Part shown: positions 1 to 64,000 of the stretch, piece after piece | How positions within the stretch are numbered: the first letter of the stretch is position 1 | Layout of the letters: every line of letters starts with the position of its first letter | DNA from: Simplicispira suum | Lineage (GTDB): Bacteria; Pseudomonadota; Gammaproteobacteria; Burkholderiales; Burkholderiaceae_C | Assembly (NCBI RefSeq): GCF_003008595.1 | Contig: NZ_CP027669.1 | Coordinates: forward strand, 2,728,001-2,792,000 | Length of the DNA stretch: 64,000 bases | Direction: 5' to 3' | Position numbers and translations under genes: made by a program | Notes under the pieces: model-generated | The model's database searches: none | Seen by the model: the letters and a program-made list of their open reading frames with translations, nothing else | What the model was told of the DNA's origin: nothing

Positions 1-119
1 GACGCCTTGGCATGGCGCCGCAGCAGCAGCACCTGCATGCCCGCAGCGCCGTCCTGCAGCAGCACGACGCTGGCTGAGTCGCGTGGAGATTCCTGACTGG
101 TAGGTGGGGCAGCGTGCAT
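1..119 (-). CDS. Nudix hydrolase, N-terminal fragment (cut by window start)
   Basis: Only the first 39 codons are in the window; the gene continues past base 1. Reading from an ATG at 119 down, the peptide begins MHAAPPTSQE and contains SVVLLQDG followed by MQVLLLRRHAKA. This is the typical first beta-strand pair of Nudix proteins of the type that reads 'VVLLRDG...VFLLRRH...FPGG'. The Nudix box itself would lie outside the window, so the family call rests on this short motif. It is divergent from the dehydrogenase at 225, leaving about 105 bases for two promoters. Confidence 0.6.
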   Translation of the reverse strand, partial: MHAAPPTSQESPRDSASVVLLQDGAAGMQVLLLRRHAKA

Positions 120-224
120 GCGGCAGGGGGGATCAAAGCGCACAGTCTCGCACGGCAACCGGTGCCGCACCTTTTTCCACGTAAAGTACGCCTTGATACA
201 AATTGTCGATCAGGAGAAAAAGCA

Positions 225-1133
225 ATGCAGTTGGATTTCAAAGGCCGAGTGGCCATCGTGACCGGAGCGGGCGGCGGTCTGGGGCGCGCGCATGCGCTGG
301 CGCTGGCCGCACGCGGCGCACGCGTGCTCGTCAATGACCTGGGTGGCGGGGTGCATGGCGAAGGAGGTTCTGTGAGCGCTGCCCAGGCGGTGGTGCAGGA
401 GATTCATGCCGCTGGCGGTGAGGCGCTGTCCAATGGCGCCTCAGTCACCGACTTTGACGCCGTGCAGGCCATGGTGCAGCAGGCCATTGATGCCTGGGGC
501 CGGGTGGATGTGCTGGTGAACAATGCCGGCATCCTGCGCGACAAGAGCTTTGCCAAGATGGACCTGCAGGACTTTCGCACCGTGCTTGATGTGCACCTGA
601 TGGGCGCGGTCCACTGTTGCAAGGCGGTTTGGCCCCACATGACAGCGCAGGAATACGGCCGCATTGTGATGACGACTTCGTCCACCGGTCTGTACGGCAA
701 CTTTGGCCAGAGCAACTATGGCGCGGCCAAGCTCGCGCTCGTCGGCCTCATGCAGACGCTGGCGCTGGAGGGGGCCAAGCACCACATCCATGTCAACGCC
801 CTGGCGCCCACGGCCGCCACACGCATGACCGAGGGCTTGATGCCCGAAGAAATCCTTGCCATGCTGCAGCCCGAAGCGGTCGTCCCGGCCATGCTGGTGC
901 TGGCGCACGAGACGGCGCCCACGCGCACCACGCTGTGCGCCGGTGCCGGCAGCTTCGAGGCCGCGCACGTCACGATGACGCAGGGCATTTTCGTCGGCAC
1001 CGGACCCGACGCGCCTGAGCAGCTCGCCGCCCGCCTGGCCGAAGTGACGGCACGCGCTGGTGACACCGTCCCCGGCAGCGGTGCCGCTCAGGGCGCGCTG
1101 GAGGTGCAGAAGGCCATGGCAGCGCGCAGCTGA
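225..1133 (+). CDS. Short-chain dehydrogenase, (3R)-hydroxyacyl-CoA dehydrogenase-like
   Basis: 302 residues. It has the classical SDR features: nucleotide-binding TGAGGGLG at 13-20, NNAG at 99-102, serines near 152 and the Y165-x3-K169 catalytic pair. The N-terminal stretch with NDLGGG resembles the dehydrogenase domain of peroxisomal multifunctional enzyme type 2, which oxidises (3R)-hydroxyacyl-CoA, so a role in fatty-acid or similar CoA-ester oxidation is likely; the substrate is inferred. The ATG at 225 is preferred because AGGAGA lies about 9 bases upstream. A GTG at 114 is in frame, but it would add 37 unlikely residues and overlap the divergent Nudix gene. Confidence 0.88.
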   Translation: MQLDFKGRVAIVTGAGGGLGRAHALALAARGARVLVNDLGGGVHGEGGSVSAAQAVVQEIHAAGGEALSNGASVTDFDAVQAMVQQAIDAWGRVDVLVNNAGILRDKSFAKMDLQDFRTVLDVHLMGAVHCCKAVWPHMTAQEYGRIVMTTSSTGLYGNFGQSNYGAAKLALVGLMQTLALEGAKHHIHVNALAPTAATRMTEGLMPEEILAMLQPEAVVPAMLVLAHETAPTRTTLCAGAGSFEAAHVTMTQGIFVGTGPDAPEQLAARLAEVTARAGDTVPGSGAAQGALEVQKAMAARS

Positions 1134-1228
1134 ACCGATCGAGGGCGCGAATTTCCTTGCCGCAGCGCGGAGCCGGGCAGCGTGCTAAGTTCTGCGCACT
1201 TAAAAAACAGCCAACGGCACGTAATTTC

Positions 1229-2743
1229 ATGAGCTCCCTCCAGGACGCAATCCGCGCGCAGCCACTCTCCGGCATTCGCCGCGGCATTGAAAAAGAGGGT
1301 TTGCGCGTGCAGCCCACAGGCGAGCTGGCACTGACGCCCCATTCGGCCAAGCTGGGCTCGGCGCTCACCCACCCGCACATCACCACCGACTACTGCGAAT
1401 CGCAGATTGAGCTGGTAACCGGCGCGCACCTGGCCATTGACGATTGCCTGGGTGAGTTGACGCGCATCCACCAGTTTGTGCACCACACGCTGGCGGCCAT
1501 GGGCGACGAACGCCTGTGGGCGTCCAGCATGCCATGCCGATTGCCCACCGATGAGACGATTCCGCTGGCGCGTTATGGCAGCTCGAACGTAGGACGCGCC
1601 AAGAGCGTCTACCGAATGGGTCTGGGCCACCGCTATGGGCGGCGCATGCAGACCATTTGCGGCATTCATTACAACTGGTCCATGCCGGGGGTTACCAGCG
1701 AGCAGTATTTCGCGCTGATCCGCAATTTCCGCCGACACGCCTTTGTCCTGCTGTACCTGTTTGGTGCGTCGCCCGCGCTGTGCTCCTGCTTTGCCCAGGG
1801 CCGGCCGCACGCCCTGCAGCCGCTCGAGCCCGACGCTTTGTTTCTGCCGCACGCCACGTCGCTGCGCATGGGGCGCCTGGGTTACCAGAGCGACGCGCAG
1901 GCCACGCTGGCGGTGAGCTACAACGGGCTTGATGGCTATGCGCAATCGCTGCAGCAGGCGCTGACCCAACCCTATCCCGCTTACGAGGCGGTGGGTATAC
2001 GCAATCCCGGTGGTGATTACAACCAGCTGGGTACCAGCCTGCTGCAGATTGAAAACGAGTTCTACGGCACCATCCGTCCCAAGCGGGTGATCCGTCCCGG
2101 CGAGCGTCCGCTGCATGCCCTGCGCGAACGCGGCGTCGAATACGTCGAAGTGCGCTTGATGGACCTCGATCCCTTCATTCCGGTCGGCATCACGGCCGAG
2201 ACCATGCGGCTGCTGGATGTGTTTTTGCTGCACTGTCTGCTCTCGGACAGTCCGCACGACACGCCGGACGAGATCACCGAGATCAAGCACAACCAGCACC
2301 TGACGGCGGCGCGGGGGCGCGAGCCGGGACTGTGGTTGCTGCGCGGCGGGCGTTCGGTGCCTTTGGTCGAATGGGCGGCCGAAGTGCTGGAGGCATGCAC
2401 TCCGTATGCAGCGGCCCTCGACGCAACGCACGGAGAAGCGGGCTATGCCACAGCACTGGCCAACGCCCGCGCGACCCTTGCTGCACCCGAGACGACGCCC
2501 TCGGCGCGCATTCTTCAGGCGATGGCGCAGCAGCCGGAGCGCGGATTTGTGGGGTTTGCTGCCGCGTGTTCGGCACGCGCGCGCGACGCACTGCTGGCCC
2601 TGCCCTGGAGTCCTGAGAATCAGGCGCGCTTTGAAGCCATGGCGGCAGCGTCCTGGGAGGCGCAAAAGGCCATTGAGGCGGCTGACACCCAGTCTTTCGA
2701 AGACTGGCGCGTGGAGTACATGTTGGAGAAAAACCTGGATTGA
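1229..2743 (+). CDS. gshA: Glutamate--cysteine ligase (first step of glutathione synthesis)
   Basis: 504 residues, close to the roughly 520 of the E. coli-type enzyme. It joins glutamate and cysteine with ATP to give gamma-glutamylcysteine in the cytoplasm. Recognisable family segments are GIEKEGLRV near the start, TTDYCESQIELVTG near residue 50, the GLGHRYGRRMQTICGIHYNW region near 135, and YVEVRLMDLDPF near 305. The ATG at 1229 (MSSLQDAIRAQPLSGI) matches the family start; an upstream in-frame GTG/ATG extension looks non-coding. The gene stands alone, 95 bases after the dehydrogenase. Confidence 0.95.
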   Translation: MSSLQDAIRAQPLSGIRRGIEKEGLRVQPTGELALTPHSAKLGSALTHPHITTDYCESQIELVTGAHLAIDDCLGELTRIHQFVHHTLAAMGDERLWASSMPCRLPTDETIPLARYGSSNVGRAKSVYRMGLGHRYGRRMQTICGIHYNWSMPGVTSEQYFALIRNFRRHAFVLLYLFGASPALCSCFAQGRPHALQPLEPDALFLPHATSLRMGRLGYQSDAQATLAVSYNGLDGYAQSLQQALTQPYPAYEAVGIRNPGGDYNQLGTSLLQIENEFYGTIRPKRVIRPGERPLHALRERGVEYVEVRLMDLDPFIPVGITAETMRLLDVFLLHCLLSDSPHDTPDEITEIKHNQHLTAARGREPGLWLLRGGRSVPLVEWAAEVLEACTPYAAALDATHGEAGYATALANARATLAAPETTPSARILQAMAQQPERGFVGFAAACSARARDALLALPWSPENQARFEAMAAASWEAQKAIEAADTQSFEDWRVEYMLEKNLD

Positions 2744-2788
2744 ACGCTTGAGAACGCGCCGCTCTCCGCGCGGCTGGTACGGGCACGG

Positions 2789-3490
2789 TCAGCGCTCTTG
2801 AAAGCTTCCGCGCCCGGTACGCGGATAGCGCTTGCCGTTGCTGTCGGTGCAGGTAAATGACGTGCATTCCTTGATGTGCGGGCGCTCAGGCCGGTCGGTG
2901 TGAGGTGGCCTGGGCCATACAGGACGCACCGGCCATGCGGGGGGCTGCACAACCACTATCTGCGGGCGGCTGGCGCGGGCCGCCTCAGCCTGTGCGTAGG
3001 CCTCGGGGCCCAGGCAGGAAAAATCCATTTGGCGCTGCGCAGCTTCCAGTCGGGCGGCTTGCTCCTGCGCAGTGCGCGCAATGCTGCCGGCCACGCTGTT
3101 CAACTGGCGCCGGGCGTTGGCACACGCAGCCGAATTGGCATAGTCGAGCGGGGCGCTCTGCCGTGCGCGCTGCTCATCGCGTGCTTTTTGCGCCTCCCGC
3201 GCTTCGCGGCGCTCGGTGGCTTCTGCCTCGGCCGCGAGGCGTTCGCGCAAGCGCTGCGCAGCTTCTTCGCTTGCAGCGCGTTCGCGCGCCAATTCCTCGG
3301 CACTTTTGCGCGCCTCCACTTCGTGGCTTCGATCGCCCGCGTCGCACGCCAAATCGGTATACGTCACCTTGCCCGTGCGCGCATCGGTGCAGCGCAGCAC
3401 CTGGGCCTGTGCCGGTAGTGCGAGGGCGGCGCAGGCGCAACAAAGTGCTGCGCCCATCCGCCACGTCCAGCGTTCCAAAGCGCTGTACAT
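2789..3490 (-). CDS. Secreted DUF4124-type protein, Ala/Glu/Arg-rich
   Basis: 233 residues from the ATG at 3490. There is a clear signal peptide (about residues 10-29, ending LPAQAQ). Next comes a DUF4124-like segment (VLRCTDARTGKVTYTDLACDAG) and then a long charged, probably helical stretch rich in A, E and R from about 45 to 110. The C-terminal part has a proline-rich run (PPAWPVRPVWPRPP) and ends with four more cysteine/threonine-rich residues plus CTSFTCTDSNGKRY. The function is unknown; DUF4124 proteins are common periplasmic proteins of Beta- and Gammaproteobacteria. It lies 8 bases after the lipoprotein gene at 3499-4062 and is probably cotranscribed with it. Confidence 0.75.
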   Translation of the reverse strand: MYSALERWTWRMGAALCCACAALALPAQAQVLRCTDARTGKVTYTDLACDAGDRSHEVEARKSAEELARERAASEEAAQRLRERLAAEAEATERREAREAQKARDEQRARQSAPLDYANSAACANARRQLNSVAGSIARTAQEQAARLEAAQRQMDFSCLGPEAYAQAEAARASRPQIVVVQPPAWPVRPVWPRPPHTDRPERPHIKECTSFTCTDSNGKRYPRTGRGSFQER

Positions 3491-3498
3491 GGCAGGCC

Positions 3499-4062
3499 TC
3501 AGGGCATGTCTTCCGAGCGCGGCAAGAACTGGCCGGTCTTGGGGTTGTAGCGGTCGTAGTCGGTGCGCGGACTGCCGTCGGAATTGCGGTTGTTGCGGCC
3601 GGCACGTTCTCGCTGCTCGCGCTGGCGCTGCGCCAGTTCGCGCTCGCGCCGCTCGCGCTCCCACTGGTCGCGTTGGCGCTGTGCATCGTTGCGGGCGCGT
3701 TCTTCGCGCTCGCGCTGGGCACGGTTCTGATCGCGTGCTCGGTCACGTTCCCATTGGGCGCGATCGCGTTCGCGCTCAAGGCGGTCGCGTTCGCTGCGCT
3801 CGCGCGCTGCCTGGCGTTCCCGCCACGCGCGCCGCTCGCGGTCGTCACGCATGTCTTCCCAGCGGTCTCTGTCCCGCCGCACGACCGGGTAGGCCGGATA
3901 GGTTGAATAGGCCGGTGTGTCGTAGATGATGCCGCCGCCGTACACGGGCGTCGGCTCATAGGCGCCGGAGTAATACGGGTCGCCAGGCGCGGTGGCGCAA
4001 CCAACGGTGGCGGCAAGCAGCACGGTGGCGGCGGCGATTTTCGGGAGGTGCTTCGATAGCAT
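3499..4062 (-). CDS. Lipoprotein with very Arg/Glu-rich charged tail
   Basis: 187 residues. The signal peptide ends in a lipobox at AATVGC, so Cys22 is the likely lipidation site. Residues 25-60 are rich in Tyr, Gly and Pro. From about 65 to 155 the chain is almost entirely R, E, D, Q and A in short repeats such as ERERDRAQWERDRARDQ, predicted to form a long charged helix or to be disordered. I know no function for it. The base sequence carries the matching short GCGCTCGC-type repeats. It lies upstream of the DUF4124 gene on the same strand and may form a two-gene envelope unit with it. Confidence 0.75.
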   Translation of the reverse strand: MLSKHLPKIAAATVLLAATVGCATAPGDPYYSGAYEPTPVYGGGIIYDTPAYSTYPAYPVVRRDRDRWEDMRDDRERRAWRERQAARERSERDRLERERDRAQWERDRARDQNRAQREREERARNDAQRQRDQWERERRERELAQRQREQRERAGRNNRNSDGSPRTDYDRYNPKTGQFLPRSEDMP

Positions 4063-4103
4063 GTGGGGCTCCTGCGGCGCGGGCTGGTGCGCGGTCTTGG
4101 TAT

Positions 4104-4124
4104 CCGTCGCAGGGGATGCGACGG
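4104..4124. other. Perfect hairpin between cheV-like gene and lipoprotein gene
   Basis: CCGTCGCA, five-base loop GGGGA, TGCGACGG: an exact 8-bp stem. It lies in the 162-base gap between the end of the CheV-type gene and the lipoprotein start, both on the minus strand. No T-run follows on either strand, so it is not a standard terminator; it could be an attenuating or mRNA-processing structure. Confidence 0.5.
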
Positions 4125-4224
4125 GTCTGATCCCTGCTTATACGCGTGGATCGACAGGTCCGTTGACGGTCAAAGCCTACATTGCACGTTCTTTGCCTGC
4201 GCTTTGTGGTTGCAGCCGGATGTA

Positions 4225-5184
4225 TCAGGGCAGCAGCACCTTGCGCAGCGTGTTGGCCAGGTCTTCTGCAACAAACTTGGCAACATAGCCATCGGCTCCC
4301 ACGCTGCGCACATGGTCTTCGTTGGCTGATCCGGAAAGGGACGAGTGAATCACCACAGGGAGGCCACTTAAGCGTGCGCTTTGCTTGATGTTGCGCGTGA
4401 GGGTAAAACCATCCATCTCCGGCATTTCCAGGTCGGTGAGAACCAGGGCCACCTTGTCGTGCACCGTCTTGCCTTCGGCCTCGGCCTCGTCGGCCAGAGC
4501 ATTGAGCCGGTCCCAGGCCTCTTTGCCCGATTTGGTCATCTGGTAGGGAGCCTGCAGCACCTTGAGCTCCTGCTCAATGAGCGAACGGGCAACAAAGGAA
4601 TCGTCGGCCGCCAGCACGATGGTGCCGGGTTTGAGGATGAGCCGCGAGCCCACTTTCTGCGGATCTACCTGGTGCTCATCGGACGGCGAGACCATTTGCA
4701 GGATGGCTTCGACGTCGAGCACCTGCGCCAGGCGCGTGTTGTCGGTGTTGCCGTCCAGCCGTGCAATGCTGGTGACGAGTTTTCCGGCCGAGCCGCTGGA
4801 CTCGGCCGACATCACCTGGTTCCAGTCGAGACGGGCAATGTCCTCCACCGACTCCACCGCAAAAGCCTGCGTGGTGCGCGCAAATTCGGTCACCAGCATG
4901 ATGTTGAGCCCCGTTTTGGGGGTGCAGCCAACGATGGACGGCAAGTCGAGCACCGGAATGACCTGGCCGCGCAGGTTGACGACACCCAGCGAATGCGGTG
5001 TGGCGCCGACGATGGGCGTGATCGCCGGCATGGCCACGATCTCGCGGATCTTGAACACGTTGATGCCGAACAACTCCGACTGGCCCAGCGCACTGTCGGT
5101 GCCCAGACGAAACAGCAACAGCTCGAACTTGTTGCTGCTGGTGAGGTTGGTTCGCTCGTCGATTTCTTGCTGGGCTGTCTTCAT
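4225..5184 (-). CDS. cheV: CheV-type chemotaxis coupling protein (CheW domain + receiver)
   Basis: 319 residues. Residues about 18-165 form a CheW-like domain (ELFGINVFKIREIV, then LGVVNLRGQVIPVLDL). Residues about 188-318 form a response-regulator receiver with acidic pocket D204-D205, the phospho-acceptor Asp251 in LTDLEMPEMDG and a conserved Lys303. CheV proteins couple chemoreceptors to CheA at the membrane and adapt signalling through receiver phosphorylation. The ATG at 5184 is chosen because AGGAC lies 8-10 bases upstream; a start at 5223 would add 13 poor residues. No other chemotaxis genes are adjacent. Confidence 0.92.
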   Translation of the reverse strand: MKTAQQEIDERTNLTSSNKFELLLFRLGTDSALGQSELFGINVFKIREIVAMPAITPIVGATPHSLGVVNLRGQVIPVLDLPSIVGCTPKTGLNIMLVTEFARTTQAFAVESVEDIARLDWNQVMSAESSGSAGKLVTSIARLDGNTDNTRLAQVLDVEAILQMVSPSDEHQVDPQKVGSRLILKPGTIVLAADDSFVARSLIEQELKVLQAPYQMTKSGKEAWDRLNALADEAEAEGKTVHDKVALVLTDLEMPEMDGFTLTRNIKQSARLSGLPVVIHSSLSGSANEDHVRSVGADGYVAKFVAEDLANTLRKVLLP

Positions 5185-5400
5185 GGGAAACGTCCTTCTC
5201 GCGCTACGGGCGCGGATAGGCAAATTCTAGAGGCGCCAGCCACAGCCAGCGCGGGAGATTCTCAGGCAATACCCAGGTATGTCCGGGCTGCAGCGGCGCT
5301 TCGCGTGCAAGTTGGCAAGCGCCATTCTTCAAATTGATAGCGAACAAGCCAGTCGGGATCAGCGCCAGGGATGAATTTCAGTAGATTTTTAGAGAATCCG

Positions 5401-5874
5401 CTACGCTGCGTCGTGGACCGGCTCGCAGCGCAGCTCGGTCTTCACCGAATTGGCGATGAAGCAGGATTCGTGGGCCTCGTGGTGCAGGGCGTTGATTTGA
5501 TCGCGCGTGGGCAGGGGGGTGCCGGAAAAGTGGACCTTGGGGCGCAGCGTTACCACCGTCATGGCCATCCTGCCCTCGGCGTTCTTTTGCATGACGCCGT
5601 GGGCGGCGTCGGCATAGCGGTCCACGCAGAAGCCGCGGCGAGCCGCGATCGACAGGAACCACAGCATGTGGCAACTCGACAGAGACGCCACAAAGGCCTC
5701 CTCAGGGTCCATGGCCGAGGCGTCGGACCAGGGAAGCGGCACCACATGCGGGGACGATGAGCCAGCGATCTCTGCGCCCCCATCGAACTGGATGCGGTGG
5801 CGGCGGCTGTAGCGTTGGCTCAAAAAGTCCTGTTCGCCGCGTTCCCACACAATGGTGGCTGAGTACTGGGCCAT
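5401..5874 (-). CDS. OsmC/Ohr-family peroxide-detoxifying protein
   Basis: 157 residues. It has the two redox cysteines of the OsmC family, Cys68 in SLSSCHMLWF and Cys138 in HESCFIANSVKTEL, and the acidic DPEEAFVAS segment preceding the first. Such proteins reduce organic hydroperoxides in the cytoplasm using the paired cysteines. It reads more like the general OsmC group than Ohr, so the substrate is unsettled. A palindromic repeat lies just upstream at about 5900-5955, inside the region that must also hold the promoter. Confidence 0.88.
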   Translation of the reverse strand: MAQYSATIVWERGEQDFLSQRYSRRHRIQFDGGAEIAGSSSPHVVPLPWSDASAMDPEEAFVASLSSCHMLWFLSIAARRGFCVDRYADAAHGVMQKNAEGRMAMTVVTLRPKVHFSGTPLPTRDQINALHHEAHESCFIANSVKTELRCEPVHDAA

Positions 5875-5899
5875 GGCATTGCCTTTGTTTACTATAAAA

Positions 5900-5955
5900 A
5901 GTGTAGCTTTCTACGCTTGATGGATAAGCGCTAAAGACCTATTTCTATCAACTTT
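5900..5955 (+). repeat. Palindromic repeat copy 1 (intergenic, divergent promoters)
   Basis: Contains GTAGCTTTCTACGCTT, then ATAAGCGCTAAAGACC and an AT-rich tail with CTATCAA. It matches the family order (tGATAGCT, AGCGCTT, spacer, AAGCGCTAGAG, AT tail) with a degenerate left arm. It sits between the OsmC gene and the hypothetical gene at 6056. Confidence 0.65.
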
Positions 5956-6055
5956 TCGGGCCAGAGCGGTTGCCAGACCGCATTGCAGACCGCTTGCCAG
6001 TGCCGCAGGGTTCCGCGCCGTATGCTTGGTGGCCTGACCCTATGGATGTGCCGCG

Positions 6056-6535
6056 ATGATTGACGAAACCCCCGACGCCTGCGTGCAAGACGCCCGATTG
6101 TGGAGCGATGGCCGCTGGACTGCACGCGTGCAGAAAAACGAAGACGACGATGGCTGGGCCGTGGCCATGACGCTGCAAGGCGAGGACGAGCCCGCTCTCG
6201 TCGGCCCCTGGACCATGGGACGCGACAAGAAAAATCCCAAGCCACTCGATGTGAACGCCTTCAACACCCTGGTCAAGACCGCCAGCGAGGTGCTGCGCCG
6301 CCACGAGCAGCAGCTGTACGCGCAGTTGAACAAGAATGTCACCGTCACGGTCGGTGGCGAGCGCGTGCGGGTCATGCTGGCGATCGTTCCCGACGAAGAG
6401 GGCGCGACTGCCACCCTGAGCGCGCAGGATGCCCTGGGCGAAGAACTGGCGAGGGTGCCCGCCCCGCCCACCTTCAGGCTGACGGTGGACAGCGCCCTGC
6501 AGTGGGCACAAGGCGGGTTTGAGCGCCCGCGCTGA
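6056..6535 (+). CDS. Conserved-looking hypothetical protein, 159 aa
   Basis: 159 residues, acidic and soluble, with no signal peptide or membrane segment. The start MIDETPDACVQDARLWSDGRWTA follows GCCGCG and has only a weak ribosome site. The sequence has regular alternation of hydrophobic and charged residues and good third-position GC, which supports coding. I do not recognise the family. It ends 5 bases before the DUF2945 gene on the opposite strand. Confidence 0.7.
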   Translation: MIDETPDACVQDARLWSDGRWTARVQKNEDDDGWAVAMTLQGEDEPALVGPWTMGRDKKNPKPLDVNAFNTLVKTASEVLRRHEQQLYAQLNKNVTVTVGGERVRVMLAIVPDEEGATATLSAQDALGEELARVPAPPTFRLTVDSALQWAQGGFERPR

Positions 6536-6540
6536 CGGCT

Positions 6541-6753
6541 CTACGAGATCTTTGTCAACGCTGCACCCTTGTGTGCGGCGATGTGGTCGGTTTTGTCGCT
6601 CTTGATCTCGTATTGCGGCTCGTCTTCACTGGCGCGGTGCGTATGGCCTTTGTAGCCAAAGTCCTTTTTGTGCACTTTGGTGATGTGGCCGCTGACGTGC
6701 CCGGCTTCAGAATTCCAGCGCACGTGGTCACCCACTTTGAAGGTCGAAGGCAT
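6541..6753 (-). CDS. DUF2945 / HVA1-type small Tudor-like protein
   Basis: 70 residues. The pattern FKVGDHVRWNSEAGHVSGHITKVHKKDF...DEPQYEIKSDKTDHIAAHKGAALTKI matches the short DUF2945 family, whose members form a small SH3/Tudor-like beta-barrel. The role is unknown; several relatives are linked to stress or plasmid functions. A ribosome site GGAGAACG lies immediately upstream of the ATG at 6753. Confidence 0.85.
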   Translation of the reverse strand: MPSTFKVGDHVRWNSEAGHVSGHITKVHKKDFGYKGHTHRASEDEPQYEIKSDKTDHIAAHKGAALTKIS

Positions 6754-6904
6754 GTCGTTCTCCTGAGTGGCGTACAGCAGGCCATGCTAGGCAGCCAGGT
6801 CCGCACACGCAACGGATCGAGCGCTTGACGCGGTCTTGTCTGGCAGGTGCGAGTGCCACCGGGTGGTAGCTTGAGCCGTTCACCACCCAACAACGAGGAT
6901 TCCC

Positions 6905-7111
6905 ATGCCCCTGCCAGCTCAGGCCCCTGTGCCCGAACCGCTGCCTCCCCTGCAAACGCCGCCCAGTGAGCAACCGCCGCATCCGGACTGGCTGCCGGAG
7001 CCTCCGGTGGTGGACCCGCCGGCTCCGCCGGGTGAGAGGCCGATCACCGATCCCACTCCGCCAGGGGAGGGCGAACCGCCTGTGGTCGATCCACCGCCTT
7101 CCTACCACTGA
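6905..7111 (+). CDS. Very small proline-rich protein
   Basis: 68 residues, more than a third of them proline, with the phrase PPVVDPP occurring twice. The ATG at 6905 is preceded by AACGAGGATTCCC, giving a usable ribosome site at about 8 bases. There is no signal peptide, so it would be cytoplasmic. I know no function. Coding is supported by the repeated peptide and the ribosome site, but the low complexity limits confidence. Confidence 0.5.
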   Translation: MPLPAQAPVPEPLPPLQTPPSEQPPHPDWLPEPPVVDPPAPPGERPITDPTPPGEGEPPVVDPPPSYH

Positions 7112-7378
7112 GTTCGCGTGACGAAGCCCGCAACCGGGACCTCAACCTGGAAACGGCCGTTGACCGCTTTGCATCTCTTGCCAGCCACATGAAACCCGTC
7201 GGCGCTGGCTTTGACGATCTTCACCACATGGGTGAGAACGCCATGCACCCGCCAGCACCACGCTCAGGGCGCCATGCGGACTTGCTGCCCCGTGCGGGTA
7301 GGCGCCGACCGGGTCGTCGGGCCTTGCCTGGCACTCTGGCCGCGGCAACGGCAGGTGCATCCAACTCACGACACCCGG
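7112..7378. other. 267-base gap without a confident gene
   Basis: No convincing full gene is present. On the minus strand one frame ending at a TAG near 7110 reads GVLTHVVKIVKASADG...GRFQVEVPVAGFVTRTQW and looks protein-like for about 45 codons. It is closed upstream by a TGA near 7265 and has no good start, so it could be a tiny gene with a GTG start or the tail of a decayed one. Confidence 0.3.
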
Positions 7379-8638
7379 TCAAATCACCCCGTCAGCGCGC
7401 AATCGTTCGATGCGCGCGGTGTCCAGTCCCAACTGCGCAAGCACTTCCTCGGTGTGCTGACCCAGGGCGGGCGGTGCGTTGCGCAGCATCGGCGGGTTGT
7501 TGGAGAGCCGCAGCGGGCTGGCGACACCGGTGATGGTGGCCACTCCGTCGGGCGCGTCGTCCTCGGGCCAGCGGGGCAGCACAACGGCCAAGCCGCGCGC
7601 CTGCACCTGGGCGTCGCCAAAGGCTTGGGCAATGGTGTTGATGGGACCGCAGGGAACGGCCTTTTTCTCCAGCAGCGCAACCCAGTCGGCGGTGCTGCGC
7701 GTGCGCGTCACCACTTCCATGGCCGGGATCAGTTCGCCGCGGTGGCGCACGCGCAAGGTGTTGCTGGCAAAGCGGGGGTCTTTGGCCCATTCCGGGCGGC
7801 CAGCGGCCTCACAGAAGCGCGCGAACTGGCCATCGTTGCCGATGGCCAGCAGCATCGAACCATCCAGCGTAGGGAAGTCCTGGTAGGGCGCAAGGCTGGG
7901 GTGGCTGTTGCCCTGGCGGGCGGGGGCTACACCCGTTGCCAGGAAGCCGGCAGCCTGGTTGGCCAGAATGGCCATTCCCACGTCAAGCAAGGCCATGTCG
8001 ATGTGCTGACCGCGCCCGGTGCTGTGGCGCACGTTGAGAGCGGCCAGGATGGCGGTGCTGGCGTAGACGCCGGTGAACAGATCGGTCAGCGCCACGCCCA
8101 CGCGCAGCGGACCGCCGCCAGCTTCGCCGTCGGGCCGGCCGGTGATGCTCATCATTCCCGTCATGGCCTGGATCATCAGGTCGTAGCCGGCGCGTTCGGC
8201 GTACGGCCCGTCCTGGCCAAAGCCGGTGACCGAGCAGTAGATCAGGCGGGGGTTCAGCGCCATCAGGCTGGCGTGGTCCAGGCCGTACTGCGCCAGACCG
8301 CCGACCTTGAAGTTCTCGACCAGCACGTCGGCCTGTAGCGCCATCTGGCGGATCAGTTCCTGGCCCTCAGGTGTTGCGATGTCGAGCGTGACCGAGCGCT
8401 TGTTGCGGTTGCAGGCGGTGTAGTAGCTGGCCTGGTCGGTGTCGTGGCCGGCGGCGTCCTTCAGAAAGGGAGGGCCCCAGTGGCGCGTGTCGTCGCCGAC
8501 GCCAGGACGCTCGATCTTGACCACATCGGCGCCCAGGTCCGCCAGTATTTGCGTGCACCAGGGGGCTGCCAGCACGCGCGAGAGATCAAGCACGCGGATG
8601 CCGTCCAGGGCGCCTGCTGAGGGTGGAGAAAGGCTCAT
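7379..8638 (-). CDS. Class III (CaiB/BaiF) CoA-transferase, probably for glutarate
   Basis: 419 residues. It shows family III hallmarks: the GIRVLDLSRVLAAPWCTQILADLGADVVKIE-type N-terminus, NRNKRSVTLD, and the catalytic Asp153 in AGYDLMIQA, which would form the acyl-aspartyl intermediate. It lies 69 bases after glutaryl-CoA dehydrogenase on the same strand, a pairing seen in glutarate/lysine catabolism where the transferase activates glutarate with succinyl-CoA; the substrate is inferred from this context. The start at 8638 (MSLSPPS) is chosen because the open frame upstream to 8692 is only translated palindromic repeat. Confidence 0.9.
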   Translation of the reverse strand: MSLSPPSAGALDGIRVLDLSRVLAAPWCTQILADLGADVVKIERPGVGDDTRHWGPPFLKDAAGHDTDQASYYTACNRNKRSVTLDIATPEGQELIRQMALQADVLVENFKVGGLAQYGLDHASLMALNPRLIYCSVTGFGQDGPYAERAGYDLMIQAMTGMMSITGRPDGEAGGGPLRVGVALTDLFTGVYASTAILAALNVRHSTGRGQHIDMALLDVGMAILANQAAGFLATGVAPARQGNSHPSLAPYQDFPTLDGSMLLAIGNDGQFARFCEAAGRPEWAKDPRFASNTLRVRHRGELIPAMEVVTRTRSTADWVALLEKKAVPCGPINTIAQAFGDAQVQARGLAVVLPRWPEDDAPDGVATITGVASPLRLSNNPPMLRNAPPALGQHTEEVLAQLGLDTARIERLRADGVI

Positions 8639-8644
8639 AATGCT

Positions 8645-8709
8645 TTCAAAAAGATAGCTGAAAGCGCTTATGGAATAAGCGCTAGAGGCCAATTTGGCTT
8701 AAAATTTTC
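8645..8709 (+). repeat. Palindromic repeat copy 2 (between gcdH and CoA-transferase)
   Basis: AAGATAGCTGAAAGCGCTTATGG, then ATAAGCGCTAGAGGCC and the tail AATTTGGCTTAAAATTTTC. This is the cleanest intergenic copy. It fills the gcdH-transferase gap and would form a hairpin in the message directly before the transferase start. Confidence 0.85.
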
Positions 8710-9904
8710 AGTTGGAGAACGCCGCAATCCCGGTCTGTGCGCGCCCCAGGATCAGCGCATGCACGTCGTGCGTGCCCTCGTAGGTGTTCACCACCTCCAG
8801 GTTCACCAGGTGCCGCGCCACGCCGAACTCATCGCTGATGCCGTTGCCGCCCATCATGTCGCGCGCCATGCGGGCAATGTCGAGTGCCTTGCCGCAGCTG
8901 TTGCGCTTGATGATCGAAGTGGCTTCGACAGCAGCCGTGCCTTCGTCCTTCATGCGCCCCAGGCGCAGACACCCTTGCAGGCCCAGCGCAATCTCGGTCT
9001 GCATGTCGGCCAGCTTTTTCTGGATCAGCTGGTTGGCAGCCAGCGGACGGCCAAATTGCTTGCGGTCCAGCGTGTACTGGCGCGAGGTATGCCAGCAGAA
9101 CTCGGCTGCGCCCAAGGCCCCCCAGGCGATGCCGTAACGCGCGCTGTTCAAGCAGGTGAACGGGCCCTTCAAGCCCTGCACTTCGGGGAAGGCGTTTTCC
9201 TCGGGCACGAACACCTTGTCCATCACGACCTCGCCGGTGACGCTGGCGCGCAGGCCCACCTTGCCGTGGATGGCGGGCGCCGACAGGCCCTTCATGCCCT
9301 TGTCGAGAATGAAACCGCGAATCGGGCCGACGGCGCCGGCCTCGCTCACTTCCTTGGCCCAGACCACAAACACGTCGGCGACGGGGCTGTTGGTGATCCA
9401 CATCTTGCTGCCCGAAAGCTCATAGCCGCCCGCCACCTTTTTCGCGCGGCTGGCCATGCTGCCGGGGTCCGAGCCGTGGTCGGGTTCGGTCAGGCCAAAG
9501 CAGCCGATCCATTCGCCGCTGGCCAGTTTGGGCAGGTATTTCTGGCGCTGTGCCTCGGTGCCGAATTCAAAAATCGGCACCATTACCAATGAACTCTGCA
9601 CGCTGGCCATGGAGCGGTAGCCCGAATCGACGCGCTCGACTTCGCGGGCAATCAGGCCGTAGGCCACGTAATTGAGCCCAGGGCCGCCGTACTGCTCGGG
9701 GATGGTGGGGCCGAGCAGACCCACTTCGCCCATTTCGCGAAAGATGCTGGTGTCCATGCGCTCGTGGCGGAAGGCTTCGAGCACGCGGGGCGCCAGTTTG
9801 TCCTGGCAGTAGGCGGCAGCGGCATCTCGCACCATGCGCTCGTCGTCGCTCAGCTGCTGGTCGAGCAAAAAGGGGTCGTCCCAATGAAAAGTGGCGTGGG
9901 CCAT
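8708..9904 (-). CDS. gcdH: Glutaryl-CoA dehydrogenase
   Basis: 398 residues, the normal length. It is an FAD acyl-CoA dehydrogenase that oxidises and decarboxylates glutaryl-CoA to crotonyl-CoA. Family segments: [17 protein letters not shown] near 135, KMWITNSP near 165, [15 protein letters not shown] near 250, GNGISDEF near 345 and the catalytic glutamate in [17 protein letters not shown] near 370. The start at 9904 ([12 protein letters not shown]) has GGAGA 6 bases upstream. Divergent from a LysR regulator and followed by a CoA-transferase, as in known glutarate clusters. Confidence 0.95.
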
Positions 9905-9984
9905 GGCGGTCTCCGGTGCGTGCTGGGTGGGGGGTTGATGTGCAAAAAACGCATTGAATGCGAATGCTGCACCATGGTAGGAGC

Positions 9985-10004
9985 CTTGTGCCATACGCTG
10001 CAAG
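9985..10004. promoter_or_regulatory. Candidate LysR operator, site 1
   Basis: CTTG-N12-CAAG: an interrupted palindrome with a T-N11-A-like core, in the divergent gap between gcdH and its putative regulator. Its left part CTTGTGCCATAC recurs as CTTGTGTCATAC 45 bases away, about four helical turns, as expected for paired LysR sites. Confidence 0.5.
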
Positions 10005-10029
10005 CGAGAATATGGAACGCAGTTATGCG

Positions 10030-10044
10030 CTTGTGTCATACAAG
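10030..10044. promoter_or_regulatory. Candidate LysR operator, site 2
   Basis: CTTGTGTCATACAAG: CTTGT and ACAAG arms separated by five bases, a perfect short palindrome 49 bases upstream of the LysR start. It shares a 12-base motif with site 1. The assignment to the adjacent regulator is inferred from position and symmetry. Confidence 0.5.
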
Positions 10045-10092
10045 AGGCCAGTTTGCCCCAGAATACGGGCGCCAAACCCTCGCTCCTCGCCC

Positions 10093-11016
10093 ATGCGCCG
10101 CACCCTTCCCTCTACCCAGGCCCTGGCCTGTTTTGACGCTGCTGCCCGCCACGAAAGCTACACCCGCGCTGCCGACGAGTTGGCGCTCACCCAAAGCGCG
10201 GTGTCGCGCCAGATTCTTTCGCTGGAGAGTTTCCTGGGCGTGGCGCTGTTTCGGCGCACCCGCCACGGTGTCGCCTTGACGCCCGCCGGCCGCAGCTACG
10301 CCCGCCAGATCGGTCCGCGCCTGCAGGCGCTGGAGCGCGACACGCTGGACGCCATGGCGCACCAGGGGCACGGCGGCGCGCTCTCCTTGGCGGCGGTGCC
10401 CACCTTTGCCACGCGCTGGCTGATTCCGCGCTTGCCGCAGTTTGCCGCGCGGCACCCCGACATCGTGGTGCACATCGACACGCGCACGCGTCCCTTTTTG
10501 TTTGCCGACACCGGTTTTGACGCGGCCTTGTACGCCGGCACGCCCGAACAGGTGGCGCAGTGGCCCGGCACGCAGGCCTATCTGCTGCTGCACGAAGACG
10601 TGTTGCCGGTGTGCAGCCCGCATCTGCTCGAAGCAGCTACGCAACGCGGGCGGGGGCGGGCGCACGTCGGTGTCTCGCCACAGGTGCTGGCCGAGCTGCC
10701 GCTGCTGCAGCAAAGCACGCGCCCCTACGGCTGGCGCCAGTGGTTTGAGGCCCAGGGAACGAGCGCGTCGCGATCGCTTGAAGGGCCGCGCTACGAGCTG
10801 TTTTCCATGCTTGCTGTGGCAGCTGCGCATGGCCTGGGCGTGGCGCTGATGCCGCCCTTGCTGATTGAGGCCGAGCTGGCGCGTGGCGAACTGGTGATCG
10901 CATGCCAGCAGCCGCTGCGCGGCGAACGCGGCTACTACCTTCTCAGCCCCTTGCAGGACCGCGCCCCGGTGCTGGACACATTTCTTCCCTGGCTGCAGGC
11001 CCAGGCAGCGTCTTGA
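10093..11016 (+). CDS. LysR-family regulator, GcvA-like, probably of glutarate genes
   Basis: 307 residues. The N-terminal winged helix-turn-helix spans about 7-65 ([43 protein letters not shown]), followed by the LysR effector domain ([22 protein letters not shown] near 105). The sequence style is that of the GcvA/GcdR group. It is transcribed away from gcdH with 188 bases between them, so it most likely controls gcdH and the transferase in response to glutarate or its CoA ester; that is inferred. The start at 10093 (MRRTLPSTQ) fits the family; a longer frame from 9958 lacks homology. Confidence 0.88.
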
Positions 11017-11159
11017 ATCGCCCTGGCAGCGCACCAAACGGCAAGTCTTCCTACAGCGCCGCGCCAAGCGCCCGCTTACGCTGGGGTGGACCGATGCGTG
11101 GGGAACGCGGGTACTTCGTTTCCTATCCCATCGACAGCCAGCTTAGAAAAAGGACGCGA

Positions 11160-11474
11160 ATGTACGGAATTACGGCGGTGCGGTTTGAGGCCTCAGGGGC
11201 TCCGCGCATCCAGGAAGTTTTGATGGGCCTGCTGGCACCCGAAGCGCATGGCTGGGAAATGGCACCGGCGCCGGTCCCGCTCATCGAAGTGATTGATCGC
11301 CTGCTTGAAGGCGACGCCATTGTGGCGGTGCGGGAGGACGCCAGCGGCAAACTGGTGCACAGTAGACCGGCGCACCTGCAGGTGCAAGACAGCTTGCACG
11401 GTGGCTGGGAAGAGAGCATTGGATTTCCGGAGGAGTCCAATGTCCCCGGCCTGCGCGACCTGCCGCGTTTTTGA
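11160..11474 (+). CDS. Hypothetical protein, 104 aa
   Basis: 104 residues starting MYGITAVRFEASG. A good ribosome site AAAAAGGACGCGA precedes the ATG at 11160. The opening strand resembles the DUF3892 style ('ITAVR...') but the rest is not clearly that family, so I leave the function open. Soluble, no signal peptide. It is followed 26 bases later by another small gene in the same direction and may be cotranscribed with it. Confidence 0.65.
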   Translation: MYGITAVRFEASGAPRIQEVLMGLLAPEAHGWEMAPAPVPLIEVIDRLLEGDAIVAVREDASGKLVHSRPAHLQVQDSLHGGWEESIGFPEESNVPGLRDLPRF

Positions 11475-11500
11475 ACTCAGCGTCTGGAAGGAGAAGCACC

Positions 11501-11719
11501 ATGAACCATTCACCCACCCCTGTACACGACGCCCCTACCGTGGACGAACTCGAAGCCCTCAAGCGACTGGAAATGGGCGACGTACTGACCTTGCCCGAGG
11601 CCCTGCACCAGCACCTCTCAGGGCGGTTGCTCGAATACGGCTACGTGGAGCACGACGCCCGCAACGAGTTCGCCATCACATCCAAGGGTCGGGCGCTGAT
11701 CAAACGCCAGGACGGTTGA
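11501..11719 (+). CDS. Small winged-helix-like hypothetical protein, 72 aa
   Basis: 72 residues. A strong ribosome site GGAAGGAG lies 7-8 bases before the ATG at 11501. The C-terminal part (RLLEYGYVEHDARNEFAITSKGRALIKRQ) has the shape of the wing and last helix of small winged-helix DNA-binding proteins ('ITxKGRxLL'). No partner or target can be read from the sequence. The terminator-like hairpin at 11762 follows downstream. Confidence 0.65.
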   Translation: MNHSPTPVHDAPTVDELEALKRLEMGDVLTLPEALHQHLSGRLLEYGYVEHDARNEFAITSKGRALIKRQDG

Positions 11720-11761
11720 GTCCGACTTGGCGCTGAGCTGGCAGTCTGCGCTGGCGACAAA

Positions 11762-11793
11762 AAACCCGCCATGTCGCAGTGACATGCGGGTTT
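11762..11793. terminator. Hairpin terminator of tRNA-Leu (possibly bidirectional)
   Basis: AAACCCGC, a bulged C, ATGTC, loop GCAGT, GACAT, GCGGGTTT. On the minus strand it follows the tRNA end by 12 bases and is followed by TTTTTT, a classical intrinsic terminator. On the plus strand it may also end the small gene at 11501-11719. Confidence 0.85.
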
Positions 11794-11804
11794 GAAGTTG
11801 CCGA

Positions 11805-11889
11805 TGGTGCCCGGGGCCGGAATCGAACCGGCACTCCTTTCGGAGGGGGATTTTGAGTCCCCTGCGTCTACCAATTTCACCACCCGGGC
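11805..11889 (-). tRNA. tRNA-Leu (anticodon CAA)
   Basis: Reading the minus strand: acceptor GCCCGGG pairs with CCCGGGC, followed by discriminator A and an encoded CCA at 11807-11805. The anticodon stem GGGGA/TCCCC encloses the loop CTCAAAA, giving anticodon CAA. There is a long variable arm (CTCCGAAAGGAG), as expected for leucine tRNA, and the T loop GGTTCGATTCC is intact. 85 bases including CCA. Confidence 0.96.
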
Positions 11890-11926
11890 AACAGGTGCAG
11901 CCGCAAATTATGGCACAGTAGCGTGC

Positions 11927-12829
11927 ATGAATTACCCCACGATCGAGGACACTGTTGGGCGCACGCCGCTGGTGGCCCTGCAACGCATTGCTGCCAAGGA
12001 CAACGCCGAGCGCGGCAATGTGGTTTTGGCCAAGCTCGAAGGCAATAACCCGGCGGGTTCGGTGAAAGACCGTCCCGCGCTGTCCATGATCCGGCGCGCC
12101 GAGGAGCGGGGCGAGATCCGGCCCGGCGACACCTTGATTGAGGCCACTTCAGGAAATACCGGCATTGCGCTGGCGATGGCGGCGGCCATTCGTGGTTACC
12201 GCATGGTGCTGGTCATGCCCGAAGATGGTTCGGCCGAGCGCGCCCAGGTCATGAAGGCGTTCGGCGCCGAGCTGATTCTCACGCCCAAGAGCGGGGGCAT
12301 GGAATACGCGCGCGACTTGGCGGTCAGCATGCAAAAGCAGGGCAAGGGGCGCGTGCTGGACCAGTTTGGCAACGCCGACAACCCCCGTGTCCACTATGAG
12401 ACCACTGGCCCCGAGCTGTGGGAGCAGACCGAGGGGCGCATTACCCACTTCGTTAGCGCCATGGGGACCACCGGCACCATCACTGGCGTTTCGCGTTTTC
12501 TCAAGGAAAAGAACCCGAAGATTCTGGTGATCGGCGCACAGCCGCAAGAGGGTTCGCGCATTCCCGGCATCCGCAAATGGCCCGAGGCCTACATGCCCGC
12601 CATTTATGACGCCAGGGCGATCGACGAGCTGGTACTGGTCAGCCAGGACGACGCCGAAGACATGTGCCGGCGCATGGCGCGCGAAGAGGGCATTTTTGCC
12701 GGCATTTCGGCGGCGGGTGCTTGCTGGGTGGCGCAGCAGATTGCGCAGCGCGAGCACGATGCGACGATCGCCTTTGTGGTCTGCGATCGCGGTGATCGTT
12801 ACCTCTCCACGGGTGTTTTTCCCGCCTGA
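11927..12829 (+). CDS. cysM: Cysteine synthase B (O-acetylserine sulfhydrylase, thiosulfate type)
   Basis: 300 residues. A PLP enzyme that makes cysteine, or S-sulfocysteine from thiosulfate, from O-acetylserine. Lys47 in NPAGSVKDRPA is the PLP lysine; EATSGNTGIALAM near 70 binds substrate and GTTGTITGVSRFLK near 178 binds the phosphate. The length and the motif GSRIPGIRKWP favour CysM over CysK. The ATG at 11927 (MNYPTIEDTVG) is the family start; the frame upstream runs through the tRNA and is not coding. A palindromic repeat follows the stop. Confidence 0.93.
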   Translation: MNYPTIEDTVGRTPLVALQRIAAKDNAERGNVVLAKLEGNNPAGSVKDRPALSMIRRAEERGEIRPGDTLIEATSGNTGIALAMAAAIRGYRMVLVMPEDGSAERAQVMKAFGAELILTPKSGGMEYARDLAVSMQKQGKGRVLDQFGNADNPRVHYETTGPELWEQTEGRITHFVSAMGTTGTITGVSRFLKEKNPKILVIGAQPQEGSRIPGIRKWPEAYMPAIYDARAIDELVLVSQDDAEDMCRRMAREEGIFAGISAAGACWVAQQIAQREHDATIAFVVCDRGDRYLSTGVFPA

Positions 12830-12888
12830 AATTTTGGATGAATAGGCCTCTAGCGCTTACCCAGTAAGCGCAAGCAGCTATCAAAAAG
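12830..12888 (-). repeat. Palindromic repeat copy 3 (cysM-Nudix gap)
   Basis: Read on the minus strand: TTGATAGCTGCTTGCGCTTAC, then GTAAGCGCTAGAGGCCTATT and the tail. It begins immediately after the cysM stop and ends at the ribosome site of the Nudix gene, so the hairpin may affect read-through or translation of the downstream gene. Confidence 0.85.
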
Positions 12889-12894
12889 GAAGTG

Positions 12895-13470
12895 ATGCAG
12901 TACGAAACGCGTTTTTGCAGCCACTGCGCCACGCCGCTGGCAATGATCGTTCAGGCCGAGGACAGCGGCGACGTGGCGCGACTGCGTTGCCCGGCCTGCG
13001 GCTGGACGCACTGGAACAACCCCACGCCAGTCCTTGCTGCCGTGGTGGAGATCGACGGCAAGGTGCTGCTGGCGCGCAATGCGGCATGGCCTGGCAAGAT
13101 GTTTGCACTGATCACCGGCTTCATGGAAGCGGGCGAGTCACCCCAGGCCGGCATTGCGCGCGAGCTCAAGGAGGAAACCAACCTTGACGTTCGTGCGAGC
13201 ACGCTGATTGGTGCCTACGAATTTCTGCGCATGAACCAGATCATCATTGCCTACCATGTGGTGGCCACGGGGCAGGTGCGGTTGTCGCCCGAACTGGTGG
13301 ACTACCGGCTGTACGATTTGAAAGATCTCAAATGCTGGCCGGCGGGTACGGGCTACGCGCTGGCCGACTGGCTGCGCACGCGGGGACACGAACCGGTATT
13401 TTTCACTGACGAAGAAAATGCAGAGCGACGCCGTGGGCTCGATCTGCCGCCAAAGGACGCAAGGCCATGA
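12895..13470 (+). CDS. Nudix hydrolase with zinc-ribbon (NADH-pyrophosphatase-like)
   Basis: 191 residues. An N-terminal zinc ribbon has CSHC at about 8-11 and CPAC at about 32-35. The Nudix box follows, GFMEAGESPQAGIARELKEETNL, matching the GX5EX7REUXEEXGU pattern except for the last glycine position. Such proteins hydrolyse nucleotide diphosphates; the ribbon recalls NudC, but the protein is shorter and the substrate cannot be given. The ATG at 12895 has GGAAG just upstream. The stop overlaps the tusA start by 4 bases (ATGA), so the two are translationally coupled. Confidence 0.88.
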   Translation: MQYETRFCSHCATPLAMIVQAEDSGDVARLRCPACGWTHWNNPTPVLAAVVEIDGKVLLARNAAWPGKMFALITGFMEAGESPQAGIARELKEETNLDVRASTLIGAYEFLRMNQIIIAYHVVATGQVRLSPELVDYRLYDLKDLKCWPAGTGYALADWLRTRGHEPVFFTDEENAERRRGLDLPPKDARP

Positions 13471-13694
13471 ACATCGACAAAGAAATCGACACCCGCGGGC
13501 TCAACTGCCCGCTGCCCATCCTCAAGGCCAAAAAGGCCTTGGCCGACATGGACAGCGGCCAGGTGCTCAAGGTGGTGGCCACCGACAGCGGCTCGGTGCG
13601 CGACTTTCAGGCCTTTGCCAAGCAGACCAGCAACGAGCTGGTGGGGCAGGAGACAGTGGGCGACGAATACATCCACCTGTTGCGGCGGCGCTGA
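13467..13694 (+). CDS. tusA: TusA/SirA-family sulfur-carrier protein
   Basis: 75 residues. It contains the defining Cys-Pro-x-Pro motif at Cys14-Pro15-Leu16-Pro17 in RGLNCPLPILKAKKAL. TusA-like proteins pass persulfide sulfur for tRNA thiolation, molybdenum cofactor or other sulfur pathways in the cytoplasm. The start overlaps the Nudix stop. The nearby cysM is consistent with sulfur metabolism, but which pathway this paralogue serves is not shown. It could be a tusA paralogue of another subfamily. Confidence 0.9.
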   Translation: MNIDKEIDTRGLNCPLPILKAKKALADMDSGQVLKVVATDSGSVRDFQAFAKQTSNELVGQETVGDEYIHLLRRR

Positions 13695-13747
13695 GGCGGC
13701 AGGGCAAGGCCCATGCCTCGGCCCCTTCTGAAGTGGGCAATGGAGGC

Positions 13748-14641
13748 TCAGAGGCTCAGCGCTCTCAAGTAGTCCCGAAACGAAGCCCCCACTTCCGGGT
13801 GCTCCAGCGCCAGTTCTACCGTAGCCTGTAGGAAACCTTCCTTGCTACCGCAGTCGTAGCGCTTGCCTTCGTACAGGAAGGCGTACACCGCCTCGTGCTC
13901 CATCAAGCGCCCGATGGCGTCGGTGAGCTGGATCTCGCCGCCCGCGCCGGTCGGCTGGGAGCGAATCTGCTCGAAGACGGCGGGCGTGAGGATGTAGCGG
14001 CCGGCAATTCCCATGCGGGATGGCGCGTCTTTGGGGGCCGGTTTTTCGACAATGCGGTCAATACGGATCAGCGGACCGCCGGCCGGCTCGCCGGCCACGA
14101 TGCCGTAGCGGTTGACCTGTTCTTCGGGCACTTCCTGTACCGCAATCACCGAGCGGCCCTGCTGGCGAAAGGCCTGCACCATTTGCGCCAGCACGGGCAT
14201 GCCGCCCACCGGGCCGCGCATCAGATCGTCGGCCAGCAACACGGCAAAGGGTTCGTTGCCGATCAGCGGCTCGGCGCAGAGCACGGCATGCCCCAGGCCG
14301 AGCGAGCGCGGCTGGCGCACAAAAGCACAGTCCATGTCATGGGGCTGTACCGACCGAACAAGTTCCAGAAGATCGGTTTTGCCGGCTGACTCGAGTTCGC
14401 TTTCCAGCTCGTAGGCGGTGTCGAAATGGTCTTCAATGGCGCGCTTGCTGCGGCCGGTCACGAAGACCATGTGGCGGATGCCGGCGGCGTAGGCTTCTTC
14501 CACGGCGTACTGGATCAGCGGCTTGTCGACCACCGGCAGCATTTCCTTCGGGCTGGCCTTGGTGGCCGGCAGAAAGCGCGTGCCCAGGCCAGCCACGGGG
14601 AAAACGGCTTTGCGAACGGTGGCGTGTGCTGAGGGGGTCAT
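13748..14641 (-). CDS. galU: UTP--glucose-1-phosphate uridylyltransferase
   Basis: 297 residues, the normal length. It makes UDP-glucose for exopolysaccharide, LPS and trehalose synthesis. The signature [24 protein letters not shown] spans about 18-41, with [15 protein letters not shown] near 107 and YRIVEKP-type DRIVEKP near 190. The ATG at 14641 has AAAGGA 7 bases upstream. It lies 37 bases after valS on the same strand and could be read from the valS promoter. Confidence 0.96.
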
Positions 14642-14678
14642 GACAATCCTTTGCTGGTTCTTCAATGGGGTGCTTGGC

Positions 14679-17600
14679 CTAGCCGAGTCGCTGCAACTGC
14701 TCCTGCAGACGATCGAGCGTGCTGGTGAAGTCGGTCAAGCGTCGCCTCTCCTGGTCGAGCACCGCAGCGGGCGCCTTGGCGACGAAGGCTTCGTTGGCCA
14801 GTTTGGCACGGGCCTTGCCCAGTTCGCCTTCAATGCGGGCGGCTTCTTTTGTCAGACGCGCGCGCTCCGCTTCGACATCAATTTCCATGTGCAGGCACAG
14901 GCGCGCGCTGCCCACCACCGCCACCGGGGCCGCCTGGGCGGCGGCTTGCCAGGCCGCCTCCTGGTCAAACACGCGCACTTCGGAGAGTTTGGCCAGCGCT
15001 TGCAGCACCGGGGCGGATGTGCGCAGGAACTCGGAGTCGCCTAGCGCGAAGAGCGGCAGGCGCGTGGCGGGCGAGACGTTCATTTCGCCGCGCAGCGTGC
15101 GGCAGGCGTCCACCAGCGCCTTGAGGCGCGAGACATGGGCGTCGGCCTCGGGGTCGATTTTTTCGCTCTGGCTCTCGGGGTAGCGGGCGATGCTGACCGA
15201 TTCACCGGCCAGGCCGGCGACCGGCGCCACCTTCTGCCACAGCGCTTCGGTGATGAAGGGAATGACGGGATGCGCCAGCCGCAGAATGGCTTCGAGCACC
15301 CGAATCAGCGTGCGCCGCGTGGCGCGCTGCTGATCGGTGTCGCCGGTCTGGATCTGCACCTTGGCGATTTCCAGATACCAGTCGCAGAACTCGTTCCAGA
15401 CGAAGTCGTAAATCGTGTTGGCAACGTTGTCCAGGCGGTATTCTGCAAAGCCCTTGGCGACGTCGCCCTCGGCCTTTTGCAGCGCCGAGACAATCCAGCG
15501 GTCGCAAGCGCTCAGTTGCAACTCTGCGGGCGCTGCATTCACCGCGCAGTCCTGGCCTTCGCAGTTCATCAGCACGAAGCGGCTGGCGTTCCACAGCTTG
15601 TTGCAGAAGTTGCGGTAGCCCTCGCAGCGCTTGCTGTCGAAGTTGATGGAGCGGCCCAGGCTGGCCAGCGCGGCAAAGGTGAAGCGCAGCGCATCAGCGC
15701 CATAGGCGGGAATGCCCTCGGGGAACTCCTTTTGCGTGTTCTTGCGCACGGTGGGTGCGGTCTCGGGTTTGCGCAGACCGGTGGTGCGCTTGCCCAGCAG
15801 GGGTTCGAGCGCAATGCCGTCGATCAGGTCCACCGGGTCGAGCACATTGCCCTCGCTCTTGCTCATCTTCTTGCCATGCGAATCGCGTACCAGGCCGTGG
15901 ATGTACACATGCTTGAACGGCACGCGGCCGGTGAAGTGCGTGGTCATCATGATCATCCTGGCCACCCAGAAGAAGATGATGTCGTAGCCGGTGACGAGCA
16001 CGCTGCTGGGCAGGTACAGGTCGTAGTCCTTGGTTTGGCTGGGCTCGGGCACCGCGTCTGGCCAGCCCATGGTGGAGAAGGGCACGAGGGCCGACGAGTA
16101 CCAGGTGTCGAGCACGTCTTCGTCGCGGCGGAGTTTCTTGCCGGGCGCCTTCGCCTGCGCTTCGGCCTCGTTGCGCGCCACGATGACCTTGCCGTCCTCG
16201 TCGTACCAGGCCGGAATCTGGTGGCCCCACCACAGCTGGCGGCTGATGCACCAGTCCTGGATGTTGTGCATCCACTGGTTGTAGGTGTTGACCCAGTTCT
16301 CGGGCACAAACGTCACTTCGCCGCTGGCCACGGCGTCGATGGCCTTTTGCGCAATGCTCTTGCCGGTGGCGTCGTTCTCGCCGACCTTGCTCATGGCGAC
16401 AAACCACTGGTCGGTCAGCATCGGTTCCACCACCTGGCCGGTGCGGGTGCAGATGGGCACCATGAGCTTGTGCTTCTTCACCTCGACCAGCGCGCCAATG
16501 GCTTCGAGGTCGGCCACTACGGCTTTGCGGGCGACAAAGCGGTCCATGCCGCGGTATTTTTCAGGCATCAGATCAGGACGATTTTCTCCAATCCAGTTGT
16601 ACAAAGAGCCATGCTCATCGTGCGATTTGTATTGGTCGTCGCCACCTTGGCTCCACAGGCTGCCGTCAGGCATGTAGAACTTGGTGCCTACTGGCATTGA
16701 CAGAAGGGGAGCCTTGGAGATCGTTGCATCAAGCTCCAAGATCGTCACGAGGGGCAGCTTGTGGCGCTGGCCCACGGCGTAGTCGTTCTGGTCGTGCGCA
16801 GGCGTCACTTTGACCACGCCGGTGCCGAATTCTTTGTCGACATAGTCGTCTGCAATGACGGGAATCTCGCGGTCCACCAGCGGCAGTGTCACCGTTTTGC
16901 CGATCAGGTGCCGGTAGCGCTCGTCCTCCGGATGCACCATGACAGCCACGTCGCCCAGCATGGTCTCGGGCCGGGTCGTAGCCACCACCAATTGGCCCGA
17001 GCCGTCGGAGAGCGGGTACGCGATGTGCCAGAGCGAGCCGTCTTTCTCTTCACTCTCGACTTCCAGGTCCGACACGGCGGACTGGAGCTTCGGATCCCAG
17101 TTCACCAGGCGCTTGCCGCGGTAGATCAGGCCTTGCTCGTACAGGCGCACGAAGGTGTCGGTGACCACCACGGAGAGCTTGTCGTCCATGGTGAAGTACT
17201 CGCGGCTCCAGTCCACGCTGTCGCCCATGCGGCGCATCTGCGTGGTGATGGTGTTGCCGCTGTGCTCCTTCCACTCCCACACCTTGGCGACGAAGTTCTT
17301 GCGCGCCACATCCGGCGTCGGGCCCATGTCGTGGCGGCTGATGCCTTGTTCCTGCAACTGGCGCTCGACCACAATCTGCGTCGCAATGCCGGCGTGGTCG
17401 GTGCCCGGCACCCACACCGTGTTGAAGCCCCGCATGCGGTGGTAGCGGGTCAGGCTGTCCATGATGGTCTGGTTGAACGCGTGCCCCATGTGCAGCGTGC
17501 CCGTGACGTTGGGCGGCGGCAGCTGGATGGCGAACGAGGGCGCATCCGCCTGAGGTACACCAGTGCCCCGCACGCCGGCCATGCCGTAGCCGCGCTTTTC

Positions 17601-17690
17601 CCATTCGGGGCCCCAGTGCGCTTCCAGCGCGGCGGGCTCGAAGGATTTGGACAAGGATTGCAGGCCGGGTTGGCTGGCGGGGTCGGTCAT
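14679..17690 (-). CDS. valS: Valyl-tRNA synthetase
   Basis: 1003 residues, about 50 longer than the usual 950. It charges tRNA-Val. The HIGH motif reads HMGH ([15 protein letters not shown]) near 65, the KMSKS motif is intact (KKMSKSEGN), the editing domain holds [13 protein letters not shown], and the C-terminal coiled coil ([24 protein letters not shown]) is present. The ATG at 17690 gives [10 protein letters not shown]; the open frame continues upstream without homology. The extra length is a segment at about residues 315-370 (bases 16570-16750), rich in D, S, Y and W and lower in GC than the rest; see findings. Confidence 0.95.
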
Positions 17691-17718
17691 GGCTGGGGCG
17701 GTCTTCAGAAAAACACAA

Positions 17719-17738
17719 CGGCATCCCTCGGGATGCCG
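17719..17738 (-). terminator. Intrinsic terminator of the 17.8-23.5 kb operon
   Basis: CGGCATCC, loop CTCG, GGATGCCG: an exact 8-bp GC-rich stem. Read on the minus strand it is followed by TTGTGTTTTT. It lies between the end of the MFS gene (17801) and the valS start, separating the two transcription units. Confidence 0.85.
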
Positions 17739-17800
17739 CTGGGCCACAGGGCGTGGCAGTGTGGGGGAGGTGCGGGCAATTTTATGCGAACGCAACAGCA

Positions 17801-18976
17801 TCAAGTCCGCATGCGGCGCAGCTGGGGCATTGCCAGCGCCGACAGCAATGCGATGCCAGCCAAGCCTAAGCCCGCCATGGCGATGGCGCTGGTGACTCCG
17901 GTGCTGCGCACCAGCGCACCGGCTGCCACGCCCGAGGCGGCTGGCACCACCTGCGAAATGATGGAATAAATGCCCATGATGCGCCCGCGCAGCGCGTCGG
18001 GTGCCTGGCCCTGGATGCCCGCGATGACGAAGCTGATGACCATGCCGCCCAGCAAGCCCATGCCGCCCAGTGCGGTGGTTGATGCGGCGGCGGCGTTCCA
18101 GTGGCTGAGCGACGCAAACAGCAGGCTGGCCGTAACGGTGCCCACGAAGATGGCAGCGCCGTGGTGCAGGTGCTTGCCGAGAAGCAAGGCGGCGACGCCC
18201 CCGGAAATCAGCGCCAGCGCCATCAGACCCAGGTAGCCGCCACGCTGCAGTTCGGACAGGCCCAGCACTTCGCGCGCCAGCTTCGGTAACAGGATCTGCA
18301 TGGGGCCGGTCATGGCGTAGGCCACGATGGCGGCCACGATGAGCTGCGCCAGCAAGGGGTTGGCACCCACGGCGGAAAATCCCTCGCGCAGCTCGCGCAC
18401 CACGCCCAGGCTGGGGCGGTCGCTGCCGTGCGTGCGTGTGCCCAGCAGCAGCAGGGACGAGGCGACAAACAAGGCCATGCCGGTGGCGAACACAGCGGGC
18501 CAGCCAGCGTGGCTGCGCACCACGCCAATGACCACGGGCGCCAGGCCAAACCCCAGCAGCACCTGCAGGTTGAAGACGATGGTCGCGGGCTTGAGCTTGT
18601 CCGCAGGGGCAATCTGCCCCAGGGTGGTGAGCCGGGCCGGGCCGACAAACGACCAGGCCAGGCCGCCCAGAAACGCCGAAAACAGGGTCCAGATCACCCG
18701 GCTCTGGCCGGTGCTTGCTGCGTCGGTCCACCACAGGCCGGCCAGGCACAGCACAAACAGGGCCTGGGCACCGTGGATCACCCGTGCCGGCGCAATGCGG
18801 TCACACAGCACTCCGGCAAACCAGCCAAACACGAGCGAGCTGCCGAACGACAGGCCAAACCCCACGCCGGACAACCAGTCCGAACCCACCTTCTCCTGCA
18901 GGTACAGGATGACGGTGTAGTTGACCATGTGCCCGCCGGTGAACGCCAGCAGGCAGGAGAGATAAAAGCGCAGCAT
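17801..18976 (-). CDS. MFS transporter (EntS-like exporter type)
   Basis: 391 residues with about 11-12 hydrophobic segments. The inter-helix loop [21 protein letters not shown] near 55 is the MFS motif-A region, and [13 protein letters not shown] near 325 is its second-half counterpart. The arrangement resembles the MFS-3/EntS-type drug or metabolite exporters. It is last in a five-gene operon, 17 bases after the heme-propeller gene, and may export or import the compound handled by the two dehydrogenases. The ATG at 18976 ([12 protein letters not shown]) begins directly with the first membrane helix. Confidence 0.88.
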
Positions 18977-18993
18977 GCCGGGTGGGTGGCCGC

Positions 18994-20793
18994 TCAACGC
19001 GGGGTGATCTCGATGAGGGTGGGCTGCGCGTCCTCGATGTGCCAGCTGGGGAAGGAGGCGCTCGTCACGTACACCTGCCCTTTGGGCGAAATCTCCACGT
19101 CCCGGGTGAAGGCCACCCGGCGCTGCATCGGGAACATGCTCCAGGCCTGCGTGGCAATGTCGTAGCGATAGACCGAATCGGAATTGGTGCCGTTGACCCA
19201 CACCTGGTGGCGCGAGCGGTCCACGTTGAGCGAATACGGCGTGTCGCTGCCCTTGGGCACGACGGGCAGATCCAGGCGCAGGAATTCGCCGGTGCTCGGG
19301 GTATAGCGTGCAATTTGCGACGCGTTGAAGGCCACGATCCACAAATTGCCGTCGCGGTCGCTGCGCAGGCGCCGGGGCGCGCTGAATGGCGTTTTGATCA
19401 TGGTCACTTTGCCGCTGTCGGGGTCCACCGACGCAATCTCGTCGGTATGCAGGCGTGCAATCCAGGCCTTGCCGTCGGGGGTGATATCAATGCCGTAGGG
19501 TAAGGGCACGCCGGTGGAAACGTGATCCACCTTGACGTAGTTGGCGACCGGGATCCCCCAGCCGAGCAGCTTGAAGATGAACGGTGTCAGCTTGACCGTG
19601 ATGCGTTCCATCAGGCTGCGAAACGGCAGATCGTAGAGAGTGAACTTGTTTGCTGCACGGTCGTACATGCCGACCTGGTTGCTCAGGGCCAGCGTGAACC
19701 ACACGCGGTCCTTGGCGTCGAAACGCAGGGTGTGCGGGTAAAAGCCGCTGTCCATCTCGTGGTAGCGAAAAGCCTTGGTTTGGGGGTCGAACTCGATCAG
19801 ACGCCGCTGGTACGAGGGCGTGATGAAGATGTGCCCGTCTTTGGGTGACTCGGCCAGCGAATGGATGCCCTGGTAGGTTTCGTGCTTGGGGAAGTCGCGC
19901 AGCCGTCCCGCCAGCAGTCCGCCAAGCTGGTCGCCCGGCCGGGGCGGAATTTTGTAGACGGTGTATTTGCCTGTCGCAGGGTCCACTTCGTAGACCCGGT
20001 CCTGCAGGTTGTCTCCCACGTACACCATGCCGTTGGTGTGCAGCAGCAAGTCGTGCATTTGCGACATGCTGTCGCCAATGGGCAGCTCGCGGATCGTCGC
20101 TTGCGCCAGTGCGGGGTTCCAGGGTGTGCCGGCGGGCACCAGAGCGGGGTTGGCGTGGATTTTTTTCCAGTGCGCCTCCAGCAGGGCGGGAATCGTCTTT
20201 TGGCCCTCGGTCGAGAGCCGGGCGCCGTAGCGCACCATGCGTTTGATGGCGCTGTCCCAGTCGTCGGCAGAGCGTTCCCGGCGCAGCATCGCACCGCCTT
20301 GCTGGTGGCAGAAGTTGCACTGCAGCATGAACTCTTTTTTCAAGGCGGCATTCGCAAAATCGATGGTGGACGACCAGGCGTTGGCCGGTTGCTGCTCGGC
20401 CAGGGCGGCGGGATCGCTTTCGGCTGCCATGACGATGGGTTTGCTGCCCAAATCAGCCGCCAGCAGGCTCTGGTCCTGGTAACCGGGTTTGCGCAAACGA
20501 ATTTTCCAAGGATGCTCGGCCGCTGGAATGTCGGCCTGCCCCTGGGCGTCGGTAAAACGGGCCAACTCCACGTAGGCTTGCTGCGGCTTTCCGCTGGCCG
20601 GGTAGCCGTTGTCCGAGGTGTCCACAGCCGCCGCCTGGACGGGTTGGCGGCTGACCATCACCGTGGGCAAGGGTTTGCCAGTGGCGTCCTGTACGGTGAT
20701 GGGCACGGCGCTGGCCGGCATGGCCAGCAGTGCGGCACAGGCCATGCCGGCCGCAGCCATTTTTGCTGCGTGGTGTTGGATGCGAGCGTGCAT
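18994..20793 (-). CDS. Secreted c-type heme protein with Vgb/NHL-like beta-propeller
   Basis: 599 residues. A signal peptide covers about 1-28 (ALLAMPASA). An Ig/carboxypeptidase-regulatory-like beta segment (PITVQDATGKPLPTVMV) follows, then a single heme-binding motif Cys159-N-F-Cys162-His163. From about 230 to the end there are propeller blades resembling virginiamycin B lyase and NHL proteins (GIDITPDGKAWIARLHTDEI, DRDGNLWIVAFNASQIARY). It is therefore likely a periplasmic redox protein with a large sensing or catalytic domain; substrate unknown. A strong AGGAGAGG site precedes the ATG at 20793. It lies within an operon between an SDR and an MFS gene. Confidence 0.82.
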   Translation of the reverse strand: MHARIQHHAAKMAAAGMACAALLAMPASAVPITVQDATGKPLPTVMVSRQPVQAAAVDTSDNGYPASGKPQQAYVELARFTDAQGQADIPAAEHPWKIRLRKPGYQDQSLLAADLGSKPIVMAAESDPAALAEQQPANAWSSTIDFANAALKKEFMLQCNFCHQQGGAMLRRERSADDWDSAIKRMVRYGARLSTEGQKTIPALLEAHWKKIHANPALVPAGTPWNPALAQATIRELPIGDSMSQMHDLLLHTNGMVYVGDNLQDRVYEVDPATGKYTVYKIPPRPGDQLGGLLAGRLRDFPKHETYQGIHSLAESPKDGHIFITPSYQRRLIEFDPQTKAFRYHEMDSGFYPHTLRFDAKDRVWFTLALSNQVGMYDRAANKFTLYDLPFRSLMERITVKLTPFIFKLLGWGIPVANYVKVDHVSTGVPLPYGIDITPDGKAWIARLHTDEIASVDPDSGKVTMIKTPFSAPRRLRSDRDGNLWIVAFNASQIARYTPSTGEFLRLDLPVVPKGSDTPYSLNVDRSRHQVWVNGTNSDSVYRYDIATQAWSMFPMQRRVAFTRDVEISPKGQVYVTSASFPSWHIEDAQPTLIEITPR

Positions 20794-20813
20794 GGTGTCC
20801 TCTCCTAGGGTGT

Positions 20814-21632
20814 TCATGGTTCAAATTCCGCGCGCACGCGGCGTTGCATGGTGTGGGCGTACCAGTTGGGTGCCAGTCGGCTGACCCACCAGGCCAGGCG
20901 CGAGGTGCGGTCGGGCAACAGCTGCCCTTTGCCCTGCGCCAGCGCGGCCAGAATGCGCAGGGCAATGTCGTGTGGTGAAGATTCACCGCCGGTGGTGATG
21001 CGCGGTGTCGTGGCCGCTGCGCCCGAGGCGCCCAGCGCCGCCGCGCCGATGCCGGTGGCAATAAAGGACGGGCAGATGAGCGTGACCTGCACGCCGCGCT
21101 CCTGCACCTCGGTGCGCAGGGTGTCAAAGAAGCCATGCAGCGCATGCTTGCTGGCGCAATAGCCGGTACGGCCCAGCAAAGGGGCGTAGCCCGCCACGCT
21201 GGAGAGGGCGGCCACCACGCCGCGCCGGGCCAGCAACTGGGGCAGGGCCGCGTGCGTCATGTGCACGGCGCCAAAAAAGTTCACCTCCATCACCTTGCGC
21301 AGGACGGCCGGGTCGGTGTCTTCGAACAGGCTGCGGTGGGAGATGCCGGCGTTGTTGACCAGTACATCCACCCCGCCCCATAGGGCCACGGCTTGGGCGA
21401 TGGTCGCTTCGCAGTCCTGGGGTTGGGTGATGTCGCACACCAGGGTCGCCAGCGTGGGGGCCTTGTCCGTGCCGTGGGGAGGCATTGCCTCCCGCAAGGC
21501 AATCAGTGCCTGCGTGTTGCAGTCGAGCGCCAGCACGCGCGCGCCGGCCTGCAGGAAAACCGCCACCAGCGCCTGCCCCAGGCCACCGGCGGCGCCGGTG
21601 ATGACGACGGAGCGCCCTGCAAAACTGCGCAC
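20814..21632 (-). CDS. Short-chain dehydrogenase/reductase
   Basis: 272 residues from a GTG at 21632 that follows the upstream stop by two bases. The NAD(P) site TGAAGGLG is near 12-19, NNAG near 93, SSVAGYAPLLG near 143, and the catalytic Y-C-A-S-K is near 157. The C-terminus has a hydrophobic-basic segment (LAWWVSRLAPNWYAHTMQRRV) that may touch the membrane. The substrate is unknown; context with a bile-acid-symporter-type carrier and a 3-beta-HSD-like epimerase suggests an alcohol on a lipophilic ring compound, which is inference. Confidence 0.9.
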   Translation of the reverse strand: MRSFAGRSVVITGAAGGLGQALVAVFLQAGARVLALDCNTQALIALREAMPPHGTDKAPTLATLVCDITQPQDCEATIAQAVALWGGVDVLVNNAGISHRSLFEDTDPAVLRKVMEVNFFGAVHMTHAALPQLLARRGVVAALSSVAGYAPLLGRTGYCASKHALHGFFDTLRTEVQERGVQVTLICPSFIATGIGAAALGASGAAATTPRITTGGESSPHDIALRILAALAQGKGQLLPDRTSRLAWWVSRLAPNWYAHTMQRRVRAEFEP

Positions 21633-21634
21633 GC

Positions 21635-22612
21635 TCAGACACCTTCCTCTCTGGCATGCATGCGCGCCTGTCGATACAACTCGAACACCTCGGCCGAGGT
21701 GTAGGTGGGCGTGTAGCCAAACGCGGTTTTGAGTTGGGTGTTCAGCAGCACCGGGCGGTAGCGCAGAAAGTCCAGCTGCTCAGGGCCGTACTGGGTCAGC
21801 CCCAGCGGTTTGAGCACGGCCAATGCCGCCTGCAGCAGCCAGGCCGGCAAAGCGAGCGTGGGCTTGCCCAGGCGCGCTGCAATCTCGTGGATGCTGAGGG
21901 CGCCATCGCCTGCCACGTTGTAGATGCCCGGCGGGCCGCCGAAGACGGCGCGCAGGATGATGCCCACCACGTCCTGGTCCCAGATGAAGACGAAGGGACT
22001 GTCGCTGCCCCGAATGGCGAGCAGGCGCGGTTTTTCAAACAGGTCGGTAATCTGGTTGTGCACCGCAGTGCCCAGGATGGTGCCGATGCGCAGCACCACC
22101 TGCTCCAGCGCCGGGTGGCTCAGGCGGTACTCGGCCAGCATTTCTTCCACCAGCCTTTTGTGGTGGGCATAGGCAAACACCTCGTTGCCGCGCACGGGCA
22201 TGTCCTCGGTCAGCCAGGCCGGGTTGTCGGCGTGGTAGCCGTAGGCGGCGCCGCTGGAGGACACCACGATGCGTCGAACGCCCCGCTGCACACAGGCCTG
22301 CAGCAGGTTGCGGGTGCCGTTCACGTCCACGTCGTATTCGAAATCACGGCGGCTTCCCTTGCCGGGCGTCACGATGGAGGCCAGGTGCACCACGGTGTCG
22401 ATGGCGTGTTCTGCCAGGGCGTCTGCGATGCGTGGGTCGCGGATGTCGGCCTCCTCGTAGACCACGCCGGGCAGGCGTTCGGCGGGCGAGCGGATGTCGT
22501 GCGCCACGATGTGTGCCGGGCGGTCGGGCTGGTCCGGATCGGCCAAGCGAGCGATGACTTGGCGGCCCAGGTAGCCGCTGGCCCCTGTTACCAGCACGCG
22601 GTGGGCCGTCAT
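21635..22612 (-). CDS. NAD-dependent epimerase/dehydratase-family protein
   Basis: 325 residues, extended SDR fold: TGASGYLG near 8-15, D-I-R-D at about 53, SSSGAAYGYH near 118 and the Y-A-H-H-K catalytic pair near 149. The C-terminal region (PAWLLQAALAVLKPLGL) is typical of epimerases acting on hydrophobic substrates as well as on sugars. Its start overlaps the stop of the transporter gene by 4 bases (ATGA), so translation is coupled. The exact reaction cannot be told from the sequence. Confidence 0.88.
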   Translation of the reverse strand: MTAHRVLVTGASGYLGRQVIARLADPDQPDRPAHIVAHDIRSPAERLPGVVYEEADIRDPRIADALAEHAIDTVVHLASIVTPGKGSRRDFEYDVDVNGTRNLLQACVQRGVRRIVVSSSGAAYGYHADNPAWLTEDMPVRGNEVFAYAHHKRLVEEMLAEYRLSHPALEQVVLRIGTILGTAVHNQITDLFEKPRLLAIRGSDSPFVFIWDQDVVGIILRAVFGGPPGIYNVAGDGALSIHEIAARLGKPTLALPAWLLQAALAVLKPLGLTQYGPEQLDFLRYRPVLLNTQLKTAFGYTPTYTSAEVFELYRQARMHAREEGV

Positions 22613-23544
22613 GGCGCGGCCCCAGCGGCCTGGACTACCGGGGCGCCGCCAGGGTCGCGGCGCTTCCAGTACAGGGCCAGCGTCATGCCCGCCACGATGT
22701 GCCAGATGCCCCACCATGCCGTGACGATGGCCATGCCGCCCAGACCGTCGAAGAAGTTGAAAATCAGGATCAGCCCCAGGCCCGAGTTCTGGATGCCCAT
22801 CTCGAAGGTGATGGCGCGTCGGTCGCGCTCAGGCAGCCCCAGCGCGGCCGACAGGCCATAGCCGGTGGCCAGCGCCAGCAGGTTGTGGATGAACACCACC
22901 AAGACGACAAACTGGATGTAGGCCAGAAAATGCTGGAAGTTGGCCGCCAGCGCGCCGCCGATGAAGCCCACCAGCACCAGGAGGGACAGCCACTTCATGG
23001 GCTTGCGGATGCGTGCAGCAAAGCCGGGGTAGCGGTGCGCCACGCCCATGCCCAGCACCAGCGGCACCCCCAGCAGCAGCACGACGACCTGGAGCATCTC
23101 CCAGGGGCTCATGGCCACCTGTTTCATCAGGCCACTGGTAACCGGGCTCAGGTTGCCCCAGAAGGCGAAGTTGAGCGGCGTCATCACCAGCGCTGCCAGT
23201 GTGGACAGTGCGCTCACGCTCACCGACAGCGCCGTATTGCCGCGCGAGAAATGCACGAGGAAATTGGAGATATGCCCCGCCGGGCAGGACGACACCAGAA
23301 TCATGCCCAGCGCAATGCTGGGCTGGGGCTGAAGAATCCAGACCAGCACATAGGTCATGGCCGGAAACAGCACATGGTGGCCCAGCAGCCCCAGGGCCAG
23401 CGCCTTGGGCGTTCTGAGCGCGACGCGAAAATCCTCCACCCGCAGGTCCAGCGCCACGCCGAACATCACCAGCCCCAGCACGGCGTTGAGAATCTGCAGC
23501 GTCTGCGGGTTGAAATGCAGTTGCACCTGGTCAATGGGCGCCAT
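22609..23544 (-). CDS. Bile acid:sodium symporter (BASS/SBF) family transporter
   Basis: 311 residues with about nine or ten membrane segments. Typical SBF features are MFGVALDLRVEDF near 30, LVSSCPAGHISNFLVHFSRGNTALSVSVSALSTL near 85 (crossing motif with SCPxGxxSN) and the second crossing motif FEMGIQNSGLGLILI near 255. Family members carry bile acids, steroids, pantoate, pyruvate or other organic anions with sodium. It is first in the operon and divergent from an AraC-family regulator 128 bases away. Confidence 0.92.
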   Translation of the reverse strand: MAPIDQVQLHFNPQTLQILNAVLGLVMFGVALDLRVEDFRVALRTPKALALGLLGHHVLFPAMTYVLVWILQPQPSIALGMILVSSCPAGHISNFLVHFSRGNTALSVSVSALSTLAALVMTPLNFAFWGNLSPVTSGLMKQVAMSPWEMLQVVVLLLGVPLVLGMGVAHRYPGFAARIRKPMKWLSLLVLVGFIGGALAANFQHFLAYIQFVVLVVFIHNLLALATGYGLSAALGLPERDRRAITFEMGIQNSGLGLILIFNFFDGLGGMAIVTAWWGIWHIVAGMTLALYWKRRDPGGAPVVQAAGAAP

Positions 23545-23672
23545 GGTTTGTCTCCTGGTTGTTCTCGGGCAATGGGCAGAATGCGTCCGCCCATCTCCTG
23601 GATTTTTCGGGCCACTGTAGGGGAATCACTGGACGGCGTCTCGGGTCATCCGGGACACTGGGGCGTCAATTC

Positions 23673-24674
23673 ATGACCGGAAGGCAAACGAACACCATGC
23701 AGCGCGAGAGCTTCAGCGTCACGGCGCGCTTCGCCCAGGCCCTGGTCGATGCCATTGCACGCCAGGGCGGGCAAGTGCCCGAGGCTTTGCGGCTGGGTAG
23801 GACGCAGGAGGGGCGGGTGGACATGGCGCGCCAGGAGGCGCTTTGGGCGCTGTTCGTCGAGGCCTGTCCGGACGATCCGCTGGCCGCGCTGCGCCTGGGC
23901 ACGGATCTGCAGGCCGGGCACCTGGACATCGTGGGCATGCTGCTGCTCAGCTGCGACACCCTGGGCGACGGCCTGGAGGTGCTGACCGAATACGCGCCCA
24001 TCATTGGCGACAACGCCCATTTCGAGGTGGCTGTGCTGGCAGACCCAGTGCAATTGCGTTATGTGCCAGGCTATGTGCTGTACCAGCAGCAGCGGGTGGA
24101 GGCGACGCTCGGCTGCGTGGTGAGCCTGGCGCGCTGGATGACGAGTGGCCGCTTTCGGGCGCGCGAGGTGCTGCTGGCCCACGCTGCGCGCACCGACGCT
24201 GCGGCCTACGAGGCGTTGCTGGGCTGCCCGGTGCGTTTTGGCCAGCCGGTGAACGCCGTTTGCATGGACGCCTGCGAACTGAACCACACCTTGGTGCAGG
24301 CGGGAAGCAGCCTGCAACAACACCTGCGCAGCCTGGCCGACGGTGTGCTCGCGTCGCTTGCGCAGGACGGAACTTCGGCGCGGGTCCAGCAATGGGTACG
24401 CGCACACCCCCGCTGGGGCAAGGAGCGCATTGCCGAGCAACTGGGGATGAGCGGGCGCCACCTCAACCGCAAGCTGGCTTTGGAGGGCATTTCCTTCAAG
24501 GGTCTGCGCGAGGCCCTGCTGCACGACATGGCGCTGCAGGCCCTCAGGGACGGCCAGAAGATTGCTGCGGCCAGCGAGGCCCTGGGTTTTTGCGACGAGA
24601 ACGCGTTTTCACGGGCCTTTCGCCGCTGGACCGGGCAGTCGCCAGCGCAGTATCAAAAAACAGAAAGAAAATAG
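23673..24674 (+). CDS. AraC-family regulator (OruR/ArgR-like)
   Basis: 333 residues. The N-terminal effector domain of the 'arabinose-binding' type spans about 10-200 (LDIVGMLLLSCDTLGDGLEVLTEYAPII). The C-terminal AraC helix-turn-helix pair spans about 230-330 (ERIAEQLGMSGRHLNRKLALEGISFKGLR, then IAAASEALGFCDENAFSRAFRRWTGQSPAQY). It is divergent from the BASS operon and most likely controls it. The start at 23673 (MTGRQTN) or 23697 (MQRESFSV) is possible; the second is closer to the first conserved residues. Confidence 0.88.
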   Translation: MTGRQTNTMQRESFSVTARFAQALVDAIARQGGQVPEALRLGRTQEGRVDMARQEALWALFVEACPDDPLAALRLGTDLQAGHLDIVGMLLLSCDTLGDGLEVLTEYAPIIGDNAHFEVAVLADPVQLRYVPGYVLYQQQRVEATLGCVVSLARWMTSGRFRAREVLLAHAARTDAAAYEALLGCPVRFGQPVNAVCMDACELNHTLVQAGSSLQQHLRSLADGVLASLAQDGTSARVQQWVRAHPRWGKERIAEQLGMSGRHLNRKLALEGISFKGLREALLHDMALQALRDGQKIAAASEALGFCDENAFSRAFRRWTGQSPAQYQKTERK

Positions 24675-24718
24675 CTTCTAGCGCTGATGCAGCAAGCGCT
24701 TGCAGCTCTCATTTCAAG
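24668..24718 (+). repeat. Palindromic repeat copy 4 (convergent gap)
   Basis: ATAGCTTCTAGCGCTGATG, then AGCAAGCGCTTGCAGCTC and the tail ATTTCAAG. A diverged copy between the AraC gene and the convergent yceI gene, where a hairpin could serve both as a terminator. Confidence 0.7.
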
Positions 24719-24741
24719 AGCATATCGCCTGGCCCGCAGGC

Positions 24742-25302
24742 CTATCGTTTCGCCGCTTCGATCTGCACCACCAGGCGCACCTGCTTGGGCATGCCCATGG
24801 TGACGAGGTAGTCCATGCCCCACTGCGTTCGGTCGATGCTTCCTTCGAAATCGCCGCCGCAGACCTCGGACTTGAGGATCGGGCTTTGGTAGCAGTTGAA
24901 CTGCGTGGCGCTGAGCACCAGCGGCCCCGTCTTGCCCAGCAGCGTGAGCTGGCCGTGCACCTTGGCCACCCGGTCACCATTGAACTCGAAGCGGTCGGAG
25001 ACAAAGCGCATTTCCGGGTATCTGGCCGTGTTGAACAGGTCGGTGCCTTGCAGATGTGTGTCGAACTCTGCCGACCCGCTGTGCACGGAGGTGGTGTCCA
25101 CGCGCACGTCGACTTTGCCTTTTTTCGCTGCGCGGTCGAAGTCGATGCTGCCACTGGTTTTCTCAAACTGGGCGCGGTTGGTCGAAGTGCCGAAGTGGCC
25201 GATCTCGAAGGCCACATAGGTGTGGTGGGGGTCGATCTCGTACTGGGCGGCGAGGGCGGGCCCAGCGGTCACGAGCAAGGCAGCGGCATAGGCAAGGCGC
25301 AT
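24742..25302 (-). CDS. YceI-family periplasmic lipid-binding protein
   Basis: 186 residues with a signal peptide (about 1-18, ending AGPALA). The mature part begins QYEIDPHHTYVAFEIGHFGTS, the standard YceI opening, and goes through ...VDTTSVHSG and PEMRFVSDRFEF. YceI proteins form lipocalin-like barrels that bind isoprenoid or quinone-type lipids in the periplasm. There are two cysteines in the C-terminal half (NCYQSP and SEVCGG). A single gene, convergent with the AraC gene. Confidence 0.92.
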   Translation of the reverse strand: MRLAYAAALLVTAGPALAAQYEIDPHHTYVAFEIGHFGTSTNRAQFEKTSGSIDFDRAAKKGKVDVRVDTTSVHSGSAEFDTHLQGTDLFNTARYPEMRFVSDRFEFNGDRVAKVHGQLTLLGKTGPLVLSATQFNCYQSPILKSEVCGGDFEGSIDRTQWGMDYLVTMGMPKQVRLVVQIEAAKR

Positions 25303-25391
25303 GGGGTAACTCCAGGCAAAAGAGCGCAGTTTAGAAGCCGTTGGCCGCGCCGTCACCTGCGGGCGCTGCACGGGCTCCTGGATGCCGAGCC

Positions 25392-26672
25392 TCAGCTCTT
25401 GGACTGCGCCGCGCTTTTCCAGGCCGCCAGAGCAGCTTCGAGGTCGCCGCGTTGCTCGGCCAGCTGCGCCAGGTGGCACCAGGCGTTGGCGCGCAGGCCG
25501 GTGTCTTGCAGCCTGGGCGTTGCCTGGGTCAGCAATTGCTGGGCTTTGCCCCAGAGCTGGCGCTGCATGCAGGCCACGCCGGCCAGGTATTGCAGGCGCG
25601 CGTCGCGCGGATTGGCTTGCTGCGCCGCTTCAATGCGCGCCAGCCACTGGGCGTCCAGGCTGTCGAGCGCGGTTTCCAGCGCACGCACCAGGCGGCGTGC
25701 GTCCAGTTCGTCAAGTTCGCCGGGGCGGTCCACCAATTGCTGCCATACCGGTTCCAGCCAGCGGCGCACCTGCGCTGGCTCGCCACCGAGCTCGGCCAGG
25801 CGCTGCGCAGCGTGAATCGCCAGTTCGGGCATGTCGCGCTCGATCGGGTCAAGCGCCAGCCAGGTGGCGCTGAGCTGCTCGGGGTCGTGGGCATTGCGGA
25901 TCAGTTCGCTGGCCAGGCCGCGCACGATGCTTTGCGCCGCCGCCGGAGAAAACGCCCGGTGCTTGCCCAGCAGGCGTGCGGTTTCCAGTGCTTCCTGCGT
26001 TTGCTGCGCCAGCCGCGTGGCCTTGAGCTTGATACGCAGCGCCAGCGTGCGCCGCGCCGCGCCCTGCGACAGCGTAGCGAGCCCTTCAAGTGCAGCCAGA
26101 GGTTCGCGGTCGTCCAGGGCCCAGCGCGCGGCGCGCAGTTGTACGCCTTCATGCAGATCCTGTTGCAGCGAAGCTTCGCTTTTCTCCGGGGGGGTCAAGG
26201 CGTCTTGCAGGTGCTGCTCGCGGGCACTGCGGTCTTGCAGGGCGTGGGAAGCGTCGGCCGCCACCAGATGCGACATCACGCGCAGCGCCTCGCCCTGGGG
26301 CAGATAGGTGCCGCCGCCGCGCAGGCTGGCTTCCTGCTCCAGGGCGGCCTGCGCTGCCTTGCGCGAACGCAGAAAGCGCCCGCTCATGAGCTGGGTCAGC
26401 GCGTCCAGCAGGGCGCCGTGCATGGCGCGCTCCTTTTGCTGCAGGCGCCAGCGCTGCGCCTGGCGGGGCAGGGCGACGAGTGCGGCCAGGGCCCGCAAGG
26501 CGGCGTAGAGCGTGGTGAACGCCAGCGCCAGCGCCAGCAGCACAAAGTTCAGTGACAGGTCGAGCCGCCAGGGCGGCCAGAAGACGGTGACCGTGCCCTG
26601 GTTGTTGCCGGCAAACAGGGCCGACGCCACTGCCACGGCAAACAGCGCCAGGAGCCAGAGCGTTGCGCGCAT
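25392..26672 (-). CDS. hemY: HemY-like TPR membrane protein of the heme operon
   Basis: 426 residues. Two N-terminal hydrophobic segments (about 4-20 and 40-65) are followed by a cytoplasmic or periplasmic helical region with TPR character (LARIEAAQQANPRDARLQYLAGVACMQRQLWGKAQQLL). This is the proteobacterial HemY_N-type protein encoded with hemX and hemD, not the protoporphyrinogen oxidase of the same name; it seems to organise or regulate heme synthesis. It is separated from hemX by a 171-base gap that contains a strong hairpin, unusual within this operon. Confidence 0.88.
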   Translation of the reverse strand: MRATLWLLALFAVAVASALFAGNNQGTVTVFWPPWRLDLSLNFVLLALALAFTTLYAALRALAALVALPRQAQRWRLQQKERAMHGALLDALTQLMSGRFLRSRKAAQAALEQEASLRGGGTYLPQGEALRVMSHLVAADASHALQDRSAREQHLQDALTPPEKSEASLQQDLHEGVQLRAARWALDDREPLAALEGLATLSQGAARRTLALRIKLKATRLAQQTQEALETARLLGKHRAFSPAAAQSIVRGLASELIRNAHDPEQLSATWLALDPIERDMPELAIHAAQRLAELGGEPAQVRRWLEPVWQQLVDRPGELDELDARRLVRALETALDSLDAQWLARIEAAQQANPRDARLQYLAGVACMQRQLWGKAQQLLTQATPRLQDTGLRANAWCHLAQLAEQRGDLEAALAAWKSAAQSKS

Positions 26673-26773
26673 CTCAGTGATCGATGGCGCTGTGCGCCAC
26701 CTGCAAGGCATGGAACCACGCGGCCCAGACCAGCGGCCACCGTGCAAGGACCGCCCTGCAACACCGGTGGCGT

Positions 26774-26812
26774 CCCCCTGCCCGCAGCGCCTGGCGCTGC
26801 GAGTGCGGGGGG
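26774..26812. other. Strong hairpin in the hemX-hemY gap
   Basis: CCCCC ... GCAGCGC, loop CTG, GCGCTGC ... GGGGGG: a perfect 7-bp inner stem with an outer C5/G5 pairing. No U-run follows on the minus strand. It lies between two genes of one operon, so it may be an mRNA processing or stability element, or a REP-like repeat unit. Confidence 0.6.
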
Positions 26813-26843
26813 AAGCGGCGCAGCCGCACAGGGAGGTGATTCA

Positions 26844-27932
26844 TCATCTGCCCGCCGCCGCTGTGGCGAGCGCGGAAAGGGTTTCGTCAAGGCGCGGGGT
26901 CTCAACGGTATTGAGGTGCGCCTGGATCTGCTGCATCGCCGTGGCGGCGGTTTGCGTGCGCCGCGCAGCCGGGTCAAAGTATTTGTTGAGGGCCGCGCTG
27001 GCGGTGAGCAGATCGGAGCGCGCGGCATCGAGCTGGCGCGCCAGAATGCCCAGGCGCGCGTTGAGCAGCATGAGCTTCAGGTTTTCGCGCAGGAAGAAGG
27101 CCTGGTCCGGGGAAATCAGGATGGCCTCGGGCTGGTCGATGCGGCGCACGCGCACCAGGCCGCGCATTTCGTCCTTCACCGCGTCCCAGCCGCGCTGCAG
27201 CGGCGCCATCCAGGCCGGCAGATCGGCTGTTTCGCCCGCTGCGGCCCCAGAGGCTGCTGTGGGCCGCGCACTGGCCGCCAGACGCCGCGTGGCGGCCGCC
27301 TGGGCAACGGCGTTCTTGAGCGGCAGTTCGTCCACCTGGCGCAGCAGTTCGTCGAGCCGCGCCAGCAGGCCGGCGGTGTCCGTGACGCTGGCGCTGGACA
27401 GGCGTTCGAGGTCCAGCGCCAGGGCGCGCTGCACCGGAGCCAGGCGCGGCTGGGCGGCGCGTTCGATGCGCTGCTGCGCGCTCTTGATGGAGGCCACCAG
27501 CGGCTGCATGCTGCCGGTGAGCTGGGCCTGTTGCTGCGCCAGGCGCACGTTGGCCTCGATGTCCACCACCAGGTTCTCATCGCGCGAACGCGAGAGGCTT
27601 TGCATCAATTCTTCGAGCTGGCTGCGCTGCAGGGCGACTTCGCTCAGGCGCGTCTCCTGCACCGCCAGACGCGCGGCCGATTCTTGTGCCAGTTCGCTCG
27701 CCTGGCGTGCCAGGGCCCGCGCTTCAATGGCCTGGCGTCCGGCATCCTGGCTTTGCTGCGCCAGCGCTTGCTGGATGTTGCCGAGCTTTTGCCACAGCAG
27801 CATGCTGCCCGTGAGCCCGATGACGGCCAGCACGGCCACCAGCGCCAGGGCCCAGCCAAGCAGGCGGGTGCTGCTCGCCGGGGCAGCGGCAGTGCTGGTG
27901 GCTGCGCCAGTGGAATCCACAGAAGTGCTCAT
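26844..27932 (-). CDS. hemX: HemX-like uroporphyrinogen-III C-methyltransferase homologue
   Basis: 362 residues. One transmembrane helix near 25-48 (WALALVAVLAVIGLTGSMLLW) is followed by a long coiled coil (about 50-130, rich in Q, A, E and R) and a C-terminal domain with YRIDQPEAILISPDQAFFLRENLKLMLLNARLGI-type sequence (here VRRIDQ...). HemX proteins of this type are bitopic and are encoded with hemCD; the methyltransferase label is historical and no methyltransferase fold is visible. The start overlaps the hemD stop by 4 bases. Confidence 0.88.
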   Translation of the reverse strand: MSTSVDSTGAATSTAAAPASSTRLLGWALALVAVLAVIGLTGSMLLWQKLGNIQQALAQQSQDAGRQAIEARALARQASELAQESAARLAVQETRLSEVALQRSQLEELMQSLSRSRDENLVVDIEANVRLAQQQAQLTGSMQPLVASIKSAQQRIERAAQPRLAPVQRALALDLERLSSASVTDTAGLLARLDELLRQVDELPLKNAVAQAAATRRLAASARPTAASGAAAGETADLPAWMAPLQRGWDAVKDEMRGLVRVRRIDQPEAILISPDQAFFLRENLKLMLLNARLGILARQLDAARSDLLTASAALNKYFDPAARRTQTAATAMQQIQAHLNTVETPRLDETLSALATAAAGR

Positions 27933-28732
27933 GGCGCAGATTCTATAGACGCTGCCACGTCCGCCAGAGCGGGCCGGCACTCTGAAACCTGCCCGAAGCC
28001 TGCAGCCAACGCCGCTTGTGCAATTCGCGGGTGCGTGGCCAGAGCGCGTGCGCCGGCCCAGGACTGGTCTGGCAGCGCGGCGCACAGGTGGCCCAGCGCC
28101 TGCGCGCTGCTCAGCACCCACAGCGTGCCGTCGGTGGCGGCGGCCTGCGCCAGCGCCCGCTGCGCTGCGCTCCAGGGCGGCGCGGCGCGGGTGTAGGCGA
28201 CGACGAAATCCACCGACCCGCCTGCGGCGCGAATCTGGCTGCTCAGCCAGTCGCGGCCGCTGCCCGTTTGCCCGCTGCCGGCTTCGCCACCGCGCACGAT
28301 CAGCACGCGGGTGCCCGTCCGCACGCTGGCGCCCACGCTGCGCCACAGCGATTCGGAGTCGAACTGGCCGGCGTCGGCGGCGGGCTGGTCAATGCGGCGC
28401 ACGGGAACGCCCAGCGCCTGCAGCATGGCAGCGGTGCCTGGGCCGGGTGCCCATACTCTTGTTTTGATAGCTGGTAGCGCTTGCTGGATAAGCGCTAGAG
28501 CCTCATTTGATTCAAAAAAATGGCGCGCGGCACTGCCGCTCACCACCATCAGCGCGTCGTAGTCGCTCAAACCCTTCCGGGCCTGTGCGAGCGCTTGCGG
28601 GTCGGGCGTGTCGGCAATGCAGATGAGCGGCAGGGCGGAGGCGGCAATGCCGCGCGCCTGCAGCGCCTGCACCCACTGCGAGGCCTCGGGTTCGGGGCGC
28701 GTGATGAGGGCGCGGGGCGGGGCGGCCGACAT
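27929..28732 (-). CDS. hemD: Uroporphyrinogen-III synthase
   Basis: 267 residues. It cyclises hydroxymethylbilane to uroporphyrinogen III. Family features: ALITRPEPEASQWVQALQARG at 8-28, LMVVSGSAARHFF near 62 and LWVLSSAQALGHL near 208. Residues about 72-92 (bases 28459-28519) are encoded by an in-frame palindromic repeat, giving FFESNEALALIQQALPAIKT between two conserved strands; see findings. The start at 28732 lies 14 bases after the hemC stop and the stop overlaps hemX. Confidence 0.93.
   Translation of the reverse strand: MSAAPPRALITRPEPEASQWVQALQARGIAASALPLICIADTPDPQALAQARKGLSDYDALMVVSGSAARHFFESNEALALIQQALPAIKTRVWAPGPGTAAMLQALGVPVRRIDQPAADAGQFDSESLWRSVGASVRTGTRVLIVRGGEAGSGQTGSGRDWLSSQIRAAGGSVDFVVAYTRAAPPWSAAQRALAQAAATDGTLWVLSSAQALGHLCAALPDQSWAGARALATHPRIAQAALAAGFGQVSECRPALADVAASIESAP
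28459..28519 (+). repeat. Palindromic repeat copy 5, in frame inside hemD
   Basis: TTTTGATAGCTGGTAGCGCT, then ATAAGCGCTAGAGCCTC and the tail ATTTGATTCAAA. Every family landmark is present, yet the reading frame of hemD on the minus strand is kept open through it. The encoded peptide has the same frame as in copy 8. Confidence 0.9.
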
Positions 28733-28746
28733 GCTGCGCCGCCCTG

Positions 28747-29661
28747 TCAGTGCGCGCCGCGTTCGCGCAGCTGAGTGGCCACGGCCTGGCCCAGCGCTTC
28801 GGCCTGTTCCAGTGTGGTTGCAAGGCCGCTCTGGCTGGCGCGCACCAGCGGCGTGCGCGCCTCGGGGTCGCCCCAGGCGGCGGCGATGTGCAGATGCTCG
28901 CCTTTCAGCACCGCGTGCGCCGCCAGCGGCATCGAGCAACTGCCGCCCATGGCGCGGCTGACGGCGCGCTCGGCCGCCACGCGCAGCCAGGTGGGCTGGT
29001 GCACCAATGGCGCCAGGGCTTCGATCAGATCGCTGCGGCCGGCGCGCACCTCAATGCCCAGCGCGCCCTGACCGGCGGCGGGCAGCATCTGGGCTTCGTC
29101 AAACTCGCAGCGGATGCGCTCTTGCAGCCCCAGACGCTTGAGTCCCGCAGCGGCCAGCACGATGGCTTCGTACTGGCCTTCGTCGAGCTTGCGCAGCCGG
29201 GTGTCGAGGTTGCCGCGCAGCGGCTCAATGCGCAGGTCGGGGCGCAGCGCCTGCAGCAGCACGGTGCGGCGCAGGCTGGACGTGCCCACCACGGCGCCCT
29301 GGGGCAAATCTTGCAGGCGGGCATGGCGCGGCGAGACAAAGGCGTCGCGCGCGTCCTCGCGCTCCATCACGCAGGCCAGCAGCATGCCTTCGGGCAGTTC
29401 CATGGGAACGTCCTTGAGCGAGTGCACGGCAATGTCGGCGCGGCCGTCTTCCAGCGCGGTTTCCAGTTCTTTGACAAACAGCCCCTTGCCGCCCACTTTG
29501 GAGAGCGTGCGGTCCAGAATCTGGTCGCCCAGTGTCGTCATGCCCAGCAGGCTGACCTGGTGGCCGCGCGCTGCCAGCAGGGCTTGTACATGCTCGGCCT
29601 GCCACAGGGCCAAACGGCTTTCGCGTGTGGCGATGACGATGTTCAGGGGTTTGGAATTCAC
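28747..29661 (-). CDS. hemC: Porphobilinogen deaminase (hydroxymethylbilane synthase)
   Basis: 304 residues. It polymerises four porphobilinogens on a dipyrromethane cofactor. Family segments: [16 protein letters not shown] near 10, [26 protein letters not shown] near 42, AVHSLKDVP near 78, and the cofactor cysteine in [11 protein letters not shown] near 240. The start is a GTG at 29661 ([14 protein letters not shown]) because no ATG fits; the ribosome site is weak. First gene of hemCDXY and divergent from ppc with 94 bases between them. Confidence 0.93.
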
Positions 29662-29755
29662 GGCGCGGGCACAGGAGAAACTCGAGCCGGGGATGCTAGC
29701 ATGCTGCGCCGCAGCAGCGTTCGCCGCGCGGCGCACACCCTTTCGGAGACAAGGC

Positions 29756-32557
29756 ATGGCAAGCACGCGCAAGAACGACAAAGACCAACCCCTCATCGAC
29801 GACATCCGCCTGCTCGGCCGGATTCTGGGCGACGTGATCCGTGAGCAGGAGGGCGCTGCCGCCTTTGATCTGATCGAACAGGTGCGCCAGCTCTCGGTCG
29901 CTTTCCGACGCGACGCCGACCACGAGGCCAATCGCGCCTTGAAGAAGCTGCTCAAAAGCCTCTCGGCCGATCAGACGGTGAGCGTGATCCGCGCCTTCAC
30001 CTATTTTTCGCACCTGGCCAACCTGGCCGAAGACCGCCACCACATTCGCCGCCGCACCATCCGCGAGCGCGCGGGCGATACGCAGGAGGGCAGCATCGAC
30101 GTCGCCCTGGCGCGCCTGCGCTGGGCCGGCATTGCGCCCGGCACCGTGGCGCAAACCCTGGCCGGCAGCTACGTCTCGCCCGTGCTCACCGCCCACCCCA
30201 CCGAGGTGCAGCGCAAAAGCATTCTGGACGCCGAGCGCGCCATTGCCAAGCTGCTGGCCGCGCGCGGCGACCTGGCCGAGCGCGCCCAGCTCTACAACAG
30301 CGCCCGCGACGCCCTCACACCCCGCGAACTGGCGAGCAACGAGGCGCAACTGCGCGCCCACGTCACGCAGCTGTGGCAGACACGGCTGCTGCGCTACACC
30401 AAGCTGACCGTGGCCGACGAGATTGAAAACGCGCTGAGCTACTACGAAGCCACGTTTTTGCGGGAGATTCCAAAAATCTATGCGGAAATTGAACAATCGC
30501 TTGGCCAGGGCAGCGTGGCCAGCTTTCTGCGCATGGGCCAATGGATTGGCGGCGACCGCGACGGCAACCCCAACGTCGGCGCCGACACCCTGGTGCAAGC
30601 GCTGCGCCGGCAAAGCGAAGTGGCGCTGCGCCACTACCTGACCGAAGTGCACTTGCTGGGCGCTGAGCTTTCACTTTCTGCGCGGCTGGTGGAAGTGTCC
30701 AGCGACATGCAGCGCCTGGCAGAAAGCTCGCCCGACACCAGCGAGCACCGCCAGGACGAGCCCTACCGCCGCGCGCTCACCGGCATTTACGCGCGCCTCG
30801 CGGCCTCGCTGGCCGAGCTGACCGGCGGCCAGGCGGCCCGCCATGCCGTGGCGCCGCAAAACGCCTACCCGCACGCACAGGAGTTTCTGGCCGAGCTGCG
30901 CACCATTGCCCAGTCGCTCGCTACGCACCACGGCGAAGCCCTGGGCGCGCAGCGCCTGCACCCGCTGATCCGCGCGGTGGAAGTGTTTGGTTTTCACCTG
31001 GCCACGGTGGACCTGCGGCAAAGCTCCGACCAGCACGAACGCGTGCTGACCGAACTGCTGGCCACAGCGCGCGTGGCGCCCGACTACACCCTGCTGGATG
31101 AACCCGCTCGCTGCGCCTTGCTGCTGCAACTGCTGCAGGACGCCCGGCCGCTGCGCGTCATGGGCGCGCAGTACAGCGCGCATACCCTGGGCGAGATTGC
31201 GGTGTTTGAAACCGCGCTCGCCATGCGCCAGCGCTTTGGCCACGACGCCATCATTCACTACATCATCAGCCACACCGAAACGGTGAGCGACCTGCTCGAA
31301 GTGCTGCTGCTACAAAAGGAAGTCGGGCTGATGCAGGGCAGTCTGGGCACACCCGAAGCCCGCGCCGACCTCATCGTCGTGCCGCTGTTCGAGACGATTG
31401 AAGACCTGCAGAGCGCCGCCAGCATCATGCGCGGCTTCTACCAGACCCCCGGCATCGCCGCGCTGGTGCAGCGCTCGGGCGGCCAGCAGGACATCATGCT
31501 GGGCTACTCGGACAGCAACAAGGACGGCGGCATCTTCACCAGCAACTGGGAGCTGTACCGCGCCGAGATCGCGCTGGTGGAATTTTTCGACGAGCTGGCG
31601 GCCACCACCCCCATCCGCCTGCGCATGTTCCACGGCCGGGGCGGCACCGTGGGGCGCGGCGGTGGGCCGAGCTACCAGGCCATCCTGGCGCAGCCACCCG
31701 GCACCGTGCGCGGCCAGATTCGGCTGACCGAGCAGGGCGAGGTGATCGCCTCGAAGTACGCCAACCCCGAAATCGGCCGGCGCAACCTGGAAACCCTGGT
31801 GGCCGCCACCCTGGAGGCCACGCTATTGCAGCCCACCAAACCGGCGACGCCGGCGTTTCTGGACGCCGCCGCGCAGTTGTCGCTGGCCAGCATGGCGGCC
31901 TACCGCGCCCTGGTGTACGAGACCCCCGGCTTCACCGACTATTTCTTCAATTCCACCCCGATCCGCGAGATCGCCGAACTCAACATCGGCTCGCGCCCGG
32001 CGTCGCGCAAGCCCAGCCAGAAGATTGAAGACTTGCGCGCCATTCCCTGGGGTTTCAGCTGGGGCCAGTGCCGCCTCACCCTGCCGGGCTGGTACGGTTT
32101 TGGCTCGGCCGTAGAAGCGTTCCTGAGTGCCCCCGGCAAAGACCCCAAAGCCCAGCTCGCGCTGCTGCGCAAGATGGTGCGCGAATGGCCGTTCTTCAGC
32201 ACCTTGCTGTCCAACATGGACATGGTGCTCGCCAAGAGCGACCTGGCGCTGGCGTCGCGCTACAGCGAGCTCGTGCAGGACGCCCGCCTGCGCAAAAAAG
32301 TGTTCGGCGCCATCGAGGCCGAGTGGCACCGCACGGCCGACGTGCTGACCCGCATCACCGGCGACAAGCAGCGCCTGGCGCACAACACCGCGCTGGCACG
32401 CTCCATCCGCCACCGCTTCCCCTACATCGACCCGCTCCACCACCTGCAAGTCGAGCTGATCCGCCGCTGGCGCGCCGGGCAGGGCGACGAGCGGGTGCAG
32501 ACCGGGATTCACATTTCGATCAACGGGATTGCGGCGGGGTTGCGGAATACGGGGTGA
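29756..32557 (+). CDS. ppc: Phosphoenolpyruvate carboxylase
   Basis: 933 residues, close to the usual length. It adds bicarbonate to phosphoenolpyruvate to form oxaloacetate, refilling the TCA cycle. Catalytic His147 lies in [12 protein letters not shown]; the glycine-rich active-site loop reads [19 protein letters not shown] near 625; [10 protein letters not shown] and the C-terminal NTG ending, where allosteric inhibitors bind, are present. The ATG at 29756 has GGAGACAAGGC directly upstream. The gene ends in a palindromic repeat that can fold as a terminator. Confidence 0.96.
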
Positions 32558-32564
32558 TTGCTAT

Positions 32565-32628
32565 TTAAGTGATAGCTACTAACGCTTATCAGATAAGCGT
32601 CAGAGCGTATTTTTTAATAAAATTTCAG
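32565..32628 (+). repeat. Palindromic repeat copy 6, doubling as terminator
   Basis: AGTGATAGCTACTAACGCTTATC, then GATAAGCGTCAGAGCGT and an AT-rich tail. The hairpin ACGCTTATC-A-GATAAGCGT (32582-32600) is exact and is followed by TATTTTTT, so for ppc it would act as an intrinsic terminator. It lies between convergent genes. Confidence 0.85.
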
Positions 32629-33821
32629 TTCCCCAGCAACTCCCCCACCGCGTGCAGGTCTTCCACGCGGTCGCACACCGCTTTCACGGCCATCATGATG
32701 GGGATGCCCAGCAGCAACCCCCACAGGCCCCAGAGCCAGCCCCAGGCGAGGACGCTGACGAAAACGGCCACCGGGCTCAGGCTGCTGGTGCGGCTGGTGA
32801 GCCAGGGGGTGAGCAGGTTGCCCACCAGGGTGTGGATCACCAGCGAGGCGCCGCCCACGGCAAAGGCCATGTCGAGGGTGCCGAACTGCAGGAACGCCAC
32901 CAGCGCCGAGGCGCCGGTGACGGCGAGCGAGCCGATATAGGGCGCCAGGTTGAGGACCCCGGCGATGACGGCCCAGACGGCGGCGTTCTCCAGTCCCAAT
33001 GCGGCGTACGCCAGGCCCGTGGCGACACCCACCACGGCACTGGTGACCAACTGAACCAGCATGTAGCGCTGCACCTGGCCGTTGATCTCGTCGATGACCT
33101 GCAGGGTCACCTTGCGCCGCGCCAGGCTGCGGCCGGCAATGCGCATGAGCTTGAGGCGAAAGCTGTTGCCGGCGGCAAGCGCGAAGAAGCTGAGGAACAG
33201 CACGATCGTCAACTGGCCCAGCACCGACATCAGCCCCATGGTGCCGCTCCAGAGGTAGTCGCGGATGTTGAGCGGGCTGCGCTCGATCTGTACCCGCTGC
33301 ACACCGCGCCGGGCCACGGAGGGCGCGGTGGTTTCGGCGGCGGCCTGCTCGATCTGCGAAGCCGCTTTTTGCACTGTCTCGATGGGGCTGGGCTGGCGAG
33401 CGCGTTCGCGCATCTTGTCGCGCACTTTGGATGCGGCCTTGGGCAGCGAGTCCACAACCTGCGAAGCACCGTCGCTCAACTGGTACACGGTGCCCGCCAG
33501 GCCGCCCGTGAGGGCCAGCAGCAGCACCGCCGCTGAGACGCCGCGTGGCACGCGGTGGCGGTGCAGCCAGCCCACTACGGGCGAGAGGGCGCAAATCAGC
33601 AAGGCGCTCATTGCGATCGGGATGAACACTGCAGCCGCCCAGTGCAGCACGGCCAGCGCGGCGCACAGGGCAATCAGCGCCAGCGAAGCGCTGCGCACGC
33701 CCACCGGGACATGGACCGCCACGGGTTCAGCGGGAGCTTCGGTGGGGGTGAGCACCACGCTGGCATCGGCTTCGCACGGCGGGGGCTGTGGGATTGGCTC
33801 GCTGGTGGCAGGTTCGGTCAT
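32625..33821 (-). CDS. AI-2E-family (TqsA/PerM-type) membrane transporter
   Basis: 398 residues. The first ~40 residues are cytoplasmic and Pro/Ala/Glu-rich, then come about seven membrane segments. The family pattern is visible: a first pair of helices (LIALCAALAVLHWAAAVFIPIAMSALLICALSPVVGWL), a large soluble loop of about 100-195, and the conserved end AWGWLWGLWGLLLGIPIMMAVKAVCDRV. Members include autoinducer-2 and Na+/H+-type exporters; the substrate here is unknown. Single gene on the minus strand. Confidence 0.9.
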   Translation of the reverse strand: MTEPATSEPIPQPPPCEADASVVLTPTEAPAEPVAVHVPVGVRSASLALIALCAALAVLHWAAAVFIPIAMSALLICALSPVVGWLHRHRVPRGVSAAVLLLALTGGLAGTVYQLSDGASQVVDSLPKAASKVRDKMRERARQPSPIETVQKAASQIEQAAAETTAPSVARRGVQRVQIERSPLNIRDYLWSGTMGLMSVLGQLTIVLFLSFFALAAGNSFRLKLMRIAGRSLARRKVTLQVIDEINGQVQRYMLVQLVTSAVVGVATGLAYAALGLENAAVWAVIAGVLNLAPYIGSLAVTGASALVAFLQFGTLDMAFAVGGASLVIHTLVGNLLTPWLTSRTSSLSPVAVFVSVLAWGWLWGLWGLLLGIPIMMAVKAVCDRVEDLHAVGELLGN

Positions 33822-33862
33822 CGGCGGATTGTGGCGTCTCCGCTGGCGCGCCCTTGTAGGCG

Positions 33863-33892
33863 CTCATCCGCTTCGGTGAGGGAGCGGATGAG
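33863..33892. other. Perfect 10-bp hairpin between AI-2E and spherulin-like genes
   Basis: CTCATCCGCT, ten-base loop, AGCGGATGAG: an exact stem in the 113-base gap, about 43 bases after the stop of the spherulin-like gene on the minus strand. No clear T-run, so it is a possible weak or factor-assisted terminator. Confidence 0.5.
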
Positions 33893-33934
33893 TCAATGGA
33901 TGTGGGAATCTGCTGCGCGCGCCGCGCCGGGCGT

Positions 33935-35122
33935 TCAGCAAGCGGGCCAGGCCCGATCGTTGTTGTGTGCGTCTACCGTGCCCAGCAGTTTCGTCCAGTA
34001 GGTAGGCAGGCCGGACCAGGGGCTGCCCGTGCCGACGAGATCGGTGACGTAGACCAGACCGGTGTTGCTGCGCGCCTTGTTGGCGGTTTCCACGGCCTTT
34101 TGCATGGTGGTGCAAGCGCTGGCACTGTGCACCAGCATGGCCTGCCTGGTGTTGTCCTGGTTGTAGACCCAGGTGTGGGAGGGCTGCGGGTCAATGTTCT
34201 GGTAGGCGGCCGCGTTGCCCTCGAACGTCACCAGCACATCGGCGGCGGCGGCATAGCCTGCGTCCGGGAAGCTGCCTGGGTCGCCAATCACGCTGAGGCC
34301 CTTGCCGTGGATGTAGGTGTAGAGGTCGGTATAGAACGCCAGCCGGTCACTCCCGGCCGCCATTTCCCCAAGGAAAAAGCCGTCGAGGAGACCGGGATAG
34401 AGCTCGATGTATTTGTCGATGGTGGCTTTGACATCCACCACCGAGCGCGTGCCGCTGCCGTAGGCGGTGGAGACGTAGGCCACCACCTTCTGGTTGCCTG
34501 GCTTGACGGCCTTGAACAGGGTGATGGCACCGAGGAGATCGGTGTCGGCCTTGCTGGCACTGGTCAGGATGCCGTTGCTGGCGTTTGCAACGGCGGTGAT
34601 CTTCACGTCCGGGTAGCTGGTGGCGCCGCTGGTGAGCGTTTCCCAGGCGGAGCCTGCCGCAGCGCTGAAAAAGGCGGGCACGAGCAGCTCCAGATCCTTT
34701 GGTTTCGGGCGGATGAACAGGGTCACGCGGTCACTGCCCGAGTGTGTGTTGCTGGTGGCTGCGGCATCTACCTGCACGGCGCCCGGCTGGGTGTCTTGCA
34801 TCTCCGAGGCTGCGGTACCGGCCACCGTGGCAGTCACGGGGCGCGTCAGGCGGGCGGTAGCGCGGTTGGCGCTGAGCGTCACCAGCGTGCCGTCGGGAGC
34901 GCTTTTGCCATCCACGGTCACTGTCACCTGCAGGTTGATGGGTGTGTTGGTATCGTGCACGCTACCGTCCACTGCAGGTCCGCTGAAGCTCACGCTGATT
35001 GGGCCGGGTGGCGGCGACGGAGGAGGCGCCGGCTCGGTGGTGCCCCCGCAACCTGCCAATGCGGCGGTCAGAACCAGCAGGCCTGCGGCGAGGTGGCTTT
35101 TGGGGTGTGTGCGGTGGTGCAT
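33935..35122 (-). CDS. Lipoprotein with Ig-like domain and spherulation-specific family 4 domain
   Basis: 395 residues. Lipoprotein signal peptide with lipobox AALAGC (Cys about 25), a Pro-rich linker, an Ig-like segment (about 42-135, PISVSFSGPAVDGSVHD...VTVTVDG) and then a spherulin-4-type domain from about 145 (LELLVPAFFSAAAGSAWETL, VVAYVSTAYGSGTRSV, LYPGLLDGFFLGEMA). That fold groups with glycoside hydrolase family 135, whose fungal members cut galactosaminogalactan; acidic residues in DGFFLGE fit a hydrolase. The bacterial substrate is unknown. The ATG at 35122 follows AAGGAGAAGGA. Confidence 0.8.
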   Translation of the reverse strand: MHHRTHPKSHLAAGLLVLTAALAGCGGTTEPAPPPSPPPGPISVSFSGPAVDGSVHDTNTPINLQVTVTVDGKSAPDGTLVTLSANRATARLTRPVTATVAGTAASEMQDTQPGAVQVDAAATSNTHSGSDRVTLFIRPKPKDLELLVPAFFSAAAGSAWETLTSGATSYPDVKITAVANASNGILTSASKADTDLLGAITLFKAVKPGNQKVVAYVSTAYGSGTRSVVDVKATIDKYIELYPGLLDGFFLGEMAAGSDRLAFYTDLYTYIHGKGLSVIGDPGSFPDAGYAAAADVLVTFEGNAAAYQNIDPQPSHTWVYNQDNTRQAMLVHSASACTTMQKAVETANKARSNTGLVYVTDLVGTGSPWSGLPTYWTKLLGTVDAHNNDRAWPAC

Positions 35123-35246
35123 TCCTTCTCCTTGTATTTCATGCCATTGTGAGGGATTGTTGGTCCTTGGCGTCGCTGCGAAAAAGCGCTTCTGGTTGGG
35201 AAACACCAGTTTGTTGCGCCGATTGCGGGCCCTGCAGGTGGCTACC

Positions 35247-35984
35247 ATGGGTCGCATGCCTCCACCCATCCCCCACCTCCGGGCACTCGCGCCTTTGCTG
35301 GCTGCCGCGCTGCTGGTTGGCTGCGGCACCCTTGATGTGCCGCGTGCCGACAACTACCCTGCCACCGGCCAGAAAAAGGCGCGCGCCGTGCACCATTGGG
35401 ATGTACTGGCCGGCGACGTGGCCACGCGGGTGGTGGAGAAAATATCCGAATGGCCAAAGGGCGACTACCCCATTCATGTCACCGTGCCCGACAACTCCAG
35501 TTTCAACCAGGGTTTTCTCAAGCTCTTGCGGGTGCAGCTGCTCGACCGGGGCGTAGTCCTGTCCACCGTGCCGACGGCGGTCGAATTGCAGGTTCAGACG
35601 CAGTTGGTGCAACACGGTGCCGATGTGCCGCGCAGCCTGCCCATTCCCCTGGGCGGGACGATGCTGGGGGCAGGCGTGGGCGTATGGCGTGACTGGAAGG
35701 AGCATTACTCCAACCGCGTGCTGCTGCCTGGCGCCGCCACCGCCATCGGTATTGGCGCGGGCCTGGCCCTGGATATCGCGCATCTCTATACGCAGGGCGC
35801 AGCAGCAGGCGGCCCCACCCGCACCGAGGTGCTGATTACCACCACCCTCACAAGCCACGACCGCTATCTGGCAGGCTCGGCAGACATGTATTACATAGAG
35901 CGGGACGATGCCGTGCTGTACCAGCCTGAGTTACCTGCACCGCCTCCCACCCCGGTCAAAACCTGGCTGGTGGTCAAGCCATGA
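35247..35984 (+). CDS. Lipoprotein upstream of FlgO-like gene
   Basis: 245 residues. The signal peptide ends in a lipobox (LLAAALLVGC), then TLDVPRADNYPATGQKKARAVHHWD. The mid part has a glycine-rich hydrophobic segment (GAATAIGIGAGLALDIAHLY, about 165-190) that may insert in the outer membrane. I do not recognise a family. It overlaps the FlgO-like gene by 4 bases (ATGA), so the two outer-membrane lipoproteins are made together. The ATG at 35247 has AGGTGG 6 bases upstream; the ATG at 35256 is an alternative. Confidence 0.72.
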   Translation: MGRMPPPIPHLRALAPLLAAALLVGCGTLDVPRADNYPATGQKKARAVHHWDVLAGDVATRVVEKISEWPKGDYPIHVTVPDNSSFNQGFLKLLRVQLLDRGVVLSTVPTAVELQVQTQLVQHGADVPRSLPIPLGGTMLGAGVGVWRDWKEHYSNRVLLPGAATAIGIGAGLALDIAHLYTQGAAAGGPTRTEVLITTTLTSHDRYLAGSADMYYIERDDAVLYQPELPAPPPTPVKTWLVVKP

Positions 35985-36556
35985 AGCCGGGGGTCTTGAT
36001 GGCGCCCCGGAGCCTTGCGGCGCTGGCGCTGGCCGTGCTGGCGGCGGGCGCGCTCACTGGCTGCGCCGGCTACTACTACGGCGACAAGTACGGTCCGACG
36101 CTGGCCTTGTCGCCCCACGCCGACATGGTGGGAAGCAGCTACGCCGCCGCCGATGCCCTATTGCAAAACGCGCCGCTGGATGCGCGTGCGCCGGTGCTGG
36201 TGACCACGCTGGTCGATCTGGACCACCTGGGTGCGTCGTCGCGCTTTGGCCGCGTGGTGTCCGAGCAGATGGCCGGGCGCCTCACGCAGCGCGGTCTGCC
36301 CGTGCCGGAGCTGCGCCTGCGCGAATCCGTGGCGTTGGTGCCGCATGAGGGTGCGCTGCTGCTCTCGCGCGAGCTGCGCGAGGTCAGCCGCGCGCACGCG
36401 GCGCAGGCCGTGGTGGTCGGAACCTACGCGGTGTCGAGCCGGCAGGTTTTTGTGAGCCTCAAGCTCGTGCGGCCAGAAGGCAACCTGACGATTGCCGCGC
36501 ACGACTACGCCCTGGTGCTGGACGAGGAGTTGCGCAGTCTGCTCGGCTTGCGCTGA
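35981..36556 (+). CDS. FlgO-family outer-membrane lipoprotein
   Basis: 191 residues. The signal peptide ends LAAGALTGC. The body matches the FlgO domain pattern: SYAAADALLQNAPLDARAPVLVTTLVDLDHLGASSRFGRVVSEQMAGRLTQRGLPVPELRLR then HEGALLLSRELREV. In Vibrio, FlgO sits in the outer membrane and supports flagellar stability and motility; its presence close to flhDC fits, although the genes are convergent here. Followed by a tandem octamer and a palindromic repeat. Confidence 0.85.
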   Translation: MKPGVLMAPRSLAALALAVLAAGALTGCAGYYYGDKYGPTLALSPHADMVGSSYAAADALLQNAPLDARAPVLVTTLVDLDHLGASSRFGRVVSEQMAGRLTQRGLPVPELRLRESVALVPHEGALLLSRELREVSRAHAAQAVVVGTYAVSSRQVFVSLKLVRPEGNLTIAAHDYALVLDEELRSLLGLR

Positions 36557-36582
36557 GAAAAAGGCAAAAGTCCGGCGGCGGA

Positions 36583-36619
36583 GATGCGGTGATGCGGTGA
36601 TGCGGTGATGCGGTGATGC
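36583..36619 (+). repeat. Tandem 8-base repeat, 4.6 copies
   Basis: The unit GATGCGGT is repeated head-to-tail four times and followed by GATGC. It lies between the FlgO-like gene and the convergent flhC, just before palindromic repeat copy 7. Such short runs are prone to length change. Confidence 0.95.
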
Positions 36620-36642
36620 CGTTATACGCCGAATTTGCTCTT

Positions 36643-36704
36643 ATTTTGATAGCTGAAAGCGCTTGCTGAATAAGCGCCAGAGCCAAAAACTAATTGAAAT
36701 TTTC
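36643..36704 (+). repeat. Palindromic repeat copy 7 (convergent gap before flhC end)
   Basis: ATTTTGATAGCTGAAAGCGCT, then AATAAGCGCCAGAGCC and the tail AATTGAAATTTTCAG. It reaches the stop codon of flhC and lies between convergent genes, where the hairpin can act as a terminator. Confidence 0.85.
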
Positions 36705-37278
36705 AGTGCAGCATCAAGGCGCCGCTGGTCTTGCTTTTGCCCGCGCGCGCCGGTGGGTTGCACAGGCCGCAGACGTAACCACGGTTCTCGTACAGCTCGG
36801 TGACAAACTGGCCCTTGCAGTCGCTGCATTGGGTGCGGGTGAGCATGCCGGCGTCGACAAACTTCACCAGGCGCCAGGCGCGGGTGAAAGACAGCAGGGG
36901 TTCTACCTGGGCGATCTCGATCTGCTCGTTGTAGAGCCGATAGGCTTTGGTGAGCAGTTCGACCGAGTCCAGCTCCATGCCCTTGCCCAGGTATTCGTAG
37001 ATGTTGAGGAACAGCGAGCTGTGGACGTTTTCCTGCCAGGTCAGGAACCAGTCGGTCGAGAACGGCAGCTGGCCTTTGGATGGCGACTTGCCCGCGATCT
37101 CCTTGTAGAGCCGGATCAGCCGCTCGTAGGACAGCGTGGTTTCCGATTCAAGCACCTGCATGCGTGCGCCCATGCCGATAAGCAGGGCAGCGCGTTCGAT
37201 CTGGCGCGATTCGTTCAGCACACTCTTGGGAGCGGCGCGCTTGGGGGTGCTGACGGTGGTGTCGGTCGTTGTGGTCAT
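36703..37278 (-). CDS. flhC: Flagellar master regulator subunit FlhC
   Basis: 191 residues. With FlhD it forms the FlhD4C2 complex that activates class II flagellar promoters. The zinc site is formed by Cys151, Cys154, Cys170 and Cys173 (CSDC and CGLC). Conserved segments include LNESRQIERAALLIGMGARMQVLE and LPFSTDWFLTWQENVHSSLFLNIY. It is 43 bases downstream of flhD and clearly cotranscribed. The C-terminal stop overlaps the edge of palindromic repeat copy 7. Confidence 0.96.
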   Translation of the reverse strand: MTTTTDTTVSTPKRAAPKSVLNESRQIERAALLIGMGARMQVLESETTLSYERLIRLYKEIAGKSPSKGQLPFSTDWFLTWQENVHSSLFLNIYEYLGKGMELDSVELLTKAYRLYNEQIEIAQVEPLLSFTRAWRLVKFVDAGMLTRTQCSDCKGQFVTELYENRGYVCGLCNPPARAGKSKTSGALMLH

Positions 37279-37321
37279 GGCGTTCTCTGTCAGGTGAGGT
37301 GGAGAGCGAAGGGCCGGTTGC

Positions 37322-37651
37322 TCAGAGCACTTCGGAGACGCGGCTGGCCATCAGGATGTTGGCGTGCAAGGTGTTGGTGGCTTCGTTGCCCACTTTGCGC
37401 GGCGTGTCGTGGTTGGTCAGCAGACCCCAGACCAGGCTGTCGTCCACGCGGAAGCTGCACAGCAAGGTGTTGCGCGACGCAATCTTCATCACCTGCGCCG
37501 CAGAGAGCGAAACCAGCAGGTCGGCCGCTTCTTCGTTGAGCCCGAGACGGAACACCGCCTCGGCCTTGTCCTGGCGGATCAGCGTCTGCGCCAGCATCAG
37601 GTAGGTCAGGTTGGCTTCGCGGATTTCTGCGAGCACTTGTTCGTGGTTCAT
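37322..37651 (-). CDS. flhD: Flagellar master regulator subunit FlhD
   Basis: 109 residues, the usual betaproteobacterial length. The body matches FlhD (EIREANLTYLMLAQTLIRQDKAEAVFRLGLNEEAADLLVSLSAAQVMKIA). It dimerises and joins FlhC. The ATG at 37651 has AAGGAAAG about 5 bases upstream. The 256 bases upstream (37652-37907) must contain its promoter; I see no certain sigma site there. No flagellar structural cluster is within the window. Confidence 0.96.
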   Translation of the reverse strand: MNHEQVLAEIREANLTYLMLAQTLIRQDKAEAVFRLGLNEEAADLLVSLSAAQVMKIASRNTLLCSFRVDDSLVWGLLTNHDTPRKVGNEATNTLHANILMASRVSEVL

Positions 37652-37873
37652 GGCACTTTCCTTTTCAGGTGGAGGGCACCTTGCATGCCTTATGCGTGCT
37701 TTGGTGATCCGGTGAAATGGATTGTGAAACGGGCCCAAAAGGAAATTAAGTCGGCGTCTGGCTGCGCGGCGCGTCTGGTTTCGGGAGGCCGTCTGTAGGT
37801 ATTTGCCTTACAAGCGGCGGCGTGCTCGGCCGGCAATGCACAGTGGAGCGCCCTGCTGCGTACCGGTGGGCAG

Positions 37874-37891
37874 GGACGCCAAAAGGCGTCC
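37874..37891. other. Hairpin upstream of flhD / downstream of hydrolase
   Basis: GGACGCC, AAAA, GGCGTCC with flanking GCAG/CTGC, in the 256-base gap 37652-37907. It could end transcription of the hydrolase at 37908 or lie in the long flhDC leader. No T-run follows on the minus strand. Confidence 0.5.
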
Positions 37892-37907
37892 TCTGCTGTG
37901 CACGGCT

Positions 37908-38741
37908 TTACACGCCTTGGTTCGAATCGATGGGTGCCAGAGTCGCCATGTTCAGCAGCGCAGCTTCCACCGCCGCCGCCGTGGTGTGCGGCTGCTCCAT
38001 GGGGAACAGGTGCGTTCCGTCGAGCATGCTCACGCGTCCACGCGCTATGCGGTTGGTCATGGCCATGCCCACCTGCTGCATCTCGACCGACGAGAGCCCG
38101 CCAATGAAGGCGGCCGGGCATGCGAGTGGGTGCTTGCGCAGCAGCGTGGCCAGGTTGTGTGGCAGCGTGTTGTAGATGGCCGTCTCCACCGCGCGGTCAA
38201 AGCGCAGAACCCGCTGTCCCTCGTGGTCTTCCAGGCCGTGCGCGATGTAGTCGCGCAGCACCTGCGGGTCCCAGAGCGCAAAGGCCTTCTTGCGCGCGAA
38301 ATGCTGCAGTGCTTCGTCGTCGCTGGCCCAGCGGTTGCGCCGCTGGCGGCTCACGCGGCCAGGGGACACCGCGCCCACCATTTGCGTGCGCTTGGCAACG
38401 CTCACCGCATTGGCCTTCCAGCCGCTGATCAGCGGCGAGTCCAGCATCAACACCGCGCGCGCCAGCTCTGGGTGCTGGGCGGCAGTCATCACGCTGACAA
38501 TGCCGCCCAGCGAATGGCCGACGAGAAACACCGGTTCGCCGTGCTCTTGCACTTGCGCCTGCGCAAAGTCGGCCAGTTGCTGCACCAGATGCGGCCAGTT
38601 GCTGGTGACGGGGTAGCGCGGATCGTGACCAAAGCGGTCGATAGCGCTCACCCTGAATCCGCGCGCGCGCAGTTGTTTGAACAGCACGCTGTAGGTGCCA
38701 CCCGGAAAGCTGTTGCCGTGGGAGAAAACGATGTGGGGCAT
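37908..38741 (-). CDS. Alpha/beta hydrolase
   Basis: 277 residues. Core features: the oxyanion region FSHGNSFPGGTY at 5-16, the nucleophile elbow GHSLGG near 88, and a C-terminal GTHLFPME that holds the catalytic histidine. A basic lid region (SPGRVSRQRRNRWASDDEAL) lies in the middle. Cytoplasmic, no signal peptide. The substrate is unknown; esterase, lactonase or dehalogenase-like activities are all possible. The start MPHIVFSHG at 38741 fits the family; an ATG at 38786 would add 15 residues. Confidence 0.88.
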   Translation of the reverse strand: MPHIVFSHGNSFPGGTYSVLFKQLRARGFRVSAIDRFGHDPRYPVTSNWPHLVQQLADFAQAQVQEHGEPVFLVGHSLGGIVSVMTAAQHPELARAVLMLDSPLISGWKANAVSVAKRTQMVGAVSPGRVSRQRRNRWASDDEALQHFARKKAFALWDPQVLRDYIAHGLEDHEGQRVLRFDRAVETAIYNTLPHNLATLLRKHPLACPAAFIGGLSSVEMQQVGMAMTNRIARGRVSMLDGTHLFPMEQPHTTAAAVEAALLNMATLAPIDSNQGV

Positions 38742-38822
38742 AGATAAGGAAAGGCGGGTGCGCCAGATGGAGGTCGCGCGGGTCATTGCGGCGCCTGAAA
38801 ACGGTGCGCCAGCCCAAGCGCC

Positions 38823-39653
38823 TCAGCGATCAAACGGGCCTGAAGTTTTGCGCAGTGGCTGGTAGCGGCAACCGGGCGCGTGCAGGGGCGACGCGCAGGT
38901 TTGCCTTTCTGCGTCCCAGTGCGGGCTCTCGATGGTGTCAAAGGCATTGCGCAATTCGGCACCCCAGCGGTCGTGCAGCATGCGAAAGTAGGGATTCCCT
39001 TCGTCAATGCACACGATTTTGTCGCTTTCGTAGCGGTTGTTTTCGTAAAGCACCATGTCCAGCGGCAGACCCACTGACAGGTTGGACTTGAGCGTGCTGT
39101 CCATGGACACCAGCGCGCATTTGGCTGCGTCGTCCAGGGATGTGTCGGGCGTGAGGATGCGGTCGAGCACCGGTTTGCCGTATTTCGACTCGCCGACCTG
39201 AAAGTAGGGCGTTTCGTCGGTGGCTTCGATGAAATTGCCTGCCGAATAGACTTGAAACAGACGCATTTGCTCGCCCCGAATCTGTCCACCCAGCACCAGC
39301 GACACGTTGAACTCGACGCCCGCCTGCCGGAGCGATTCGCCGTCGCGCTCGTGCACATTGCGCACGGCGCAGCCCAGTACGCGTGCGGCGTCGAACATGC
39401 TGTTGGCGTTCCAGATGGTTGTGGGTTCGCCGCAGTGCTCTTCGTCCACGATTTGCGTGGTTTGCAATGCCTCGCGCACCGACTGCGCAATCGACAGGTT
39501 GCCGGCCGACAACAGCACCAGGAAGCGGCTGCCCCGCTTTTCGTAGATCATCATCTTGCGAAACGAGCTGATCTGGTCCAGCCCGGCATTGGTGCGCGAG
39601 TCGGACAGGAACACCAGTCCGGCGTTGAGTTTGATGGCGACGCAATACGTCAT
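38823..39653 (-). CDS. Anbu: proteasome-beta-like Ntn-hydrolase
   Basis: 276 residues. After removal of Met the chain begins with Thr (Thr2), the expected N-terminal nucleophile; Asp18 in LSDSRTNAG and Lys33 in FRKM complete the proteasome-like catalytic set. The opening TYCVAIKLNAGLVFLSDSRTNAGLDQISSFRKM is diagnostic of Anbu, the 'ancestral beta subunit', which forms spiral assemblies. Anbu is usually encoded with an alpha-E (DUF403) protein, a circularly permuted ATP-grasp and a transglutaminase-like protein; none is adjacent here. About 30 extra residues at the C-terminus. Confidence 0.9.
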   Translation of the reverse strand: MTYCVAIKLNAGLVFLSDSRTNAGLDQISSFRKMMIYEKRGSRFLVLLSAGNLSIAQSVREALQTTQIVDEEHCGEPTTIWNANSMFDAARVLGCAVRNVHERDGESLRQAGVEFNVSLVLGGQIRGEQMRLFQVYSAGNFIEATDETPYFQVGESKYGKPVLDRILTPDTSLDDAAKCALVSMDSTLKSNLSVGLPLDMVLYENNRYESDKIVCIDEGNPYFRMLHDRWGAELRNAFDTIESPHWDAERQTCASPLHAPGCRYQPLRKTSGPFDR

Positions 39654-39721
39654 GAATGCAAATGGGCGAAGCGAAAGACCACAAAGTGTAGTGTCCCCTG
39701 CGGCGCGCTGCTGGCGCTTCT

Positions 39722-40966
39722 ATGATGGTCCGGATGCTTTCTACCCGTTCACTTGCCGTCCCGTCTTTGCCTTCGCACCTTGCTCCTGCTCTGCGCGCGG
39801 TGCTTTGTGGTGCTGTCCTCGCCCTGCTGGCGGCCTGTGGCGGCGGCAAAGACGACGATGAGGCCGCCGTCCAACCACCACCGCCCCCGGTCAACCCGGT
39901 GGGACGCGGCAGCTTCAAGGCCAGTGCGCCACTGGGCACTGTGGCGGCCACAGAAATCGCTGCCGCGCTGGCAGACGATGGCTCGCGGGTGCAGAACGCG
40001 GTGCCGCGTTATGCGGTGGCCTCCTGGCGACTCGAATACACGACCATCGACGCCGATGGCCGCGAAGTGCGGGCTTCCGGCCTGGTCAGCGTGCCGCAAA
40101 AGCCTGCGGGCAGCGCCAGCCCGGTGCTCAGCTACCAGCACGGCACCATTTTTCGTGACGAGGAAACGCCCAGCATGCACGCGGTGGCGGGCGAAGTGGC
40201 GGTGGTGCTGGCGTCGCTCGGCTATGTGGTGCTGGCGCCAGACTATGTCGGATTTGGCGTCTCTCGCGGCACGCCGCATCCGTATCTGCTGGCTGCGCCT
40301 ACCGCAGCCGCGGTCAATGACTTCATCACAGCGGCCACCTACTGGCGTGCTCTGAGCGGGGTGCAGGACAACGGCCAGCTCTTCCTGGCGGGCTACTCCG
40401 AAGGCGGCTACGCCACGATGGCAGCGCACCGTGAACTCCAGGCCACCGGCTCGCCGCATCTGGCCCAGTTGCGCATGGCCGTGGTCGGCGCCGGGCCGTA
40501 CGACGTGCAGACCACGCTCGATGGTTTGATTGACGTGGTGCGCGACAAGCAGCCGCTCCTGGGCGCGCTCATCAATCCGGGTTTCTTGCGCTATCTGGGC
40601 GGCAGTGTGCAGCGCGAGGTGCGTCGGGCCGTGCTGGGTCAGCTGATTCCGGGCGATGCCGACGTGGTCTACGACACGCGCTTTCTCGACAGCTTCTTTG
40701 CCGACGACACGCGCGCCATCGCGCAGAGCAGCAGCGTCCACGACTGGCGCCCGCAAGTGCCGGTGGCCATGTTCCATGGCCGGGACGACCAGACCGTTCC
40801 TTACGCCAGCTCGGTGAACACCCTGCAAGCCATGCGGAAACAGGGTGTGGGCGACCTGGTTTCGCTCACCGACTGCCAAGCCACGCCGGCAGGCCACATT
40901 CCTTGCGTGCCGCCGTTTGTGGAGTTCATGCTGGGGCGCGTTGGCGCCGTGGCGCAGGGCCTGTAG
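39722..40966 (+). CDS. Secreted lipase/esterase lipoprotein (secretory-lipase type)
   Basis: 414 residues. Signal peptide with lipobox LALLAAC followed by GGGKDDDEAAVQPPPPP, a surface-linker style tail. The alpha/beta-hydrolase core includes SYQHGTIF near 140, the nucleophile GYSEGG near 222, an aspartate in FHGRDDQTVPY near 355 and a histidine in PAGHIPC near 392. It matches the LIP-type secretory lipase/esterase family. The start may be ATG 39722, 39725 or 39734; none has a strong ribosome site. It ends 2 bases from the convergent pgm gene. Confidence 0.82.
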   Translation: MMVRMLSTRSLAVPSLPSHLAPALRAVLCGAVLALLAACGGGKDDDEAAVQPPPPPVNPVGRGSFKASAPLGTVAATEIAAALADDGSRVQNAVPRYAVASWRLEYTTIDADGREVRASGLVSVPQKPAGSASPVLSYQHGTIFRDEETPSMHAVAGEVAVVLASLGYVVLAPDYVGFGVSRGTPHPYLLAAPTAAAVNDFITAATYWRALSGVQDNGQLFLAGYSEGGYATMAAHRELQATGSPHLAQLRMAVVGAGPYDVQTTLDGLIDVVRDKQPLLGALINPGFLRYLGGSVQREVRRAVLGQLIPGDADVVYDTRFLDSFFADDTRAIAQSSSVHDWRPQVPVAMFHGRDDQTVPYASSVNTLQAMRKQGVGDLVSLTDCQATPAGHIPCVPPFVEFMLGRVGAVAQGL

Positions 40967-40968
40967 CT

Positions 40969-42633
<1,665 letters not shown>

Positions 42634-42636
42634 GGC

Positions 42637-44771
42637 CTACGACTTGGCTGTGTGGCGGTGCAGCTGCTCTTGCGCAGCGCGCACCACATGCGCGGCGTCG
42701 AATCCAAAATGCGCCATCACGTCCTTGCCCGGCGCCGACATGCCAAACGAGTGCATGTCCAGAATGGCCCCGTGCCGGCCCACGTACCGCTCCCAGCCCA
42801 GGCCCGAGCCCGCTTCTACCGAGACGCGCGCCTGCACCGCGTCGGGCAGCACGCTCTCTTGGTAGGCTGCGTCCTGGCGCTCGAACAGCTCCCACGACGG
42901 CATGCTGACGACACGGGCGCGCACCCCGTCCTTCTTCAGTTGCTCGAAAGCGGTGATGCACAGCGCCACTTCGCTGCCAGTAGCCAGCAGCAGAACGTCA
43001 GGCCTGCCGCCTTCGCAATCGGCCAGTACGTAGGCGCCTTGGGCCACGCCAGCCGCGCTTGCGTACTGCGTGCGGTCCAACGTTGGCAAGGCCTGGCGCG
43101 AGAGCACCAGGCTGGTCGGGCAGTCGCTCGTCTGCATGGCAATGCGCCAGGCTTCCACCGTCTCGTTCGCGTCTGCCGGGCGCAGCACGACCATGCCGGG
43201 CATGGCGCGCAGCGAGGCGAGTTGCTCGATCGGCTGGTGCGTGGGGCCGTCTTCACCCAGGGCAATCGAGTCGTGCGTCCACACATAGTTGACCGGCAGG
43301 CCCATCATGGCGGCCAGGCGCATTGCGCCGCGCGCGTAGTCGGTGAAGATCAAAAAACCCGCCCCAAACGGCCGCAGCCCGGCCAGCGCCATGCCGCTCA
43401 CGGCCGCGCACATGGCGTGCTCGCGGATGCCGAAGTGAAAGTTGCGTCCGGCGTAACCGCGAGCGTCGGCCCTCGCAGGCTCGCCGCTGTCTGCAAGCGA
43501 CCCTGGTTCGAAGACGCCGGCAAAGTCGAAGCTCAGCGTGGTTTTGGTCGAGGGCGCCAGGTCTGCCGCGCCGCCCAGCACCCAAGGCACCTGCTTGGCA
43601 ATCGCATTGAGCACCTTGCCCGCCGCGTCGCGGGTGGAGACGCCTTTGGCATTGGCTTCAAAGTTTGGCAATGCCGCGTCCCACCCTTCGGGCAGCATGC
43701 TGGCTTGCATGTGGGCAATTTGCAGCGCCAAGTCTGGGTACTGCGCCTGGTATTTTTTGAAGAGCGTCTTCCACGCTGCGTGCGCGTCTGCGCCACGCTG
43801 GCCGAACTGCGCTTGGAAATGCGTGGGCACTGCGTCCGGCACCAGAAACTTCGCATCCGGGTCCCAGCCGTAGAACTCTTTGGCGAGCCGCACTTCCTCC
43901 TCGCCAAGCGCTTCGCCGTGCGCTTCCTTGGTGTCCTGCTTGTGCGGCGCGCCATAGCCGATATGGCTTTGCACGACGATGAGCGTGGGCAGGCTCGGCG
44001 CAGTCACAAAGGTATTCAGGCAAGCCGAGAGCTGCTCGATCGCATTGGCGTCCTGCACATGCAGCACGCGCCAGCCATAGGCCTCAAAGCGCGCACCCAC
44101 GTCTTCGGTGAATGTGATGCCGGTGGCGCCTTCGATGCTGATGTGGTTGCTGTCGTAGATCCAGCACAGGTTGGCAAGCTGCAAATGGCCTGCCAGCGAA
44201 GCCGCCTCAGCGCTGACGCCTTCCATCATGTCGCCGTCGCTTGCCAGGGCGTACACCTTGTGGTCGAACAGCGAGAAGCCGGGCCGGTTGTAGGTGGCGG
44301 CCAGCCAGGCCTGCGCAATCGCCATGCCGACCGACGTGGCTACGCCCTGGCCCAGCGGGCCGGTGGTGGTTTCCACCCCGGTGGTCCAGCCGTGCTCGGG
44401 GTGGCCGGTGCAGCGGCTGCCGAGTTGGCGGAAGCTTTTGATCTCGTCGAGCGTGACTGGTTTCCCAAGCGATCCGGGTGCATCGTCCCCGCTGCCGGGC
44501 TGCACGTCGCAGAGGAACAGCAGGCCATAGAGCAGGGCGCAGGCGTGGCCCGGCGAGAGCACGAAGCGGTCCCGGTTCGGCCAGGCGGGCGCGTGCGGGT
44601 CGTAGCTCAGGTAGCGCTGCCACAGGCAGTAGGCCGTGGGCGCCGCGCCCATGGGCGTGCCGGGGTGGCCGGACTCGGCCTTTTGCACCATGTCGATGGC
44701 GAGCGTGCGCAGCGTGTTGATGCACAACTGGTCCAGCTTGGTGGCTGGCGCTGTTTTTGTCTCGGGGGCGG

Positions 44772-44775
<4 letters not shown>
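42637..44775 (-). CDS. tkt: Transketolase
   Basis: 712 residues, slightly long for the family. It transfers two-carbon units between sugar phosphates with thiamine diphosphate. Signatures: [12 protein letters not shown] near 33, [20 protein letters not shown] near 157 (ThDP motif GDG variant S-D-G-D), and [20 protein letters not shown] near 478. The start overlaps the pgi stop by 4 bases. In this operon it works with tal to run the non-oxidative pentose phosphate branch. Confidence 0.96.
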
Positions 44776-46447
<1,672 letters not shown>

Positions 46448-46451
<4 letters not shown>

Positions 46452-47539
46452 GGCTGTGATGTTCTGCCCAGTGGTTTCGCCTTGGCTTGCAGGTTTTCCA
46501 GCAGCTTGCTCCAGGACTGCGAAAACGACGCCGCCCCTTCGCGCTGCAATTGTTCGGCCAGAGCGTCCACGTCGACCCCTGCTTCGCGGCAGGCGGTAAC
46601 CGTGGCGTCGGCATCCCCGCCGTCGTTCCTCAGGTGCTGCTGGACCTTTCCATGGTCTGACAAGGCAAACAAGGTCTTTTCCGGCAAAGTGTTGATGGTA
46701 TCGGGCGCAGCCAGCGCCTCCACGTACAAGGTGTCGGGGGCCGCCGGGTCCTTGGTGCCGGTGCTGGCCCACAGCAGGCGCTGCACCTGCGCGCCGTCGG
46801 CGGCAAGGCGGTGCCAGCGCGACGAGGCCAGCAGCTCCCGGTAGGCGCGGTAGGTTTGCGCGGCCACCGCGATGCCCAGGCGGTTGTGCAGCGGCTCCGG
46901 CAGCGTCTTGTTGGCAGCCACGTCCCAGCGGCTGACGAAAAGCGAGGCGACCGAACGCACCTTTGTGTCCAGCCCTGCGGCGATGCGCCGCTCGATGCCG
47001 CGCAAATAGGCCTCTGCCGAAGCCTGGTACTGCGCCGCCGAGAACAGCAGGGTGACGTTGACCGGAGCGCCGGCAAAGATCGACTCTTCGATTGCCACCA
47101 CGCCTTCCGGGGTGCCCGGAATCTTGATGAACAGGTTCGGCCGGTCGGCCAACTGGTGCAGGTGCTTGGCCGCAGCGACCGTGCCCTGGGCGTCGTGCGC
47201 GAGCAGGGGCGATACCTCCAGCGACACCCAGCCGTCCATGCCATCGGTGGCGTCGAACGTCGGGCGAAACAGGTCGGCGGCGCGGCGCAGGTCGGCGATG
47301 GCCAGGTCGAAGAACAGCGCCTCCCCGGTCTGGCCCTTGGCACTGCCGCGTGCGATGGCCTCGTCGTAGGCGTCCGACTTGCCGATGGCATGCTCGAAGA
47401 TGGTCGGGTTCGAGGTCAGCCCGGTGATCGAATATTGCGTGATGTAGCGCGCCAGCGCGCCGCTGTCGATCAGCGGCCGCGTGATGTTGTCGAGCCACAG
47501 GCTCTGGCCCAGCTCGTGCAGTTGTTGGGTCGGGTTCAT
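46448..47539 (-). CDS. tal: Transaldolase (mycobacterial type)
   Basis: 363 residues. It transfers dihydroxyacetone units between sugar phosphates. The Schiff-base lysine lies in [18 protein letters not shown] near 140; the start [27 protein letters not shown] and [15 protein letters not shown] are typical of the longer transaldolase type found with glucose-6-phosphate isomerase genes. It overlaps zwf upstream and pgi downstream by 4 bases each, so the whole operon appears translationally coupled. Confidence 0.96.
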
Positions 47540-48963
47540 AGCGTGTCCTTTGCGTCAACGGCTTTCGCCATCGGGTTGTTCCAGCCGCCGTGCTGCGCCA
47601 TGAGCGCATCGGCGGCGGCGGGGCCCCAGCTGCCCTGTGGGTAGGGTGTTGCAGGGGCATGCTTGGTGAGCACCGGGTCGACCACGCGCCAGGCGGCCTC
47701 AATGGCGTTTTCGCTGGCGAACAAGGCCGGGTCGCCCGCCATGGCGTCGCCCAGCAGGCGTTCGTAGGGGCTTTGTTCGCCTGCCTCTTCTTCGGCCAGC
47801 ACCAGTTCTTTCTGCTCGCCGGTGAAGGCTTTGCCCGCACGTTTGACGCGCGCTGCCAGCGCGATCACCGAATGCGGCGAGAGGCGAAAACGCAGGTGGT
47901 TCACGTCGGTGCCACCGGAGACGGCGTCGTCAAACAGCCCGACTGGTGGGGGGTGTAGCCGCACCAGCACTTCGCAGGCGGTTGTGGGCAGGCATTTGCC
48001 GGAGCGCAAGAACCAGGGCACACCGGCCCAGCGCCACGAATCAATGTGCAGCCGCAGCGCGCAGAACGTCTCCACGTCAGAGTCTGCCGCCACCTGCGCC
48101 TCATCGCGGTAGCCTTCGTACTGGCCGCGCACCAGGTCGTCGGGGTTGAGCGGCCGTATGGCATTCAGGACCTGGAATTTTTCCGCCTGCACCGCGCTGA
48201 AGTGCTGGCCACCGGGCGGCTCCATCGCCAGCAGGGCGACGATTTGCAGCAAGTGGTTTTGCACCACGTCGCGCAGGCACCCGGCACTTTCGTAAAAACT
48301 GCCGCGCCCTTGCACGCCAAAACTTTCTGCCAAGGTGATCTGCACACTTTTGACATGCTGGCGGTTCCACAGTGGTTCCAGGAAGGCGTTGGCAAACCGG
48401 AAGTAGAGCAAGTTCATGATCGCTTCCTTGCCCAGGAAGTGATCAATGCGGTAGATGGCGTCGTCCGGGAACACTTCGCGCGCCACGGTGTTGAGGGCAC
48501 GGGCCGAAGCCAGGTCGCGGCCAAAGGGCTTTTCGATAATGACGCGGGCGTCTTTGGCAAGACCTGCGGCGCCCAGGCTGCGAATGACCACGGCGAACAG
48601 GGCGGGCGGAATGGCCAGGTAATGGGCGGGGCGCTTGGCGGCTCCCAGCGCTTTCTTCAGTGCATCAAAGGTCGCGCTTTCCTTGTAGTTGCCGCTGACG
48701 TACTGCAGCTGCGCGAGGAAGCTGTCCATTGCGTCGGCCTGGGCCGCGACGCCCGCCGCCTGCACGCTGGAGCGTGCACGCTCGCGAAACTCGTCCTGGC
48801 TCCAGGGCGACGAGGCCACGCCGATGACCGGCAGCTTCAGCTCGCCGCGCAAATGCAAGGCGTAGAGCGCCGGAAAAATCTTCTTGTGCGCCAGATCCCC
48901 GGTAGCGCCAAACACCACCAGAGCGTCGGCGTGGGTGTGTGGATGCGTGTCGGCCTCTGCCAT
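47536..48963 (-). CDS. zwf: Glucose-6-phosphate 1-dehydrogenase
   Basis: 475 residues. It oxidises glucose 6-phosphate to 6-phosphogluconolactone. The nucleotide-binding [19 protein letters not shown] starts near 16, [14 protein letters not shown] near 140 and the catalytic [22 protein letters not shown] near 170 are intact. A ribosome site GGGAGG lies about 9 bases before the ATG at 48963, and the gnd stop is one base upstream of the start. No pgl lactonase gene is in the cluster. Confidence 0.96.
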
Positions 48964-48964
48964 G

Positions 48965-50002
48965 TCAATGTCCTCCCTTTGGCGTGGCGGGGCCGTCCTT
49001 TTCCACATGCCCGCCAAACTCGTGCCGCATGGCCGATTGCACGCGGTTGGCAAAGTCCGACTCGCCGCGCGAGCCAAAGCGGGCGTAGAGCGCAGCGCTC
49101 AGCACCGGTGCCGGCACCGCAGCGTCAATGGCGGCCTGCACCGTCCAGCGGCCCTCGCCGGAGTCCGACACACGCCCTGCGAAGCCATCGAGCTTGGGGT
49201 CGGCAACCAGTGCCTCGGCGGTCAGATCCAGCAGCCACGAGCCAATCACGCTGCCGCGCCGCCACAGTTCGGTGATTTCGGGCAGGTCGAGTGCGTACTG
49301 GTAATGCTCGGGGTGCCGCAGCGGCGTGGTCTCGGCGTCGACCGCGTGATCGCGTTTGCCAATATCGGCGTGGTGCAGGATGTTCAGCCCCTCGGCGTAG
49401 GCGGCCATGATTCCGTACTCAATGCCGTTGTGCACCATCTTCACAAAGTGCCCGGCGCCGTGCGGGCCGCAGTGCAGCCAACCGCGCTCGGCCGTGCCGC
49501 TGCCCGCCTTGCGGCCGGGCGTGGGGGCAATGGCGCCGGCGCCGGGCGCAAGTGTTTCGAAAATCGGGGCCAGGCGGCCCACCGTCTCTGCCTCGCCGCC
49601 CACCATCTGGCAGTAGCCGCGCGTGAGGCCCGCCACGCCGCCACTGGTGCCGACGTCGAGGTAGTGGATGCCCTTGGCCTGTAGCGCAGCGGCGCGGCGC
49701 AGGTCGTCGTGGTAGTACGAATTGCCGCCGTCAATCACGGTGTCGCCGGGGCTGAGCAGCGGCTGCAGATCGTCCAGCACACCATCGACCACAGCAGCCG
49801 GCACCATGAGCCAGATCGCGCGCGGCGCGCTGAGCGCAGAGACAAAATCTTGCAGGCTGGTGCTGCCCGTAGCGCCCAGGGCCACCAAATCCTTTGCAGC
49901 CTGCGGGTTGTGGTCGTGCACCACGCAATCGTGCCCGCCGCGCAGCAAGCGGGTGACCATGCTGGCCCCCATGCGTCCCAATCCAATCATTCCGAGCTGC
50001 AT
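48965..50002 (-). CDS. gnd: 6-phosphogluconate dehydrogenase, decarboxylating, short type
   Basis: 345 residues, the short form (the classical enzyme is about 470). It oxidises and decarboxylates 6-phosphogluconate to ribulose 5-phosphate. [28 protein letters not shown] gives the Rossmann site; the Asp-His at its end rather than Asn-Arg suggests NAD+ preference, as known for other short enzymes of this group. [19 protein letters not shown] near 117 and [22 protein letters not shown] near 185 are the catalytic segments. First gene of the operon; 203 bases upstream are gene-free and hold the promoter. Confidence 0.93.
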
Positions 50003-50152
50003 GCCATCGTCCTGTTCTTCCGCGTCGACTGGGGTTTTCTATGCGTTCGCAGCTGTCGTCGGCACGGGAAGGTGGGCAGTCAAACGTGGCAGCACCCGAG
50101 CGTGTGAGGGTTCAGGTGCGGCAACCATGCTAGACCTTGCACCAGCGCATGG

Positions 50153-50172
50153 CTGTCGGCCAAGACCGACAG
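50153..50172. promoter_or_regulatory. Inverted repeat upstream of gnd operon
   Basis: CTGTCGG, CCAAGA, CCGACAG: an exact 7-bp inverted repeat about 150 bases upstream of the gnd start, in the only gap before the operon. It could be an operator or the end hairpin of the small gene at 50206; no T-run supports the latter. Confidence 0.4.
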
Positions 50173-50205
50173 TGGCACTGCGCATGGGGGTTTGGCTTGT
50201 TGGGG

Positions 50206-50472
50206 CTAATCGGTTTCCCAGAAGGCTTCGATCAGATCGCCCTTGGCATCCAGCAGCCACCATTCGATCACCACGCCGCGCCGCCCCACGCCCAGAATGC
50301 CCAGCGCGCCGCGCGGGGCTGAACGGCTGGGGCAGCGCCAGAGCTGGTCGCCAGGCTGCGCGATGGCCAGCACCGCCTGGCGCACGCTGGCGGGCACTTC
50401 GGGGGCGTGCACGTCCACGGCCCGGTCTTCGTCGTCGGCTCGGCCTTCGGGCGGGTGGGCAGGTGCTGACAT
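50206..50472 (-). CDS. Hypothetical protein, 88 aa, downstream of restriction-modification gene
   Basis: 88 residues. The C-terminal half (LWRCPSRSAPRGALGILGVGRRGVVIEWWLLDAKGDLIEAFWETD) looks like a small beta-rich domain. No family recognised. It starts 17 bases after the restriction-modification gene on the same strand and may be cotranscribed, but the ribosome site is weak. It could be unrelated to defence. Confidence 0.55.
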   Translation of the reverse strand: MSAPAHPPEGRADDEDRAVDVHAPEVPASVRQAVLAIAQPGDQLWRCPSRSAPRGALGILGVGRRGVVIEWWLLDAKGDLIEAFWETD

Positions 50473-50489
50473 GCCGTTTGGTTTCTCAA

Positions 50490-53400
50490 TCAGGGGTTCT
50501 CAGAGGCGCTGCGCGACAGATTCAGCGCCAGCAGGCGGCGCAGGATTTCGTCGTCCGGCATTTCCGGCGTGTAGTCGTCCCAACCATAGGCCGCCGCCAC
50601 GGCCGCGTCGAGCTGCCCATGCGCCGCAGCCAGCCAGGCGGGCCGCTGGTTGTAGAGCTTGGTGAGGGTGCGCTGGGCCAGCTCCTTTTCAAACCCTGCC
50701 TTGGCCACGATGCGGTCGGGGTAGGGCGACGCGTCCATGCCCAGCGGCACCACTTCGGGCACGCGGGTTGTCCATTCGGGCGGGTTCAGCCAGGCTTCGC
50801 GCAGCGTGTTCAGGCGGTGTGCGGCCTGGGCAATGGCGGTGGCGTGCTGTCGCAATACTATGGTTTCGATAGCTGGCTGCGCTACTCCCATAAGCGCTAG
50901 AGGCTGATTTTCTTCAAAATTCTGAGTTTTGGGCGTGCTAGGTGCACCGGGGGCTTCGGGCGTGGCGCCGGGTAGCCCGGCTGGAATCAGCGCGCCGCCT
51001 GCGACTGCTTCTGTGCGCTGGTGGGCGGTGTCGAGCGGGGTGAGGCCGGCGGGGAAGGGGAAGGTTTCGAAGCAGGTGGTGGGGGTGTAGCGGGCGTCAT
51101 TGCCGACGCCTAGCCACGTCCCCATGTGCATGGACCAGAGCTCATGGAGACGGCTGTGGAGGATGCCAAAAGTGGTGTCGTCGGCGCGGGCGATGGCGAT
51201 CACGGTTTGATGAGGCCATGTCTGGGTGTGTTGCCACACCCAGTTGCGGTGCTTTGAGACTTGAGAGGTAGCGATATAGCGGGAAATCAAGCGAGTGGAT
51301 TCGCGCCAATCTTTTCCCGAGCGTCCATGTAGCCACCAGCGCAGACGCCTCGACTCATCTCTATTTGTTTCGCGGACAGGTTTCACATGGGTCTCAACAT
51401 GCGAAAACGGTTGTTCATATAAAGATGAGTCTGCTTGCGAAAGGGCGTTGAAGTCCACAACCCACACGCCTCTCGATCGGCTGGTGATGTCCTTTCCATT
51501 GGTCAAAGGGCGGACGACTTCGCTATTCGATTTTCCGTGTGGGTTGGGTATCGCCAGCCATTGCCTGGCGACAGATCCTTCCACATCAAAGTTGCCCACT
51601 AGAACCGGGCCTTGAAAGCTGGTGCGCCCGTTTTCCGGCAGGCGCTGCGCATCCGTGAGGTCTCCCGTTTGCTCGGCGTTGAAAGTCAGACCGGCCTGGA
51701 TGCTGCTGACTTTTGCACTGTCTAGCTGCGCTGCTTGTTCTGACTTTCCGAATGCGAGCAACGACACGCGAACCGCCGCGCCGTTGTTCACCCACGCTTC
51801 ATCGCTCCAAGCCTCGAAAATCCGCGTCTCTGTGCAGATGGCGTCCAGAACCTTGCGGTTGGCGCCTCCCCGAATCGAGTTGGTCGCCACCAGGCCGGCG
51901 CGCTGCAACTCCCCGGCGGCGATCTGCGCGCGGGCCTTGTCGAACCAGTAGCACACCAAGTCGGCGCCTCCGGGTACGCGGCCTGCGTAGGTGGCGCGCA
52001 GGGCAGTGGTGGCGGCGTCGCCCAGCTCGGCGCGCATCTTCTTGTCGCCCAGAAACGGTGGGTTGCCAATGACCACGTCCGCGCGCGGCCAGGAGGCTTC
52101 GTGCGGTTTGGCGGTGGTGGTGCCCTGTGGTCCGGGTTTGGGGTCGGAGCCCGAGTTTCGCTGCGCGAAATCGGGATCCGACCCCAAAGCCTGCGCCGCG
52201 CTGGTGGCGCTCAAAGCCTGCGCCGCGCTGGTGGCGCTCAAAGCCTGCGCCGCGCTGGTGGCGCCCAAAGCCTGCGCCGCGCTGGTGGTGCTCAAAGCCT
52301 GCGCGGTGCCGTGCGGGAAATTTGGGTCAGACCCTGCCGGCTCGGCGGGCCAGGCCAGCAGGGCGTCGCGGCATTCGATGTGTTCCAGAGCGTCGAGCAC
52401 GGGGTTCATCTTGAATTCGTAGCCGTGCGCCAGCCGCCATTGCAGCTCGCCAATCCAGATGGTGACACGGGCGAGTTCGGCGGCGTATTCGTTCAGTTCG
52501 ATGCCCAGCACGTTGTGCGGGCCGGTGACGAGGTCGGCCTCGCGGTCCAGGCCCAGCTCGGCGGCTTGCAGGTGGCTGCGGTGCTCGATGTCTTTCAGGC
52601 ACTTGAGGGCCAGGAAGAGGAAGTTGCCGCTGCCGCAGGCCGGGTCGAGCGCGCGGTAGTGTTTCAGGCGGTCGAGCCAGGTGATGAAGTGCTGGTGCGC
52701 GGCGCGGTAGTGTTTGTCGCCTTTTTTGGTTATTTTGGCCGCCAGCGCTTGTATTTGCTGCGCAACCAGCTCCCATTCTTGTAGCAAAGGCCTGCGGATA
52801 ACCGGGTCGATCAGGCGCTCGATGGTGGCCGGGTCGGTGTAGTGCGCGCCGAGCTGGCTGCGTTTGGCCGGGTCAAGCCCGCGCTCGAACAGGGTGCCGA
52901 AGATGGAGACGTCGATGGCGCTCCAGTCGAGTTCGGCGGCGCGGCGCAGTTCGGCCAGGTCGGGCGCGCTGAGCTGGGGCACGGCGATGGTCTGAAACAG
53001 CCCGCCGTTGAACCACGGGATGTCGTCCACACCGTACAGGCCACCGCTTTGCATGGCGGCAAACAGCTGCGTGAGGCCTTGGCTCAGGCGCTCGGGCGTG
53101 GCAGTTTTGTTGTTCAGCAGCCGCTCGAACATGCGGCTGGGCAGCAGGCCCACGTCTTCGGCAAAAAAGCAGAACAGGCATTGCGTGAGGAAGTGGGCGA
53201 CTTCGTTGGCGCGCTGCTGCACGGCGGGCGCGGCAGCGCCGGGTGCGCCGCCGCGCTGGCGCAGGCCTTCGGCCAAGGCGGCAAAACTGCGCGCGGCGGC
53301 TTCGGTGATGTCGCGGCTGGTCTGGCGCGGTTTGAAGCTTTTGGGGTTCAGCCAGATGCGGCGCAGCAGGGCCAGGTTTTCGGGCTGGTCCATCTCGGCA

Positions 53401-53795
53401 ATGCGTACTTCGTGCGTTTCGCTCGGGTGGCCGGTGAACTGCGTGTGGATGCGAATGGTGAGCCGGTCGGACACCACCAAAATGGGCGGGTTCGCCAGGG
53501 CCAGGCTGTAGGTGAGCAGTTGCTTGAGGGCTGCGTCCAGGTTTTTGCCGGGCGCCTTGTTCTCCCACGCGAACACGCCGCGCATGAAGACGTCGGCATA
53601 GCCGGTCTTGCCGCCGATGACCGCGCTTTTTTCTTCAAAACGGTAGCCCTCGGCACTGCCGGGCTTGGGGACATCGAGCAGCTCGCACAGGTCGAGAAAG
53701 TGGCTTTGCGCGCCTTGCTCTTCGTTGAGCGCGTAGGCGGGGCCGGGGACGCCGCCGGGCGTTCCCCATTTGGCGATGAAGTCTTGAGGGGTCAT
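50490..53795 (-). CDS. MmeI-like fused restriction-modification enzyme (type IIL)
   Basis: 1101 residues, longer than MmeI (about 920). The N-terminal nuclease motif is Asp68-x9-Glu78-Asn-Lys80, the same D-x9-ExK spacing as MmeI. Next come a helical spacer (about 130-340) and an N6-adenine methyltransferase with motif I LDPACGSGNF (near 395) and the catalytic NPPF (near 575). A target-recognition region (about 660-890) of lower GC follows, then a C-terminal helical domain. One polypeptide would therefore both methylate and cut. Two in-frame insertions are present: a hairpin plus minisatellite at residues about 486-552 and palindromic repeat copy 8 at about 958-978. Cotranscription with the toxin-antitoxin pair upstream is likely. 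Confidence 0.85.
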   Translation of the reverse strand: MTPQDFIAKWGTPGGVPGPAYALNEEQGAQSHFLDLCELLDVPKPGSAEGYRFEEKSAVIGGKTGYADVFMRGVFAWENKAPGKNLDAALKQLLTYSLALANPPILVVSDRLTIRIHTQFTGHPSETHEVRIAEMDQPENLALLRRIWLNPKSFKPRQTSRDITEAAARSFAALAEGLRQRGGAPGAAAPAVQQRANEVAHFLTQCLFCFFAEDVGLLPSRMFERLLNNKTATPERLSQGLTQLFAAMQSGGLYGVDDIPWFNGGLFQTIAVPQLSAPDLAELRRAAELDWSAIDVSIFGTLFERGLDPAKRSQLGAHYTDPATIERLIDPVIRRPLLQEWELVAQQIQALAAKITKKGDKHYRAAHQHFITWLDRLKHYRALDPACGSGNFLFLALKCLKDIEHRSHLQAAELGLDREADLVTGPHNVLGIELNEYAAELARVTIWIGELQWRLAHGYEFKMNPVLDALEHIECRDALLAWPAEPAGSDPNFPHGTAQALSTTSAAQALGATSAAQALSATSAAQALSATSAAQALGSDPDFAQRNSGSDPKPGPQGTTTAKPHEASWPRADVVIGNPPFLGDKKMRAELGDAATTALRATYAGRVPGGADLVCYWFDKARAQIAAGELQRAGLVATNSIRGGANRKVLDAICTETRIFEAWSDEAWVNNGAAVRVSLLAFGKSEQAAQLDSAKVSSIQAGLTFNAEQTGDLTDAQRLPENGRTSFQGPVLVGNFDVEGSVARQWLAIPNPHGKSNSEVVRPLTNGKDITSRSRGVWVVDFNALSQADSSLYEQPFSHVETHVKPVRETNRDESRRLRWWLHGRSGKDWRESTRLISRYIATSQVSKHRNWVWQHTQTWPHQTVIAIARADDTTFGILHSRLHELWSMHMGTWLGVGNDARYTPTTCFETFPFPAGLTPLDTAHQRTEAVAGGALIPAGLPGATPEAPGAPSTPKTQNFEENQPLALMGVAQPAIETIVLRQHATAIAQAAHRLNTLREAWLNPPEWTTRVPEVVPLGMDASPYPDRIVAKAGFEKELAQRTLTKLYNQRPAWLAAAHGQLDAAVAAAYGWDDYTPEMPDDEILRRLLALNLSRSASENP
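50861..50920 (+). repeat. Palindromic repeat copy 8, in frame inside restriction-modification gene
   Basis: TTTCGATAGCTGGCTGCGCT, then ATAAGCGCTAGAGGCTG and the tail ATTTTCTTCAAAATTC. On the minus strand it is translated as NFEENQPLALMGVAQPAIET, in the same frame and register as the hemD copy. Confidence 0.88.
52140..52185. repeat. 46-base hairpin inside restriction-modification gene
   Basis: Arms GGGGTCGGA/TCCGACCCC, CCCGA/TCGGG and TTTCG/CGAAA around a five-base loop CTGCG, with one mismatch and one bulge. A related GGGTCAGACCC lies at 52324-52334 on the far side of the minisatellite. Both encode GSDP peptides in the gene. Confidence 0.88.
52186..52311. repeat. 27-base minisatellite, about 4.6 copies, coding
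   Basis: The unit begins AAAGCCTGCGCCGCGCTGG and repeats at 52186, 52213, 52240, 52267 and partly at 52294, with only one to three changes. On the minus strand each unit encodes nine residues of the type AAQALSATS. Length is a multiple of three, so copy-number change would keep the frame. Confidence 0.95.
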
Positions 53796-53813
53796 GGCGG
53801 GGCAGGTTTTGAA

Positions 53814-54128
53814 TTAATAGCCGCGCAGCAGCATGTCGAGTGCGGTCTCTATTTCCAGCATCTGCGCTTTGGCGCTGTTGCAGCTTTGGCGCAACTCAGA
53901 CTGCAAGAAAACGGCAATGCCCAGAGGGTGCAGGTGCACTGTGTGGTGGCTCACCACAATGGCCGGGTTGAAGCGCGCGGTCATGCCCGGGAAGGCGCCG
54001 GGCCGGGCCAGCGGGACGCAGACGCGCTCGGCAAATTGGTAGAGCAGATCGCTCTGGATTTCCAGCACAAAGGGGAAGTCGGCCCGGTCGGGCTCTATGG
54101 GGTTGGGGTAGATGTCGAAGCGCGCCAC
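53814..54128 (-). CDS. CcdB-family toxin
   Basis: 104 residues. The start MARFDIYPNP and the segments FVLEIQSDLLYQFAERVCVPLARP and VVSHHTVHLHPLGIAVFLQSELRQ follow the CcdB SH3-like fold. In F-plasmid CcdB the last residues Trp99-Gly100-Ile101 contact and poison DNA gyrase. Here the corresponding tail reads LLRGY, with Arg in place of Trp, so gyrase poisoning is not assured. The gene starts directly after the stop of the antitoxin-like gene, with no gap. Confidence 0.85.
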   Translation of the reverse strand: MARFDIYPNPIEPDRADFPFVLEIQSDLLYQFAERVCVPLARPGAFPGMTARFNPAIVVSHHTVHLHPLGIAVFLQSELRQSCNSAKAQMLEIETALDMLLRGY

Positions 54129-54428
54129 TCATACCCCTTCGCTGCGCCAGCGGCGCACGCGCTGAGAGTAAGGCTCGCGCTCAGTCGCCCAGGCGTTGTA
54201 TTGGGCAATTTGCTCGGCGTGCTGCTCGGCCCATTGCGCGGTGTGCGCGGTGGGCACGGGCTTCGCGCCGTAGCGGGCGGGCTCCTCTTGCACCGATGGG
54301 GTGGCCGGCACCACCTTGACGGGGCGCATCACGATGCTGCCGTCCGCCAGAGTCTCGACTTGAAACAACTGCCCGGCGTACTTCTTGCCCAGCGATATCT
54401 GGCCGCTGGCGCCGACTTCCTTCAACAT
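54129..54428 (-). CDS. Putative antitoxin, AbrB-like N-terminus
   Basis: 99 residues. The N-terminal 45 residues (VGASGQISLGKKYAGQLFQVETLADGSIVMRPVKVVP) have the pattern of AbrB/MazE swapped-hairpin DNA-binding domains ('GQISLxKKY...DGSIxLRP'). The C-terminal half is polar and probably unfolded until toxin binds. It does not resemble CcdA (ribbon-helix-helix). The order antitoxin then toxin, with zero spacing, supports a toxin-antitoxin unit. AGGAGCC precedes the ATG at 54428. Confidence 0.7.
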   Translation of the reverse strand: MLKEVGASGQISLGKKYAGQLFQVETLADGSIVMRPVKVVPATPSVQEEPARYGAKPVPTAHTAQWAEQHAEQIAQYNAWATEREPYSQRVRRWRSEGV

Positions 54429-54480
54429 GGCATGGCTCCTGTTGCGCGTCATGCCATCATGCGGCATGAAAATTGGCGGG

Positions 54481-57078
54481 TCAAGTTCGCGGCAGCGCGC
54501 CCTTGAGCTGGTACAGCGCGTCAAGCGCCTCGCGCGGGCTGAGCTTGTCGGGGTCGAGGGCCGCCAAGGCCGCTTCGACGCGGCTGGGCGCGTTCATTTC
54601 GGGGGCTGGCGGCGGGGCAAACAGGTCCACCTGCAGCTTGCCTTCACCGGCGCGCGCCTCCAGGGCTTCGAGTGCGTGGCGCGCATGGTTGAGCACGGTG
54701 GCCGGCATGCCGGCCAGTTTCGCCACCTGAATGCCGTAGCTGCGGCTGGCCGGGCCGGGGGAGATCTCGTGCAGGAAGACGATGTCGCTGCCCGATTCGG
54801 CCGCGCTCACATGCATGTTGACGGCGTGGCGCGCCTTGGCGGGCAGTTCGGTCAGCTCGAAGTAGTGCGTGGCAAACAGCGTGAAGGCGCGGGTTTTGTC
54901 GTGCAGTTGCGTGGCAATGCTGCCGGCCAGCGCCAGGCCGTCGAAGGTGCTGGTGCCGCGGCCGATTTCGTCCATCAGCACCAGGCTGTGCGGCGTGGCG
55001 GCGTGCAGGATTTGTGCGGCCTCCAGCATCTCCAGCATGAAGGTGGACTGCGCGTTGGCCAAATCGTCCGCCGCGCCAATGCGCGTGTGGATGGCGTCGA
55101 TGGGCCCCAGCCGGCAACTGGCCGCCGGCACATGGCTGCCGATGCTGGCGAGCAGGACGATGAGCGCCACCTGGCGCATGTAGGTCGATTTGCCGCCCAT
55201 GTTGGGGCCGGTGATGACCTGCATGCGCGTGTTGGCGTTGAGGCGTGTGCTGTTGGCGATGAAGGCGCCGCTCGATGTTTCTGCCAGACGCGCTTCGACC
55301 ACCGGGTGGCGACCGGCGTCGATCTCGATACAGGGCTCGGCCACAAACTGCGGCGCGCACCAGTTCAGCGTGAGCGAGCGCTCGGCCAGGCAGCAGAGGA
55401 CATCGAGCGTGGCCAGCGCCTCGGCCAGGCGGGTCAGCTGCGGGATGTGGGGCTGGAGCTGGGCCAGCACCTGGTCGTAAAGCCACTTCTCGCGCGACAG
55501 GGCCCGCTCAGAGGCCGACAGCGCCTTGTCTTCAAACGCCTTGAGCTCGGGTGTGATGAAGCGCTCGGCGTTCTTCAGCGTCTGGCGGCGCCGGTAGTCC
55601 TCGGGCACCTTGGCGAGCTGGCTGCTCGTGACTTCAATATAAAAGCCGTGCACCTTGTTGAATTGCACGCGCAGGTTGGCGATGCCGCTCCTCTCGCGCT
55701 CGCGCGCTTCCAGGTCGAGCAGAAAGGCGTCGCAGTTGGTCTGGATGGCGCGCAGCTCGTCCAGCTCGGCGTCGAAGCCGCTGGCAATGACACCGCCATC
55801 GCGCACCAGCGCGGCCGGCTCGGGGGCGATGGCGCGCGCCAGCAGGGCGGTGCAATCGGCGGGCGGCGTGAGGGCAGCAAAAATATGAGTCAAATAGGGC
55901 TCTAGCGCTTGTCCTGATTGCGCTAGCAGCTCTGTTTTTTGTAGCGTCTGGCCGAGCGCCAGCAACTCGCGCGGGCGCACCTGGCCGAGTGCGATGCGGG
56001 CGGTGATGCGCTCCACATCGCAGACGCCCTTGAGCGCGGCGCGCAGGCGCGTCCAGTTGCCGCCCTCGCGCAGCGCAGTCGTGGCCGACAGGCGCGCGCG
56101 GGCCGGGGCGCGGTCGCGCTCGGGCTCCAAGAGCCAGCGCCGCAGCAGGCGGCTGCCCATGCCGGTCATGCAGGTGTCGAGCAGGGAGAACAGCGTCGGC
56201 GCGTCGTCGCCGCGCAGCGTCTTGACGAGTTCCAGGTTGCGCCGGGTGTTGGCGGGCAGGTCGATCAGCTCGCTGCCCCGCTGTACGCGCAGGCTGTGGA
56301 TGTGTGTGAGCGGCCGGCCCTGGGTGTGCTCGGCATAGTGCAGCAGCGCGGCCGCGGCGGCATGGGCCTCGTGCAGTTCGTGCGCGCCAAAGGCTTCAAG
56401 CGTGGCGACTTGCAGGTGCGCCAGCAGCGTGCGCTCGCCCAGTGCGGTGTCGAACTGCCAGTCCGGGCGCGGCGCCACGGGGCAGCCAAACGCGCCTTGC
56501 TGGCGCAGGGTTTTGAGGTGGTCTTCAAAGCGCTCGGTAACGCCGGCACTGTAGATCAGCTCGCTGGGCGCAATACGGGCCAGCCAGGCCCCCAGTTCGT
56601 CCTGCGCGCATTCGGCCAGCAGCACGCAGCCCTGCGTCACGCTCAGCCACGCCAGGCCGCAGCGCGCGCGCTTGCCGGCGTGCACCGCGAGCAAGGTGGA
56701 CTCCTGCTTGTCGGACAGCAATTCGGTGTCGGTCAGCGTGCCGGGCGTGACCACGCGCACCACCTTGCGCTCCACTGGCCCCTTGGCGGTGGCCACGTCG
56801 CCCACCTGCTCGGCAATGGCCACCGATTCGCCCATGCGGATCAGGCGTGCCAGGTAGTTCTCAAGTGCGTGAAACGGCACGCCCGCCATCACCACCGGCT
56901 GGCCGGCCGACTGGCCGCGCTGGGTCAGCGTGATGTCGAGCAGGCGGGCGGCCTTCTCGGCATCGGCGAAAAAGACCTCGTAGAAGTCGCCCATGCGGTA
57001 GAGCAGCAGCGTGTCGGGGTACCCGGCCTTGAGGGCGAGGTACTGCTGCATCATGGGGGTGTGGGGCGTGTCGGTCAT
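54481..57078 (-). CDS. mutS: DNA mismatch repair protein MutS
   Basis: 865 residues. It recognises mismatches and starts repair with MutL. Phe32-Tyr33-Glu34 in MGDFYEVFF is the mismatch-reading wedge; the Walker A site is [15 protein letters not shown] near 640; [19 protein letters not shown] is the Walker B/signature region near 720; the C-terminal [15 protein letters not shown] helps tetramerisation. Residues about 380-398 come from in-frame palindromic repeat copy 9. The ATG at 57078 fits the family start. Single gene, divergent from the GGDEF-EAL gene. Confidence 0.96.
55884..55940 (-). repeat. Palindromic repeat copy 9, in frame inside mutS
   Basis: Read on the minus strand: AACAGAGCTGCTAGCGCAATC, then ACAAGCGCTAGAGCCCTATT and the tail TGACTCATATTTT. 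It is in the opposite orientation relative to the gene compared with copies 5 and 8, and is translated as [18 protein letters not shown]. Confidence 0.82.
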
Positions 57079-57313
57079 GCGGTGCGACAGGTTGCGACGG
57101 GCTTTGCCGAGAGGCCCTTCTTCTTTGGGGCTCGCATTGTCCCTGATCGAGCCAAGGCGTTCCAGGATTGCGCCAGCGCATCACCAGCAGAGGCGAATGG
57201 TTTGGTCGTTTCGTTACGTTTTGACATACTATGGTTTGGCGTGCCTCGTTTAATCTACGGCGCTTGTTTCAGTGCAAAACGTACCGTCTGCCTTGTTTGC
57301 GGGAGATTTTTGC

Positions 57314-59863
57314 GTGACCGAAATCCCGTCAGTGCTTCAAGACCCTGCTCGTGAGCCGGCGGAGCGCTCTGTGCTGCCCCCGGACATGCCGCCGCTGCAG
57401 GCCTCACTGGACGCAGTGCCCGTTGCGCTGTTGGCGTTTCGTCTGCGCGGCAGCCAATTGTGTCTGGTCTCGGCCAATGCGGCGGCGCGCCAGATGCAGG
57501 GGCTCTGGGCCGCACTTGCACCGGGCGTTTCTGCAGCCAAGGTGTTCGTTCAACTGGCCGGAACACTCTTGGTCGAACAACTGGAGTCTGTGGCGCGCAC
57601 GGGCGAGGCGCTCACTTGCCGGCATGTGCTGCGCGAACAGGGGCGTCTGGTGCTGGCCTGGAAAATCCAGGCGCATTGCACCGGCCTGGGCAGCATTCTG
57701 GTGACGCTGCAGGATATTTCCGAGCTGGAGCAACTGCGCTACACGCTGTCCGATGCCGAGGCGGTGTTGCAAGACACGCGGCTTGAGCTGCAAGAGCAGA
57801 CCGAAGTGTTCGGCACCATGGAGAGCATGGCGCGCACCGGCTATTGGCGCCGGATCCGGGACGAGGGCGAATCCGTGCTGCTGTGGTCGCCGGGGCTGTG
57901 CGACATCGCCGGGTTCGAGCGCCAGGAGTGGATCGGCACCGAGCGCGCGCTCAGCGGCGTGTTGCCGGAAGATCGAGAGCTGGTCGCATCGGCCCCCGCA
58001 GGCGAGCCCGGCAGCGACATCGAATACCGTTGGCGCCGGCCCGATGGCGAGATCCGCTGGATGCGCTCGCGCACGCGCCGCTCGGCACAGGAAGGTGGCG
58101 TGCTGGTGGAAATGGGCGTGGTGCAGGACGTGACCGAGGAGCACCGCTCTGCGGCCCGGCTGCGCGATCAGCTCGACTTCATTCAGAGCATTGCCAGCAG
58201 CATTCCAGGTTTTATCTACCAATGCCGCGTTCATCCGGACGGCAGCCACAGCCTGCCGTATGTGAGCGATGCGGTGAATGAACTGATGGGTGTGTCGCAC
58301 AAGCTGGTGCGCCAGGACACGCAGGCGCTGGAGCGCAATGTCTTGCCAGCGGACCTTCCCATGCTGCGCCGATCTTTGGTCCGCGCGGTGCGCACGCTGC
58401 GGCCCTGGCATTGTGAATACCGCGTCGCAGCCCCCGATGGCACGGTGCGTTGGCATATGACGAGCGCCGCCTTGCAGGCCGAAACCGACGGCACGGTCTT
58501 GATGCACGGCTACACGATTGACATTACCGACCGCAAGCACGCAGCGCAGGAGATTGAGCGCCTGGCGTTCTATGACGTGCTCACCCAGTTGCCCAACCGC
58601 CGCTTGCTGCTGGACCGTCTGCAGCGCTCGGTGCTCAGCAGCCAGCGCAATCACGAGCATGGGGCGCTGCTGTTCATTGATCTGGACAATTTCAAGGACC
58701 TCAACGACACCCTGGGCCACGACATGGGAGATCAGCTGCTCAGCCAGGTCGCCACGCGCCTGGTGGGCAGCGTGCGCCAATGCGACACCGTGGCCCGCTT
58801 TGGCGGCGACGAATTCGTCGTGCTGATCGATGGCCTGGACGAGGGTCTGGCGCAGGCCCGCGTGCAGGCCGACGCGGTCGCCATCAAGCTGCTGCTCAGC
58901 CTGAACAAGCCCTTTGAGCTGGCCGGCCAGCAGCACTACAGCACCCCCAGCATCGGGCTGACCTTGTTCGGTCAGGAGCGCCTGAGCGTGGACGAACTGC
59001 TCAAACGCGCCGATCTGGCGATGTACGAATCCAAGGCGGCCGGGCGCAATACGCACCGGTTTTTTGACCCCGGCATGCAGGAGGCGCTGCACGCGCGCTC
59101 CAGCCTGGAAATCGATCTGCGCCAAGGGCTCGCCAACGGCGAGCTGTTTGCGCACTACCAGGCGGTGGTGGATCCGCAGGGCAAGGTCCATGGCGTAGAG
59201 GCTTTGGCCCGCTGGAACCACCCGGAGCGCGGTGCCATCAGCCCCGTGGAGTTCATTCCACTGGCCGAACAGACGGGTTTGATCCTGCCTCTGGGCGAGA
59301 AAATCCTGCGTGCGGCCTGCGAGCAGTTGGTGCGTTGGGCCGCCAGTGAACAAACGGCGCATCTAAGCATGGCGGTCAACGTCAGCGCGCGGCAATTTCG
59401 CCAGCTTGATTTTGCGGCCCAGGTGCTGCAGATTTTGCGCGAAACCGGCGCCAATCCCCGGCGCCTGCGGCTCGAACTGACCGAGAGCCTTTTGCTGGGA
59501 GATATCGAAGGCACGGTGGCACGCATGGAGGAACTCAAGCGCGAAGGTGTGGGTTTTGCGCTGGACGACTTTGGCACCGGCTACTCCAGCCTGGCGTACC
59601 TGAAGCGCCTGCCGCTCGACCAATTGAAGATTGACCGCGGCTTTGTGCGCGATGTGCTGACCAACCCCAACGATGCAGCGATTGTGCGCACGGTGCTGGC
59701 CCTGGCAGACAGCCTGGACCTGACCGTGGTGGCCGAGGGCGTGGAAACGGTGGAGCAACTGGGTTTCCTTTGTTTGCACGGTTGCGTGCAATTCCAGGGC
59801 TACCTGTTTGGCCGCCCCGGCCCGGTGGGCGGCGTGGAGGCGCTGCTTGATGGAGGCGCCTGA
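57314..59863 (+). CDS. PAS-GGDEF-EAL cyclic-di-GMP protein
   Basis: 849 residues. Two to three PAS/PAC-like regions (about 35-420; LSDAEAVLQDTR..., VLPADLPMLRRSLVRAVRTLRPWHCEYRV, DITDRKHAAQEIERLAFYDVLTQLPNRRLLLDRL) are followed by a GGDEF domain with the intact FGGDEF motif near 497 and an EAL domain with VEALARW near 628, DDFGTGYSSLAYL, KIDRGFV and AEGVETVEQL. Both catalytic sets look complete, so it may make and break c-di-GMP. The GTG at 57314 is preferred because GGGAG lies 9 bases upstream; a GTG at 57272 has no ribosome site. It is followed 24 bases later by a sensor kinase. Confidence 0.9.
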   Translation: MTEIPSVLQDPAREPAERSVLPPDMPPLQASLDAVPVALLAFRLRGSQLCLVSANAAARQMQGLWAALAPGVSAAKVFVQLAGTLLVEQLESVARTGEALTCRHVLREQGRLVLAWKIQAHCTGLGSILVTLQDISELEQLRYTLSDAEAVLQDTRLELQEQTEVFGTMESMARTGYWRRIRDEGESVLLWSPGLCDIAGFERQEWIGTERALSGVLPEDRELVASAPAGEPGSDIEYRWRRPDGEIRWMRSRTRRSAQEGGVLVEMGVVQDVTEEHRSAARLRDQLDFIQSIASSIPGFIYQCRVHPDGSHSLPYVSDAVNELMGVSHKLVRQDTQALERNVLPADLPMLRRSLVRAVRTLRPWHCEYRVAAPDGTVRWHMTSAALQAETDGTVLMHGYTIDITDRKHAAQEIERLAFYDVLTQLPNRRLLLDRLQRSVLSSQRNHEHGALLFIDLDNFKDLNDTLGHDMGDQLLSQVATRLVGSVRQCDTVARFGGDEFVVLIDGLDEGLAQARVQADAVAIKLLLSLNKPFELAGQQHYSTPSIGLTLFGQERLSVDELLKRADLAMYESKAAGRNTHRFFDPGMQEALHARSSLEIDLRQGLANGELFAHYQAVVDPQGKVHGVEALARWNHPERGAISPVEFIPLAEQTGLILPLGEKILRAACEQLVRWAASEQTAHLSMAVNVSARQFRQLDFAAQVLQILRETGANPRRLRLELTESLLLGDIEGTVARMEELKREGVGFALDDFGTGYSSLAYLKRLPLDQLKIDRGFVRDVLTNPNDAAIVRTVLALADSLDLTVVAEGVETVEQLGFLCLHGCVQFQGYLFGRPGPVGGVEALLDGGA

Positions 59864-59887
59864 ACGCTTCGGCAGGAGCTGGCTGCC

Positions 59888-62800
59888 ATGCCCATGCTGA
59901 TGGGCGCCCCACCCGAGCAGCGCGTGCCCTTGTTCAGGGGGCTTTTGCTTGTGCTGCTGCTGTCCGTTGCGGCGGCCTTCGCGGTCCTGGACGTGGTTTC
60001 AGACATGCGTGCGGCTGAGCACCAGACACGGCGGCAGGAACTGCTTGAGCGCACCAGCGCAGCGCTGGCCGGGCAGACAACGCGCAGCGCGCTGGTGGGC
60101 GCCGTGACCTTGCTGGGTTTGAGCGAGCCCCTGCTCAAAGCAGTGGCCCGTGGCGCGCAGGCACCCGACGCCTCTGCTGCGCTGGCTGCCCTGGCTGTGG
60201 CCCGCAAGCGATTTGCCCTGGACGGCGCTTACGTCATCAACGCCGACGGCATTGTCGTCGCCCACGACACGGTGGGCACGCGGTCCACGGGTCTGGATGT
60301 CGCCTTCCGCCCCTACTTCCAGCAGGCTTTGCAGGGGCAGGTCAGTGTCTACGCAGCCGTTGGTGCGCAGACCAACGAGCGTGGCTTCTACGTGGCTGCG
60401 CCGCTGTATGCGGGCGATACCGTGCAGACCCCGGTCCTGGGCGCGGTGATGCTCAAGATGCCGTTTGATTCCATCGATTCCGTGCTGGCGCGCACCGGTC
60501 TGCCCAGCTTGCTGCTGTCGCCCCAGGGCGTGGTCATGGCGGCCACCCGACCGGAATGGCTTTATGCACTGGCGCCGCCGCTGACCCAGCAGCGCATGGA
60601 GGACATCGCACGCGTGCGTCAGTTTGGCCGCCATTTTGAGCGGGGCGGTGCGTCGGAGCTGCCATTTGCACAGAATGCGTCGCAGGTGCTGCTCAATGGT
60701 GCAGAGCACGCCATTGAGCGCCACGCTGTCGAATGGAGCGATCCGAACGGGCCGTGGTCCCTGGTGGTACTGGAAGACGTCTCACAAATATTGCCTCTGT
60801 TCGATCGCTTGCGCTACGGCAGCGCGGCCTTTGTCTTCTTTTTCCTCCTCGGCCTGTTGCTGCTTGAGCTGCTGCGCGGCCGGGCCCGAATGGCCGCGTC
60901 GCGCCAACGCTTGAAGGTGTTGGGCACCGCCCTGGAGAACAGCCCGGTTTCCGTGGTGGTCACCGATGCCCAGGGCGTCATCGAATGGGTCAACCCCGAA
61001 TTTGAACGCAACACCGGCTACAGCCTGGCCGAAGTGCAGGGCCGCAAACCCTCGTTGCTCGCCAGCGGCAAGACGCCGGTGCAAAGCTTCCACGAAATGT
61101 GGTCCGCGATGCTGACAGGCCATCCCTGGAAAGGGACGTTCATCAACCGGCGCAAGGACGGCACCCAATACCAGGAGACCGCCACGCTCTCGCCGGTGCT
61201 CAATGCACAGGGACGCTGCATTGGCATGGTGGGCCTGCATCTGGACGTCTCCGCGCGCATGGAAGAGCAGCAACGGCTGCGACGCAGCGAACGCCGTCTC
61301 AAAGAGCTGCTGGAGCAGCAGAACGCCATTTTTGACAACGCGCCCCCGGTATTGCTGACTTGTGACGGCCTCATGCGCCGTTTCAACCCGGCCTTTGTTG
61401 CCTTGGCGGGTGGCACGGCGGCGCAACTGCAGGACCAGCCCGTCAGCCTGCTCTTTGGCGGCGCCGAGCAGCATGCCGCGTTTTCCGCGCGGGTGGCGCC
61501 GCAACTGGCGCAGGGGCTGGCGGTGCGGGAACACTGGGCGGTGCAGCGTCTGGACGGCGTGCGCATGGAAGTGCGCATTTCGGCGCGCAGCGTGCAGGTG
61601 GAGGGGTTTGCCCAAGCGGCGCTCTGGATCATTGAAGATGTCACCGAAGCGCGCCGCATCGAGGCGGCCATGCGCGAGACCAGCGAGCGGCTGGAGCTGG
61701 TCCAGGGGGCCGGCAAGATGAGCGTGTTTGACGTCGACCTGCGCACGGGCCGCTGCATCTGGCGCCAGAAGAACCCTGGGGTAGACGGCATTGTTGAGCG
61801 CGTGTTCGACGACTGGCTTGCCGCCTGGAAAGAGCGCCTGCTCCCGGCCGATCGTGCGCCGGCCATTGAGCGCATGCAGGCCGCCTTGCAAGGCGCGGTC
61901 ACCAGTTTCAGCGATGCCTGGCGCTTGCAGCGGTTCGAAGGCGGCGTGCACTGGTATGCCTGTACTGCGCGCATTTTGCGCAATGCAACGGGCGAAGCCG
62001 AGCGCATGGTGGGTGTCAATGTGGACATCGACGCCTACAAGAAGCTGGAAGACCAGGTGGCAGCCCAGGTGCAGTTTCAGGAGGTGCTGATGGACACCAT
62101 TCCGGTGCCCATCTTCTACAAGGACGAGCTGGGCCGCTACCTGGGTTTCAACCGCGCGTACGAACAGGCCTTTGGTATCCGGCGCGAAGATTTTCTGGGC
62201 AAGACAGTCCAGGATCTGGCCCACCTGTCTCAGGAGAAGCGCGATTGCTTCCAGCACGATGCACTGACCGCATTGCATGGCACGCAGGCAGTGCACCGCG
62301 AGGTGCTCATGCCCTATGCCGACGGCCAGATGCACCACACCCTGTTCTGGCTGCAGGCGTTTCGGCGGCCCGATGGTGCCCCCGGCGGGGTCATTGGCAC
62401 CTTTGTCGATATCAGCGAACGCGAGCAGATGCAGCAGGAACTGCGCCGCGCCAAGGAGGTGGCCGAGGAAGCCACCGCGCTGAAGTCGAATTTTCTGGCC
62501 AACATGAGCCACGAAATCCGCACGCCCATGAACGCCATCATCGGCATGTCGCATCTGGCGCTCAAGTCGGGGCTTGATGCGCGCCAGCACGACTATGTGA
62601 GCAAGATCCAGCAGGCGGGACAGCACCTGATGGGCGTGATCAACGGCATTCTTGATTTTTCGCGCATCGAGGCCGGCAAGCTGCAGATCGAGCCGCGTCC
62701 CTTTGTGCTGGAGCAGGTGCTCCATGGCGTTGTCGACGTGGTCAGCCACAAGGCAAGCGCCAAGGGGCTGGAGCTGATCTGTGACGTGGCGCCCGATGTG

Positions 62801-64000
62801 CCGCAGAACCTGCTGGGCGACGCGCTGCGCATCGGCCAAATCCTTATCAACTACACCAGCAATGCCATCAAGTTCACGCAGCAGGGCGACATCGGCATCG
62901 TGGTGCGCGTTCAGGCAGACCAAGGCGAGCAGGTGTTGCTGCGTTTCGAAGTGAGCGACACCGGCATCGGCCTCTCGGCAGAGCAGATCGAGCGCTTGTT
63001 CCAGAGCTTCCAGCAAGCCGATGCCTCCACCACGCGCCGCTATGGCGGTACCGGCCTGGGCCTGGCGATCAGCAAGAGCCTGACCGAGCTGATGGGCGGC
63101 CAAGTGGGGGTGCGCAGCGAGCCGGGTCAGGGCTCCACCTTCTGGTTTACGGTGCCGCTGCAGCGCGGCGTGCCGGCGCGCCGATTGTTGCCTCGGCCGG
63201 ATCTGCGTGGTCTGCGCGTGCTGGTGGTCGATGACAACCTCCATGCGGCGGCCGTGCTTGCTGAAATGCTGCAGGCCATGAGCTTTGACGCACACGAGGC
63301 GCATTCCGGCGCCGAGGCCCTGGCGGCGCTGGAGCAGGCGGCCGCCCAGAAGAAACCCTTTGACCTGGTGGTGCTCGATTGGCAGATGCCCGGCATGGAC
63401 GGACTGGAGCTGGGTCGGCGCATTGGCGAGATGCGCCTGCCCAAAGTGCCGCGGCGGGTCATGGTGACGGCCTTCGGCCGCGAGGACGTGCTGTGCTCGG
63501 CCCGGCAGCAGGGCATCGAAGAGGTTCTGATCAAGCCGGTGAGCGCCTCAGTCATGTTTGATACCGTCATGCTGGTGTTGGGCGAAGGGCTTGCACAGGC
63601 CAAGGCCGCTTTGGCAGAACCGCAGGGCAGACCTGCCGACCCCGCTTTCTCCCTGCAAGGAGTCCGCGTGCTGCTGGTAGAGGACAACGAACTCAACCAG
63701 CAGGTGGCGCAGGAGCTCTTGCGCGAGGTGGGTGTGGACGTGGATGTTGTTGTCGATGGTCAGCAGGCGGTGGAGCGGGCCTGCACTGCGCCCTACGACC
63801 TGGTGCTGATGGACATGCAAATGCCGGTGATGGATGGCCTGGAGGCCACGCGCCGACTGCGGGCCGAACCCCATCTGGCGCATTTGCCCATTGTTGCCAT
63901 GACGGCCAACGTGCTGGAATCGGAGCGCCAGCGCTGCCTGGATGCCGGCATGAATGACCACCTGGCCAAACCCATCGTTCCGGAGCGGCTGTGGGCGGTG
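59888..64000 (+). CDS. Large hybrid histidine kinase (Cache-PAS-HisKA-HATPase-REC-REC), 3' end cut
   Basis: 1371 codons are in the window and the frame is still open at base 64000. Membrane helices near 18-38 and 305-325 flank a periplasmic double-Cache-like sensor (FALDGAYVINADGIVVAHDTVG...). PAS domains follow from about 345 to 845. The HisKA site has His875 in NMSHEIRTPMNAIIG; the ATPase has N (LINYTSNAIKFT) and G boxes (DTGIGLS, GGTGLGLAIS); two receivers carry Asp1164 (VVLDWQMPGMDG) and Asp1309 (LVLMDMQMPVMDG). An Hpt domain probably lies beyond the window. AGGAG lies about 10 bases before the ATG at 59888; ATGs at 59894 and 59900 are also in frame. Likely cotranscribed with the GGDEF-EAL gene. 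Confidence 0.93.
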   Translation, partial: MPMLMGAPPEQRVPLFRGLLLVLLLSVAAAFAVLDVVSDMRAAEHQTRRQELLERTSAALAGQTTRSALVGAVTLLGLSEPLLKAVARGAQAPDASAALAALAVARKRFALDGAYVINADGIVVAHDTVGTRSTGLDVAFRPYFQQALQGQVSVYAAVGAQTNERGFYVAAPLYAGDTVQTPVLGAVMLKMPFDSIDSVLARTGLPSLLLSPQGVVMAATRPEWLYALAPPLTQQRMEDIARVRQFGRHFERGGASELPFAQNASQVLLNGAEHAIERHAVEWSDPNGPWSLVVLEDVSQILPLFDRLRYGSAAFVFFFLLGLLLLELLRGRARMAASRQRLKVLGTALENSPVSVVVTDAQGVIEWVNPEFERNTGYSLAEVQGRKPSLLASGKTPVQSFHEMWSAMLTGHPWKGTFINRRKDGTQYQETATLSPVLNAQGRCIGMVGLHLDVSARMEEQQRLRRSERRLKELLEQQNAIFDNAPPVLLTCDGLMRRFNPAFVALAGGTAAQLQDQPVSLLFGGAEQHAAFSARVAPQLAQGLAVREHWAVQRLDGVRMEVRISARSVQVEGFAQAALWIIEDVTEARRIEAAMRETSERLELVQGAGKMSVFDVDLRTGRCIWRQKNPGVDGIVERVFDDWLAAWKERLLPADRAPAIERMQAALQGAVTSFSDAWRLQRFEGGVHWYACTARILRNATGEAERMVGVNVDIDAYKKLEDQVAAQVQFQEVLMDTIPVPIFYKDELGRYLGFNRAYEQAFGIRREDFLGKTVQDLAHLSQEKRDCFQHDALTALHGTQAVHREVLMPYADGQMHHTLFWLQAFRRPDGAPGGVIGTFVDISEREQMQQELRRAKEVAEEATALKSNFLANMSHEIRTPMNAIIGMSHLALKSGLDARQHDYVSKIQQAGQHLMGVINGILDFSRIEAGKLQIEPRPFVLEQVLHGVVDVVSHKASAKGLELICDVAPDVPQNLLGDALRIGQILINYTSNAIKFTQQGDIGIVVRVQADQGEQVLLRFEVSDTGIGLSAEQIERLFQSFQQADASTTRRYGGTGLGLAISKSLTELMGGQVGVRSEPGQGSTFWFTVPLQRGVPARRLLPRPDLRGLRVLVVDDNLHAAAVLAEMLQAMSFDAHEAHSGAEALAALEQAAAQKKPFDLVVLDWQMPGMDGLELGRRIGEMRLPKVPRRVMVTAFGREDVLCSARQQGIEEVLIKPVSASVMFDTVMLVLGEGLAQAKAALAEPQGRPADPAFSLQGVRVLLVEDNELNQQVAQELLREVGVDVDVVVDGQQAVERACTAPYDLVLMDMQMPVMDGLEATRRLRAEPHLAHLPIVAMTANVLESERQRCLDAGMNDHLAKPIVPERLWAV

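Follow-up and report, generated by a model that had tools for sequence, protein, structure and literature searches.

What is the palindromic repeat that recurs along this part of the Simplicispira suum chromosome, and does it move? An earlier note on the window (the whole stretch of 64,000 nucleotides analysed here) had described nine copies, some of them inside genes, and likened them to the Rickettsia palindromic elements, possibly mobilised in trans by a transposase. All nine are present where claimed and have the motif order described, and a weak tenth (28 bits) can be added. The copies, with their scores against the profile built from the family, and the three genes that host four of them are the following.

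5889..5955, plus strand: copy 1, between divergent genes (an OsmC-like gene and an unnamed gene), 37.4 bits
8640..8706, plus strand: copy 2, with minus-strand genes on both sides, at the 5' end of a CoA-transferase gene, 59.6 bits
12829..12895, minus strand: copy 3, occupying the gap from the stop codon of a PALP gene to the start of a NUDIX gene, 51.6 bits
24657..24723, minus strand: copy 4, between a convergent AraC-type regulator gene and a minus-strand gene, 48.4 bits
28453..28519, plus strand: copy 5, antisense within hemD (uroporphyrinogen-III synthase), 54.0 bits
32558..32624, plus strand: copy 6, lying exactly between the ppc stop codon and that of an AI-2E transporter gene, 41.6 bits
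36635..36701, plus strand: copy 7, between the convergent flgO-like gene and flhC, 46.9 bits
50855..50921, plus strand: copy 8, antisense, close to the 3' end of an MmeI-like restriction-modification gene, 47.7 bits
52721..52787, minus strand: copy 9, weak and absent from the earlier note, sense within the gene that holds copy 8, 28.1 bits
55881..55947, minus strand: copy 10, sense within mutS, 45.5 bits
27929..28732, minus strand: hemD, host of copy 5, Pfam HEM4
50490..53795, minus strand: MmeI-like restriction-modification gene, host of copies 8 and 9, Pfam MmeI domains
54481..57078, minus strand: mutS, host of copy 10, Pfam MutS I-V

The contexts assigned earlier stand for the three intergenic copies between convergent genes (24657, 32558 and 36635) and for those in hemD, the MmeI-like gene and mutS; the copy at 8640 calls for one correction. 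In our gene calls the CoA-transferase gene overlaps this copy at its predicted 5' end, probably because the start codon is mis-assigned. Copies inside genes occur beyond the window as well and make up 21 of the 110 copies sampled, about a fifth.

These 110 copies come from 784 kb of sampled chromosome, a density of about 14 per 100 kb, or one per 7 kb, which extrapolates to some 550 copies for the whole chromosome. The family is far above chance expectation: a profile scan of 424 kb yielded 57 copies, against one match (E = 3.1) in the reversed sequence, a control run with a slightly different, fourth-round profile. With as many as 3 mismatches allowed, a 24-nucleotide core matches the genome 361 times (counted on both strands, so that a palindromic site may count twice), and the reversed control pattern once. 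In the family to which the organism belongs, at least one core match was found in 29 of 150 genomes, and ten or more in 17. Among 70 genomes of the order, five besides our own matched, each with 1-2 matches, which is the level of the reversed control. These scans support a dense genome-wide family associated with the Comamonadaceae, as the earlier note had supposed. Copy numbers across this group are graded and not strictly all-or-none (6, 8, 11, 20, 40, 50 and so on, with 51 in G010).

The motif is about 68 bp long, with sharp edges and flat flanks, and carries 72 bits of information in a profile of 96 copies, from which copies below 25 bits or close to the end of a stretch were left out. Marking about 550 sites needs 14 bits. 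At its center lies an inverted GCGCTT-N7-AAGCGC core adjoined by AGCT and GAGGC; A/T tracts occupy positions 0-1, 10-12, 53-56 and 63-67, and on either side the two tracts are separated by about one helical turn. Copies are single, without tandem arrays, and have a mean GC content of 0.41 (110 copies). No description of this motif turned up in the searches made of the open-licence PMC literature. One candidate considered was BRE, the beta-proteobacterial repeat element, which, like the present repeat, occurs in Betaproteobacteria including Comamonadaceae and has intergenic and some coding copies. According to the excerpts of its description, BRE measures 75-91 bp, has a mean GC content of 69% in Bordetella, forms some tandem clusters, reaches at most 29 copies and is moderately conserved in context (PMC3110155). 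Identity with BRE was rejected on GC content, length and arrangement as given in those excerpts; with a mean GC of 41%, the copies here are solitary and number 110 in 784 kb.

The position of the copies relative to genes invites a reading at the RNA level, in which the palindrome would act as a terminator, a 3' mRNA stabilizer or a riboregulator by way of a functional hairpin. A stop codon lies within 15 nt of an edge in 71 of 88 intergenic copies, whereas placing copies at random within these gaps gives 57 (sd 3); convergent gaps are enriched (30 copies for 89 gaps), and a palindrome would provide a hairpin in both directions. Several properties run counter to this reading. Orientation is neutral, with 10 sense and 11 antisense copies in genes and 29 and 24 in tandem gaps, and sense copies within genes are retained. 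Neither stem shows covariation or compensation: in 107 copies, the stem pairs that vary gave no sign of covariation (the three copies below 20 bits were dropped, and pairs that never vary are uninformative), and in stem 2 pairing is kept in 2 of 9 double changes. The AGCT and GAG.C blocks are strongly conserved although they lie outside the core stem. A scan against Rfam 15 returned a tRNA and two below-threshold matches, none of them on a copy; a toxic beta-proteobacterial small RNA family that had been expected there likewise had no match on the copies. What is conserved is the sequence, not hairpin pairing, and we hold an RNA-level function to be quite improbable. Separately, 68 of 110 copies are on the leading strand, a modest excess (counted from copy strands).

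Palindromy and closeness to gene ends are also features of REP/REPIN sequences, short palindromic repeats that flank their cognate transposase gene (RAYT). The genome does contain one RAYT-like Y1 transposase gene, and a Y1 match was found in 15 of the 17 repeat-bearing genomes searched. Nonetheless, two GGGGTCAGACCCC palindromes lie upstream of this gene and a half-form of them downstream, instead of the 68-bp repeat, which is present at 6 of 31 Y1 loci and never flanks both sides. Moreover, G003 and G134 carry the repeat and gave no Y1 match, and 12 of the 15 zero-copy genomes searched possess one. This search for a RAYT gene, covering 31 Y1 loci and 33 genomes, reveals no cognate association; the REP/REPIN identity is rejected, and the mobilization in trans envisioned in the earlier note appears extremely improbable. 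A further difference from REP/REPIN systems is that the sites here are common between species.

The sharing of sites bears on mobility in general. In the window, the site of copy 2 is occupied, by alignment, in G018 and G007; those of copies 3, 4 and 7 are occupied in G018, G017 and G007, while none was found at the place corresponding to copy 1 in G018. Over the larger sample, 42 of 44 comparable sites are shared with the relative G007 when counted from one side and 43 of 48 from the other (no comparison was possible for 13 of 57 copies and for 24 of 72, respectively). At the 7 sites that differ, none presents a clean empty site or a target duplication. The same presence/absence and duplication test had been suggested to reveal movement, and its outcome, together with the absence of copies from 220 kb of other contigs, goes against mobility. 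Specifically, the scan covered 220 of the 237 kb that the other two contigs of the cell comprise; 31 copies were expected and none was found. One copy used as a blastn query matched 2 of 72,556 plasmid records and 0 of 50,697 phage records, a search that would miss diverged copies. On the chromosome, core regions hold 51 copies in 348 kb and accessory regions 6 in 76 kb, a difference in the direction expected of an uptake signal, though not a significant one (P 0.17).

Rickettsia palindromic elements are read through in frame within housekeeping genes and lengthen the host protein. Copies of the present repeat are also read in frame inside housekeeping genes, but they add no peptide to MutS. 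The MutS segment aligns with 7 MutS proteins of other families with no 20-residue gap, so that the copy is length-neutral; HemD is unchanged in length in the non-carrier G002 and shows small indels in G005. On the question of length neutrality in coding genes, mutS and hemD alone are decisive. (Homologues of tlyA are length-variable; the tlyA and kdtA sets comprised the best 120 of about 8000 each, and non-carriers could not be told apart in them.) Both sites are old and shared, with a match in 20 of 23 mutS loci and 20 of 22 hemD loci of the genus, and the likeness to the Rickettsia elements proposed earlier does not extend to their behavior. The codons CTA, CAA and AAA of the mutS site are each present in 20 of 20 carriers, and third-position A/T reaches 0.47 in the segment, compared to 0.12 elsewhere and 0.22 in the next best segment. 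In the mutS genes of G002, G005 and G008 the DNA motif has decayed and protein length is kept. Over 29 other genera, the score of the mutS site tracks genome copy number (Spearman 0.75, computed without correction for kinship).

One could still envision a fossil element, RPE- or MITE-like, that spread in an ancestor of the family and is now immobile, its copies being kept by chance or co-option. This scenario fits the sharp edges and the constant length of some 68 bp, and so complex a motif would be hard to assemble by point mutation. A convergent gap that contains a copy is longer by about 50 nt than one that does not (medians 82 and 31), as insertion predicts, it being understood that long gaps alone can hold a copy. 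Intergenic sites do turn over among more distant relatives: a copy at the site after ppc (copy 6) is present in 3 of the 14 other genus members read. No terminal inverted repeats, a hallmark of mobile elements, were found; the profile edges are A/T-rich with no inverted pair beyond the core dyad. Against chance retention stands the pattern of substitution. In 32 ortholog pairs (10 of 42 shared pairs were dropped, a copy scoring below 25 bits), identity is found in 903 of 991 cells of the motif columns (91%) and in 371 of 607 cells of the free columns (61%), with fourfold sites at 0.64; the copies are therefore constrained now, although the columns were picked by hand after the column-wise identities and the profile had been seen, and the contrast is therefore partly built in. 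Between paralogs, identity at several free columns is only about 0.3, close to random, which speaks against a fossil element, as does the length neutrality of the mutS copy. At two weak coding copies, furthermore, G000 and G007 are distinguished by substitutions and not by gaps. Selection appears to hold the motif in place, even within a gene. We judge the fossil element unlikely as a full account, though an ancient insertion origin followed by co-option may apply, above all to intergenic copies.

The repeat has also been lost almost wholesale in some genomes. Matches number 0 in G002, 0 in G008 and 4 in G005, and these three genomes nest among carriers in the mutS tree. Such genome-wide losses separate close kin, as in G002, G005 and G008 versus G006 and G011, or G057 versus G049 (G008 and G011 being incomplete genomes). 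Among the k-mers listed for the non-carrier G002, no other dispersed over-represented family was found; its top k-mers resemble, in our reading, two CRISPR repeats. That copies vanish throughout a genome suggests a reader acting in trans. The repeat displays conservation at shared sites, constraint on sequence and not on pairing, neutrality of orientation, absence from what was read of the other contigs and coordinated loss, and we consider it likely to be a chromosome-wide DNA recognition site and not a mobile element. A putative sequence-specific DNA-binding factor would read the motif of about 68 bp; selection, or drive exerted through this factor, would keep the motif at old, vertically inherited sites, preferentially just past stop codons and also within genes; and once the process is lost in a lineage, copies would decay throughout the genome. 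The copies are also spaced somewhat evenly (CV 0.82 and 0.78 versus 0.98), in a weak test (P 0.09 and 0.02) on one region shared by two species. A search among candidate proteins did not find the reader: ComEC (41 of 42 genomes), DprA (22 of 22) and H-NS (21 of 22) fail to separate carriers from non-carriers, the single ComEC and H-NS misses falling in the incomplete genomes G008 and G011.

Among known systems, the repeat most resembles the DNA uptake signals, DUS of Neisseriaceae and USS of Pasteurellaceae. As far as the excerpts of the two sources go, it has in common with them hundreds of copies, neutrality to gene orientation, intergenic preference with many coding copies, length neutrality in coding genes (tested here in mutS, hemD and two weak coding sites), an anomalously strong consensus, old shared sites and rarity in acquired DNA, as well as, with USS, A/T-rich flanking motifs about one turn apart (PMC1626085, PMC2397512). 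Their 9-12 bp core at a density of about 1 per kb (excerpts of PMC1626085) differs from a motif of about 68 bp at one per 7 kb, and the repeat is dyad-symmetric and belongs to another bacterial family. In view of the mismatch in length and density, we describe it as working like these signals, not as a member of their class. Since 72 bits far exceed the 14 needed and a strong consensus is described for uptake signals, uptake signalling is the mechanism we would put first, at rather less than even chances.

A nucleoid-organizing or supercoil-handling site, bound by a gyrase-like or architectural protein, ranks next and seems to us an unlikely though serious contender. In its favor are the length of the dyad footprint, with A/T tracts spaced by about 10 bp, confinement to the chromosome, in the contigs as far as read, the spacing of about 7 kb and the enrichment in convergent gaps, the places at which positive supercoils meet. 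However, 72 bits are far more than such sites need, and gyrase is universal whereas the repeat family is patchy.

It is tempting to speculate, by analogy with DUS and USS, that Comamonadaceae and their kin evolved independently a third genome-wide system of self-DNA recognition, a suggestion we advance as tentative. Its signal would be a 68-bp dyad that drive or selection maintains even where codon preference opposes it, and that is lost along with its putative reader. Because genome-wide losses occur between close kin, this reader should be directly findable by comparing close genomes. Our findings also caution that palindromic repeats with coding copies are not all mobile elements. If the present interpretation holds, a selected recognition site is present in tens to hundreds of copies in many genera of one family, one copy overriding codon choice in mutS, and it would represent a novel system, either for specificity of uptake or for organizing the chromosome.

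All nine palindromic copies proposed from the sequence in the earlier note exist as described, and a weak tenth lies at 52721-52787 of the window; no Rfam family matched any copy in the window. The 24-nt core pattern, allowed up to three mismatches on both strands, has 361 matches genome-wide vs 1 for its reversed control. An iterated profile recovered 65 copies in 464 kb and, once further stretches were added, 110 distinct copies in 784 kb, a density of about 14 per 100 kb that extrapolates to roughly 550 copies on the 3.92-Mb chromosome. Across 96 copies, information content climbs abruptly at position 0 and is back to background by about position 70, with nearly flat flanks for 60 nt on either side. 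The motif totals 72 bits over 67 positions, whereas marking some 550 sites takes only about 14. Its conserved blocks are CT (4-5), ATAGCT (15-20), CGCTT (26-30), TAAGCGCT (37-44) and GAG.C (46-50), interspersed with A/T tracts (0-1, 10-12, 53-56, 63-67); dyad symmetry is confined to no single block but spans the core, GCGCTT-N7-AAGCGC.

Genes were called with our own codon-score predictor, by which 92% of 464 kb is coding. The 110 copies fall in tandem gaps (53), convergent gaps (30), divergent gaps (5) and, a placement that the earlier note had already seen in the window, inside genes (21), the remaining one lying at a stretch edge. Convergent gaps are the densest, at 4.0 copies per kb, followed by tandem gaps at 1.3 and divergent gaps at 0.32; coding sequence has 0.03. 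Copies favour neither orientation relative to genes: 10 are sense and 11 antisense within genes, and the two orientations number 29 and 24 between tandem genes. In 71 of 88 intergenic copies an edge falls no more than 15 nt from a stop codon, whereas copies placed at random in these gaps give 57 (sd 3). Spacing is somewhat even (CV 0.82 and 0.78 vs 0.98; P = 0.09 and 0.02). As a separate observation, the MmeI-like gene contains, within its methyltransferase part, four to five in-frame 27-bp tandem repeats (52185-52319), possibly a length-variable linker.

The suggestion that the repeat may be mobile fared poorly at syntenic loci. We compared 424 kb of the S. suum genome (G000) with 460 kb of one contig of a congener, G007; the two are 90, 94 and 67% identical at the three codon positions and 64% at fourfold sites. 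Of the 57 G000 copies, 42 are shared, 2 have no counterpart, 12 could not be mapped and 1 is non-syntenic; the 72 G007 copies divide into 43, 5, 20 and 4, respectively. Orientation is the same in all 42 copies common to both. Read by eye, none of the seven differences is a clean empty site: two weak coding copies face equal-length stretches differing by substitution, two face visibly degenerate copies, one is ambiguous and two face unalignable intergenic stretches. Intergenic sites do change further afield, the copy after ppc being present in 3 of 14 other genus members read (G017, G007, where it is interrupted, and G012, where it is displaced). The G007 interruption (stretch L127, about 8849-9010) is an insert of about 160 nt whose ends are near-perfect inverted repeats and which has CTAG on either side; it looks like a MITE that landed in the site. 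Outside the reading preferred below, that of a site recognized in trans, the leading alternative is a fossil mobile element that was later co-opted.

The genome has a single RAYT-like Y1 gene (stretch L029, 1383-2280; contig C1 near 2421692), and the palindromes beside it are GGGGTCAGACCCC, two upstream and a half-form downstream; this palindrome, full or half, accompanies 26 of 31 Y1 loci in the family. The Y1 gene lies downstream of an IS110-like gene. The two other contigs of the cell (140 and 97 kb; GC 59% vs 65% for the window) carry no copy in 220 kb read, where 31 would be expected at chromosomal density. Half of a 20-kb piece of the 140-kb contig matches a conjugative plasmid of Alicycliphilus denitrificans BC at 95%, which makes the contig a relative of that plasmid. 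With a single copy as blastn query, a search that diverged copies would escape, 2 of 72,556 plasmid and 0 of 50,697 phage records matched.

Constraint was measured in 32 of the 42 shared G000/G007 pairs, those with both copies at 25 bits or more. With columns hand-picked after the per-column results, orthologs agree in 903 of 991 motif cells vs 371 of 607 free cells. The motif alone is held by constraint; detection bias is limited, since all but 2 of 44 comparable sites yielded a copy. Identity in free columns is near 0.3-0.5 between paralogs and near 0.6 between orthologs, from which it follows that copies descend vertically without homogenisation. Neither stem covaries: at no variable pair does the count of paired copies differ from that expected after shuffling by more than 2 standard deviations, invariant pairs being uninformative. 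Between orthologs, double changes in stem 2 kept the pair in 2 of 9 cases and single changes lost 20 pairs and gained 28; the one double change in stem 1 kept it. At variable pairs, base pairing is not what selection acts on.

The mutS copy is found at 20 of 23 genus loci, some weak, and all 20 carriers there use CTA for Leu, CAA for Gln and AAA for Lys. The A/T fraction at third positions reaches 0.47 in this segment (16 scored codons), vs 0.12 elsewhere in the gene (671 codons) and 0.22 in the next best window. The mutS loci of G002, G005 and G008, which lack the copy, have ordinary codons at the site. The hemD copy occurs at 20 of 22 genus loci among the matches listed; in G002 and G005 the DNA, judged by eye, has none. 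MutS shows no long gap at the copy against seven sequences of other families; for HemD, the comparison with G002 likewise gives no long gap and that with G005 small indels. The antisense copies in hemD (28453-28519) and kdtA (stretch L027, 6502-6568) encode similar peptides, AL..QAL.AIK/N; a single reading frame of the motif is thus reused in unrelated proteins.

Counting core matches on both strands, in genomes some of which are incomplete, G002, G008 and G005 have 0, 0 and 4, vs 102-377 in 22 of the 23 other genus genomes (G000 included) and 51 in G010. The mutS tree joins these three in a supported clade inside a supported carrier group; the repeat family was therefore lost there. In the same tree, again with support, a genus without hits (G057) pairs with one having 159 (G049). 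Across 29 other genera the mutS-site score tracks genome copy number (Spearman 0.75, raw, kinship ignored). Counts in other genera are graded (e.g. 6, 8, 11, 20, 40, 50), as expected of decay under way but also of partial use. The association with the taxonomic family, put forward in the earlier note, is borne out: at up to two mismatches, 29 of 150 family genomes have at least one match and 17 of those at least ten, and in an order-wide sample 5 of 70 genomes besides our own have 1-2 hits each, the control level. In protein searches, the closest named proteins among the matches listed, at 84 and 81% identity, belong to Giesbergeria MAGs, which makes a Giesbergeria-like bacterium within Comamonadaceae the probable source of the window. 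In DNA of non-carrier G002 (stretches L294-L313), the top over-represented k-mers resemble two different CRISPR repeats, each with more than 30 copies.

The evidence as a whole points to a putative protein that reads the motif in trans: its sites are old and vertically inherited, its sequence is constrained even at the cost of codon preference, it is indifferent to how genes are oriented, within the DNA read it is confined to the chromosome, and it has been lost genome-wide. Among known kinds, the uptake signals DUS and USS are the closest. Parts of a paper on Pasteurellaceae USS (PMC1626085) describe copies within and outside genes, absence of orientation bias, somewhat regular spacing (a likeness to our motif), A/T-rich flanks, a consensus stronger than ordinary binding sites warrant, and origin by substitution, not insertion. 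Real differences remain in length, dyad symmetry and density, and none of ComEC, DprA and H-NS separates carriers from non-carriers. Under the same umbrella, the leading alternative is an architectural role.
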